Both the position numbers and the translations under genes were made by a program. A stretch of DNA of 64,000 bases, taken from NCBI RefSeq assembly GCF_007655135.1, contig NC_045133.1, forward strand, positions 5,928,376 through 5,992,375, read 5' to 3'. The stretch is from Punica granatum (lineage: Eukaryota > Streptophyta > Magnoliopsida > Myrtales > Lythraceae). Below, in pieces: positions 1 to 64,000 of the stretch. The notes beneath the pieces are model-generated. The model was not told where the DNA came from and did no database searches. It saw only the letters and a program-made list of their open reading frames with translations. Every line of letters begins with the position of its first letter. Within the stretch, counting starts at the first letter, position 1.

Positions 1-1995
1 CTTCGAGAGCAACGCCTATATGCCAACCACAAGAAGTGTCACTTCCTCACAAATAGTGTCAATTTCTTGGGTTATATTGTCTCTCAAGAAGGAATTCGCA
101 TGGATCCAAGTAAAGTGGAGGCGATCGTAAATTGGCCGACTCCAAGATCTCTCCAAGAGGTCCGGAGTTTTCATGGGTTAGCTTCTTTCTATCGGAGGTT
201 CATTGCCAGGTTTATCACTATTGTTGCTCCTATCACTGAGTGCTTGAAAGGAGGTGTATTCAAGTGGGATGAGGCGGCCCAAAAGAGTTTCGAGCTAATA
301 AAGAAAAAGATGACGGATGCACCACTTCTTGCCTTGCCTGACTTTGGGAAAGTCTTCGAGGTATGTTGCGATGCTTCGAATGTGGGAATTGGAGCCGTTC
401 TTTCTCAAGAAGGCAAACCACTTGCTTTCTTTAGTGAGAAGTTGAATGGACTGAGGAGGAATTATTCGACGTACGACAAGGAATTTTATGCCATTGTTCG
501 AGCTTTGGCCAATTGGAGGCATTATCTTATTTCGAAGGAATTTGTGCTCTTCTCGGACCATGAGGCGTTGAAGTACATTAATGGCCAGCATAAGCTCAAC
601 AATCGCCATGCCAAGTGGGTGGAGTTCCTACAAGCCTACACGTTCGTGATCATGCATAAGAGCGGCACTCAAAACCAAGTCGCTGATGCTTTGAGTCGGA
701 GGTGTGGATTGCTTTCATCTATGCAAGTAAAAGTGTTGGGGTTCGAGATCATCAAGGAGCTTTATGAGGAGGATGTTGATTTCTCCAAGACATGGCGTGA
801 ATGTTCCAAAGGCCCTTGGAAGGACTTTCTCGTACATGATGGCTATCTTTTCAAGTCCAATAAGTTGTGCATTCCTCAATGTTCTTTGAGGGAGGCCATC
901 ATCAAAGAAGCTCATGAGGGAGGACTTGGAGGTCACTTTGGGCGAGATAAAACGCTTACTCTTATTGATGCGCAATTCTATTGGCCGAATATGAACCGAG
1001 ACGTATCGAGACATGTGGAGCGCTGCAAAACATGTCACATTGCTAAGGTTCATTATCAAAATACGGGCCTTTACACTCCACTTCCGATCCCCAATGCACC
1101 TTGGGAAGATGTGAGCATCGATTTCGTGGTGGGATTACCAAGGACACAAAGGAGCAAAGACTCGGTCATGGTGGTGGTGGATCGATTCTCTAAGATGGCG
1201 CACTTCGTTTCGTGCCTTAAGACCTTAGATGCTTCTCATGTTGCGAAACTTTACTTCAGAGAGATTGTCAAGCTTCATGGCATTCCGAGGACCATCACTT
1301 CCGATCGTGATACGAAGTTTATGAGTCACTTTTGGCGTACGCTTTAGAGAAAGCTTGGAACTACTCTTCAATTTAGTTCCTCCCATCATCCTTAAACCAA
1401 TGGCCAAACGGAGGTGGTTAATTGAAGTTTGGGAAGCTTGCTAAGGTCCTTGGTGAAAGGAAATATTCGTCAATGGGACATGGTGCTGCCTCAAGTGGAG
1501 TTTGCTTATAACCGGTCTCAAAGCAAGTCTACCGGTAAGAGCCCATTCGAGGTTGTTTATGAATCTAATCCTATTGGTCCATTGGATTTGGTCCCTCTTC
1601 CAATTAATCACTCTTTCAGTAGTGATGCTGAAGAAAGAGTGAAGCAAATTCGGATTATGCATGAAGAGGTTCGCAAGAAGATCATCCAGCAAAATGAGAA
1701 GTACAAGGAGTAAGCCGACAAGTTTAGGAAGCCGGCAACTTTCAAGGAAGGAGACTTGGTATGGATTCATCTTCGCAAAGAGCGGTTTCCCCAAGGTCGC
1801 TTTGGTAAGCTCAAGCCTAGAGCTAATGGACCTTTTCGCATTTTGAAGAGAGTGGGTGAAAACGCATATAAGGTTGAGCTACCAGGAGACTATGGAGTTT
1901 TTACGACTTTCAATGTCTTTGACCTATTGCCCTATGTTGGAGAAGAACGAAGGGTCCGACTTGGGGACAAGTCTCTTCCAACCGGGGGAGAATGA
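1..1995 (+). pseudogene. Ty3/gypsy retrotransposon pol, 3' part, inactivated
   Basis: The frame is open from the first base, so the element continues upstream of the window. Domain order is the end of reverse transcriptase ([28 protein letters not shown]), then RNase H ([31 protein letters not shown]), then the integrase zinc finger (H-H-CKTCH) and the integrase core ([17 protein letters not shown]). RT-RH-INT order defines Ty3/gypsy. The catalytic RT motif lies off the window. Four in-frame stops interrupt the gene at about 1345 (TAG), 1396 (TAA), 1426 (TGA) and 1711 (TAA). Reading stays in one frame throughout, so there are nonsense changes but no frameshift. The C-terminal part (HLRKERFPQGRFGKLKPR, FNVFDLLPY) is typical of plant gypsy integrases, and I see no chromodomain. 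The last stop overlaps the probable start of the 3' LTR. The element is dead in this copy. Confidence 0.95.
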
Positions 1996-2496
1996 TGGAG
2001 AAAACGAGAAGACCATATGATAGTTCTAGAATATAATTAAAGGCTGTTGGACTGAAACCGAAGAGTCATTTCGTGCTTAGTTTTCTGAGTCGTTTCTGCA
2101 CTAAATAGGGTCAAATAAGATGTCATTGGAAAGCCCTAGAAGTCTAGTTTCCAATGAATCAAACTGTTCGTAATTTGAAATTGTTTAGGAAAAGTTATTG
2201 TCATTTTCGTGTATTGTGTCCAGAAAAATCTGAGAAGATAGAATTAGAGTTAATGGGGTGTCTTGGGAAGTTAAAAAGTCCTTGTGTCCTTGTTCTATAA
2301 ATAGGATGATCATGTAAGGATATGGGCAAGTCATTTTTGAAGTGATCAATTTATATTCTAGAGTAACTCATTTTTTGAGTTGTTCTTCTCTGATTTCGAA
2401 TAACTTAGGTGGATTCCTAAGGTTCTTCGGGTCGTTCGCTCATTGTTTTGGGGGCTTGGTCCTCTCTTCTCTCCTTACCGCCATCAGTATCTGTCA
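1982..2496 (+). mobile_element. Polypurine tract and probable 3' LTR of the gypsy element
   Basis: A purine run (CCGGGGGAGAA, 1982-1992) directly precedes TGATGG, the expected layout of a polypurine tract followed by an LTR that begins with TG. A TATA-like box (TATAAATA) lies at 2296-2303. The right end is uncertain: candidate CA ends occur near 2496 and 2520. The 5' LTR is outside the window, so neither the LTR limits nor the target duplication can be confirmed. Confidence 0.6.
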
Positions 2497-4607
2497 ATAT
2501 TTGTTTGTCCTCGATCATCAGATTAATGTGATGCATCAACCCAGAAAAATGCGTTTGATAAATGTCAATCTCATCAGACATGAAACACTTTCCCCTACTG
2601 TTATCAAGGAGCAGAATATTGCAAGACGCAGACTAAGAACATTATAAGTCAAGATCTAAACCCATTAATTCTTGCAGCAAAAACAGAACCAATTATCATG
2701 AAAGTTACGTTGGGCTGTCAAGCAATTCTCTCTTCTACTCTAGAAATAATTTTCCTTACTAAAACGGAAATTGAAGATCCTCGAATTGCGCTCGTGCCAA
2801 ATCCAATATACATAGCCATATCAACAGACACCAGCAACAAGGGATTAATAAACAAAAAGCTGGACGGAGATAGCAAACGAGATCGGAACTTTTACCTAGC
2901 AGGAGTCGGAGCAGTGCAAAAAGCGGCAATGGGCGGTGCCGGCAACCGAGAATACCAGGCGATGGGGAGGAGCTGCTTAGCGGAGGGAGAAGCAGGGGTG
3001 GGAGGCGACCAACCGAGAAGGAGGCTTGGGAGAGTCTGATACGATGGAGAACGTAAAGCTAGGATATTTTTGGTTAATAAATCAAAAATAGATTCCCACC
3101 TTGGGGAAAGTAGACAGACAGTCCTCCAAGTAGATTACCACTTGTCTAGTGGATTCCCTTGCATCCACCAAACATGGTAATCTAGTGGACTCAGGAAAAA
3201 TAAAATCAAATTCCCAATAATCCATTTAGATTGCCTCATACTAAATGCACTCTGAGCTCTTAATAGTTTCGGATTGCGGAGATGATGGTTAATATTAATC
3301 CGATGATTTCCTTTCCTTACGCGTTCAATTTGAAAATGTCTACTGGATCACGTCCTTAGTTGAATGGGATGCATCTAGAGTCATATTTGGTTCCCCATGA
3401 TGCTACGGCTGATTTGTACCGTTGTTCCAAGGCACCAGAACTTGTTAAGTGACCTCCTTTATATTCTTTGCTTAGTTCAAATGTTTTGTTCTTTGCCACT
3501 GTATTTTTCTTGTTTTGTTGCATGTCGTCCAGGGGCTATGCCAAGAGGTGCTGAAACGAGGCTTCGAAAAAAGGAATAGCGAAGAAGTTCGGAACGCGAG
3601 TCATGAGGAGAAGCCCTCACCAAACCAAGTCGAGCTCAGTAGCTCAATTCGATGAGAACTTTTTCTGGCCACCTTTTGTTTTGATTCATGTATGGTAACA
3701 GATCTTCTAGTGGAAATTTATCTTCCTTGCATACTTAACTACAAATGATGAATGTATATATCGCGTAGATCAGTGAGCACTTTATCCAGCCACACTTTCT
3801 CAAGTGAAGCACCGCATGTTCATCAAAGGTAACATCTCTTCTAATCATATTAATATACATGTTTCTTTACTAGTATAATACAAACACGGAAAATCCAATC
3901 CCATATGAATGTCTGTATTTAGGGCGCAATCCTTAGTCTCGGTTTCGTAGGGACTCCTACAAAATGTCTTAATAAAACGATGTTGTCAGCAATGTTACAT
4001 GTTCTAAAATGCTGGTCCAAGATCATCTATCGTTACAACATTGGACCGAAGATCAGCAGAATAATTAATCTATATTAAGGCAGCGGAGTCGACAAGGCCG
4101 AATCTTCTCATGATTAATTAATTTCAGGCTTTAATTAAGACTAGACTCTCGAAGAAGCCTCATGAGAAATTTACAGAGGGAGAGTATTGTTGCTGGCGAA
4201 GGTTCCACACTTACGATAAGATCGAATTAATATATTGATTTTTATTAACTCATGGATAAGGTAAGCAGTGATGTCATGGTTGATGCAATGGCTTCTACAA
4301 TCCCATGGGTGTTTCAGCAAATATTCAATGAATATTAATCAGCCACTTAACTGAATAACATCCAATGATTTGTAAGTGGTAAACATAGTCTACAATGACC
4401 CCACAGGCTCCCATTTACATACATCTTCATTGATAATTCTTATCGACAATTAGCACTCATTGAATATTTTTTCAGGTGTCCCTGCTGAAAAGGAGGGGTA
4501 GATTAGCTGAGTTTCTTGTATTTCTCAATAAGCAATGGTTTCTATAATTGATTTTTTTTTTTACATCATTTAGTATCTAGAAACTCAATTAGTCCCGATT
4601 AATTTAA
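2497..4607. other. Intergenic, no confident gene
   Basis: No recognisable coding gene. A GC-richer patch at about 2890-3050, read on the minus strand, gives a Ser/Pro/Leu-rich open frame followed by a splice-donor-like GTAAAA near 2898. It could be a broken first exon of an organelle-targeted gene, but no family is recognisable. The rest is AT-rich sequence with short chance frames. Confidence 0.4.
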
Positions 4608-5287
4608 GTTTCAGTTGTCATTCCATTAAGAATAAAACTTTCTCATCCGTGAATTTTCTCAATTAATTTTCAAATCCGAGATTCATTCAAGAAGAAGCGC
4701 CACTAAACTACTTGTACTAAGCCAGATTGATACTTCTAAGGCTAAATTAAATAAGACGATGTTTGGTACTTTTTTTAATAGTGTCGGCGGGTTAGTGCTT
4801 CTGGCAAAAGAAAAATAGCCCACTCAAGACTCAATTGAATATACTTCTTACATCCAAGAGAGACGTACTGACGGCTAACGCTTCATTTTCAGCCGCTTTC
4901 CCTCCTTCTGGTCAACAATTTTGACTTCAATATAATTCATCCTTTGACAAACATGTGGAAAACTACTTGCACATTCGTGCATCCAATTTAAAATATTTTG
5001 TATTTGGCCTGATAAAATCATGTCCAAACCGATCCATCTTTCCATGTCATGAGTCAAACTGTGTACTTGAAGATCTCCAAGAAGGGGAAAAGATTACAAA
5101 GATTTTGAACCATTCACATTGAAGAATCGAACCGATACATTTTAATTATTTTACATAATTGAAAGAATTATTAATTGCTGAAATTGATGCTACGCTAGGA
5201 CTATTAATTATGATCTTATGCCCTATTATATCTCTTTGTTCAGTTGATTTTCTAAACGTTTTCATCTAAAAGATTGGCAAAAGAACT

Positions 5288-6586
5288 CTAATCCTCAAAA
5301 AGCTGCTGTTGCAAGAGCCGTATGTTCTCCTCGTTCCACATGTTTTCCATCATCAGGTCTCCCGGAGAGTCGCACAAATTCTCAGGCCACGAAAAAGACA
5401 CGTCAAAGATATTGTCCATGCAGCTTCCTTCCCACGGACAATAATGATCGGATGAATCCGAAACAAGGGAGACTTGTGTATTATCCACATAGGAGTCAGA
5501 TGATGCTGCCGGTATCTCAGTAATGAAACTCTTGTCCATGCAGCTTCCTTCCCACGGACCATAATGATCGGATGAATACGAAACAAGGGAGGCTTGTGTA
5601 TTATCCAAATAGGAGTCAGATGATGCTGCCAGTATCTCAGTAATGAAACTCGAGTTGAACGTATTGGACCAGCCGGCGGTTTGATCCATTTGATAAACGA
5701 TATTTTGGTCACGAGTGTGATTGCTTGTTGGGTCTACGGGATAGGTGGCAGCGTCGGTGGGCTGAGCCGATGAGGCGCTGTTGCCTGACAAACTCTGGAT
5801 CCGTTCTCTAAGGCGTGGCATCCAGACGTGTTCCATTGCGTCTCTGAACTGCTTGCTGTTGACTTCACACTTCAGCTGCTTTGCTTGTTTTTGAACCCTT
5901 GTCCTCCAATAATTCTTTATCTCATTATCGGTTCTGCCGGGCAGATATTGGGATATTTTCGACCACCTGCAATGTTTCGAAACATGTCCATGCGGTTAGA
6001 TCCTAAGGAAAAAGAAAGAAATAATACAACTGGGTAAAGCGGAAAGGATGTTAATTAAATGCAAGTTAATTAGTGAGCATAATTACCGATTTCCCCAGCG
6101 GGAATGGAGTTCGAGTATCAGCAGCTGTTCTTGGAGAGTGATGCTTCCACGGCGGAGGTCTGGGCGTAGGTAGTTCAACCATCTCAATCTGCAACTTTTT
6201 CCAGTTCGCTTCAGCCCTGCTTATCGACGACAGAAAACCAAGGAGTATAAGCAACAGAGCACACTATGGACTACACGTGAAATAATACATGTCTTCTTTC
6301 AATCCCATAGGTTCGTGTTGGGTGCTTTTGCTAAAGCCAATTCAAGCATTTGTCTGACTAATAATGCACTCCTAATTCTCCAAGTAACCTGCGTATATTG
6401 ATTTTTAAGCTAACCTGCAAAACGAGCAACAGAGTTCCATCGCCCTTCACCATTGATGCTCACGTAATTCATGAGGAGGGCATCCTCTTCTGCAGTCCAC
6501 GGGCCTTTCTTCACATCCATGATGAACTCGTTTTCATTAACATCACTCGTCTCAGGGCTAAAACATCGTGCAACACGAACTTCCAT
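5288..6586 (-). CDS. R2R3-MYB transcription factor, copy 1 (326 aa, 3 exons)
   Basis: Nuclear DNA-binding regulator. The exons are 6415-6586, 6087-6216 and 5288-5966, with GT-AG introns, 981 coding bases and a TAG stop. R2 runs from about residue 26 to 79 with Trp at 30, 50 and 70. R3 runs from about 80 to 130: its first Trp is replaced by Ile (GSITLQEQ), with Trp at 102 and 121, and it contains [11 protein letters not shown]. The linker [18 protein letters not shown] and the motif [11 protein letters not shown] match plant subgroup 20 (MYB2/62/78/108/112/116 type), which acts in stress, phosphate and jasmonate responses; the exact role here is unknown. I do not see the usual bHLH-interaction signature in R3. 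The C-terminus has a perfectly in-frame 40-residue tandem duplication (plus-strand 5414-5653) that copy 2 lacks. The start is the first ATG in frame with the MYB domain. Confidence 0.93.
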
Positions 6587-6738
6587 GTCTCTCTTCCCCG
6601 AATAAAACCAAGTATATGCGTGTGTACGTATTTGATATTACAATCAAGTATTGTGTTGAGGAGATAGAAGGGAACTAATAAGACGAGGAAGAATAGATGT
6701 TTGGATTAGCTTGAGAAGAAGAGGTTTGATGAGAGGGG

Positions 6739-6773
6739 TATATATATAGGTGGAGATTAGTGTGGATTTGACC
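6739..6773 (-). promoter_or_regulatory. TATA box and W-box upstream of MYB copy 1
   Basis: A TATATATA run at 6739-6748 lies about 155 bases upstream of the start codon. A TTGACC W-box core sits about 20 bases further out (6768-6773). Both are kept at the same spacing in copy 2 (15771-15802), which suggests a shared core promoter. WRKY binding is an inference from the motif only. Confidence 0.5.
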
Positions 6774-9284
6774 AAAATTTTCTGAATAAAAAATGGGATT
6801 TGAATTTTTGTTAACGCGCAACTGTGATTATTTTATCAATAATCAATAAAATGGTTATCGTAGGAATGAAGAGTATTAGCCTTTATAGCTTAGACACCCT
6901 TTTCTCTTTTTGTCAGAGAATGTAGTGTTTTGGTATCTTGAGTTTGACCCTTTGACTTTCAACGTCTTGTTTGGACAATCCCACTTTATTTAGTACATTC
7001 TTTATCCATCTTGTTTACAAGCGAAGGCGCACAATCTTTTTTCGGTAAGCTAAGGAGCGTACAATCTTTTACCTATGCTACGCCCCCAGCACGAAATTAA
7101 GGTCATGAGTTCAACCCAAATTGGAAGAAATTCATTTCGAGGCTCGACACAATTGACGAAAGTACATATTACAGGAAAAGTGTGCGATAATTAGCGATGT
7201 AGATGACAAATTCAAAAACGTGCAATAATAAACAGGAAACTTTTGGACAAGTGAGAAAAGTCAAATGGGGGGATTAAGTTAATTTCTTGTTAGAGAATTC
7301 ACAACATAAATTTTTGGTCTTTATGGATGTTAGAGAGGGATGCACCACCGGGATCTTGATCTATAAGATCTTGTTTACATTATCTTAGTAAATTTCTCAT
7401 TCTCATTCCATTAACTCTCTCTATTCAACTCATTATTCGATCATTTCAGAGATCTCGCTCCTCATAATTCGTAATCCTTTCTATCCTAGATGATCGGCTT
7501 AATGATAGTTGTGCTGATTTTTTTTATGGGTGTGCCTAGCCTCAAATCGACCGAAAAGAGTACTTTGATATCGGAAAGCGGGGAGAAGAGATTCAACTTA
7601 TAACATTTAAAAACCCTTTATCCATCTCAATTGCCGTCTCTATAGGAGCGAATTCCTGTCGCGATGGATGCACCATTGGGGATCCTGATCTATAAGATCC
7701 GGTTTATATTATTTTAGACACAGGGTCGAATTCTTTTGCGTACTACTTAGCTAAACGGCAGTTAGCAGACCTACAAATTTTGTTGCTTGGTTGTGATGTT
7801 TGCCTTCTACTCCCTGTGATTGTTCGTTTTGTTTTTCGTTTTCTTCTTTTTCCCAATATCTTGGCTTCACTTTCGATGATTTCAAGAGACCTCACCCTTC
7901 ATAATTCTATGCCAGATGATCGGCTTAATGATAGTGGTGCTGACTTTGTTTATGAATGTGCCTGGCCTCTTATCTACCGAAAATAGTACATAGATATCGG
8001 AAATGAGGGAGAAGTGATTTTTTTTTTGGTAGATGGGACTTGGGAGAAGAGATTTAACTTACAACATTTCAAAACACTTTATTTGTCTGATGTGGAATTT
8101 TGGATGATAGGCCTATTCAACTGAAGATGATTAATAATTTCCCCTATGGGGGATTGGAATAAAAAATATTCGACTGAGAACTTATGCAATCCTCATCTAG
8201 AATCAAATTAGGTCATAAAAAATTAGTTATGTAACGGGAAGAGAAAGAATACTAGTATTCTAAGCACTACTTGCAGTTTTTATATACGTTCAAAAAATTT
8301 AAACAAATGTTTAAACATGTGAAGATGATGACGATTAAACAATTTAAAGATTTAGGAATCACTTTTCCGACCACTTGTGATAGAAAATAATTAATCCTTT
8401 TGTTACCGACTAGGAATCATGTATGAGAGAGGACATTAGTCCGACAAATTAATTAGTTACTCTACTAGAATCGACTTCAATTTCCGTGTGGAATTGAGAA
8501 TAATCAGTCCACATAGCTAGCAAGAGCAATTTCCTCTCTTATCTTCTGAAATTAAGGCAAAAGATTGTTATCTATTTGACATTGTGAATAAACCGAAAAA
8601 TCCATTAAAAACAAAAGCGTTGAGAATTAAAATGAGTGACGTAAGAAACGAATTATAAAACCGTAAATTCTTTTGACAATTGTTATGTGAGACGTACTTG
8701 ACATCGATAAATCTCCATAAGTAAGCATGATATCTGGGTTACCAACTACATATATGTTCAAAGATTTAAGACACCATGGATATTTTTCCCTTGTACCCAT
8801 TTTTGTCATCAATCGACATTCATTACTTTCGAGGGAAAAAAAGATTTAAGATAGTAGATATACGTGCACTAAGCTAGTCATTCATGCATCGAGCCGGTCA
8901 ACTAGAATAGATTTTGGTCGAAACCAGATTTCTAATAGGGATCTCATAGTTTTGATAGCACAAGACAACTCCTTTCACATAATGCATGCAATTCAAAGAA
9001 AGGGTTAGGTGAGCTAGGTAAAATCTCAAAAGAATTGAGAGCGAACAGAGTGGGAAAGTCAATTTCATCGTGACTTATTTCACTAACTCATTCATATGCA
9101 AGTCATCTAGCGAGTTCGGGCTCAATGGGAGAAAGAAAAAGGAACATACAACACATGCTCATAACTTGTTCAATTATGAAAGAAGATATTATTAGAAGAT
9201 TTTAGATCTGCAAAATTCTTAGACTAAATGTAAATGATATATTTTTTAGTTGTTCGAAGATGTAATTAAATTAATGGGTTTACG

Positions 9285-9737
9285 ATTCAAAAAGTCATGA
9301 ACTTTGCTCTTTTTTCACTTTTAGCTCGAATTTTATTTTTGGACAAAAAATCTGATTTCCCTCAGATTGGAGGGGTGAAGCTCCCCGTCGGACACCCAAA
9401 CCCTAATGGAGGTCGCCGGCGGGTTTTGACTGGCCGATGGCCTCCGACGGGGGTAGGTGGCTGGCGAAGTGTCTTAACCCCCTTCTCCAATCAAGAACTT
9501 GAGTTTTTTTTTTTAATAATTCATTGTATTTAATTATTTTTTTATTAATTTTGCTAACGTGACGTCACATTGTTTGTCACTTAAGCACTATTTGTCGCTA
9601 CGTCAGCAAAATGGACGGAAAGTACCATGAATGACAAATGTGTGATGAGAATCAAAGTCTGTGATCTTTCTTGCCAAAAAAAAAAGAAATTAGTGCTAAA
9701 AGTGGAAAAGGGTGGCAAAGTTCTTGAATTTTTTTTT
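9285..9737. mobile_element. Terminal-inverted-repeat element (MITE-like) in copy 1 only
   Basis: The left end (AAGTCATGAACTTTGC, CACTTTTAGC) is the reverse complement of the right end (GCTAAAAGTG, GCAAAGTTCTTGAATT). The interior is short and partly GC-rich and encodes nothing recognisable. The matching place in copy 2 (about 18590-18620) lacks the element. The target duplication is not clear. Confidence 0.6.
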
Positions 9738-10499
9738 ATTAACCTTAAATTAGTCAAAATACATGCAAACTAACTTGGGCAGTAGTTGACTACTATCCAC
9801 AAAGAAAATGTCAACGCATAATTAAGGGACAAAAGTTGATTTTGGAGGGACATGTCACAGCAAAAGGGACAAAGTTCTCCTAGGCTGGACATCTAGAAAT
9901 GTCAAAATTCTGCCTAATTTTGGGGTATGCAAATAAAATATCTGGAAAAATGTGATATTGATTATGAAATTGTGAGTCATTGACAGGGGCCACTGAAATA
10001 TTTTGACTTGTTCACTTAAAACTGAAAGTCTGTTGACTTTAAATCCTTGGAGAACAATTAATTTGATTTACTAATAATATATTATCTGTTTTACTTGCAC
10101 TATGCTACTGTCAAAGCATACTCCGAATATCTGATTAGTTAATTTTCCACAATGAAAGACCAAAGAAAAAAAAAAAGCAATTTTCCTTACAATTTAACGA
10201 TAGGGCTGCACCAATAGCGAGCCTAGCTGATAACACAATAATTCATCGATATAACAGAATTATAATGGTGAGTTTGGCATAAATGTATACCTACAGCACC
10301 TAAGAAAGGATAAATACACATATGCACATCTGCATCAACTACATGTACGAGATGAGTTTTCCATCGAGCTCCCAAAAACAACCTGCAGAATTTATAAAAA
10401 GAATACATCTCCAAAAAGATCTGCATGAAACATTTATAGTATCACAAGCTAGACTCGATTGCAGTCAAAATCCAATAGTGTCAGCAACTGTAAACATAT

Positions 10500-10990
10500 C
10501 AGCATGAATCTCGAGAGAACAAAGCCTTCACCGTGCAAACAAATGTAATGCCATGTTTAGACCTTTTATCCGAATGGAACCTTTCACCCTTCCATTCAAG
10601 GTAGACACTCTTGTACTCCTGCATGAGCTCTTTAACATCCGAGGCTATCAACTTGGTGTCGAGGTCCACTTTGTTCGTATTCTTAAGTTTCTGCTGTTTC
10701 GCTTCCAATAAAGAGTGCGGAATCCCCATCACCTTCAAACATCTATCAAATTCTGACATTAGTCTTTGTAAGTTTACTTCGATCAATAGAAAATAAAACT
10801 GCAGAATGTCAAGTTCAGTAAGTAATTGATTAGATATATATATATATAAAACTTACAATGCCCCTAAACATGTCTAGTGACCTTTTGTACGAATCATAGG
10901 CAAACGGCCCTCCATCCTCGAAGCTAAGCCCTCAACCACCTCATCATTCAACCCAAGGTTAAGGACTGTGTCCATCGTCTCGGGCATAGA
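10500..10990 (-). pseudogene. Pyruvate,phosphate dikinase (PPDK) gene fragment
   Basis: Two exon pieces are separated by an intron with GTAAGT donor and AG acceptor (10733-10856). The first (10857 to about 10990) reads [22 protein letters not shown], then a frameshift, then [16 protein letters not shown]. The second (about 10520-10732) reads VMGIPHSLLEAK, then DLDTKLIASDVKELMQEYK and VYLEWKGERFHSD. These match the nucleotide-binding region of plant PPDK, which interconverts pyruvate and phosphoenolpyruvate. The fragment is broken by the frameshift and by degraded sequence after FHSD, and nothing of the rest of the enzyme is present. The retained intron shows it came from a DNA-level copy, not from a processed transcript. 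Confidence 0.88.
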
Positions 10991-13264
10991 AATCTGATAG
11001 ACAACAGATTTAAAGCAGCACGTACGTGCTTAAATTTTATAATATTTCCTCTTGGGGTGTTGGTCCAATAGTCTTCATGTGCTCCGAATGCTTCAATAAC
11101 CTGAAAAGAAGGGAGGCCAGGAGGTGTTCCCAGATTCCCCCTTCGATGATTAAGTCAGCCTATAGTGGTGATGAGAGGTAGATCCATCTTGGGTTATGTC
11201 ATATCTCATTTGTGGGGTAATGTTACCTTATATAGGCTTCCATATGGGGGAAACACGAGGCTGTCCTCCTCTTAGGCTGCATGGGCTTGGAGCCCTTAGA
11301 AGTGGGCCTTTGTGAGTAGCGGGCCGAATTGGGCCTGAGTTGGGCTGCGGCAGGTTGGGCTTATGCACCCCTGACATTTCCGATTCCAGCTCTGTTCTTA
11401 CAAGTTTCGGTAGGGTCGAAGAACTGTCTTACCAATGCCTACATGCTCTTATTTTGGGTTTGAAAATTACTCATCGAAGGAGAAATTGCACATAATAAAT
11501 TACTTAGCCAACCTCCTAGCATGAAAAAATATAAAGCAGCCTCAACGCATAAGTGTCTAGGAATGCTAATACCAAGTTCCACAACATCAAAATTCTTAAT
11601 TAGTCGATTCTTCCTCTCTTTTATTTCATTAAGAATAATATATATAGATACCATTTAATATCGAAATTAAACATTACATAAAATCCGACAAACTAATTAG
11701 ACAAAGGCAAGCTTACCTTTGGCGGACATGAAGTCCCAAAGGTAAGCTCAAAGCTGTGCCTATACTTTCGTAGTAATTTGTTGAGTTGGTATCAGAAAAT
11801 GTGTAAGTATAAGAAGATTTATGCTAACGATTTTCAGATGTTAGCATGAAGTTACTTTTTTTTTTTAATATAGGTTGAACTTAGCTACGAATAAATATAT
11901 AAATACCATGAACAATAACTCTATAAATACCATGAATGAACGTGTTGGTTCAATCTGTTCAGCGCTTGTTCTGCTTAAGTAATATCTCGAATTCGAATAT
12001 TTGTAAATGCAAAAATTCACTCTATGAGAGTTTTATCCTTTAGTAATTTGTTAAGTTGGTATCAGAAGATGTGTAAGTATAAGAAGATCTATGCTAACGA
12101 TTTTCAGATGTTAGCATGAAGTTACTTTTTTTTAATATAGGTTGAACTTAGCTACGAATGAATATATAAATACCATGAAATAAGCAAACAATAACTCTAT
12201 AAATACCATGAATCAACGTGTTGGTTCAAACCGTTCGGCGCTTGTTCCGCTTAAGTAAGGTCTCGAATTCGAATCCTTATGAATGCAAAAAATTCACCCT
12301 GTGAGAGTTTTATCCTTTAGTGAGCTGATCCAGTTCGGTTGGATTAATTGGTTCGGATACCGGGGTTCACATCAGACAAAATTAAATTGATAGATAAAGT
12401 TTGAGCTTTTGCTTAATATAGACTTATAACTAAACATGAATCAACCGCAAAATTAATATTTTTTCCATACTAAATTTCTAACTTGGAATTTAATTTGAGA
12501 TCAATCCCTATCTTTTAAAGACTTCTAGAAACACGCCCTCACAAAACATAGAAAACATAGATTCAATGAAGACGAACTCACAACAATCATCAACTTCAGA
12601 CTCAATTCATTATGAATTATTAACTGAACATGAGAGCATTTCTTGAATTATTATCATTAATCAACACAAACGCTCGACCCTATTAGTAGAGTTCCACAAA
12701 TTGGGAGCTATATATATAGTAACGCTATCCTTATTAGGGTCTTGCCACTTCGCTCTTTCATATTTTTTGTGAGGTAAGCAACTCCAATCCTTACTAAAAG
12801 CTCATCATTTTATTGTATCGTTTGCTTTGTCAAAAATTCCTAGGATAACAACAAAATTTTGAACGAACTTATTTCGATTGGGTGAGACTTGTGGATAAAT
12901 TTAAATATATGGTTCCTGACTTGTGAAACGTTGCCGTCAATTTCATTAACGTCACTGTCTCAGTAAGCTCACGTGACTCGCAGAAACTCTGCAAACTAAT
13001 AGAAATGTGACACGGGTAATTTGTAAAATAATAAGTTGAGGGAAAAAAAACAAAAAATAGGAAGGGAGGTGGCTCCTCCCAGGCTATTCCTGACTTGTGA
13101 AACGTTGCCGTCAATTTCATTAACGTCACTGTCTCAGTAAGCTGTGGCTCGCAGAAACTCTGCAAACCAATAGAAATGTGACACGGGTAATTTGTAAAAT
13201 AATAAGTTGAGGGAAAAAAACAAAAACCAGGAAGCCGAAGGGGAGCCCCTTAGATCTGTGTTCC

Positions 13265-13312
<48 letters not shown>

Positions 13313-13701
13313 CTAAGGTCGTTGGGGACCTCACGGCCTCCGGCTCAGAGAGAGGGAGAGATGGGGGGGGATCCCTGGAGGCCCGCTCCCTCCGCCACAG
13401 CCGTGAGGTTGCCACAGACATCACTCCTTGTCGGTGGGGGAAGGGGACTGATGTCTTGATGCCGCGGGGAGCTCTCAGTCACTCCCTTTATATATATTTC
13501 AAAAGTTCTTTTTCCACGTGTTACACGTTAATTGGCTTTCAATATGTCCACGAGGCTCATCCACGCATTTCGTCATTGTTTCGTTAACGAAGCTGACGGT
13601 CGGACCATTTTACATAATAAAACTAAAAATGTTCCGTCGATTTGATGGCAAAAAAAAGCAGGGATCCAAGTGATGGCTCAAAAATTGTTCACGAAGCAAA
13701 T
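10991..13701. other. Intergenic spacer with local tandem duplications
   Basis: No gene is recognised. About 11040-11400 has LTR-like features (a TATATAGG box and G-rich end) but no proven ends. A tandem pair of about 273 bp occupies 11768-12330, sharing GAGTTGGTATCAGAA and GATGTTAGCATGAAGTTAC. A second pair of about 175 bp occupies 12915-13234, sharing AACGTTGCCGTCAATTTC. A CT microsatellite lies at 13267-13309. Confidence 0.7.
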
Positions 13702-14439
13702 TCAACATTTGAGTTGTCATCCCATTAAGGATAAAACTTTTCCAATCGTGAATTTTCTTATTAATAATATTCAAATCCGAGGTTTCTTAGGTTTCTAATA
13801 AATTATTTGTACCAAGCTTGATACTTATACGATCAAATTAAATAAGACGATGTTTGATATTATTTTTTTTCAAGAGTTTCGGCTGGTTAGTGCTTCCCAC
13901 CGGAAAAAGAAAAATAGCCCAACAAAGTCTCTGATTGAATATATTCTTAACATCGAAGAGAGACGCACGGACGGCTTAAGGCTTCATTTTCAGTGGCTTT
14001 CCCACCTTCTGGTCAACAATTTTGACTTCAATATACTCCATCCTTTTACAACACGTGGAAAACTAGCTACTCGCACATTCGTGCATCTAATTTAAATGTT
14101 TGTACTTGGCCTGATAAAATCATGCATGACCGAACCGATCCATCTTTCAATGCCATGAGCCGAACTGTGTACTTGAAGATCCCTAAGAAGGGGAACAGGT
14201 TTCAATTAAACGTTTTGAACCATTTATATTGAAGAATCGAACCGATACAGTTTAATTATTCTACATAATTGAATGAATTAATTGCTGAAATTGATGCAAC
14301 GAGAAGAAATATTAAATTAATCTAAGGGAGTGCTATGCTTGGCCTATTAATTATGATCTTATGCCCCATCATTATATATCTTTGTACACTTGATTTTCTC
14401 AACAAATTGCTCCTAAAAAAGATTGTCGAATGAACTCTT

Positions 14440-15616
14440 TCAATCATCTAAAAGCTGCTGCTGCAAGAACCATATGTTCTCCTCGTTCCACATATTCTCC
14501 ATCATCAGGTCACCCGAACAGTCAAGCAAATTCTCAGGCCGCGAAAAAGACACGTCAAAGATATTGTCCATGGAGCTTCCTTCCCGTGGACCATAATGAT
14601 CGGATGAATCCGAAACAAGGGAGGCTTGTGTATTATCTGAATTGGAGTCAGATGATGCTGCCGGTATCTCAGTAATGAAACTCGAGGTGAACGTACTGGA
14701 CCGGCTGGCGGTTTGACCCATTTGATAAATGATATTTCGGTCACAAGTGTGATTGCTTGTTGGGTCTACGGCATTAGTGGCAGCGTCGGTGGGCTGAGCG
14801 GATGAGGTGTTGCCTGATAAACTCTGGATCTGCTCTCGAAGGCGTGGCATCCAGACGTATTGCATTGTGTCTCTGAACTGCTTGCTGTTGACGTCGCACT
14901 TCAGCTGCTTTGCTTGTTTTTGAACCCTTGTCCTCCAATAATTCTTTATCTCATTATCGGTTCTGCCAGGCAGATATTGGGCTATTTTCGACCACCTGCA
15001 ATGTTTCGAAACATGTACATGCGTTAGATCCTAAGGAAATAGAAGGAAGGAACACAACCGGGTAAAGCGGAAAGGATGTTAATTTAATGCAAGTTAATTA
15101 GTGAGCATAATTACCGATTTCCCCAGCGGGAATGGAGCTCGAGTATCAGCAGCTGTTCTTGGAGAGTGATGCTTCCACGACGCAGGTCTGGGCGTAGGTA
15201 GTTCAACCATCTCAGTCTGCAACTTTTGCCGGTTCGCTTCAGCCCTGCTTATCGACAACAGAAAACCAAGGAATATAAGCAACAGAGCACACTATGGACT
15301 ACTCGTGAAATCATGCATGTCTTCTTTCAATCCCATAGGTTCGTGTTGGGTTGCTTTTTGGTAAAGCAAATTCAAGCATTTGTCTGACTAATAATGCACT
15401 CCTAATTCTCCAAGTAACCGGCGTATATTGATTTTTAAGCTAACCTGCAAAGCGAGCGACAGAGTTCCATCGCCCTTCACCATTGATGCTCACGTAATTC
15501 ATGAGGACGGCATCCTCTTCTGCAGTCCACGGTCCTTTCTTCACATCCATGATGAACTCGTCTTCATTAACATCACTCGTCTCAGGGCTAAAACATCGTG
15601 CAACACGAACTTCCAT
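14440..15616 (-). CDS. R2R3-MYB transcription factor, copy 2 (285 aa, 3 exons)
   Basis: Paralogue of the gene at 5288-6586. The exons are 15445-15616, 15115-15244 and 14440-14995. Exons 1 and 2 have exactly the same lengths as in copy 1 (172 and 130 bases), and the total is 858 coding bases. R2 and R3 have the same key residues: Trp at 30, 50, 70, 102 and 121, Ile in place of the first R3 Trp, and [11 protein letters not shown]. The C-terminus has one 40-residue unit ([13 protein letters not shown] to the SSMDN end) where copy 1 has two, so it is shorter and probably ancestral in layout. The reading frame is intact and both copies look functional. An ATG 20 codons upstream is also in frame, but copy 1 has no matching coding sequence there, so the MEVRVARCF start was chosen. 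Confidence 0.93.
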
Positions 15617-15770
15617 GTCTCTCTTCCCAAATAAAACCAAGTATATGCGTGTGTAAGTATTTGCTCTTACAATCAAGTATTTTGTTGAGGAGATAGAAGG
15701 GAACTAATAAGACGAGGAAGAGTAAATGTTTGGATCAGCTTGAGAAGAAGAGGATTGACGAAAGGGGTGT

Positions 15771-15802
15771 CTATATAGGTGGAGATTATAGTGGATTTGA
15801 CC
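15771..15802 (-). promoter_or_regulatory. TATA-like box and W-box upstream of MYB copy 2
   Basis: CCTATATAG on the minus strand (15771-15779) lies about 155 bases from the start codon, with a TTGACC core at 15797-15802. Spacing matches copy 1. The TATA run is shorter than in copy 1, which could alter promoter strength. Confidence 0.45.
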
Positions 15803-16201
15803 AAAATTTTCTGAATAAAAAATGGGATTTGAATTTTTGTTAACACGCAACTGTGGTTATTTTATCAATAATCAATAGAATGTTTATTATAGGAATGAGG
15901 AGTATCAGCTTATATATCTTAGACGCCCTTTTCTCTTTTAGTCAGAGAATGTAGTGTTTTGGTATCTTGATTTTGACCCTTTGACTTTTCAACGTCCTGT
16001 TTGGACAAGCCCACTTTATTTAGAACATTCTTTATCCTTCTTGTTTGCAGGCAAAGGAGCACGATCTTTTTTCGGTAAGCAAAGGAGCACAATCTTTAGA
16101 TGGGCTACGCCAATTATCTAATAATAATAAAAAAAAAAAAAGATGGGCTACGTCCCTAGCATGAAATCAAGGTTATGAGTTCAACCCAAATTGGAAGAGA
16201 G

Positions 16202-16684
16202 ACCACCTCTTTTTTTATTGTCCAGTCACCCAAGGAATTTGGAGAAGTTTGTTGGCTCGAATCGGCTTACACCGAACACAAGTATGCTGGAGTACGGAAT
16301 TTCGTTGGATATCCTCTCTTCGAGGCAAGAAGCTTGATGTGATTTGCTTAAAGTTACTTTGGACACACTACATTTACAGCATATGGCGAGAGAGGAACGC
16401 TAGAATCTATCAAGGACAAACCTCATCTACAGCGGCTATGGTTCGAAAGATCTTTGCAGACATAAAAACAAAGTTATATGTGCTCCCCCGATTCTCTCAC
16501 AAAATTTTTAATTCTGTCATAGTTCATCACATCTTTTACCCTCTTGATAGTGCTAATAGTTAATCAATTTTCTTTGGAGGTGTAGACTGGGAGTTCTTTG
16601 ATGTTGCTAATGATGTACAAGGTAAATGGTCTTTTGATGTAAATCCTTTTGATTAATGAAAGTTTCTACCATTTATCCAAAAAA
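16202..16684 (+). mobile_element. 5'-truncated LINE insertion (reverse-transcriptase zinc-binding tail)
   Basis: The open frame at 16201-16563 begins DHLFFYCPVTQGIW and continues with LLWTHYIYSIWRERNARIY, the C-terminal zinc-binding region of plant LINE reverse transcriptases. About 110 bases of 3' UTR and a short A-run follow. The direct repeat AATTGGAAGAGAG flanks the insert (about 16189-16201 and 16685-16697). Copy 1 of the duplication has the uninterrupted site near 7125-7140. It is a dead fragment with no catalytic domain. Confidence 0.9.
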
Positions 16685-17221
16685 AATTGGAAGAGAGGCA
16701 TTTCGAGCTAGGCTCGACTCAATTGACGTACATAATATAGGAAATGTGTGCAAAGATTAGCGATGGAGATGACAAAGTCCAAAACTTATATAATAAACAT
16801 GAAACTTTTGGACAAATGGGAAGACTCAAAAGCAAGGATTAAGTTTCTTGTTAGAGAATTCACAATATAAATTTTTTGATCTTCATGAATGTTAGACGGG
16901 GATGCACCACTGGGGATCTTGATCTATAAGATATTGTTTATATTATCGTAGCAAATTTCTCATTCTCATTCCATCAGCTCTCTCTATTCAACTCATTATT
17001 CAATCATTTCAGAGATCTCGATCGCCCCTCATAATTCAAAACCCTAATTCCATCCCAGATGATCGGCTTAATGATGTTGGTGCCTACTTCGTTTTATGGG
17101 TGTGTCTAGCATCAAATCCACCGAAAAGAGTACTTAAATACTGGAAATCAGGGAGAAGAGATTCAACTTATAACATTTCAACACACTTTCTATCTAATGT
17201 GGAATCTTGGATGGTAGGCCT

Positions 17222-17587
17222 ACTCAACTGAAGATGATTTATAGTTTCCCCTACGCTTGATTGGAATGAAAATTATTCGAGTAAGATCTTATACAATCCT
17301 CATCTAAAATCAAATTAGGTCATAAAAAATTAGTTATGTAGGAAGGAAGAGAGAGAAGAGAGAGCATTCTAAGCCCTAGTTGCAATTTTATTTACGTTCA
17401 AAACTCAACTGAAGATGATTAATAGTTTCCCCTACGCGTTATTGGAATGAAAATTATTCGAGTAAGATCTTATACAATCCTCATCTAAAATCAAATTAGG
17501 TCATAAAAAATGAGTTATGTAGGATGAGGAGAGAGAAGACGGAGTATTCTAAGCCCTAGTTGCAATTTTATATACGTTCAAAATAAT
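17222..17587. repeat. 183-bp tandem duplication inside copy 2
   Basis: Two direct units of about 183 bp (17222-17404 and 17405-17587) both begin CTCAACTGAAGATGATT. Copy 1 has a single unit near 8114-8296. Non-coding. Confidence 0.85.
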
Positions 17588-19185
17588 TTAAACAAATGTT
17601 TAAACGTGCATGTGAAGATGATGATGAAGGTCTAATTAAAAATTTGAAGATTGAGGAATCACTTTTCAGGCCACTTGTGATATAAAATAATTAATCCTTT
17701 TGTTATAGACTAGGAATCATGTATGACAGAGGACATTAGTCCAACCAATTAGTTACTCTACTGGAGCCGACTTCAATTTCCGCGTGGAATTGAGAAAAAT
17801 CAGTCCAATCTGCTAGCAAGAGCAATTTCCTCTCTTATCCTCTGAATTGAGGCAAACGACTGTTATCTATTTGTCATAGCGAACAAACCAAAAAATCCAT
17901 TAAAAAAAAGTGTTGAGAATTAAAACGAGAGATGTAAGCGACGAATAGTATGACTGTAAATTATGTTAACATGTTAAACTTCAAAATTCTTCTATATATG
18001 GTGACCGATGTCACTTATTCGTAAGATCTTAGACCAAATTTGACTTTTTCAGAATAAAGAAAATATGAAGATGACGTTTTGTATAGTGGCATTTTAATGG
18101 TTTGTCATAAGCGCTGTAAGCATGATATCAGAGTTACCAACTACATATATGTTCAAGAATTTAAGACACAGCTGAGATAAGTGCACTAAGCTAATCATTC
18201 ATGCATTGAGCCGGTCAATTAGGAGAGATTTTGGTCTTAACCCGATTTCCAATGGGGGCCTCATAGTTTTTGATAGCACAACACAACTCCTTTCACACAT
18301 TGCAATTCAAAGGAAGGGTTAGGTGAGCAGAGAAAAATTCTCAAAAGAGTTGAGAGCGAACAGAGTGGGAAAGTCAATCTCTTGGTTGTACTATCGTGAC
18401 TTATTTCACTAAGACATATATGCAAGTCATCATCTATCGAATTCGGATTCAATGGGAGAAAGAAAAAGGAACTTACCACAACACATGCTCATAACTTGTT
18501 CCATTATGAAAGAAAATATATATTGTTCGGAAATATTGGATCTGTGAGTTCTCCGAACTGAATGTGAATGATATACATTTGTTTTGTCGAAAGAGGTAAA
18601 TTAATCATGCTACGTGCTGACCATAACATGGACACTATAGTTTGCTACTATGCAACCGAGAAGAATTTGTAACGGCTGATGAAGCAAATGTCAACGCCAA
18701 ATTATGAGAAAAAAGTTGATTTTGGATCTAGGGGCATGCTACAACCAAAAGGGACAAATTTTTCCTAGGCTGGACATCTAGAATTGTCAAACGTCTGCCT
18801 AATTTTGGGGTATACAAATAAAATATCTGAGAAAATGTAATGATTATGAGATTGTGAGTCATCGTTTTTTGGATCATTTCCAGAAGACGCCACTGAATTA
18901 TTTTGACTTGCTAACTTAAAACTGAAAGTCTGTTGACTTCAATTCCTTGCAGAACGATTAATTATACTAATAATATAATATTTGTTCTACTTGCACAATT
19001 ATGCTACATTCAAAACGTACTTTCAATATTTGATCAGTTATTCTTCCACAATGATGGACTAAGAGGAAACGGAAAATATCAGGGTCCACACCGAAAAAGA
19101 CAGGGATGCACAATCACGAGCCTAGCTGATAACACAATAATAAGATCAATAATACAGTTATAGTGGTGATCAATTCTGCATAACA

Positions 19186-19904
19186 AGATGGAAATCAAAG
19201 ATATTAACATCATGCACCTTATTGAAGTCACCACACGACTAACCACTACTGACGTGATGACCACCTCACAATCTGTCAGACGAGAAAAACTAAAGTCAAA
19301 ATAGTGACCGGCCCCATCAACGTTCGGTGAAATCTTCTCGTGTTCTTTATTATTCTCTCTCAATCTGCTGTAAAGAAGGGAATCGAACATGAAGAAAATT
19401 AAAGACGGGATATGATGATACGGTTTTACTCCACTTCAACTTGTCCTTAGTTGTATCTAATGACAAAAGAACTATAAAAGCTGCAGACAGTCTTGTTTTG
19501 GTGAACGAGCTTGCTCTTTCTCATGCAATTCTACAAGATGCTCAAGGTCATGCACTCATTGGTCGGTCCATAAAAATTCATGCAACATGGGAGAAAGGAG
19601 AATCCTACTTGCTTGAATTACATTTACCTCAAAGCAGTCACTCACCTCATATATCGATCGCACACATATATTGCTCGAATATACAAGTATATATTGACAG
19701 ATCTGCAATCACGCGACCTATCGACCCAATCTTTGGAAGGATTTAAGGATACACTGCACAGGCGCATTTAAGGAGAGAGGACCCTACTCCCACCCCTTCT
19801 TTTCTTCTACCTCTTACCTCTTCCTCCTACTGGATGCCTCATAGTATTATTAGCTCTCAACAAATAGGGGGGAAAAAAAGAATTAGTGGACCACAAAAAA
19901 AAAA
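19186..19904. other. Intergenic with one unrecognised open frame
   Basis: A 101-residue frame at 19441-19746 (plus) begins MSLVVSNDKRTIKAADSLVL. I do not recognise it. It has no clear signal peptide or domain and is probably a fragment or chance frame. Confidence 0.3.
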
Positions 19905-20290
19905 GGAAAGAAAGTTTGTTTTATTAGATAATATAAATTATTTTTTAATGTGACAATTAAATTTATAATTTTTCATTCAATTTTTATTTAAAAAGGGGAA
20001 AAAGAAATTTGGCAATTAAAAACATTTAAAGTTGTATCTTTTACAAATTCCGCAAAGAGAGTAAGGTATTGTTTCATACTCTTGCAATTTTTCTTTTTAG
20101 TCTGCTTTGTTTTTACAATTTTTATTATTACAATTTTTATTTTTTTATTTTTTAATTAATAGAAAATGAAAAAGAGCATTGTCAATAGAAAAGCAAAAGA
20201 AAGAAAGTTTGTTATATGAGGAAATTTAACGACATTTTTTCTTCATTTATTTTTACATTGACATTTTTATTTGTTGTATTATTTTTATCA

Positions 20291-21092
20291 GAAAAGTGCA
20301 AGAAGACCCTTTGTAGTTAAGGGTTAGGACAAATTGGATCCTAAATTTTTTCGAGGGACAACTAACACCCATGATTTATTCCGTGGAACATTAAGAATCT
20401 CACCGCTACTTTTTTCTTCATTTTTGATCATCAACCTTTAACATTTTTTACTTTCTGGTCCTAAACTTTTTTCTTTATAATTTTTATCCTCAACTTTCAA
20501 GAATTTTTCACTTTAGTTCTACCGAATGGAGGAAGGTTAGGGCTGCAAATCGACGACCCCGACCCCACTCCCGCCAGTGCCGGCGACCAAGGGGGTGGGG
20601 TCGGGGATGCCTATTGGCTTCCCCAGCCTCCGAATTGGTCGAGACCTCGAGTTGAGGTCCATACCCCACCTCCTTAGTCGACCGCACTCGCGAAGGACGC
20701 TGATGACACATGATTGGGGTCAGGGTCGCTGATTGGTGGCTCCAGCCCCCAAATTGCCTAGGACCTCCCCATGATCGTCGGCGACCTCTGTGGGTGCCGA
20801 CGACCACGTGGGTGGATTTGGGGTCACTAATTGGCGGCCTTAGCCTCTTCATCCCTTCCGTAGGATTAAAGTGAAATTTTTTTTAAAGTTGATTATAAAA
20901 ACGATAAAGAAAAAAGTTTAAGACCAGAAAGAAAAAAAAATGTTAAAGGTTGAGAATCATAAGTGAAGAAAAAAGTAGCGGTGAGGTTCTTTTGTCACAC
21001 ATTGTAAATCACAGGGTGTTAGTTATCCCTTAAAAAAATACATAGTTCAATTTGTCTCAACCCCTAATCACAATTGGGTTTTTGTGCTTTTT
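20291..21092. mobile_element. Foldback transposon with roughly 240-bp inverted ends and GC-rich core
   Basis: The first 240 bases (AAAAGTGCAAGAAGACCC, AACTAACACCC, CACCGCTACTTTTTTCTTCA) are the imperfect reverse complement of the last 240. The core, about 20525-20850, is much richer in G and C than its surroundings and contains three diverged repeats of a block near GAATTGGTCGAGACCTC. No transposase is seen, so it is non-autonomous. It interrupts the AT-rich array. Confidence 0.75.
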
Positions 21093-22435
21093 CCTATTTT
21101 ATTTCATTTTTTTAATTAATAAAAATGAAAATAGAAAAACTAAGTGATTAAAAACTTATGAATTTGTGTCTGCTTGAAATTCTACAAAGAGAGTAAGGAA
21201 TTGTTTCATACTCTTGCAACTTTTCATATTTTTGCTTTATTTTTATATTTATATTATTATATTACATATTTTCTTCAATTTTTAAATGAATACAAAAATA
21301 AAAAGAAATTCTTAATGAATGGAAAAACATAAAGAAAGAAACTCTGTTTTACTAGGCAATTATATATTTATTTTTATTTTTATTTTGTTTTAATGACTAA
21401 AAAAAAGAAACAAAAGATATTTTGTGATAAAAAAGGGACACTGCTAGGTGTATCCTTTTGAAACTCTAGAAAGAGAGTAACTTATTGCTTCATACTCTCT
21501 TGCAGCTTTTCTTATTTGCTTTATTTTAATAATAGATACTATATTATATATTTTCTTCCATTTTTATTGAATAGAAAAAGAAAATGAATTTTCAATGAAT
21601 GGATATACAAAATGATGGAAAATCTGTTTTATCAAGCAATTATAAACTAATTTTCAATTTTTGTTTAAATTTTGACTATTTAATTTATCTTATTATTTTT
21701 ACACGAAAAACAAAGATATATTGTGATTAAAATCATATAAATAGTATCTTTTTACAGCTCCACGAATAGATCAGTAAGGTATTGCTTCATACTCATGAAA
21801 CTTTTTCTTATTTTTCTTCATTTATATAATTTATTTTACTGTATTATATATTTTTTCAATTTAAAATGAATAGAAAAAGAAAAAGAAATTTTCAATGTAT
21901 GTAAAAAACAAAAAGAATAAAATTGGTTTTATCAGGAAATTATCAAGTAAATTTGTCTTTTATTTTCGTTTTTCTAAGGCAATTTAATGTACAATATTAT
22001 TTTAATGAATAAAAAAGGAAGAAACAAAGATATTTTGTGATAAAAAACATAAAAAAAGTTGTATTCATTTGAAGCTCTACAAAGAAAGTGAGGTTTTGTC
22101 TCATTATCTTGCAATTTTTTTAAAAAATATTCCTTTCTTTACATAATTTATTATTATTCAATTTTTAATGAATAGAAAAAGGAAAGAAATTTGCAATGAA
22201 TGGCAAAAAAAACTCATTTTATTAAGTGGCTATTTTTCTTTTTTACTATGACAATTTAATTTAGTATATTATTATTCGAGTCAACTTTTAATAAATAGAA
22301 TTGTTTTAAAAAAAGAAATTTTGGGATTTAAAACATATAAAGTTTTATCCTTTTACAACTCTACAAAGAAAGTAAGGGATAATTTCATACTCTTGTAACT
22401 TTTTATTTTTATTTTTCCTTTTTATAATTCATTTT

Positions 22436-22750
22436 GGCTTCGTTTGGAAGTGAAGTAACAGTTAGATAAATGCTTATTTTATTAAATTTTAAGCAAAAGC
22501 AGCGTTTAGTTAATTCTTTTAAAACCATGGTTTCACTAATTTCTGTCGTTGGAAACATGATTTTCTTCAGTGGGTTGATTGGTGCTTATAAAAATTGCTT
22601 CTTCTTATTCTCTATTTTAAGTATTAATTTTAATTTTAATTTCATAAGTTTTCAATTGTTACATTCCAAAGGCTTTTGCTTAATTTAAAATCAGCACACA
22701 TTCTTCATCAATATACTTCAGTATTTTTGTTTCAGCAACATCATTTCCTA
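22436..22750. mobile_element. hAT-like MITE, copy 1
   Basis: The ends are GGCTTCGTTTGGAAGTG on the left and a diverged inverse on the right (CATCATTTCCTAACCAACGCC). The whole sequence matches the inverted copy at 25345-25674. Non-coding. Family assignment rests on the end sequence only. Confidence 0.65.
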
Positions 22751-22978
22751 ACCAACGCCCTTTTATATTTAGTTTTTTTTTCAATTTTTAATGAATAGTA
22801 AAAGAAAAAGAAACTTTCAATGAGTAAAAAAACGAAAGAAAGTTCAATTTAGTAAGGAATTATAATATAACTTTCTTAAAAATTTTCTATACTTTGAAAA
22901 ATCTAATTTATTATATTATTTGTAATTCAAACTTTTAATGAATAAAAAAGGAAAAAATGAAATTTTTTGATTTATTAT

Positions 22979-22982
22979 TATT

Positions 22983-23023
<41 letters not shown>
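22979..23023. repeat. ATT/GTT trinucleotide microsatellite
   Basis: A short (ATT) run passes into about a dozen GTT repeats. Confidence 0.95.
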
Positions 23024-23024
<1 letters not shown>

Positions 23025-23509
23025 AATTAAAACCATATAAAGTGTTATCTTTTTGAAACCGTACACAGAGAGTAAGGTGTTGTTTCATACTCTTGCAATG
23101 TTTGCTTATTTGGCTTTATTTTTATTATTTATAGTGTTATAGTATTTTCTTCAAATTCTAATGAATGGAAAAAGAAAAAAAAATCCGGTGATCCAGTGAA
23201 TGGAAAAACATGAAGAAAGAAAGTTTCTCATATAGGCAATCACAAATTTATTTTATGTTATCTTAATAAGAAAATTTAATTTTTAGTATATTATTTTTGT
23301 TTAATTTTCAATGAACAAAGAAGGAACAAGAAATAAATTTTTTGATTAAAAACATATAAAGTTGTATCCGTTGTAAATTTTACAAAGAGAATAATATATT
23401 ACTTCATACTCTTGCAACTTTTTTATTTTGCTTTATTTCTATAATTTATTCTATTTTAATATATATTTTCGTTGGTTTCAAATCTATGACTCTATAATCT
23501 ATAAAATAT

Positions 23510-23775
23510 AAAAGAGTGAAACTCATTTGGTTGTTTCTTGATTTTTCTTATTCCTAATATACCCATGACGGTTATGCTATATTACTTTTACATGCCCCTT
23601 AATCTATAATCAATATCCATTATAAAAGAGTGAAGCTCATTGGATTGTTTCTTGATTTTTCTTATTCCTAATATACCCATGACAGTTATGCTATATTACT
23701 TTTACATGCCCCTTAATCTATAATCAATATCCATTATAAAAGAGTGAAGCTCATTGGATTGTTTCCAGAGAAATA
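23510..23775. repeat. 114-bp tandem repeat, two units plus a partial third
   Basis: AAAGAGTGAA(A/G)CTCATT starts recur at 23511, 23625 and 23738. The first two units are nearly identical. Non-coding, 210 bases downstream of the minus-strand peptide gene. Confidence 0.9.
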
Positions 23776-23983
23776 GAAATAGAATCCTTTTTAATGTAAC
23801 ACTTCGTAGAAATTGATGAAAAAACGACGCGGGTTTAACCAAGCAGTTTATAAAAAGACCATATACATTAACTAGCAAATCTCTCTTATTATTATGTATC
23901 CATCAGATCCCATTCTTCATACAAAGCCCCTTCCGCATTCTCAATAAGATCTTATTATTGTGATCCAAACTTCTTCAACGGAG

Positions 23984-24575
23984 TTAGTTATGAACCCCAA
24001 GAGCGGGGGGAAATGGATCACAGCGCGTCAAGCACGAATCATGGCTTTCGTAGCAACGACCTGCACGATCTGTCAGGCAACACCATTGGCCATCATCATT
24101 CCGATCGCACGCTGAAATGGGTACCTTCGCCTTCACGTCATTTGTTGTTGGGTACCGCGAAGCAACGCCTGTTCAAACTGATAATTAGAAACTTCAATGA
24201 TATTACAAATTACATATATTCTTTTCTAATCTCATAACTCTTTCTTTTTCTACACTTCTAGTCATGAAATTTTATTTTATTAATCAATTATATTTTAGAG
24301 AAACTGAAAGAAAAGGGAGAAATTGAGGAAAGTCAAGCATAAATGCATGCCCAAGTCGACTACTAGTTTTTGCGTTTCTTTTTTCTTTTCTTTTCTTTTT
24401 TGGTGAAATGTGTGTCTTTTAAAATAAATAAAATAAAAATTCTCTACCATCCTACCGGGACAAAGTAACCGTTCAATGAGAGGAAAAGGAATATAAAAGT
24501 GTACTAACATTGGCTAAGAGCAAAGAGAGCAATTGCGAGGAGAATAAAAGATGCCTTCGACATCTGAGCTGCCAT
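23984..24575 (-). CDS. Secreted six-Cys peptide, divergent minus-strand member (83 aa)
   Basis: The coding exons are 24509-24575 (67 bases) and 23984-24168 (185 bases), with intron 24169-24508 (GT-AG) splitting a Cys codon after its first base. The product starts with MAAQMSKASFILLAIALFAL, a hydrophobic signal peptide. The mature part carries ISACDRNDDGQWCC, GRCYESHDSC and LTRCDPFPP, giving C-x8-CC-x7-C-x6-C-x3-C. Exon-1 length, intron phase and Cys spacing match the four plus-strand paralogues, but the propeptide is about 30 residues shorter. A splice acceptor (TTTTCTTACAG) just 5' of the start implies a 5'-UTR intron as in the others. Likely secreted; function unknown. The Cys pattern recalls plant ESF1/MEG-type signalling peptides, which is only an impression. 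The frame is intact, so it is probably a live gene. Confidence 0.85.
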
Positions 24576-25344
24576 GACCCTACCTGTAAGAAAATAAAGA
24601 CTATTAGCATAATATCACAATTTATATTTTCCATGACCAGTTTCTGAACTTTCAACTTTTATTAGATGGAATGATTCTTAAACAAGGATAAGAATAATGA
24701 AGGCAAATTATATCAAATTGAATAACTGAAATGGAAATAATAACAAAGAAATTAAAAGTCATAATAATTAACAATTGAATAATTAATGCAAAGAAATTAA
24801 CCAAAGAAATTCTTCAATCGTAACTTCTTCATGTTATGTTAAATATCCATTCAAAATAATATAATATTTGATATTTTCAAAACATCGACGAACATATAAT
24901 TTTAAACATTAAGAAAGAATATACACGAACAGATAAACTAAGACAAGTATCTAAGTGCTAAATAAGATCATTTTCCTAGGATCTTTCAAATGGCAATACT
25001 TAGATCATAAAAGACTTAAAAGTTCATAAAACAAATTATTCTATGGCCGAGAGAAATAATAATTACATCTCGAATTTACAGATCGATAGCCAATATAAAA
25101 ATAAACAATTAAAGGAAATAAAAGGAGAAAATTGTAGCAGAGAGGATGATGAAAAATTATATATAAGTTATTTACTTTTCATTTTAACCCCTTGGACTTG
25201 CACGCCGGAGTTGATAATATATTTCTTTGGACAAATTTTGCATATAATATTACATATAGTAAATTTTTTTAAAAAGTAATTCATGTACTTTTTTACAGTA
25301 AGCAATTCCTAGGTGGTTAATGATGCACACACATACATAATGCA

Positions 25345-25674
25345 ATTTGGTCTTGCTTTGGAAGTGATGTTGCTGAAATAAAAATGCTGAAATATAATTA
25401 AGGAAAAACATGTACTGATTTTAGAATAAACAAAAGTATTTGAGATGTAATAATTTGAAACTAATGAAATTAAAATTAGTACTTGAAATAGAGAATAAAC
25501 ATAAACAATTTTTATAGGCACCTATCAACCTGCTAGAGAAAATCACGTTTCCAACCACGAAAATTAACCAAATCATAGTTTTGAAAGATTTCACCAAACA
25601 CTAATTTTGCTTAAAACTCAATAAAATAAGCGCTTATTCAACCCTACCACACTTCCAAACGAAGCCAAATTAAA
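25345..25674. mobile_element. hAT-like MITE, copy 2, in the 5'-UTR intron
   Basis: Inverted relative copy of 22436-22750, with GGTCTTGCTTTGGAAGTG at one end and the inverse of GGCTTCGTTTGGAAGTG at the other. It lies within the predicted 5'-UTR intron (24584-25714) of the minus-strand peptide gene. Confidence 0.7.
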
Positions 25675-25710
25675 ATTAAAAATAAAAATATTGAAAAATG
25701 CATTGGAAAC

Positions 25711-25797
25711 TCACTTAGAATTGCCTTTGGATCAGCTTCAATAGAGAGGGAACGACTTCTACAAAATGACAGACTATATATATATATATATATATAT
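25711..25797 (-). promoter_or_regulatory. Probable 5'-UTR exon and TA-rich core promoter of the minus-strand peptide gene
   Basis: On the minus strand GTGAGTTTCCAA (ending near 25703) resembles the GTGAGCTTCCAA donor that ends the 5'-UTR exon of the plus-strand paralogues. A TA dinucleotide run lies just upstream at 25774-25797 and may serve as the TATA region, though it is also a microsatellite. Confidence 0.5.
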
Positions 25798-28097
25798 TTG
25801 CTCAATCTCAATGTCGTAACTACAAATTCTCGACGTCATTTTGAATTATACAGAATCCAATTAATTCAGTTATGGCAATCCCATAATTAATGTATATTGT
25901 CTTTCACGGCAGCAAATCAAATCGGTGGTCCAGAGAAAATATGGAAAAGAAACCACACTATAATTAATTTCCCTTTAGGCAAATTTTCTTACCATCTATT
26001 ATCCGATATAATTAAATAACTTGCCCATTATTTGGATTCGTATTAGGGCATGAATAAGCATCACATAATTGCCCCGAACCCATGCAAGGAGCATCTTTTT
26101 TTTCTTGGCCCACAATCATCTGAGAGGCCATAATATGAAGTCTTGGGCCTACTCTTTCAAGGCACATCTTCGTTACGTGGGCCTTCTCCTAAATCCTCCT
26201 CTTCCACCACCAACCACCAAAATGGATCCAAGCCTCCACCAGGTTAGATACCGTATCTTATCAATTTTCATAAGTCTAACCACGGCTCGAAAAGTTATCC
26301 GTTTTCTTATCATCTGATGACCACTCGATGAAAAAACCGAGCTCGGCTGCAACTGAGTGGAGCCGAGAAAATTCTTTTACACCCGATTACCAACGGCAGT
26401 GCCAACATCATCGACCATTAGGACGATGGCCTCCTCCATATCTCCTATGTCTCTCTCTGCAGTGACTTCACTCACCACCGAAGTTGTGACGGACGCAGAG
26501 CACTTTCTGGTGGACTTGTTTCAATCCCTACCGTCACTCCAATCTTGTCACGACCTGAAATTTCAGCTGAATTTCCCTTACTTTTCTTTGATATCCGTTA
26601 CCACATAACTATTAACATAAAACAAGGTTTCAATAGACTCTCAAAAATATAAAACCAATCCAGCAAACTCTAATATGTATATACATCTCAAAAGAGAGTA
26701 ATTTTCTTTTCTCAACCAATCACTAAACCAAAACTAAACAAAAATTTCAGGTCGTAACATATATTGTATTATATGTTCCGGTATGTTTCGGATAAATTCT
26801 CATATTCTTTAAGAGAATGTTTTGCTTTTTATGTTTAGGGGATCATAGGATATATATATATATATATATATATATTTATGGTAAAGCTTGGAGCTCGTTC
26901 CGCATGCCTTGCGTCAACAGCTGGACATCATCTATGACAAGACACCGTCCCACGATTAAACCATCTATCATTGGTCTTGTTCTCTCTGTATCGCACTTTT
27001 ATTCCTTGGATATATGCAAGTTACTCTCTCTATATATAAGCAAATGAGGTGATTTACGACTCTCTGAAGTTCTTTCTCTTGCCTAATAATGTCTCAATTA
27101 CCTGTTCAAGCATTATGTTTCTACGGAAACATCGTCTCTTGAGGACTGCACTAGGTTGTGGTAAATTCTTATGGTTAGAAAGGGGGGCAAAAAACAAGAG
27201 TCTTTGAATAGAACTAGGAAGACACATATCAACTTCTCGAGGGCATGTCATAAAAATATAAAAATAATGTTGTCATGATGCGTGATGTGGCTGCTTTATA
27301 AGAACGCTAATTTACGAAAGTTATGATCTCAGCTTTCTTGCGAGCTTCTTGTTTTTCAGCACCAGTCTTCTCAATCAAATGAGCAACTAGAATCTCTTCC
27401 ATGGGTGAAGAAGTACAGTGGAATGAATGTTATCAGATCTTGAATATGTGACAACAGATAGTTTATACTGAAAGCTACGATGTCGTGTCAGAGAAAGTAC
27501 TCGAAGCTACAGATTCTGGTCATTTGGATCTGATGGAAGATCGGGCTTTATATCAATCTACCACCGGCCTTACAGATTAGATAACGCGAAAATATCAGAA
27601 CAACTTGCAATGATTCCTTGGTCCGACTGTACTCATGACCTCGTTAAAAGAAATGGAAAGATAAATAATGAAGCACAAGAAATCCCATTGACGAGAATCA
27701 AACCTAAGACCTTGTGATTCATAGGCGAGGATATGTGTCACTGTATTATACACCAGTTCTCATACTTAGAAGCTCGTTCATTCTAGCATATTCGAGTACT
27801 CCCCACTAACAGGTGAGCGATTCGCTGTTCTTGCAATTCCTACGTAGATTAACTTTTCAAGTTTCCTCTCAAAATTGAGATAATTACTGGGAAGGATGGG
27901 TTAGAAATGGATCTGTAAATTATTTGTTTATTCTGTCTTACTTATTCTCTGAGGCATATATACTAGAGTTCTGTTTCAATGATTTCCTGATTTTGTTCTT
28001 CACAGAAGAAGCTTAGTTCTATTGCGGGATTGCAATCTTTCTTTCGATTACGGACCGCACGAGGTCTATTGCATTTGATTCAGTCAACGTTCACCAA
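25798..28097. other. Intergenic, no confident gene
   Basis: Short frames only. About 26546-26760 is bounded by inverted CACGACCTGAAATTT / AAATTTCAGGTCGT and may be a small element. TA microsatellite at 26851-26876. The frames at 26357-26608 and 27054-27251 are not recognised. Confidence 0.4.
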
Positions 28098-28909
28098 CAT
28101 AGTTCTCCTCAATTCAGACATGAATTAGCTCCATTGCTATCCTCGTACGTAACCTCATAATCCCTATGAGCACCACGGGCTCTGTGTGGCCATGGACTGG
28201 CCGTGCAGCTTCTGTTGTTCTTGCTCCGTATGTACGTAGCTTGGAAATATTATTCTCTAGTTTGCACTCAAGCAATACACTCGATACAAGAAATCACCAC
28301 CATCGGCTGTGATTCCAGTCCATATGTGAGAGAAATTTAGAAAAATAATAGTACGTGTTCACTTGATGTACATTTTTTTCATATTTCCAAATATAGAGAA
28401 AATTTTGACCTCTAATTTTTGAACAAGAATTCCGTATTTTTCTGTCGAAAAATGGAATTAGATATGGAGAATAAAAGTGAAGAAGAGAAATGAAAAATAA
28501 GTAAACAGATTCTACATGCTTTCAGGCTTGAATACCAATTCTTTTGCACAATGATTTACCATTTTTTGGGTATAAGTAACCTTCTTCAAAAGGGAGATAT
28601 TAGCCATTGATTCATGCCCTAACATAAATATAATTGGCAATTAATATCTATTCTTATATTGGGTAATAAATGCATGGCAAGTGGGTAATGCCCATTATTT
28701 TTTCACCCAAAAAAAAAAAGCCTATCACTTTTGTACTTCCATATATATCTTCTAATCAATCGATTTTATTACCAAAAAAGACTATATATTATGTGTACTG
28801 CATAAGCTGAAGGATAAGCATTCTACATAATTCAAACGGGATATAATAGAGCATTAATTATTGTGGGATGACATTGAGACATTATTGATGATCCAAGGGC
28901 ACACAGAAT
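28098..28909 (+). repeat. Orphan 3' flank of the peptide-gene repeat unit
   Basis: Begins AGTTCTCCTCAATTCAGA and matches the sequence downstream of genes A (34620-35445) and C (44310-45060). No peptide gene or remnant is found upstream of it. It is the downstream part of a unit whose gene has been lost or was never copied. Confidence 0.8.
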
Positions 28910-29350
28910 CACTACAACATTGTAGTTTATTAGCAACTAAGTGATCAATTTTGGTTACTAAAAAGTCACCTTGGATAACTAAAATATATTTCAACTGTAC
29001 ATATATTTAGTTGCTAAATCCTTTAGTTACTACACTGTTACAACTAAAATGAATCAAATTATTTTAGCTGGTATAGATTTTAACAACTGAAATTGTAATT
29101 GCTAAAAATATTAGTTACTAAATGAATTCTTTAGCAACTATATTTTTCAATTTATTAAGAGGTAAAATGTAGTTACTATAACCTATAACGACTAATAAAA
29201 CTTAGTTGCACATTACTTGTCACGACTCAATAGCTAAAGGGCATGACAATTAAAAATCTATATGATTGAAAAATATTTTAGTTGTTAAAAGTGACTTTTT
29301 AGCAACTGAAAATGATTAATGAATTGCTAATAAATTACTTTGTTGTAGTG
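28910..29350. mobile_element. CACTA-type MITE
   Basis: Starts CACTACAACA and ends TGTTGTAGTG, the inverted ends of CACTA elements. The interior has repeated TTAGTTGCTAA-like motifs. The orthologous copy at 45274-45730 is flanked by AAT on both sides (3-bp duplication). A third copy at about 35447-35613 is truncated. Confidence 0.8.
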
Positions 29351-29393
29351 GATTCACCCCCTCCAAAAAAAAATTGCATGCATACACACACAT

Positions 29394-29646
29394 AGGGGTA
29401 TAAATGAGCCAAGTCAAGTCTGAATATACTATGCTCGAGCTCGGCTCATTTATTAGTTCGCGAGCTCGGGTCTGAAGCTCAAGCTTGCGCGAGCATAACT
29501 CTTCGAGCTTGGGCTCGGCTCATTGTTTCCAGTGAAGACTCGGCTTGGTTAGTAAAGGCTTGCCACACTAGCAGAGCTCGACTCATATAAGGCTCGTGAC
29601 TTCGAGCTCACAAGGGCTTGAATTGGACTACCGTATGTAATAAGTC

Positions 29647-29685
<39 letters not shown>

Positions 29686-29834
29686 GTTCGTTTAGGCTCG
29701 TGAGCTTCACAAGCCAAATACTATTGAGCTCGGCTTAGCTTTTTTTATTGACGAGCCCGAGCCGAGCCCAATTCGAGCTTTGATCGAGCTGGGGCCCAAA
29801 TCGTTATCAAAGGTCTGGCCTCGTTTACACCCGT
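29394..29834. mobile_element. hAT-like element with GAGCTCGGCTC repeats
   Basis: Ends AGGGGTATAAATGAGCC and GGCCTCGTTTACACCCGT are imperfect inverses. The flanking ACACACAT (29386-29393, 29835-29842) is an 8-bp target duplication. The interior is rich in GAGCTCG/GGCTCG motifs. The matching copy at 45771-46245 has the same target duplication, so the insertion predates duplication of the unit. Confidence 0.8.
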
Positions 29835-29842
29835 ACACACAT

Positions 29843-31158
29843 GTAGTCTTCCATTCTATAGGTTGTATTTTCCTTTGCAGGAGTAATCAACCTAGGTGAG
29901 TTTCCAATACATTTTTAACTATTTATTTAATTCGATTTATGTCCGGATCGATTTGAGTCATTAGCGCATAACTAAGAATTACCTATTATTGATTGCTTAA
30001 AAGGATACATTAATTACTCGTTTAAAAAATTTACTATTTGTACTATTATAATTTATATGAGTGATTCTAGTTTCTACAGTGATTCACAAACATTTACACT
30101 AATTTTTGCCATACAAATAAATATAATAATGGCCGAGCATTCATCTCCCAATTAATACTACAACATATAAAAATTTCATTTTTGAATATTAATTTCCTGA
30201 TGCCACGAAGAATTGCGTATTGTTAGTAGTTCGTCCTAATTACCTCTCCGACATGATGATCTTATGGTCGCAAAATATATATTTTACTACATATTATAAA
30301 ATATATATATATATATATTTTAAATTATATTTTTCATACATTTCAATGAAAAACTTTTAAGAAAATACAGTTTTTTAAAATATTTTTGGCAGGATAATAA
30401 TATATTTTACTTCATTTTCCTCGGAAATTTCCTCAATAATAATAATAATTTTTTAAAAATATTCCAAAGGAACTCCGAGAGGGAATAACCCTCGACAAGT
30501 AATTTTTTATCTATTAAAAATTTTCTGAGTGAATTCTTGTTCCCTTGTTTTTATTAAGATCCAACAGTCATCGGAAATTTCCGACAAAATTTGCACCGGA
30601 AATTTCTCTCCAAAATAGCTAAATTTCTTATAGTAAATTTACTATATTTTTTTTTAGTTGTAACTTACAGAGTCTCATGAGTTCTAGAAAAATAATAAAG
30701 GGACATGAATAGTCTAAACACAATAATTAAATTGGAAATTTCTAGGTTACCAGTCATAATGGCTTCTACTACCCAACTTCCGAGGTGCCGAAGGATCCCC
30801 CATTTTCATAGTCCTAGTCTGCCTGCCCAGCACTGACAAGCTATTTGACATAAGGATTGATATTCGAAGAAGGACATCTCGAGTACGCGTATGCCCATGT
30901 TGACTCACATACGTAACAAAAGCTAATACCCGACTGGTAGAAACTTTATTGATAGGCTTGGGGAGAGTCTTTGCGAGTAGTGAACTATGTGATATATGTT
31001 TACTCTTTCTTGCAATGGCACATATCAAACAATCAGCAAGTTATTAGTTTCTCTTTTGAATATGTGTCCCGATTGCTCGTAAAGTATTCAAGAAGGCAAA
31101 AAGTGCCGGACACACGATGAATCATACTGATTATCTGTAGTTGCTTAGCTAGCTCTTA
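29843..31158. other. Flank of the repeat unit, no confident gene
   Basis: AT-rich. A minus-strand frame at 30747-31028 (MICAIARKSKHISHSSLLAK start) is unrecognised. Part of it recurs near 36290-36480 and again at 49077-49150, so it belongs to the repeated unit and is probably not a gene. Confidence 0.5.
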
Positions 31159-32295
31159 GGCTGTGTTTGGGAGTTTTGAGGGGAGGGAGAGGAGAGGAGA
31201 GGAGAGGGAGAGGAGAGGGGAGGGAATGGAGGGAGAATGCATGTCTTGTTTGGGACATTTTAGGGAGGGAGAGGAGTGGAGAGGAGAAGTAATGAAACAA
31301 ATGTATATTTTAAAAGAATTATTCTAATAATTTATAGGAATAATTGTGTCATATACTTTAACATTTGAAGGAATTCTTAGTTTTAACCCAAACTTGATTT
31401 TTTACCTGAGATATCCCAACGTTGACGTATTGGTTTCACATTTATCTCGACGCTAATTTCCCATCCAAAATTGACGGAATTGCACACGTGACACGTTAAT
31501 TTTGTAACAAGTGTCGGGATAGATGTGAAATTAACGTACCACGTGTGCAATTCCATCAATTTTGGACGGAAAATTAGCGTCTGAATAGATGTGAAACCAA
31601 CACATTAACGTTGAGATATCTCAGGTAAAAAATCAAGTTTGGATTAGAATTAAGAATTTCTTCAAACGTTAGGCTATATGACGTAATTAATCCTAATTTA
31701 TATAACAAAATGAATTGTACGTGTATTAATTAAATTGTTATTTCATGTACCATCACATGAAAAATTTTATGTTACAAATTATCTAAAAAATAAATAGAAA
31801 AAGTTGTTTTAGGTCTAAGTAATGTCTTATGAATAATCAATTATATATCAATTATCTATTTTTTTTAAGACATGTAATTTAATTTTTCCCAATAAGTACG
31901 AATAAATAAAGATCAAGAATTTAACAGACTATTATATAATTTTTAAATTACGTGGGTAATAATTTAGCGACATCAGCAAAATATAGTTATAATTATTTTC
32001 TATTTTATAATTCCATATACGTAATATGCTATTATAATAATTACTTTTATTTTTATATGTAATTCTTAAGTTTAATATGAAGTAGTTTTTTATATAATTT
32101 TATAAAAATAAATCACGTGTAAGAATTACTGCTATAAAGACTGCTATGTATCAATGTTATAACAGTTGTATATATTACAGTAGTATAACAGTAGCGTATT
32201 AAAAAGATAAAAAATTAATAGTATATATACATATAACAGTAGTATAAAATTATCATTATATATATTTCGATTATACATAGAATATATATTATGAG

Positions 32296-32327
<32 letters not shown>

Positions 32328-32602
32328 TCTACTACCGTTATGTATATACACTACTGTTATACGTAGTTTATATAATTTGACAGTAGCATAACATAAACAT
32401 ATAGTCTTTTATGTGTTCCCATTCTTCTATTCCTTCAAATTCCACCAAATTGAAGGGTTAACAAACTCTACTAAGTTACTCTCCCTCCATCTCCCTTCAC
32501 GTCCCTTCTCCTCACCAAAAAAATCTCCCAAACAAAGGCTTCACTTTCCCTCCAAATCCTCTTTTTCCCTCTCCCTCCATTTTTCTTCTCCCAAACACAT
32601 TG
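31159..32602. mobile_element. Non-autonomous TIR element with GTGTTTGGGAG ends (unit A)
   Basis: The left end GCTGTGTTTGGGAGTTTT with GGGAGGGAGAGG is mirrored by CCCTCTCCCTCC with CTCCCAAACACA at the right. The interior is very AT-rich with ACAGTAGTATA repeats and TA microsatellites. Copies at 36509-38202 and, interrupted, at 49150-62135. Encodes nothing recognisable. The hAT-like label rests on the end sequence. Confidence 0.65.
31336..31694. mobile_element. Foldback MITE nested in the unit A element
   Basis: 359 bp, nearly a full palindrome (left AGGAATAATTGTGTCATAT, right ATATGACGTAATTAATCCT). AATTTAT flanks it on both sides (31329-31335, 31695-31701). Unit B has the empty site near 36666. 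Confidence 0.88.
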
Positions 32603-33269
32603 TTGGGTATTAAAAGCGGGATGAGGCGCATCTTAATTAGTCGGGGGCAAGACTAAAAAGTAAAAATCTAATCAACTCATCATTGAGTAATAAATGAAAA
32701 TTTTCTTTTCAAAGTCTCGAGGTATCTTCAATCTAATATCGAGGCTGATACTCACTCTCAGGCATCTATTTGGTCTTTGCTTTTAGTCGGTCTTGAGCGA
32801 TACTTATACAATAAGTAAAGTCCCTTTGAAACATAGTTGATCAATTGCACCACATTTCAGAATTAAATGGTTATTATGAGAAATTTCATATATCAAAGAA
32901 AGCTTAAAAAGAACTGGTACATGATGGAAGGCCCACGGCCACGAGAGTAGAAAAATTGAAGATCACCAAATATAACATCGAGAAATCACAACTGCCAAAT
33001 TATCTATTTATGGACTAAATGGTGAGATAAATCAGGAAATGTAAAATTTAAAAGATATTTTTAATCAGTATAACAAAATAAAATTAAAAATATCTCAAAT
33101 CTAAATAAGGATATACTTTCCCTATTTCGAACAAATGGCCAGAAATTTGTTTGATTATTGCAGTTGAAAATACCCACAAATTTTGGTTTTCATATTCACT
33201 TCTGATTTTATTACCGTAAAAGACTATATACATGAGTTGACTGCTGAAACCGAACCATCATGGATTGAA

Positions 33270-33355
33270 TATAAAAGGGGATGTAAAGAAAAAGAATTAA
33301 CGCATTTCATTGACGTTGGGACATTAAGAAAGAAGCAGATTCAAGGCAGACTTAG
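33270..33355 (+). promoter_or_regulatory. TATA box and 5'-UTR exon of peptide gene A
   Basis: TATAAAAG at 33270-33277. About 80 bases downstream a donor (CTTAG/GTGAGC, exon end 33355) opens a 5'-UTR intron that ends just before the start codon, with an acceptor AG at 33931-33932 or four bases later. The same arrangement occurs in units B, C' and D. Confidence 0.7.
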
Positions 33356-33937
33356 GTGAGCTTTCAACGACCCATTTTTACGTTATTTGGTTAATTTAAT
33401 TTATCGTTTGTCTGAATTCTTATCAAATATCCACCTAAAAATACATGAGTTGCTTCTCAAAATATTCCATGATATGTATCATTATATAGATTTGCAAATT
33501 TTTTAAGAAATATATTCCCAACTTTTTCCATGGATGTTAATTACTCTCGTTTTTAGACAGCTCTACAGTCATTTATTTTTCAAATTCTTGTTTGTTTGTT
33601 TTTTTTTTGTGGCACCACGGTGCTTTCAGCCTATGATCCAAAAAAATTATCCCTTAATTGAAGATTTCTTTCATTAAAATCCCGTGCAACGTATGGGGCT
33701 AGTTTTATATTAAATAAATTCCGTTTCTTGGGAAAGACTTGCACCAATAATGCTATTTATTGGCATTTCCAATTCTTTCCTTCACTCGTCTATTACAATT
33801 TCACTTTTTTTGGGGGTAAATTATTACAAGTTTACTTTCTCGGCAAAGATTCCATCATTAATGTTCATTAATTAACATAACTTCAAATATTCTGCTAATA
33901 TTCAGTGTCTTTTTTTTTTTGAATTCTTATAGTAAGT

Positions 33938-34430
33938 ATGGCAGCTCAGATGTCCCAGTTATCATGCGCTCTTGTTGCAATTGCTCTATTTGCTCTCTGC
34001 CAATGTTAGTAAGCGGATATATTCCTATTCTCTATGAATTGATCATAAAAGATCAAAATGAGGAGAAAAAAATAAAAGGACTGATGAGATTATATACGTA
34101 CTTTCGTTAGTATAATAGAAGTTTCTAATTTATGAATTGTACATTCTGGCAGGCACAGCATCACGACATAAGGTTGATTTCTTGCACTCCAAGTCACTTA
34201 AGGCGAGTGAAGAAATCGAAAAAGCCAGTCCTTACAGCGGCCATCAACTCCGAGACACCTCGTCAGGGTCCCCAAAATCAATGGCTGCGAAAATAGTGAT
34301 TTCACAGTGCAGCAGGAGTTTATTTATATCGAACTACTGTTGCGATTCAGATCCGTCCCGTAAGTGCTTCAGAACTAGAGAGGAGTGTTTGCAAAGCTGT
34401 CCCCCCTTGAGTCCCCCCCTCGGCTCATAA
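33938..34430 (+). CDS. Secreted six-Cys peptide, gene A (114 aa)
   Basis: Coding exons 33938-34004 (67 bases) and 34153-34430 (278 bases), intron GTTAGT...GCAG. The intron falls after the first base of a Cys codon. MAAQMSQLSCALVAIALFAL is a signal peptide with a hydrophobic core and likely cleavage near the CQC/T junction. A propeptide of about 50 residues follows, ending in the conserved SSGSPKSMAAKIVISQC. The C-terminal domain has SNYCCDSDPSRKC and REECLQSCPP, spacing C-x9-CC-x7-C-x6-C-x3-C. It is then Pro-rich (SPPLGS). Probably an apoplastic signalling or defence peptide; no family can be assigned with confidence. Compared with gene B it differs at nine codons between the first and last Cys, all amino-acid changing. 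The chosen ATG is the first after the UTR intron and is conserved in all members. Confidence 0.87.
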
Positions 34431-35613
34431 CTAAGGTCATTTGCCTAAAAGTCATCTCAGAGGAATAAAACTGATCCTGTGAATCCCATAGTGATTTTTT
34501 GGATCGAGTAATCAATCTAGCCGGGCAGTGAAACGTACTTCTGTTTGTACGATGGGTCTGATCTATGAATAATAAGAATAATAAGAGATGAATTTGCTCA
34601 TTTATATGATCCTTTTAATAGTTCTCCTCAATTCAGATATGAATCAGTTCCATTGCTATCCTCGTACTTAGCCTCGTAATCCCTATAAGCACCACAGGCT
34701 CTGCGTGGCCATGGACTGGCCATGCAGCTTCGGTTGTTCTTGCTCCTTATGTATGTAGCTTGGAAATATTATTCTCTAGTTTGCACTCGAGCTATTCACT
34801 CGACACAAGAAATCATCTCCATCGGCTGTGATTCCAGTCCATATGTGAGAGAAATTTAGAAAAATAATAGTATGTCCTTACTTGTATACATATTGTTCAT
34901 ATTTCCAGGTACAGAGAAAATTTTGACCTCTAATTTTTGAACAAGAATTCCATACTTTTCTATCGAAAAATGGATTCAGATATGGAGAATAAAGGTGAAG
35001 AACGGAAGTTGAAAATAAGTAAACAGATTCTGCTCGCTTTTAGGCTTGAATACCAATTTTTTTGCACAATAGATTTACCATGTTTTGGGTATTAGTAACC
35101 TTCTTTAAAAGGGAGATATTAGCAATTGATTCATGCCCTAACACAAACATAATTGGCAATCAATATCTATTCTTATAATGTATTGGGTAATAAATGCATG
35201 GCAACTGAGTAATGCCCATTATTTTTTCACCAAAAAAAAAATGCCCATCATTCTCGTACTTCCATGTATATCTTCTAAGCGGTTGATTTTATTACCGAAA
35301 AAGACTATATATATATATATATATATTATGTGGACTGCATAAGCTGAATTATAAGCATTCTACTAATTAACATGGGATGGAATAGAGCATTAATTACCGT
35401 GGCAATGACATTGAGACATTATTGATGATCCAAGTGTACACATAAAGAATCACGACAACATAGTAGTTTATTAGCAGCTAAATGATCAATTTTAATTGCT
35501 AAAAGCATCTTTAACAACTAAAATATATTTCAACCGTATGTAGAGTAAATCATTTAGCTACTAAACTGTTACAACTGAAATGTAATCAAATTATTTTAGC
35601 TGGTATAAATTTT
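34431..35613 (+). repeat. 3' flank of unit A
   Basis: Non-coding. Matches 28098-28909 and 44152-45060, followed by a truncated CACTA-type MITE (about 35447-35613) that is cut off by the next inserted element. TA microsatellite near 35307-35326. Confidence 0.75.
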
Positions 35614-35860
35614 AGAGTAAAATGCACTTTGCCCCCAATCTTTGGGTTTAGTGGCAAAGTACCCTCCAACATTTCAAATTTTGCACTATACCACCCCAGT
35701 TATATAGAAAAAAGCAAAGTACCATCCCGGTCACTTTTCCGATCACAATTCCAGCAAAGATTTAAGCTATTATTGTTTTTATAAATTTCAAGTTTAAAAA
35801 ATAATTTCAATTATTAAAAATTCGAAAAAAAAAGAACCTGAAAAAGTGATCGGAAAAGGC
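35614..35860. mobile_element. MITE-like element truncating the CACTA copy
   Basis: The left end is AGAGTAAAATGCACTTTGCC, a common plant TIR-element end, and it contains GCAAAGTACC repeats and an inverted pair around GTCACTTTTCCGATCA / TGATCGGAAAAG. The right end is not certain. 35861-36508 holds no recognised gene; 36290-36508 is the start of unit B. Confidence 0.5.
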
Positions 35861-36508
35861 ATCTCAGAGAAACAAATTTCCCCAATTTCTTCACTGGCAA
35901 TCAAAGTGCAAGGATGACGATTTTAAGTTCTCATCACAGATGCTCATCCCGAAAACTCAAGCGACAATGGCAGGTTTTAACTAGGAAGATTACATGCGTG
36001 AGGAACTCTTTTATGAACCTTCGTCAATGGCCCTTGTCAGCAACCCATTTTGGCTCACCAGTTCAGGCAATACCTATCAACAACATCCAGACCATGACTT
36101 AAGCATTGATACGGAAGAAGGCTCGACATAGCAGCAAATTGCTATTCATTCTCAAGTCAACAGAGATAGGCAGATGATTCATGCATATGACAGAAGAACA
36201 TACAGAATCATCCAACAACATACAGAGTAAACAGGGAGCTTAGACAGCTGCCAAACCGGTATTTTCAGAATACATTCGTGACCATGATAGAAACTTTATT
36301 GATGGGCTTGGGGAGAGTCTTTGCGAGTAGTGAACTATGTGATTTATGTTTACTCTTGCTTGCCATGGCACATATCAAACAATCGGCAAGTTATTAGTTT
36401 CTCTTTTGGATATGTGTCCTGATTGCTCGTAAAGTACTCAAGAAGGCAAAAAGTGCTGGACACAAGATGAATCATACTGATCATATGTAGTTGCTTAGCT
36501 TGCTTTGA

Positions 36509-38202
36509 GGCTGTGTCTGGGAGTTTTTAAGGGAAGGAGAGGAGCAGAGAAGGGAGGAAAAGGAAGGGAGGGAATGGTCAGAGAATGCATGTCTGTTTGG
36601 GAGATTTTAGGGAGGGAGAGGAGAAGTAATGAAACAAATGTATATTTTTAAAGAATTATTCTTATAATTTATATAACAAGCCACTTTACATTTAAACCAA
36701 AAATATCTTTTTCCTGTATCAAAATGAATTGTACGTGCATTGATTAAATTGTTATTTCATGTATCATAACATGAAAAATTTTATGTTAAAAATTATTTAA
36801 AAAATAAATAGAAAATGTTGTTTTAGTTCTACGTAATGTCTTATGAATAATCAATGATATATCAATCATCTATTTTTTATTAAGACATGTAATTTAATTT
36901 TTCCCATTAAGTATGTACGAATTTGGATCACGGATTTAACAGACTATTATATAATATTAAAGGCCAAATTACATCAAAAAAACCTAAATTTTATAAAACA
37001 TCTCAGTTTTGTCCTAAATTTTGTTTTGTAACAAAAAAAACCACAAGTTTTGATAATCGTCTCAGATTTGACCTCCCGTAACTATTCTGTTAAGTTTGCT
37101 GTCTATTTGCCTGCGTGAATTCACGGGACCCGCAAAATTTACATATCATCTGATCATTTTTTCTTTTCTTTACAAAAATAACCTAAGTTTTCGTAAAACT
37201 CTCAGTTTTGTTCCAAATTTTGATTTGTAATTTTAAAAAATACCTATTTTAAAAATTTCTCTAAATAGTCCATGAAAGGAGATGCTAACCGGGGCCGACT
37301 TTAGGAGCAAAAACATATGGTTTTTTCATTACAAACCAAATTTATGATGAAATTGAGACTTTTTTGAAAATTTGAATTTTTTTATTTAACCTATCTTATT
37401 TGTTTATTGATATATATCTGAAGTTAATAATCCACGTATGCAAAATTGACGAAATTTATAACGGAGGTCATTTTTGAGACAATTTAGAAAACTTACGGTT
37501 TGTTTTGTTACAAAACAAAATTTAGAACAAAACTGAGACGTTTTACAAAACTTAGGTTTTTTTTGTGTAATTTGCCCATTTTTAAATTACATGGGTAATA
37601 ATTTAGCAATATCAGCAAAATATAGTTATAATTTTTCTATTTTATAATTCCATACGCGTAAGTTAACACGATATTATAATAATTAACATTAGTTTTATAC
37701 GTAATTCTTAAGTTTAATATGAAGTAATTTTTTATATAATTTTATAAAAATAAATTACGTGTAAGAATTACAGCTGTAAATACTGCTATGTATCAATGTT
37801 ATAACAGTAGTATAGCGTAGTGTGTGTATATGTATATATATATAACAGTAGCATACTAAAAAAAATAAAATTAGTAGTATATATACATATAACAGTAGTA
37901 TAAAATTATCATTACATATACATATATATATTATATATTATATATGCACCGTTCAGTAGTATGAAATTATCATTATATATATATACATGTATATTATATA
38001 TATTACGGTTATACATAGAATATATATTATGAGAACAATATATATATATATATATATATATTCTATTACTGATATACGTACACTACCGTCATACGTAGTA
38101 TATACATTATGACAGTAGCATAATATATAGCCTTTTATGTGCTCCCATTCTTCTATTCCCTCCAAATCCTCTCCCTCCATTTTTCTTCCCACAAACACTC
38201 TG
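36509..38202. mobile_element. Non-autonomous TIR element with GTGTTTGGGAG-type ends (unit B)
   Basis: Counterpart of 31159-32602. It lacks the 359-bp MITE but holds another element at 36962-37577. Interior with ACAGTAGTATA repeats and TA runs. Confidence 0.65.
36962..37577. mobile_element. 616-bp TIR element nested in unit B
   Basis: The left end GGCCAAATTACATC and the following CTCAGTTTTGTCCTAAATTT are mirrored at the right (AAATTTAGAACAAAACTGAG, GTGTAATTTGCCC). Unit A shows the uninterrupted sequence near 31935-31950. The flanking repeat (AATATTAAA/ATTTTTAAA) has two mismatches. Confidence 0.8.
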
Positions 38203-38866
38203 TTCGGTATTAAAAGCGGGATGAGGCGCATCTTAATTAGTCAGGGCAAGACTAAAAACCTATTCAAATCATCAATGAGTAATAAATGAAAAATATATTT
38301 TTTTTTCCAAATCTCAATCAACCTAAGACAGAGGCTGATACTCACTCTCAGGCATCTATTTGGTCCTTGCCTGAGACGCTTTCGGTCGGTCTCGAACGAT
38401 ACTTATACTACAAGTAAAGTCTCTTCAAAGCGGAGTTTATCAATTGCATCATATCTCACAGTAAAATGGTTATTATGACAAATTTCATATTTAAAAAAAA
38501 AGCTTAAAAAAATTGTACATGATGAAAGGCCCACGAGAGTAGAAAATAAAAATCACGAAATATAACATGGAGAGATTACAAGAGCCAACTTAACTATTTA
38601 TGGAATAAATGATGAGATAAAAATATATAATTTAAAAGATATTTTAAATTGGTATAACAAAATAAATGAAAATATATCAAATCTAAATAAGGACATACTT
38701 TACTCATTATTAAAATACTATTTAGAACAAATGACAAGAGATTTGTTTGATAATTGCAATTGAAAATACCCACAAATTTTGGTTTACATATTCACTTCTA
38801 ATTTTATTACCATAAAAGACTATATTTACATGAGGTGACAGCTGAAACGAACCATTATGGATTCAT

Positions 38867-38952
38867 TATAAAAGGGGATGTAAAGAAAAAGAATTAACGC
38901 ATTGCATTGACATTGAGACATTAACAAAGTAGCAGATTCCAGGCAGAATTAG
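38867..38952 (+). promoter_or_regulatory. TATA box and 5'-UTR exon of peptide gene B
   Basis: TATAAAAG at 38867-38874, donor AATTAG/GTGAGC after 38952, acceptor TTATAG at 39525-39530 one base before the start codon. Confidence 0.7.
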
Positions 38953-39531
38953 GTGAGCTTCCAACGACCCATTTTTTACGTTATTTGGTTAATTTAATTT
39001 ATTGTTTGTCTGAATTCTTATCAAATAGCCACCTAAAAATACATAAGTTGCTTCTGAAAATATTCCATGATATGAATCATTATATAGATTTGCAAATTTT
39101 TTAAGAAATATATCCCCAACTTTTTGCATGGATGTTAAATTCCTCTCCTTTCTAGACAGCTCTGCGATCCTTTATTTTTCAAATTCTTGGAATTTTTTTT
39201 TTGCGGCATCACGGTGTTTTCAGCCTATGATCCAAAAAAATTATCCCTTAATTGAAGGGCCTTTCGATAAAATCCCGTGCAATGTATGGGGCTAGATTTC
39301 TATTAAATAAATTTCGTTTCTTGGGAAAGACTTGCACCAATAATGCCATTAATTGGTATTTCCAATTCTTTCCTTCACTCGTCGATTACAATTTTACTTT
39401 CTTTTTTTGGGTAAATTATTACAATTTTACTTTTTCGGCGAAGATTCCATCATTAATGTTCATTAATTAGCATAAATTCAAATATTCTGCTAATATTCAG
39501 TGTCTTTTTTTTTTCCCTGAATTCTTATAGT

Positions 39532-40039
39532 ATGGCAGCGCAGATGTCCCAGTTATCATGCGCTCTCGTTGCGATTGCTCTCTTTGCTCTCTGCCAATGT
39601 TAGTAAGCGGATATATTCCTATTCTCTATGAATTGTTCATAAAAGATCAAAATGAGGAGAAAAAAAGAAAAGGACTGACGAGATTATATACGTACTTTCA
39701 TTAATATAATGGGAGTTTCTAATTAATTTCAGATATAAATTGTACATTCTGGCAGGCACAGTGTCACGACATCAGGTTGATTTCTTGCAATCCAAGTCAC
39801 TTAAGGCGAGGGAAGAAATCGAAAGAGCCAGTCCTTCCAGTGGCCATCAGCTCCGAGACACCTCGTCAGGGTCCCCAAAATCAATGGCTGCGAAAATAGT
39901 GATTTCACAGTGCAGCAGGAGTATATATATAACGAAGTTCTGTTGCGATTCAGATCCGTCCCTCAAGTGCTTCAAAACTGAAGAGGAGTGTTTGCAAAAA
40001 TGTCCACCCTTCAGGCCCCCATCGGCTCGGGGTACATAA
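39532..40039 (+). CDS. Secreted six-Cys peptide, gene B (116 aa)
   Basis: Coding exons 39532-39598 and 39756-40039, intact frame. Same signal peptide as gene A. The propeptide differs at a few residues. The Cys domain reads SIYITKFCC, DPSLKC, KTEEEC, LQKCPPF with the invariant C-x9-CC-x7-C-x6-C-x3-C spacing. The tail is RPPSARGT. The 68 bases ending just after the first domain Cys are identical to gene A, after which nearly every difference changes an amino acid. Gene B alone lacks the four-base TAAG before the start codon, so its 5'-UTR intron acceptor is TAG where the others have TAAG. About 100 bases downstream the sequence switches to a new partial unit. Confidence 0.87.
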
Positions 40040-40139
40040 CTAAGGTCATTTGCCCTTAAAGACTCGCGGGAATAAAACTGATCCTGTGAATCCCATAGTG
40101 ATTTTCTCGATTGAGTAATCAATCTAGCGGGGCAGTTAA

Positions 40140-41057
40140 AAAACCTGTTCAACTCATCATTAAGCAATAAATGAAAAATATTTTTTTCCTAAATCGATCA
40201 ACCTAAGACTGTGGCTGATACTCACTCTCAAGCATCTATTTGGTCCTTGCCTGAGACGCTTTCGGTCGTTCTCGAACGATACTTATACTATAAGTAAAGT
40301 CTCTTTGAAATGCAATTTATCAATTGCATCACAGCTCAAGGTTAAATAGTTATTATGAAAAATTTAATATATAAAAAAAAGCTTAAAAAAACTTGTACAT
40401 GATGAAAGGCCCATCAGAGTAGAAAATAGAAAATCACGGAATATAACATCAAGAAGAGCCAACTTAACTATTTATGGACTAAATGGCGAGTTAAAAAATA
40501 TAAAATTTAAAAGATATTTTTAATCAGTATAACAAAATAAAATGAAAATATCTCGAATCTAAATAAGGATAGATTGCACTCACTACTATAAAATACTATT
40601 TCGAACAAATGACAAGAAATTTGTTTGATAATTGCAATTGAAAATACCCGCAAAGTTTGGTTTACGTATTCACTTCTAATTTATTACCATAAAAGACTAT
40701 ATACATGAGGTGACTGCTGAAACCGAACCATTATGGATTCAATATAAAAGGGGATGTAAAGAAAAAGAATTAACGCATTGCATTGACATGGAGACATTAA
40801 CAAAGTAGCAGATTCAAGGCAGAATTAGGTGAGCTTCCAACGACCCATTTTTACGTTATTTGGTTAATTTAATTTATCGTTTGTCTGAATTCTTATCAAA
40901 TAGCCACCTAAAAATACATAAGTTGCTTCTGAAAATATTCCATGATATGAATCATTATATAGACTTGCAAATTTTTTAAGAAATATATCCCCAACTTTTT
41001 GCATGGATGTTAAATTCCTCTCCTTTTTAGATAGCTCTACGATGTTTTATTTTTCAA
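40140..41057 (+). repeat. Partial unit C' (promoter to 5'-UTR intron, no gene)
   Basis: Matches 38260-39187 of unit B. It contains TATAAAAG at 40743-40750 and a 5'-UTR exon ending at 40828 (AATTAG/GTGAGC), then intron sequence that stops at the foldback element at 41058. No coding exon follows before that element, so this is an orphan promoter. Confidence 0.8.
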
Positions 41058-43013
41058 ATTGAGTAATTAGGCAATTTCGTCCCTGACTTTCGCAAGTTGC
41101 ATCAATTTCGTTCCTGACTTATTTTTTACATCAATTTTGTCCCCGACTTTGCACTTTTTCATCAATTTCGTTCCTGACTTATTTTTTGCATCAATTTCGT
41201 CCCCGACTTTGCACGGTTACATCAATTTAATCCCTGACTTTGCACGGTTACATCAATTTAGTCCCTGACTTTCGCAACACTAGTCCCTGAGTTTTGGCGT
41301 TACATCAGATCGATTCTCGGTTACATCAATCTAGTCCAAGTGGCTAATTGACAGACGACGTTATTGCTTCGTTAATTTGTTCAATGACTGAATTGATGTA
41401 ACGACTGGGTAAATTGATGTAACCCCAAAATTAAATGATGTTTGTTACATCAATTACATCCTAAATTTTACTACAAACTTTTAAAATTTTAAAACAACCC
41501 AATTTTTTTTAAAATTTTCAATTTTGCCCCAACACCCTCTCTCTCCTTCATGTTCACTATTCATTGTCTTCCTCCTCCCTTCCACTGTTCATCATCCCCA
41601 GACCAACCTCTCCTTTTACCTGGCGAGATCCGCCCCGACCTCGCCCTCTTCTTCGACCACCCTTACCCCCCACCGAGGCCATCCTCGTCCTTGACAAGGA
41701 TGCCGTAGAAGGAGACCTCCCAATAGATGGACTTCTTAGGGATGTTCGGGGGGATGTCGAGGTCGCCGATGCAGAGTTCCAGGTGGAAGGCGAAGCAGTC
41801 GGGATTCCGATCGATGAACATCTCCTGCGGCCTATTGGAGCGGAGGTCCCAATTGTTGTAAAAAACGGCCCTGAAGTAGGAGTTTTGACTGACATTAGCT
41901 AGGGTCGTGGTGATCGTCCTCGAAAATTCGGCCGCCCATGTTGAATCAAATCTTGTCCCGATAGGCTCCCATGATCGAAATCGAGAGGACCCAGAAAAAG
42001 AATTCATGGATTTTTATTGGGTATCAAAGAATTAGAGGATAAAGCAATCGAAATTGGATGGATTGAGGGTCGAAATCGCAATTGAAGATATCGATAGAGG
42101 GAGGAGGGGACTATTGGGCGTCACAAGCAAGACCACTAGACAGACTATTGAGCCAACTTCGGGATAGTGTTTCTATCTCCACAGGACTCGGATTTCTGTA
42201 TTCTAGTTGTCTGTGGAAACCTCAAACAACAGGCTACAGTTTAGAATCAAACGAAAGTGAAAAATATGGAGAAAACAAGTAAAAAAGACTAGGTTAAATC
42301 CTCTATTCATCATGTCCGCAGTTGATTTTAGAATGCGATATTTTTCAAATGATTCAACCAAATTCAGTTTTGTAAAATCCTATAGCATCCTACTGATCTA
42401 AGCAATGAAATTATATAGCAATTCTGGTCAAATAACATAGCTACGATGATCTTCCATTAACAAGCTTTCAAGCTTTCACTCTCTAGAACCTAATGAGCTA
42501 CATCTCAACTTCTGAAGTTGAGGGTTACCCCGTCGCCCACCACCCCAAAATCAGTTAGATTGAAGGCAATCGCCCTCAGCCTCAGGAGTGGCCGGGCTAC
42601 AACAGGTGAGATTTGTGCTGAAGAAGAAGAAGAATGAGAAAGAGAGGAGGAAGAAGAACAGTAAACAAAGACAAATGGGTTAATAAAAAATAAGGGACTA
42701 ATTTGATGCAGCACGAGGACCAAATTGATGTAACAATTTGTATCATTTAACACCGCCAGCATTAATACTTAACGGCATGGACCAAATTGATGTCGCAGGA
42801 GAACAAATTGATGTCGCATTGGGACCTGATGGATGCAACCACCCCACAAAAGAACCAAATTGATGCAACTGTAACACTAACTGATGTAACTGCGGAAAGT
42901 CAGGGACTAAATTGATGCAACCGTACAAAGTCGACGATCAATTTGATGTAACCGAAAAGTTCGAGACTAAATTGATGCAAGAGTGCAAAGTTAGGGACGA
43001 AATTACCTATTTT
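41058..43013. mobile_element. 2-kb foldback element with subterminal repeats and a GC-rich cargo
   Basis: Left end AGGCAATTTCGTCCCTGAC and right end GTTAGGGACGAAATTACCT are inverses. Both ends are followed by arrays of roughly 37-40-bp repeats built around TTTGCACGGTTACATCAATT. The core (about 41530-42010) is GC-rich. No transposase is seen. The left flank corresponds to a position in the 5'-UTR intron and the right flank to the 5'-UTR exon of the unit, so the element sits at a tandem-duplication junction and not at a simple insertion site. Confidence 0.75.
41663..42007 (-). pseudogene. Unidentified coding-like fragment carried by the foldback element
   Basis: The 114-codon minus-strand frame begins MNSFSGSSRFRSWEPIG and includes FYNNWDLRSNRPQEMF and CFAFHLELCIGDLD. 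Its composition looks like real protein-coding sequence and is unlike the surrounding repeats. It runs to a stop in GC-rich Arg/Gly-coding DNA. I do not recognise the parent gene. A captured host-gene fragment is the likely explanation. Confidence 0.4.
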
Positions 43014-43070
43014 CTCGCATTGCATTGACATTGAGACATTAACAAAGAAGCAGATTCAAGGCAGACTTAG
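43014..43070 (+). promoter_or_regulatory. 5'-UTR exon of peptide gene C, without its own TATA box
   Basis: CGCATTGCATTGACATTGAG to GACTTAG/GTGAGC matches the UTR exons of the other units, but the upstream TATAAAAG stretch is absent because the foldback element ends right here. The nearest unit-type TATA is at 40743, 2.3 kb upstream. Confidence 0.65.
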
Positions 43071-43646
43071 GTGAGCTTCCAACATTTTACGTTATTTGGT
43101 TAATTTAATTTATCTTTTGTCTGAATTCTTATCAAATTAGCCACATAAAAATACATAAGTTGCTTCTTAAAATATTCCATGATATGTATCATTATATAGA
43201 TTTGCAAATTTTTTAAGAAATATATCCCCAACTTTTTGCATGGATGTTAAATTCCTCTCCTTTTTAGACAGCTCAGCGATCTTTCAATTTTCAAATTCTT
43301 GTACTTTGTTTTTTTGCGGCACCACAGTGTTTTCAGCCTATGCCCAAAAATATTATCCCTTAATTGAAGAGTTACTTCGATAAAATCCCGTGCAATGTAT
43401 GGGGCTAGTTTTGTATTAAATAAATTTCGTTTCTTGGAAAAGACCTGCACCAATAATGCTATTAATTGGTATTTCCAATTCTTTCCTTCACTCGTCGATT
43501 ACAATTTTACTTTCTTTTTCTGGGTAAATTATTACAATTTTAATTTCTCGGCAAAGATTCCATCATTAATGCTCGTTAATTAACATAAATTCAAATATTC
43601 TTCTAATATTCAGTGTCCTTTTTTTTTTTGAATTCTAATCGTAAGT

Positions 43647-44151
43647 ATGGCAGCGCAGATGTCCCAGTTACCATGTGCTCTAGTTGCGATTGCTCTCTTT
43701 GCTCTCTGCCAATGTTAGTAAGCGGATATATTCCTATTCTCTATGAATCGATCATAAAAGATGAAAATGAGGAGAAAAAAAGAAAAGGACTGACGAGATT
43801 ATATACGTACTTTTGTTAATATAATAGGAGTTTCTAATTAATTTCATATATGAATTGTACATTCGGGCAGGCACAGTGTCACGACATCAGGTTGATTTCT
43901 TGCACTCCAAGTCACTTAAGGCGAGGGAAGAAGTCGAAAGAACCAGTCCTTACAGTGGCCATCAACTCCGAGACAGCTCATCAGGGTCCCCAAAATCAAT
44001 GGCTGCGAAAATAGTGATTTCACAGTGCAGCAAGAGTGCATTTTTAACGGGATTCTGTTGCGATTCAGATCCGTCCCTTAAGTGCTTCAACACTAGAGAG
44101 GAGTGTTTGCAAGTCTGTCCTCCCTACAGCCCCCCACCGGCTCATAACTAA
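43647..44151 (+). CDS. Secreted six-Cys peptide, gene C (115 aa)
   Basis: Coding exons 43647-43713 and 43871-44151, intact frame. Signal peptide MAAQMSQLPCALVAIALFAL. The propeptide contains LKAREEVERTSPYSG and the conserved SPKSMAAKIVISQC. Cys domain: SAFLTGFCC, DPSLKC, NTREEC, LQVCPP, with tail YSPPPAHN. Spacing is C-x9-CC-x7-C-x6-C-x3-C. Against gene B the Cys domain has eight replacement codons and one synonymous. It is closest to gene D. Regulation may differ from its siblings, because its TATA region is displaced by the element at 41058-43013. Confidence 0.87.
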
Positions 44152-45062
44152 GAGGAATAAAACTGATCATGTGAATCCCATAGTGATTTTCTCGATCGAG
44201 TAAACAATCTAGCGGGGCAGTTAAATGTACTTCTGTTTGCAGGATGGGTCAGATCTATGAATTATAATAATACGAGAAATGAATTTGCTCATTTATATGA
44301 TCCTTTTAATAGTTCTCCTCAATTCAGACATGAATTAGTTCCACTGATATCCTCGTACTTAGCCTCATAATCCCTATGAGCACCCCGGGCACTGTGTGGC
44401 TATGGACTGGCCATGCAGCTTCTGTTGTTCTTGCTCCTTATGTACGTAGCTTGGAAATATTATTCTCTAGTTTGCCCTCGAGCAATTCACTCGACACAAT
44501 AAATCACCTCCATCGGCTATGATTCCAATCCATATGTGAGAGAAATTTAGAAAAATAATAGTTGTGTTCACTTGTATACATATTGTTCATATTTCCAAGT
44601 ACAGAGAAAATTTTGACCTCTAATTTTTGAACAAGAATTCCATATTTTTCTATCGAAAAATGGATTTAGATATGAAGAAAAAAGGTGAAGAACAGAAGTT
44701 GAAAATAAATACACAGATTCTGCATGCTTTTAGGCTTGAATACCAATTCTTTTGCACAATAGATTTACCATTTTTTGGGTATTAGTAACCTTCTTCAAAA
44801 GGGAGATATTAGCAATTGATTCATGCCCCAACACAAATATAACTGGCAATAAATATATATTCTTATATTGGGTAATAAATGCATGGCAAGTGAGTAATGC
44901 CCATTATTTTTTCACCAAAAAAAATGCCCATCATTTTCATACTTCCATATATATCTTCTAGGCGATTGATTTTATTACCGAAAAAGACTATATATATATA
45001 TATATATATTATGTGGACTGCATTAATTACTGTGGCAATTACATTGAGACATTATTGATGAC

Positions 45063-45250
45063 TCAAGTGTACGAGAAAATATTAAATGATCATAACTCAT
45101 AATGATGTGGTAAGAAAGAACCAATAAAATTGCTTCAATTAAGAAGATTTACCACAATTAATCGAGTGATTAGCACTTATTATTTAGTTTATTGCAATTT
45201 AATTGGTTCTTTCTTATACCATGTGATGAGATATGATCACCGAATAATCT
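45063..45250. mobile_element. Small MITE in the 3' flank of unit C
   Basis: TGATGTGGTAAGAAAGAACCAAT near the left is inverted as ATTGGTTCTTTCTTATACCA at the right. CAAGTGT occurs on both sides (45053-45059 and 45255-45261). Absent from the same place in units 0 and A. Confidence 0.65.
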
Positions 45251-45273
45251 CTCCAAGTGTGCACACATGGAAT

Positions 45274-45730
45274 CACTACAATATAGTAGTTTATTAGCAA
45301 CTAAATGATGAATTTTAGTTGTTAAAAAGCGCATTTAACAACTAAAATATATTTCAACCATATATATAGTAATTCCTTTAGCTGCTAAACTATTACAACT
45401 GAAATGCAATCAAAGTATTTTAGCTGGTATAAATTTTAACAACTATACTTTGTCCTTTAATAACTGAAATTGTAATTGCTGAAGAGTTTATTAGCTGCTA
45501 AATGAATTTTTTCACAACTATATTTTTCACTTTACTAAGAGGTAAAATGTGATTGCTATAATCTATAACAACTAAAAAAACTTAGTTGCACATTAGTTGC
45601 CACAACTCAATAGCTAAAGGTCATAAAAACTAAAAATATGTATGATTGCAAAATATTTTAGTTATTAAAAGTGACCTTTTTGCATCTCGAAATGATAAAT
45701 TAGTTGCTAATAAATTACATTGTTACAGTG
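45274..45730. mobile_element. CACTA-type MITE (unit C copy)
   Basis: CACTACAA start and TGTTACAGTG end, with AAT duplicated on both sides (45271-45273, 45731-45733). Same insertion as at 28910-29350. Confidence 0.85.
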
Positions 45731-45770
45731 AATTCACTCCCCTAAAAAATGTGCATACCTACACACACAT

Positions 45771-46245
45771 AGGGGTATAATGAGACGAGTCGAGCCCGTA
45801 TATACTGGGCTTGAGCTCAATTCGTTTATTAGTTCTCGAACTGGGCCCCAAGATCGAGCTTGCGCGAGCCTAACTCTTTGACCTTGGGCTCGGCTCGTTG
45901 TATTTAGCGAAGACTCGGCTTGGTTCGTAGAGGTTCGGCATGCTAGCAGAGATTGACTCATATAAGGCTCGTGAGCTCAATCTTATATAGGCTCGTGACC
46001 TCAAGCTTGTATAGGCTCGTGACCTCGAGCTCGCAATGTCTTGAATTGGACTACCATATGCAATGACTCATAATTTTTTATATATATTTATATATGTAGC
46101 TTGTTTAGGCTCACAAGCTTCACGAGCTGAATATTATTGAGCTGGCTTAGCTTCTTTAACTGGCGAGCTCGAGCCGAGCTGAATTCGAGCTTTCATCGAG
46201 CTGAGCCTGAACTGTTCGCGAACGTCTGACCTTGTTTACACCCAT
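45771..46245. mobile_element. hAT-like element (unit C copy)
   Basis: AGGGGTATAA left end, TTTACACCCAT right end, ACACACAT on both sides. Contains an extra local repetition of ATAGGCTCGTGACCTC near 45985-46025 compared with 29394-29834. Confidence 0.8.
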
Positions 46246-46271
46246 ACACACATATAGTCTTTCATTCTATA

Positions 46272-49073
46272 TGTCAGCACCCCATTTTGGTCCATCGGCT
46301 CTAGGATATGACATCAACAAGGCTCCCGACTAGGGTTCCTCAACTCTAACAAAAAAATGGCGAGGGCAACATATGAAATTTTGCAGCACACACAATTGAT
46401 CTCGAAGAATAAGGCACGAAATATCAATATTCGAACCGAAGGTAGTGGATAAAGGGGAAATCACGTCTCTGTATCATTTTCTTCGGTGAGAATGACTATC
46501 TTCATGGATCCTAGAACCAAGTTCGATATTTTTAGATCAAGATTTGGTGAGTCGGGGACATTTCACTAAAAAAATCACGTCGAGAGGCCATTCGAGCAAA
46601 AAGATAAAATTCGTGGGACCTGGGGTGCCCAAACAGTGAATACAGCATCTCGAGCATGGGATTCGACGCATCATATCACGGTCAATCCTAAACCTAAAAA
46701 GGTGAATTTCATATTGGGGCCTCTTCCTTCCCGATTTAAGCCGATTCCCTCGTTTTACATTTTTTCCGCTTCCATGAGTCGGTGTCGTTTTATCGATTCC
46801 ATTAAATTTCATGTATGTGCATGCTTGAGTGTTTGTTTGCGTTTTCAAGAGCATGGCGACATCGATTTTGCAAAATATGTATATTTATCGTGTTTGACGT
46901 TTTATGTATGCAAAGAAACGAGTTGGAATCGGGCGAGGAAACCGCTCAAAATCCGAGTTGAGTCAAGCTAGCCCACGGCTTTCTCCTTGGGGGGTGGCCG
47001 TGAGCTTCTTGATCCTTCACAAGTCAAGAGCGGCCTCCTTTTACAATTTAAACCCATTTTCTTGGGTTGTGTGCAATGGCATTTTAAATACCGTCGCGAA
47101 TCGTTTCATTAATAAGTAACATTCAATGTTCAAGGCCATAATCATTAATAATTCCACATACGGAAAAATGGGACGTGTCACTCGGCTAAATAAATCATTC
47201 GGCTTAAAATAAATCCCATGAACCGGTTATTAACGTGTAATTGCGACGATAGCTCACGAACCATCGGAAAATGCCTTTCTTTAAACCCACAATTTCAAAG
47301 CACCGAGACGTGTAACACGCATAGCTTATGCATCTAGAGAACACTCATGTACCTTGACTCGAGTCCGGACTCGATTTGAGGCGGCTCAAGTCGAGATATA
47401 TGAGTCTTCTTTAGACGCTCCGTGTCACGCAATATCAATTTCACACATACACTCTACACTTTTTTACGGCTCAAGGGCATAACCGTTTTTTCGTTAATCG
47501 CGGACTCCTTAGACGTTAGAATGATCGAAACACTTCGATTCACGGTTGGACACAGGCAGCCCGTTCGGGCGCATGTGTCATTTGCATAGCCCTCTTCGTC
47601 CAATTTCAATGTTTTTGTTATCCTACCGTAGATTCGGGTAGCTAGAATAGTTATCTCTGTCACAAAACATGCAAATCCTGATTAACCATTTACTCCACTT
47701 AAACAAATATTAGATAATGGATAGGCAGAACTCTAGGTTCCAAATCTAGAATCAAAACACATGTTTGGCATAATCAGTGAAACCATAGTATCGCAATACA
47801 AAACAAGATTTTAAAACGAACCCACACATGCATAGTTGAATTAGCACCACATTCTTACTTGTCTAGATTAGAAAATTGCTTGCCAATTAACCTCAGTTAA
47901 TGATTGTTTAAATCACGTAAACTTGACATAATACACAACTTGTCTATTTTTATTTGTTTTCATATGTTTTCATCAGTTTTATCAGTTTTCTGCTATTTTC
48001 CGCTGTCATTTGTTGATTTGTTGTGGTTCGGGTCCAAACCTATAGGTTACGCATTGCACAAGGTCTAACGCCCCAAAACCATCGATCATAGGGTCCAACG
48101 CCCCCACACACATCGAATGCGCGCAACCCGAGTGCGGAATCAGGTCTGGCCCCAAGTCAATACCTTGCTTCGAGTAGAGTCTATGCGGAAAATGACTCGG
48201 ATCGGGCGTGTGAACCGCGGTTAGGCATCGCCCGGGAGCTCGATCGTCCAATGGTCACCTTGAGAATCAATCGGCTCTCTCACCACCAGTTGGCTCGGTC
48301 GGACCCGACCCTCGGCTCTTTGAGCCCGTGTTGCCTTAATTTATTTATCGGTTATTCAAAACGTCATGGTGAACTGGAGAGGAATATTGGCCTAAGGCAA
48401 ACTGATCGGGATCCATGTATTGTACTCTTTTATTCTTTAGTTATTCAAGAGCATATTGTGAGGACATATATTTGTACATTCATTCATTCATTATAAGGAT
48501 CCCCGGTCGGTGAGCAAGAGGTCCGAGAGTTGAATCGATCAATTCAGATTACTTACCCGAAGACGAGTAAACTCACTGCCTCGTAGTTTCGATTCACACG
48601 AGAAATCGACCATCATGGTCCGATGAACAGTAGCGTGAGGGCAGTGAACCGATTATTCAATGTGCAAGCTTACTTCTCCTTCAGGCTCTTAATCCAAAGC
48701 AATTGTTTCATCGAATTTACGATGTCAACACAGGCAAGGAGAGTGCAACCTAATTCACGCGGTAAATAAACAATAAATTGCAAGCCTAGCAAGTTAGAGT
48801 ACCGAAAGGGCGTGCAGGATATAGGCCCGCACGTAATAGAACCCTCGAATTCGGAATTTCCGAATCCGCATGACCATTGCCTTAGCAACTAGGTGTATCT
48901 CATACCCCAAGATATGGATAACTTATCGGCCCTCGACTTTCGGGTCGTAAACAGGTAGTGGCGACTCCTTCTTACGTGCGTCCGTCGCGCGTCTCCGAGA
49001 AGGTGGACATTCCCAAGTCGCGTCGCAGCGTGCGCATTGCATGCCCCAACGAGAGCAGATTCGGGTGTGCACA
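46272..49073 (+). mobile_element. Solo LTR (2.8 kb) related to the large LTR element at 50063
   Basis: Begins TGTCAGCACCCCATTTT and ends GTGCACA. The right two thirds (from about 47090) match 52600-55062 of the large element's 5' LTR, including AGGCGGCTCAAGTC and TATAGGCCCGCACGTAA. No internal region follows. Flanking pentamers differ (CTATA on the left, CTCGT on the right). The left flank matches unit position 29870 and the right flank unit position 31076, so about 1.2 kb of the unit is missing at this point. Confidence 0.75.
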
Positions 49074-49285
49074 CTCGTAAAGTATTCAAGAAGGCAAAAA
49101 GGGCTAGACACACGATGAATCATACGGATTATCTATCGTTGCTTCTCTAAGGATGTGTTTGGGAGTTTTTAGGGGAGGGAGAGGAGAGGAGAGCGAATGG
49201 AGGGAGAATGCATGTCTTGTTTGGGAGATTTTAGGGAGGGAGAGGAGTGGATAGGAGAAGTAATGAAAAAAATGTATATTTTAAA

Positions 49286-49612
49286 TGGAAATTTACCTAA
49301 AATGACGTATGGTTTACCTGTTTTGTCAAATCTATCTTATATATTTTTTTGTCAAATATATCCCATGATTTACTTTTTGCATCAAATTTATCCCGACGTT
49401 ATCTTTTCCGTTGACGTGGCGCCTACGTGACAAGTGTGGCTCACTATCCCTCCACGTGCCACATCAGCACAACCGTTAGATGTTAATGGAAAAGATAACG
49501 TCGGGATAGATTTGATGCAAAAAATAAACCATGAGATATATTTGACAAAAAAAAGTATATGATAGATTTGACAAAACGGGTAAACTATGGGTCATTTTGG
49601 GGTAAAAACCCC
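49286..49612. mobile_element. Mutator-like MITE with perfect 9-bp target duplication, copy 1
   Basis: 327 bp. Palindromic ends (TTTACCTAAAATGAC / GTCATTTTGGGGTAAA) with an internal CGTTATCTTTTCCGTTGACG mirrored as GGAAAAGATAACGTC. TATTTTAAA lies on both sides (49277-49285, 49613-49621). A 9-bp duplication is typical of Mutator-like elements. Confidence 0.9.
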
Positions 49613-50062
49613 TATTTTAAAAGAAATCTAATTAAAATTTATATAACTAGTCACTTTACATTTAAACCGTAAACATCTTTTTCCTGTATCAAAATGAATT
49701 GTACCTACATTAATTAAATTGTTATTTGATGTACCGTAACATGAAAAATTTTATGTTAAAAATTATTTAAAAAATAAATAGAAAATATTGTTTTGGTTCT
49801 GCGTAATGTCTTATGAATAATCAATTAAATATAAATTATCTATTTTTTGGTAAGACGTGTAATTTAATTTTTCCCATTAAGTACATACACAATTTCGATC
49901 ATGCATTTGACAGACTATTATATCATTTTTAAATTACGTGGGTAATAATTTAGCAATATTGGCAAAATATAGTTATAATTATTTTCTATTTTATAATTCC
50001 ATACGCATAAGACGGTATTATAGTAATTTATTTTAGTTTTATGCGAAATTCTTAAGTTTATA

Positions 50063-53000
50063 TATCAGCACCCCATTTTAGTTCATCGGTTCCAGGAGGG
50101 GGCAAAATCGTCATTTCTATCGTCCATATGAATGAAGTATTTTCAGCTAATTGCTTGAGTATCACGACTTTTGAAAATGAGACATTTTCCTAATTTGATG
50201 CCAACTTTACAATTTTTTTTTAAAAAACAATACTCTACTGGGGGAGGGGGGCGTCAATGAATTTCACATGCATCAACCTTAATTTTCAAAATCCGGGATG
50301 AAAACTTGAGGTCAAAAAATATTTTATTGCATAATATTGACCCATGAACTTTTCTGAGCACAACGGTGGTCCCGAACCATTTTTCTGACCTCCAATGGAA
50401 AATGCAAGAATTTCAGGTTTTACGTGCATTAATACTGATTTTTCAAATTCGAGGCGATACTTGGGATTCAGAAATATCTTGCTACATAACATTGACCCCT
50501 GAATTTTTCTGGACACAACGATGGTTCCGGAATATCTTTTGGATGTCGAATTGAAAAGATAAGGATTTCGAAATAGCAATTACGATCCGTGTCGAATGTT
50601 CGGCATCGACTTTTATCGAGATCCGATCTCCATCAAGGCAGATTGAAATTTTCACAGAGCCAATTATTTTTCGAATTTTCCAATTACGTAGTTTTCGTTC
50701 CAAAAATGTCGACAGGTCTGGTGAAATTGAATTTCGTCCAAACGACGGCCATACGAAAAAAAAAATGAAAAGGAGAAAGTAATAGGTTCAGACTTTTGAC
50801 CGTTGCCCCATTCTTCTTCCTGTACTTTTCTTTCTTTATTTTATTTTTCAACTTTCCTGTAACTCAGGCTTACGAACTTATCTCTGCTCCCATTGTCTTC
50901 ATGTCTTCTTTTTCTTTTCTTTTCTTTTCCTTCGAACTTCCCGGATCTTCAGCCACCATCACTTCACCAACAACTTCTCTTATTCTTCTTTTTTCTTCTC
51001 CTCTACCGCGCCTGCAATCTTCAGCTCAGCCATCCCCAGTAATCTGATCACCTTATCTGTTTTCTTCTTCTCCTTACGGCATCCATTCCATAAAAGGACT
51101 GACCTTCTCCTCAGCAGCACCATCTTTTTGGGCCTCGGCTCTGTCATCTTCGCCAGCATTCTTCCTCCTTGCTTCGCTTCGGCTCAGCTAGATGCTCACA
51201 CCAATGCCGCCAGCCCATTCCCTGCAAGCGGCTTTCTGAGTTTTGGCTCACCAGCAATCAACAACTCATCCTTTCCCTCTCCTTCTTCCTCGACTTCCTG
51301 AAGACCGAAGCTAAGTGCTCTCCCTCCTTCTCTTTCTATCCGTCTCTGTGTTTGTGTTGCTCTTTCTAAGTGTCCTCTCCATCATTCTCTCTGTCTCTTT
51401 TCCTTCCTTACAGCTCACCCCGGGTTTGTTGCAGCTGTTACCCGAACTCACCGCAACTACCTGAAGCTCCAGGCGTTGCCGTGTGCTGTCCCACGAGCTC
51501 CTGAGCTGTTTTGTGCTGCTGCTCCTCTACCTCTCGAGCTCCTAGTGTCCTGCCGCGGTGGTGGCTATGGAGCTGCAGCTTCTTGGACGTTCCCCCCTCG
51601 ACCTCCCGAAGCCATTGAGTTGATGTAGGCATGTAGCCACTTCCCGAACCCCTGTTGCTGCACCCTTGTCGCTGCCCCTTCCTCGAGCTCATTGAGTTCA
51701 GCCAATGATCCTTCTAACTCCAAGCCTTTGCTGTGATGTGGGATTAAGCTCGATTGGTTTATTGCTTCGATAGTCCGTGACACCCCGAAGCTAAGTATTT
51801 CGCCCTCTTGCTCCTGTACTGCACACCTATTTGATTTTCTGGTGTTTACGGGATTTGTATAGTTGTCAAAAGAGTGCTTTATTGTGCCCGATTTATGGAT
51901 AAGTTGCCACTAGGATTGATTGCGTTGATAGACAGCGGACGTGGAATGTGCACATCAGCTCAAAATTTTGAATTTGATCGATAACGGTTAAAAGAACCTC
52001 TACCTCGGTGTGCATTAAGTGAATAGTAAAGTAAAAAGTTACGTAAGCTAATTCAGATGATGTATGCATGGAGCTGCTCTAAGCCACTAAATTAGTAAAA
52101 CTAAAATGTGGTTAATTGGTTCGGTTTATGGATGAGACCACTCGGAATGGCTTATGCTTTTCCCATTTGATTGGCTATCTTACTGATTTTAGTTTTTGTG
52201 GGCAGTTTTGCACAGCTTCTCGAGCCTCCTCAGGGTTGCTCGAGTCCATCCCCTCCTCCTCACGATCGATAAGCTCGTGCCGCAAGCTCAGTTCATGGAT
52301 GATGAGGCTTACACGTTCCTCCAGACATTGGCTCAAGAAAGGTACGCAATCTCGAACTTTAGTGACACGTATAAGGTTTCGTTTTTGTTTGTTTAATACT
52401 CGTATGGACGATGATGATGTGAAAGGAATGCTGATTAAATGGGACAAGAGAAAAGCACAAACCGGTATTAATGCAAACTCGAAGTTTAAAAAAAATCAGC
52501 ATGTATAATAAAGAAACCGATATGAGCACGAAGTTGGATATTTTAAGTATTAGCCTTAAAACCGGTTGGTTGAAGCGAGAATGAACCCACACGGATTAAT
52601 TTCATGCTCACTCGGCTGTAAATGAATAAAATTGATTAAACACACCAAAATCGATTTAATTAATCACTCGGACTTAAAATTGACAAATTAAATTTTATGG
52701 TGATTATTTTTGCCTATACTCATATGTTTGAGAATGTTTGAATGTGTTTTTTGATTGAAATCCTGCACGAACTGGATTAATCATGTAAACTTGGGTTAAA
52801 ATCGGATTTAATTTCAAAATGGTTGGGAATTAAGGCTTTCATTGAACGGTCCATCAATGGCATGCTCGACGGCCTAAAACCCGTAAATTTAAAGCATTCG
52901 GCAATATCTTAATTAAACTCAATAATTCCACACACGAAGTAAGGGCGTTTCACTTGGTTGAATAAATCACTCGGCCTTTTAATTAATTGTATGAACCGGT

Positions 53001-55062
53001 GAATAATCTGTAATTGCATCGACAGTCCAATAAATGTTGGCCATGTACTTTTAAAACTCATAATTTCAAAAGTACCTAAACACATGACACGCGTAGCATG
53101 GATATCTAAGAAGTACTCATGTATTTTGACTTGAGTCTGGGCTTGATTTGAGGCGGCTCAAGTCAGAGTGCACGAGTCTTTCTTAGACCATTTCTGAGCA
53201 AAGCGACAAGTTTCTTAGCTCTCTCGGAGTCCTCACAACCTTGGAAGATCCAAGCGATCGGTCGACATTCGGCTACTGAATTTCGACAGTCTGTGTCATG
53301 TAATCTCGATTTTTGGTTTAAGGGTATGACCACCGGTTCTTGATTTTCCGACACCCTAGGCATTAGGATGATTGAAACATACTGAATAAGGAAAGGGACG
53401 GGCGCCTGTCAAGGTGCAATTATCATTCATATACCCTCCCTTTTCTAGCTGTATGTTTCTGTCACTCTAGTGTAGATTCGAGCGCTTAAGGATTGGATTA
53501 GAGGCATGAGCGGGGACGGCCCGTGAAAGGTTGTCCGGTCCCTCATGAGATACGTGCAAAGATCTTGGCACCCTAGTGGTGTTTCATGCCCCCCTTTTCC
53601 CTAAGTGTGTTCTTAGAATGGGTCAAAACGCGAAAAACAGATTAATCTCAAACACGGGCAATTAAAGGGTTAAGTTTCGGGTTTTAGGTGAAAACACACT
53701 TGTTATAATCTGTAAAAGCTGCATTGTCACAATACATAACAATTTAAAGTAATCCACACATTTGAGACTTGACTACAGACACCATGTCTGTCAGGTTCTT
53801 TCAATATTGCCGAATGCAACATACCCTCCCAGGGCGGTCCATGACCGATTCACATTGAATACATCACCCCATTTGTTTGTTTAGGGTAGGAATTTGTTTC
53901 CCAAGCAACCCCGGTTCATAATTTGTTAATCACGCAAAATCCGGTAATAACACACAATTTGTCTGTTTTCTTCTGTCTTGATTTGCTTTTTATCCGTTTT
54001 GTCTCTTTTTCATGTGGGTTGAGCCCGAACCCATAGGATACGATGCACATGGGGTCCAATGCCCATTACTGTTGATCAAGAGATCCAACGCCCCCACACA
54101 CTGAGTGCGCATGACCCTAGTGCGATATGGGGTCTCACCTTGAGTCACTGTCTTAACCTGTTTAGTATCCATGCGGAGGATGACTCGGGTTAGGACACGT
54201 GAAATGAGGTTAAACAATCACCCAGGAGCTCGACCGATCCCACGGCTATCTCGAGGACCATCATGTCCTTTCGAAATTCGTCGGGTTGGTCAGACCTGAT
54301 CTCTAGCTCTTATGAGCCCGTGTCGCTTTAATTTCGGTTTCGATCGTCTAAAACCCCACAGTGAGCATGAGCGGAATATTGGCCGAACATGAGTCGACCG
54401 GAATCCATTTGTTGTAAATTGTATTTAATTTTTGAAAGTATATTGTAAGGTATTTATTTGTACATTTATCTGTGTAACGATCTCGATTAGTAACCATGGA
54501 GTCTAAAAGTCAAAATCGATCGGTCGGTTTACGAGTCCCCTAGATGAGTGGGACCACACGAGTCATGGGCCCGTTCTACATGGTGAACTAGCCATCAGGA
54601 TTTGGTTAACCGAGATGCGAGGACAACGGACCGATCCTCTGACCTGAGGATTCGCTTTTCTTTCGGTCTCTTAAACTGAACCGGTCGTTTCTACGAATTT
54701 ACGGTATCAAAACAAGTAAGATGAACAAAATTTAAATAAAGCGGTAAATGAATAAAAATGGCAAATCCTAGACAAACTGGAGTACCGGTAGGACGTGCGG
54801 GATATAGGCCCGCACGTAACAGAACTCTAGAATTCGAAACTTCGGATTTCACAAGACCATATGCCTTAGCAAACTAGGTGTATCCCTTACCACTAGAACC
54901 GGACAACTCATCGACTCTCGACCTTCAAGTTGTAAATAGGTAGTGGCGACTTCTTCTCATATGTGTCTATCACGTATCCCCACGAGAAGGTGGACACTCC
55001 CAAGCCATGCGATTGGACCACACGCATGCAGGCTCCAACAAGATAAAATTCAGGTCTGCACA
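50063..55062 (+). repeat. 5' LTR (about 5.0 kb)
   Basis: Starts TATCAGCACCCCATTTT (TG start apparently mutated to TA) and ends TCTGCACA. The last 860 bases match 60686-61262. A CT-rich stretch at 50800-51450 contains short frames that are not recognisable genes. Confidence 0.75.
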
Positions 55063-55084
55063 ACTTGACGACTCCGCTGGGGAC
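55063..55084 (+). promoter_or_regulatory. Primer-binding site, Arg-tRNA-like
   Basis: TTGACGACTCCGCTGGGGAC directly follows the LTR end. It is nearly identical to the complement of a plant tRNA-Arg 3' end (expected TGGCGACTCCGCTGGGGA), with one mismatch, as in Tat/Ogre elements. Confidence 0.75.
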
Positions 55085-56976
55085 ATATAGAGGGTTCGGG
55101 CTCAATTCCGTTTGTCTGTTTGCTTGTTTATTTATTTACCACTTTATTTAATTGTTGTATATTTAAATTTTGCACATTTATTTCCCACACGCGCATTGCA
55201 TATCATACTAGCTTTACGTACCTACGGGTCGCGTCCCACAACCGGATGAGGAAACACAAGTTAGATAGGGGTTCGAAGTTGGGGAACAACGCCCTCGACC
55301 TTGAAAAGAATCCTACTAGATTTCAAGGAATTCACGCCCTTGAGTCGGGGCCCCCCCAACCCTAGGTAGCACGGTCCCTGTAGTACCCAGCCATGCGTCA
55401 TGCTATGCCTCCATACCAGCCTTCAACTCGACTTCAGCAACTGTCCATTTAGTCGTCCTTCCAGCTATTGAGTCTTTTTATGTTTTGAAAGAGATTGTAC
55501 ATAAACTTTGTACCTTGTATATTAAGCCGTGGGCATTTGCTTTTCCGCAAACATGCATCATGCATTTTTGAAAATTAGGATATTATTCACATTGACGGGT
55601 CCTAAGTCGATTTCCTATCATCTTGGTAAAGGATGTCATGCTTGGACCCTTGTCCGCGCTTCGATCGTGTCACGCAACCGTTGGACGACCTTACCCGCAT
55701 TTGGACCAGTTGGATTGCAACCAACCACGATTACGCCAGCTCTTTCCTTGGAGATATCCTTCTACCGGCCGCTCGTCTGATAGAACCGAACTTCCTTGAA
55801 GTCGTGACATTATGGGATCCAGTCCACACAGTCTTCGACATCCAAGACACCAAACCCACACCAACCATTGAGGGATATCAAACCCACACCAACCACAAGG
55901 ATCCCACCAAGCCTCCATAGACCGAGGTCGACACCCCTACAGAGACACCTTCCTCTTCGAGCTTGCTGGTATCCGAGTTGAGAGGGATCGTCTTCACTGG
56001 GAGATAACTGAGAAGGACAAAAAACTCACCGACCAATGTCAACTCCAGAAGGAACGCCCAAACCCACGCCGAGCTGTAGAAACGCAGCCAAGAGCAGTCT
56101 CAAACGAACGTTGCTTTGGAGAGGTCCAGGAAGAGGACTCGCGGAGGCCCGCATACATCCAAGGATAGGTTCCTCCGTGAGGTCTCAGCCTAAATCCGGT
56201 GCTTTCTAGAGCAACGCTCGCTCGTGCTCAAGCGCGGTTGGAAAACTGACTTAGGATTCTATTTTCAAGGCTTGCATTGTACTTTGAACCTTTAAAGTTA
56301 ATGTGAATGACCGCATTAGTATTTTCAAATCTCATGCATCACATGCATTCCTTTTATTTATTGTTTTGCAGCTAACACGCATTTCCGGTAAAGGTGAGTC
56401 GTGCCAACATTTGCAAGTAGACCATTTGCGGTCCCCACCCTTCCTCCGCGGTAAGATAAGCTGTGGCCCAAGGGCCAACCTACCTTCCAAGGCGAGCAAA
56501 CCCCCACTGACTTCGCGCAACCGAAAGCGTCTACAAGTGCGAGTGAGCGCATCCCCGACGTGCCAAGACACATCTCTAGCATTCTTTGTGCACATTACTC
56601 CGCGTTGTGCGAGTATATCCCTCTATCCTCATGCACGCACCCTTAGCACACCCCGCATAGATCTCTCACTGTGCTTGCACGACATCTACCAGGCTAGTTC
56701 GGTTGCCTAAGCCCTCGCATTAAAGTTGCGGACATTTCTTACTCCTTCATTGTTTATCCTTTTCCCATTGCAAGAAATAAACAACAAGAATGCAACTTGA
56801 ACCCCAAACGACCACAATCGTGACAACGAACACTTCTGGTCCAGTAGTGGAATTTCGACACTGAGGCCCAACTCTCCCTCTGCAAAGATCGCAAGTAACT
56901 ACTTCAACAGATAAGGCATAGCCCAACCCACACGCCACGGGAGTTACTAATACGGTCCTACCTTCGACCAAAAAAT

Positions 56977-57894
56977 GGGCCCACCCTACCCTTCGTTGTG
57001 GCCACCAATCAGCCACCGGGCCAACACACACTTTCTTTCTTAAACTCTCATTTTATTTCTATACAGTCCCACAAATGGACTCCCAGCTAGAACAAACTCC
57101 CAAGGGGCATTAGGACAAACCTAACAATGCCCTAACAGTTCTATCGGGCCTGTTCGACCAGTCTGTCCCTATGGGACCCAGCTCCACGAGCCTTCCCTAA
57201 GATAGCTGCGTCTGCCTACCCACACCTGGGAAAGTACGCCGATGCGGCCCCAGTCACGGTTTGACCACTCTAGCGCGGCGATGACTGCACTCCCGAAAAA
57301 TGAGTGTCCCCACGTGCGGTACCCCATGAGTCGCGCGCTGGACAAGGGGATTTCCTATGGGCCCACTCCACATTTTTTACCCATAGTCCACCCAATAATC
57401 GCCTAATGCATCATCTTTTTCGTCATCCTTCACAGGGGCCCACCCTACCCTTCGTTGTGGCCACCAATCAGCCACCGGGCCAACACACACTTTCTTTCTT
57501 AAACTCTCATTTTATTTCTATACAGTCCCACAAATGGACTCCCAGCTAGAACAAACTCCCAAGGGGCATTAGGACAAACCTAACAATGCCCTAACAGTTC
57601 TGTCGGGCATGTTCGACCAGTCTGTCCCTATGGGACCCAGCTCCACGAGCCTTCCTTAGGACAGCTGTGTCTGCCTACCCACACCCGGGAAAGTATGCTG
57701 ATGCGGCCCCAGTCATTGTTTGACCACTCTAACGCGGCGATGACTGCACTCCCGAAAAATGAGTGTCCCCACGTGCGGTACCCCATGAGTCGCGCGCTGG
57801 ACAAGGGGATTTCCTATGGGCCCACTCCACATTTTTTACCCATAATCCACCCAATAATCGCCTAATGCATCATCTTTTTCGTCATCCTTCACAG
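56977..57894 (+). repeat. 459-bp tandem duplication in the internal region
   Basis: Two near-identical units (56977-57435 and 57436-57894) begin GGGCCCACCCTACCCTTCG. Only a few substitutions separate them, so the duplication is recent relative to the element. Confidence 0.9.
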
Positions 57895-59888
57895 GGACAC
57901 GCCAGTCACAGGCAAAGAGTGATACACAGATTCACACCTCCCTAAGAACTCTTCTCGGGCCCTTCACCTTATACTTCAACGGGGTAGGAGTTCGACTGAA
58001 GAGGTACCATCCACGAAGCCAAAGACGGAGGTGATCAAGCAAACAATCCAGCATCAATGCAACCATCTTACTCGGAATCAAGTAACGCCCTAGGGCAAGT
58101 TGAGCCTTCACAGCAAAGGCCAACCAACAGCCATCAAGTAACAACAAGCCCCCGAGGCAAGACACGTCTATCAGCTTCTAGAGCGCATGTCCTCCAAGAG
58201 GTACCCGCTTCGAGAGCAACAAGGCGCTGTCGGGGACGAAGATCGTGCAAGACGCTTACCACCGGCAACATCCACATACGCTAAGGCATCCTCATCCAAC
58301 ATTTATGACGGGGCAACGATTTTCTATTTTTCTCTTTCGTAAACAATAGGGGAAAATCTTTTGTGAAAGTTCACAAGGGAGAATAGACACTTGATTCGAC
58401 TTCCAAATGCGCAAGACAAGTTTCAAAACCCAGGTCTGACCAACGAGGCCGGGGCAAGAACACATCGAGGCTCCACCAAGCAAAGCACATAAAAGCAACC
58501 TCGACAACGCAAAAATTCGAGGAAATTCAAGCAAATCCAAGGGGCATGACCAGACCCCAGTTAAAAAAACAGCGGGTTAAACCTGCCAATCGAGAAAAAC
58601 AAGGCGGCGTCAAAGTCAGAAGGTGCAAGAAACCAAAATCCTTCGTAGTGCTCGCCTAAAAGTCAAGAAACCTCGACAAAAAAAAAACAGAGAGAAGGGG
58701 CAACAATCACGACTCCTCGATGGAGACAGATTGCGAATCGACCCAAACTCAAAAGTCGAATTCTTCGGACTTTTCTTCTTTGCAAACTCGAGAGATAAAC
58801 GAATCGAGCTCGCTAGGTCGAAAATCCCTCGGGGCGACCTAGGCAAAAACCAGGGTAAAAGAAAAGTACGACCAGAAATCCCGAGGTGGGTGGTCGTGGC
58901 AAAAGGAGAGCTCATCTCCTATAGGTTGAAAGGTGCGGCCAGATCCCGAGGTGGGCGACTGTAGCAAAAGGAGAGAAAAATGAGAGAAAAGATAAACCAA
59001 TTTGTCACCCAAGCCCATCACACAAAGTGCGGACTAGGAATTCCCCAAGGGAAGTAGCTAGGTTGTCTTCTCCAGCGCAATCTCCAATCGGCTCTCCAAC
59101 AAAACTCACCCGTCCAAAGCGGATTCTCCCTCACGTACAGTAGGCAACCAAATATACCATCCGAGCAGTTCGGAACAGCCTACACAATAGAAGGACAAAG
59201 GAGAAAGGGGGGTACATTTCGCTGTAGGCGTGAACCCGTGTATCCTTTTAGCCTAGGCAACGTGCTCCCCCAAGTTTTCTCTTTTCTCTTGGTCAATTTC
59301 ATAACTCAAAATGGAACACAACTACTCTTCAATCAGCTACCACATAGCTAAAAATCCCAGACAGTCTTTTTCGGGAGTCTAGTAATAACACTTCGGAAAT
59401 AACTAGACCAAGGTCTGATCAAATCTGGAAAGAAATCCCCCAGCGGGTTGCAGACGCAACTGCCCTACGACACCTTGATGAGAAGGGTCTAAAGCTGACG
59501 GGCGCATCAAACAATCGATAGAGCTGTTAGGGCATCATTAAGGAAGTTAATATGCCAATACACGACCAACGAAAGCCCTGTAGGCCTCGCATCAAGGCCT
59601 TCCAAAAGGCACCCCACTCACACGGTCAAAACAAAATTCTTCACGGGTCGTTCAAGCAACTCGAAAATGCAAAACAGGTGTCGCAATGACGACATTTTAC
59701 AACCTTCCTGCAATTACGCATTGTTAGTAACTCACCCATGACTTACTCATGATAACAGGATCACAGGTATTGCAAGCAGCAAGAACTATGACAGACTCTA
59801 ATTGCCGGTCTCATGGGATACGTAGGTGCTCATTCCTAGGGCTCGAGTCACTCATCGCAAGGCGCCGGCCTTCGGTGAGCCAAAACTG

Positions 59889-60360
59889 CCCCAACGGCGA
59901 GGTTGGCTTCCAACGGACCAACAAACAACTGTCCCTGCGGAGCAGAGCCGACCTCCGGCAAATCAGACAGCCACCCCAGCGGCGAAGCCGGCTTTGCTGT
60001 AAGTCAATGAGCAATCGCCCCAGCGATGAGGTCGGCCTCCGGTGGGTCACACACCATCGCCCCAGGGGCAAGGTCGACCACCAGCGAAGCAACATCATCC
60101 CACATCACAAGGCGCCAACCTCTAGTAGATCGAGCACAGCACCACCCCAGGGGCAAGGCCGACCACCAGCGAAGCAACATCATCCCATATCACAAGACGC
60201 CGACCTCCAGCAGAACCAACACAACACCACCCAGAAGCAAGGTCGACCACCGGCGAAGCAACATCATCCCATATCGCAAGGCGTCGACTTCCAACAGATC
60301 AAACACAACACGGCCCCGAAGGCAGGGTCGACCACTAGTGAAGTAACATCCTCCTAGTAG
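59889..60360 (+). repeat. Minisatellite near the 3' end of the internal region
   Basis: About four units of 84 bp containing AAGGTCGACCACCAGCGAAG and AGCAACATCATCCCA start near 60060, 60143, 60227 and 60311. Shorter, related units of roughly 57 bp precede them. The frame 59749-60357 stays open only because of this repeat. Confidence 0.85.
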
Positions 60361-60685
60361 CGAATCCAGCCTCCGACGAATCAGTTCCCTTAGGATGACA
60401 TCTCCCCAGTACACCTGGCACATACCGTCGATCGCACGACTAACGGAGAGTCGTGCCTACCTTCGCAAACACAGATAGAAGTAACCGAGGTATCCCCAAC
60501 AAACAAAGCAATGGGTCATCTCCAACCATGCGCGACGACCCAGCATCATCCTCAGAAAAGCCCTAACCCAACGCCAAGCAAACCAAATCACACTTCTTTC
60601 GCGCCTTGCTCAACTCCCTAGCACTCATCCTTCCGTCCGCGTCTCCTGCATCCTCATTCCAAACAAACATCTTTACTTTCCCATA

Positions 60686-61262
60686 GAAATGAGGTTAGAC
60701 AATCACCGGAGAGCTCGACCGGTCCCGCAGCTATCTCGAGGGCCATCCTGTCCTTTTGAAATCCATCGGGTTGGTCGGACCCGATCTCTGGCTCTTACGA
60801 GCCCGTATCGCTTTAATTTCAGTTTCGGTCGTTTAAACCACAATGTGAGCATGAGCGGAATATTGGTCGAACGTGAGTCGACCGGGATCCATTTGTTGTA
60901 ATTTGTATTTATTATTTGAGAGTACATTGTAAGGTATTTATTTGTACATTTATTTGTGTTACGATCCCGGTCTGCAATCGTAGAGTCTGAAAGTCGGAAT
61001 CGATATAGGCCCACACGTAACAAAAACCCCCAATCCGGAACTTTGGATTTCGCAAGACCATATGCCTTAGCAAATTAGGTGTATCACTTACCCCTAGAAC
61101 CGGGCAACTGATCGCCCCTCAACCCTCGGGTCGTAAACAGATAGTGGCGACTCCTTCTCACTCGTGTCCGTCACGCATTCCCACGGTTAGGTGGACACTC
61201 CAAGCCGTGCGATCGGACCGCACGCATGCAGGCCTCAACAAGACGAAATTCGAATCCGCACA
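60686..61262 (+). repeat. Truncated 3' LTR
   Basis: Matches 54203-55062 of the 5' LTR but lacks the first 4.1 kb and an internal piece of about 280 bp (54521-54801). Many substitutions separate the two copies, so the insertion is not recent. Confidence 0.8.
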
Positions 61263-61284
61263 TAATATGAAGTAGTTTTATATA

Positions 61285-61602
61285 GGGTTTTTACCTAAAA
61301 TGGCTCATGATTTGTCCGTTTTGTCAAATCTATCCCATGGTTTACTTTTTGCATCAAATCTATTCCGGCGTTATCTTCTCCGTTAACATCTAACGGTCGT
61401 GCTGACGTGGCACGTGGAGAGATAGTGGGCCACACTTGCCACATAGGTGCCACGTCAGCACGGCCGTTAGATGTTAACGGAAAAGATAACGCCGGGATAA
61501 ATTTGATGCAAAAAGTAAACCATGGGATAAATTTGACCAAAAAAAACACAAGATAGATTTGACAAAACGGACAAACCATGGGCCATTTTAGGTAAATACC
61601 CC
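61285..61602. mobile_element. Mutator-like MITE with perfect 9-bp target duplication, copy 2
   Basis: 318 bp, same family as 49286-49612 (TTGTCAAATCTATC, CTTTTTGCATCAAATC). TTTTATATA lies on both sides (61276-61284, 61603-61611). Confidence 0.9.
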
Positions 61603-61845
61603 TTTTATATATATATAATTTTATAAAAATAAATTACGTGTAAGAATTGCTGCTACAAAGACTACTATGTATCCATCTTATAACAGTAGTATAGTGTAGT
61701 GTATATATATATATATATATATATTAAAAAACGAAATTTAGTAGTATAGATACATATAACAGTAGTATGGAATTATCATTATATATATGCATATAATATA
61801 TATATATATATATATTACGGTTATACATAGAATATATATTATGGG

Positions 61846-61880
<35 letters not shown>

Positions 61881-62230
61881 CTATTACAGTTATATATACA
61901 CTACCGTTATCCGTAGTATATATATTATGACAGTAGTATAATATATAGTTGCTATGTGTTCCCATTCTTCTATTCCTTCAAATTCCCCCAAATTGGAGGG
62001 TTAACAAACTCAACTAAGTTACTCTCCCTCCATCTCCCTTCATGTCCTTTCTCCTCACCAAAAAAATCTCCTAAACAAAGGTTTCACTTTCCCTCCAAAT
62101 CGATCCCCCTCCATTTTTCTTCGCCCAAACACACTGTTAGGTATTAAAAGCGGGAAGAGGCGCATCTTAATTAGTCAGGGCATGACTAAAATCCTATTCA
62201 ACTCATCATTGAGTAATAAATGAAAAAATA

Positions 62231-62237
62231 TATATTT

Positions 62238-62268
<31 letters not shown>

Positions 62269-62270
62269 AA
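62231..62270. repeat. TTTA tetranucleotide microsatellite
   Basis: About nine TTTA/TATT repeats; units A and B have a short T-run here instead. Confidence 0.95.
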
Positions 62271-62817
62271 TCTCAATCAACCTAAGACTGAGGCTGATAC
62301 TCACTCTCAAGCATCTATTTGGTCCCTGCCTGAGACGCTTTTGGTCGGTCTCAAACGAGACTTATACTGTAAGTAAAGTCCCTTCAAAACGTAGTTTATC
62401 AATTACACCACATCTCACGGTTAAATGGTTATTATGACAAATTTCATATTAGAAAATAAAATCTTAAAAAATTGTACATCAAGAAAATTTAGAGGCCCAC
62501 AAGAGTCGAAATAAAAAATCACGAAATATAATATCGAGAAATTACAAGAGTCAACTTAACTATTTATGGACTAAATGATGAGATAAAAAAATAAAATTTA
62601 AAAGATATTTTTAATTAGTATAACAAATAAAATGAAAATATACCAAATCTAAATAAGGATTTACTCATTATTAAAATACTATTTAGAACAAATGACAAGA
62701 AATTTGTTCGGTAATTGCAATTGAAAATACCCACAAATTTTGGTTTACATATTCAATTCTAATTTTATTACTATAAAAGACTATATTTACATGAGGTGAC
62801 CGCTGAAACCGAACCAT

Positions 62818-62903
62818 TATAAAAGGGGATGTAAAGAAAAAGAATTAACGCATTGCATTGACATTGAGACAATATCAAAGTAGAAGATTCAAGGCAGAAT
62901 TAG
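62818..62903 (+). promoter_or_regulatory. TATA box and 5'-UTR exon of peptide gene D
   Basis: TATAAAAG at 62818-62825, UTR exon ending AATTAG/GTGAGC at 62903. The intron runs to just before the start codon. A stretch around GGATTCAATATAA present in other units is shortened here. Confidence 0.7.
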
Positions 62904-63091
62904 GTGAGCCTCCAATGACCCATTTTTACGTTATTTGGTTAATTTAATTTATCGTTTGTCTGAATTCTTATCAAATAGCCACCTAAAAATACATAAGTTG
63001 CTTCTTAAAATATTCCATGATATGTATCACTATATAGATTTGCAAATTTTTTAAGAAAAATATCCCCAAACTTTTTGCATGGCTGTTAAAT

Positions 63092-63092
<1 letters not shown>

Positions 63093-63142
<50 letters not shown>
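63093..63142. repeat. 50-base poly-C tract in the 5'-UTR intron of gene D
   Basis: An uninterrupted run of 50 C. Units A, B and C read TTCCTCTCCTTTTTAG or close to it at this place. Either an unusual expansion or a sequencing/assembly artefact. Confidence 0.95.
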
Positions 63143-63527
63143 TTTTTAGACAGCTCTACGATCTTTCATTTTTCAAATTCTTGTACTTTGTTTTTTTGCG
63201 GCACCACGGTGTTTTCAGCCTATGCCCAAAAATATTATCCCTTAATTGAAGAGTTACTTCGATAAAATCCCGTGCAATGTATGGGGCTAGTTTTGTATTA
63301 AAAAAATTTCGTTTCTTGGAAAAGACTTGCACCAATAATACTATTAATTGGTATTTCCAATTCTTTCCTTCACTCGTCTACTACAATTTTACTTTCTTTT
63401 TCTGGGTAAATTATTACAATTTTAATTTCTCGGCAAAGATTCCATCATTAATGTTCGTTAATTAACATAAATTCAAATATTCTGCTAATATTCAGTGTCT
63501 TTTCTTTTTTGAATTCTAATCGTAAGT

Positions 63528-64000
63528 ATGGCAGCGCAGATGTCCCAGTTATCATGTGCTCTAGTTGCGATTGCTCTCTTTGCTCTCTGCCAATGTTAGT
63601 AAGCGGATATATTCCTATTCTCTATGAATTGATCATAAAAGATGAAAATGAGAAAAAAGAAAAGGACTGACGATATTATATACGTACTTTTGTTAATATA
63701 ATAGGAGTTTCTAATTAATTTCATTTATGAATTGTACATTCGGGCAGGCACAGTGTCACGACATCCGGTTGATTTCTTGCACTCCAAGTCACTTAAGGTG
63801 AGGGAAGAAGTCAAAAGAGCCAGTCCTTACAGTGGCCATCAACTCCGAGACAGCTCATCAGGGTCCCCAAAATCAATGGCTGCGAAAATAGTGATTTCAC
63901 AGTGCAGCAAGAGTGCATTTTTAACAGGGTTCTGTTGCGATTCAGATCCGTCCCTTAAGTGCTTCGACACTAGAGAGGAGTGTTTGAAAGTCTGTCCTCC
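63528..64000 (+). CDS. Secreted six-Cys peptide, gene D (cut by window end)
   Basis: Coding exons 63528-63594 and 63748 to beyond 64000. The frame is open to the last base and all six domain Cys are already present (SAFLTGFCC, DPSLKC, DTREEC, LKVCP). The signal peptide equals that of genes A and B. The closest relative is gene C, with seven replacement and two synonymous codon differences in the shared coding sequence. The stop codon and Pro-rich tail lie outside the window. Its upstream unit contains the 11.2-kb LTR insertion, but the TATA region and UTR exon remain next to the gene. Confidence 0.85.

Follow-up and report, generated by a model that had tools for sequence, protein, structure and literature searches.

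A local array of six-cysteine peptide genes in pomegranate: candidate secreted ligands with probable diversifying selection on the cysteine domain

What do the tandem genes for small cysteine-rich peptides on contig NC_045133.1 of Punica granatum encode, and has selection driven their domains apart? The locus, as read from the DNA and the translated products, is a locally duplicated family of genes for putative secreted Cys-rich peptides, in which a signal exon is followed by an exon encoding a variable propeptide and a C-terminal six-Cys domain. Four such genes lie on the forward strand of the analyzed stretch of 64,000 nucleotides (the window). Gene A (33938-34430, 114 aa) consists of a signal-peptide exon (33938-34004), a GT-AG intron (34005-34152), and a mature exon (34153-34430), with the 31 codons of its domain, from the first Cys (C1) to the sixth (C6), at 34308-34400. 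Gene B (39532-40039, 116 aa) has exons at 39532-39598 and 39756-40039, an intron at 39599-39755, and its Cys domain at 39911-40003; gene C (43647-44151, 115 aa) has exons at 43647-43713 and 43871-44151, an intron at 43714-43870, and its domain at 44026-44118. Gene D (63528-64000; exon 63528-63594, intron 63595-63747, second exon from 63748, domain 63903-63995) is cut by the window end, and its remainder was read in the genome at locus L012. A conserved segment of repeat family D16 at 33301-33355, on the same strand, is probably the end of a 5'UTR leader exon of gene A; it is followed by the donor GTGAGC after 33355, and TATAAAAGGG lies upstream of it at 33270-33279. A second copy of the gene C leader exon and of the start of the first intron, also of family D16 and on the forward strand, was found at 40774-41060; it matches 43016-43297 at 92.7%, and an inserted element separates it from the sequence that begins at 43016.

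The window also contains a distant paralog, gene E, on the reverse strand (23984-24575, 83 aa; signal exon 24575-24509, mature exon 24168-23984), with the Cys pattern C-X8-CC-X7-C-Y-X5-C-X3-C. Gene E and the copies beyond the window were absent from the initial annotation. In the whole genome (320 Mb) at least 12 related places were found, a lower bound of the search, comprising seven close copies (A, B, C, D, H, F, and the damaged G) and five distant ones; 11 of the 12 are on contig C7, ten of these within approximately 160 kb. Among the 12 gene bodies examined, nine (A, B, C, D, H, F, E, J, and K) have an N-terminal hydrophobic leader, as judged by eye, a same-phase GT-AG intron, and six domain Cys, and three are damaged. 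The intron donor occupies the same place in all 12, and the acceptor AG is present in 11. In the wide sense, this is the Meg/Ae1-like layout: a two-exon gene with a signal exon preceding the Cys exon, duplicated locally.

The domain follows the pattern CX8-9CCX7C[FY]X5CX3C. Six Cys with the spacing CX8-9CCX7CX6CX3C occur in nine of the ten aligned paralogs, one further Cys being lost in M. The initial annotation had described the spacing as invariant, and it is indeed the same in genes A to D and in the three other close copies, which lie beyond the window. None of the ten aligned paralogs has the first Cys of the CXCC signature, and the position of that Cys is among the most variable ones in the close copies. 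In all ten, the Cys at the end of the loop after CC is followed by F or Y; this site may be the equivalent of Tyr-45 of ESF1/PCP-B (the Tyr-45/Trp-48 aromatic residues), going by the text of PMC5215366.

Below an E-value of 0.1, the gene A domain has a single PDB match, chain 7dab, "Maternally expressed gene14" (E = 0.012), which has the same spacing, CC-X7-C-[FY]-X5-C-X3-C; the profile built from ten sequences reaches this chain only at E = 0.53. The Pfam family Meg (PF24153) matches four of the ten domains, more than any other family, with a best E-value of 0.0088 and scores, among those shown, of 10.3-14.8 bits, below its cut-off of 27. The best Pfam match of gene A is BAP (PF06639), "basal layer antifungal peptide", which covers the Cys domain at E = 0.019 and 15.8 bits, below the cut-off of 25; genes B and C match no Pfam family at E ≤ 10. 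A single match with an E-value of 0.01-0.04 means little, because three unrelated families are each matched by one of the ten domains in the same range. The resemblance to MEG-type domains is weak at the level of sequence, the Cys spacing being common to both. Of two structure models (mean pLDDT 61 and 68), the second (domain blocks 75-81, pTM 0.46) predicts with moderate confidence that the domain contains one helix, two short strands of three residues each, and a third that is two residues long, elements that may correspond to the helix and three-stranded sheet given for ESF1.3 and the PCP-Bs in PMC5215366.

The BAP match of gene A admits a different reading, in which the array would encode antimicrobial Cys-rich defense peptides, diversified by a microbial arms race. 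Defense peptides, too, typically combine a fixed Cys frame with fast-changing loops and form birth-and-death arrays. Nevertheless, BAP is matched by one domain in ten and Meg by four in ten, and we regard a defensive role as unlikely.

The proposal of positive selection in the initial annotation was based on counts made by eye, which we were able to reproduce: across the 31 domain codons, genes A and B differ by nine replacement and no synonymous codons (12 nucleotides), and genes B and C by eight replacement codons and one synonymous codon (15 nucleotides). The identity of A and B immediately upstream of the first Cys codon exists as well, but it spans 60 bases rather than the 68 reported; it grows to 72 bases if the first four domain codons are added, and it is ended by a synonymous difference at codon 54. 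At the intron/downstream rate, neutral evolution of the 25 non-Cys codons should yield, for A and B, an average of 4.0 replacement codons and 1.3 synonymous ones, with a probability of 0.011 for at least nine replacements and of 0.004 for at least nine replacements with no synonymous change; for B and C, the probability of at least eight replacements is 0.018. When the faster upstream DNA is included in the rate, these three values become 0.042, 0.011, and 0.056; all of them are uncorrected for the domain having been picked after the data were seen. Given nine changed codons, the probability of no synonymous change between A and B is 0.07-0.08, and that of at most one between B and C is 0.34-0.36. 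Hence the absence of synonymous changes is a weak signal alone, and the informative part is the replacement excess.

This excess was analyzed jointly in five close genes that are both intact and distinct (A, B, C, D, and F), leaving out H, whose protein is identical to that of D, and the damaged G. With intron-based non-coding baselines, the replacement rate in the domain is 2.3-2.4 times neutral (2dL 11.5 and 12.7), and with upstream DNA in the baseline the excess gives a 2dL of 7.0. The corresponding rates are 0.25 times non-coding in the signal peptide and about 0.8 times in the propeptide. When the Cys codons are removed, the rate in the domain rises to about three times non-coding (2.4 times with upstream DNA) and exceeds that in the propeptide part of this exon (p = 0.0001). 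Leaving out each of the five genes in turn yields a 2dL of 9.9-14.8 without the multi-nucleotide term. Further, the domain has accumulated 19 extra amino-acid states, compared with an expectation of 8.2 under neutrality (P = 0.0004; 0.002-0.034 in five other settings). The initial annotation had also proposed comparing the intron rate with the replacement rate, and in eight of the ten gene pairs the latter is the higher (domain dN 0.127-0.237 versus intron K 0.060-0.089), the exceptions being A-F (0.083 versus 0.073, no real excess) and C-D (0.027 versus 0.037). A domain dN/dS above 1, another of its expectations, is borne out by the point value of about 1.7 in the joint model, but dN > dS is significant only with the Cys codons left out (p = 0.015-0.024, no multi-nucleotide term); with them, 2dL is 2.7-3.3, not significant.

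The same duplicates could have evolved neutrally or under relaxed constraint, with few synonymous changes by chance, an explanation that we consider improbable. It is consistent with the P of 0.07 for no synonymous change among nine, with the loss of significance of the replacement excess (p = 0.11) when the upstream baseline is combined with a multi-nucleotide term, and with the p of 0.23-0.30 for dN > dS under multi-nucleotide mutation. Taken by itself, the count of domain codons that changed is no more than mildly unusual (P = 0.02-0.19 in six settings), and the three damaged members among 12 demonstrate that constraint can be lost. On the other hand, the replacements exceed the neutral expectation both between A and B at the intron rate and in amino-acid states under all six settings (P = 0.0004-0.034), and the Cys and the signal peptide are constrained in the very genes whose domain loops change. 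Least probable of all, multi-nucleotide mutation or ectopic gene conversion from an unsampled paralog would explain the two or more base differences in three of the nine changed A-B and four of the nine changed B-C domain codons, and patchy conversion would give the dS of 0.31-0.40 in the gene A signal exon versus less than 0.2 in exon 3, but the fit gains nothing significant from a multi-nucleotide term (2dL 0.8-1.2), with which the excess over intron-based baselines has p = 0.018-0.022, and no conversion donor was seen, the loop residues of C and D being confined to C, D, and H among at least 12 genome matches. Positive, diversifying selection on the domain is therefore likely and favored, though not proven, as mutational alternatives remain.

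Taken together, we assign a probability of roughly 0.55 to the array being a family of secreted Cys-rich ligands related to ESF1/PCP-B/MEG (Meg/Ae1), with loops diversified by selection. The peptide would be secreted, fold with three disulfides, that of the first CXCC Cys missing, and act as an extracellular ligand; the loops at residues 77-84, 92, 96-99, and 103-104 would come to differ from copy to copy through selection imposed by a changing partner, the most plausible setting being pollen-stigma or seed signaling. The initial suggestion of a receptor ligand, pollen/embryo signal, or defense peptide fits the resemblance to ESF1, PCP-B, MEG, and BAP, and a reproductive ligand may be the relevant function. 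More speculatively, and doubtful as it stands, the array could be a lineage-specific ESF1/PCP-B/MEG branch that dropped the CXCC-anchoring disulfide and freed position 83 and the loop as a hypervariable recognition surface, its tandem copies having been driven apart by recurrent selection into reproductive ligands specific to a species or genotype, with a receptor contact unlike that of PCP-B.

Peptides of the ESF1/PCP-B/MEG group have roles in the acceptance of pollen and in early development of the seed; hallmarks of ESF1/PCP-B are expression in the pollen coat/tapetum or the central cell and activity on FERONIA or the YODA pathway. A family natively devoid of a Cys of the motif reported as essential in PCP-B would test where in the scaffold receptor recognition resides, and a young array in which near-identical, moderately diverged, and broken copies occur together, with introns to serve as the baseline, is well suited to studying selection on ligands. 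Local arrays of Cys-rich peptide genes with replacement-rich loops are already documented, so that this one would owe its importance to the six-Cys variant and to whatever function the peptides may prove to have.

Like the PCP-B and ESF1 (ESFL) peptides of Brassicaceae, the array peptides are small, Cys-rich, and putatively secreted, diverge fast between the Cys, and share the second half CC-X(6-8)-C-X6-C-X3-C, with an aromatic residue after the first single Cys. The PCP-B pattern, CX4CX7-8CXCCX6-8CX6CX3C (PMC9856046, Table 2), fits them from its second Cys onward but not in full: PCP-Bs carry CXCC among their seven or eight Cys, whereas the array peptides have six, lacking the first Cys of CXCC and one further upstream. 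According to a figure legend in PMC9908550, C30, C32, and C33 of AtPCP-B, which have the spacing of CXCC, are needed for activity, and therefore the array peptides need not engage a receptor in the same way. The precursors of genes A to C are also longer, 114-116 aa versus 74-82 for the A. thaliana PCP-Bs. Duplication of PCP-B/ESF1 genes is described as frequent in PMC5215366, and PCP-B gamma and delta have M0 dN/dS values of 1.06 and 1.36 (PMC9856046, Table 3).

The maize Meg family (CRP5420) similarly combines two coding exons and one intron with local expansion and damaged copies, and among solved structures its member MEG14 (7dab) is the one that best matches the gene A domain. In that family, the promoter of one member was displaced by a transposon, and signs of positive selection were found (PMC4236715). 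The Meg motif CX6CX4CYCCX14CX3C retains CXCC (PMC4236715), which is absent from all ten aligned array paralogs; for instance, MEG14 has KCYCC where the array peptides have NYCC, KFCC, or GFCC. In Meg, selection was reported for two substitutions, both adjoining the first Cys, whereas the changes in the array fall in several loops. For ESF1/PCP-B/MEG peptides, tandem expansion and positive selection have been published before; what sets the array apart is the six-Cys variant.

The four close copies in the window, A (33938-34430), B (39532-40039), C (43647-44151), and D (63528-64000), all on the plus strand, are built alike: a conserved leader with a GTGAGC donor, a first intron of about 570-620 bases, an exon encoding a hydrophobic signal peptide, a second intron of 148-157 bases that has GT-AG ends and interrupts a Cys codon, and a last exon encoding the propeptide and the six-Cys domain at the C terminus. 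The minus strand carries a fifth gene, the distant E (24575-23984). Related genes were found in at least 12 places of the genome (320,430,517 bases in 474 contigs; 13 candidates scored), a lower bound by the search tool's own statement. These are A-D, the close copies H, F, and G beyond the window, and the distant paralogs E, I, J, M, and K; K is on contig C6, the other four on the same contig as the window, which occupies C7:5928376-5992375. Nine of the 12 gene bodies read intact. In G, the signal exon is frame-shifted and the acceptor AG lost; I has a stop directly past the acceptor, and M lacks the fifth domain Cys.

The initial annotation had proposed replacement-biased divergence and positive selection in the domain of A, B, and C. 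Its codon counts hold: of 31 codons, A and B differ by nine replacement and no synonymous changes, B and C by eight and one. The identical stretch preceding the first Cys in A and B is 60 bases, not 68. The counts for the other pairs (replacement/synonymous) are A-C 9/0, A-D 10/0, A-F 5/0, B-D 9/2, B-F 7/1, C-F 8/0, and D-F 9/0, and the youngest distinct pair, C-D, has 2/2. In simulations, a total of 13 changed codons in the domain is only slightly out of the ordinary (P 0.02-0.19 in six settings); rarer are the 19 extra amino-acid states (P 0.0004-0.034), which arise because sites 79, 82, 83, 96, and 104 changed repeatedly.

Since non-coding divergence differs among the two introns (2.0-9.2% among A, B, C, D, and F, lowest in C-D), the downstream DNA (2.0-7.1% among A, C, D, and F), and the upstream DNA (9.1-14.3% among A, B, D, and F), the choice of baseline is important. 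A likelihood model combining codons and nucleotides was fitted to A, B, C, D, and F, for which ((C,D),(A,F),B) was the best tree, with introns, with introns, leader, and downstream DNA, or with upstream DNA also included as the baseline. With both intron-based baselines, the nonsynonymous rate relative to non-coding DNA is 0.25 in the signal peptide, 0.82-0.84 in the propeptide, and 2.32-2.38 in the domain, where a value of 1 is rejected (2dL 11.5 and 12.7); with upstream DNA these values become 0.20, 0.66, and 1.85 (domain 2dL 7.0). When the synonymous rate of these genes serves as the reference, the domain excess does not reach significance (2dL 3.3, 2.9, and 2.7). A multi-nucleotide mutation term, which gives no better fit (2dL 0.8-1.2), lowers the domain value to 2.0 (p 0.022 and 0.018, intron-based baselines) or 1.58 (p 0.11, upstream baseline), with p 0.23, 0.28, and 0.30 for dN > dS; all selection P values are uncorrected for the choice of the domain after data inspection. 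In the model without this term, 2dL remains 9.9-14.8 when any one of the five genes is dropped, and removal of the six Cys codons raises the domain value to 3.0 (2.4 with upstream DNA), above both the synonymous rate (p 0.015-0.024) and the propeptide (p 0.0001). Of the readings of the domain divergence, diversifying selection is favored, with moderate support.

The D and H proteins are identical, and the first introns of the two genes differ at one of 599 bases. These loci (L012 and L013, respectively), about 15 kb apart, diverge by 0.2-0.3% in intron 1 and downstream DNA, and by 3.0% over about 1 kb upstream, yet by 0-2% in the windows closest to the gene; the pair reads as a very recent duplication or a conversion tract. 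The signal exon of A (33938-34004) has 4-5 synonymous differences from the other copies (dS 0.31-0.40), out of step with exon 3 (dS <0.2), hinting at patchy exchange among copies. The first intron of D contains 50 consecutive C (63093-63142), a run that A, B, and C do not have at the equivalent position. An element of about 1.95 kb (41061-43015) with terminal inverted repeats of about 120 nt (75-79% complementary) has inserted 5' of the gene C coding region, where it is flanked by two copies of the leader exon and early intron (40774-41060 and 43016-43297); transcription of the gene may still start at the far promoter and run through the enlarged intron. The DNA downstream of A and C is copied at 28099-29860 (pieces 80-91% identical) with no recognizable peptide gene ahead of it; this stretch is probably what remains of a unit copy since lost. 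A further tandem duplication, several kb long and distinct from the array (4609-10271 and 13708-19169, pieces 78-93% identical), contains related minus-strand open frames of 182 aa (5288-5836) and 141 aa (14440-14865), neither matching a Pfam family at E <= 0.01. Positions 67-1347 encode part of a retrotransposon polyprotein, including reverse transcriptase RNase H and integrase domains.

Whole-protein Pfam matches are weak (A: BAP, E 0.019, and Meg, E 0.84; E: Meg, E 0.084), and no family matched B or C. Among ten isolated domains, four matched Meg (best E 0.0088) and one BAP. Three unrelated families also matched, each with one domain (E 0.01-0.04), so that little weight can be given to anything but the repeated Meg matches. 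The best-scoring PDB entry is 7dab (Maternally expressed gene14), with E 0.012 for the A domain, 0.058 for whole A, and 0.53 for a ten-sequence profile; the alignment spans CC-X7-C-Y/F-X5-C-X3-C. In a structure prediction that used five window sequences, the domain has one helix, two short strands, and a third strand of two residues (pLDDT blocks 75-81, pTM 0.46), and the propeptide is predicted with low confidence. The domain model appears in line with the helix and three-stranded sheet described for ESF1.3 (PMC5215366).

Compared with the PCP-B pattern CX4CX7-8CXCCX6-8CX6CX3C, as stated in PMC9856046, the array family agrees from the second Cys onward, but has no counterpart to the Cys that begins the pattern or to the one that opens CXCC. 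The latter place is occupied by N in A and F, K in B, G in C and D, and Q, E, N, V, or D in the distant copies. PMC4236715 names CXCC as the signature of the Meg/Ae1 supergroup, and C30, C32, and C33 of AtPCP-B, which have this spacing, are reported as necessary for activity (PMC9908550). The Cys pattern places the array peptides outside strict membership in PCP-B or Meg. Judging by sequence, they probably act like the ESF1/PCP-B/MEG ligands. A literature search of an open-access library found no description of the six-Cys variant or of the array in the Punica granatum genome. The evolutionary pattern of the array is not new: maize Meg genes are reported to have expanded locally and to show signs of positive selection (PMC4236715), and in PCP-B gamma and delta the regions between the Cys are reported to be under positive selection (M0 dN/dS 1.06 and 1.36, respectively; PMC9856046).
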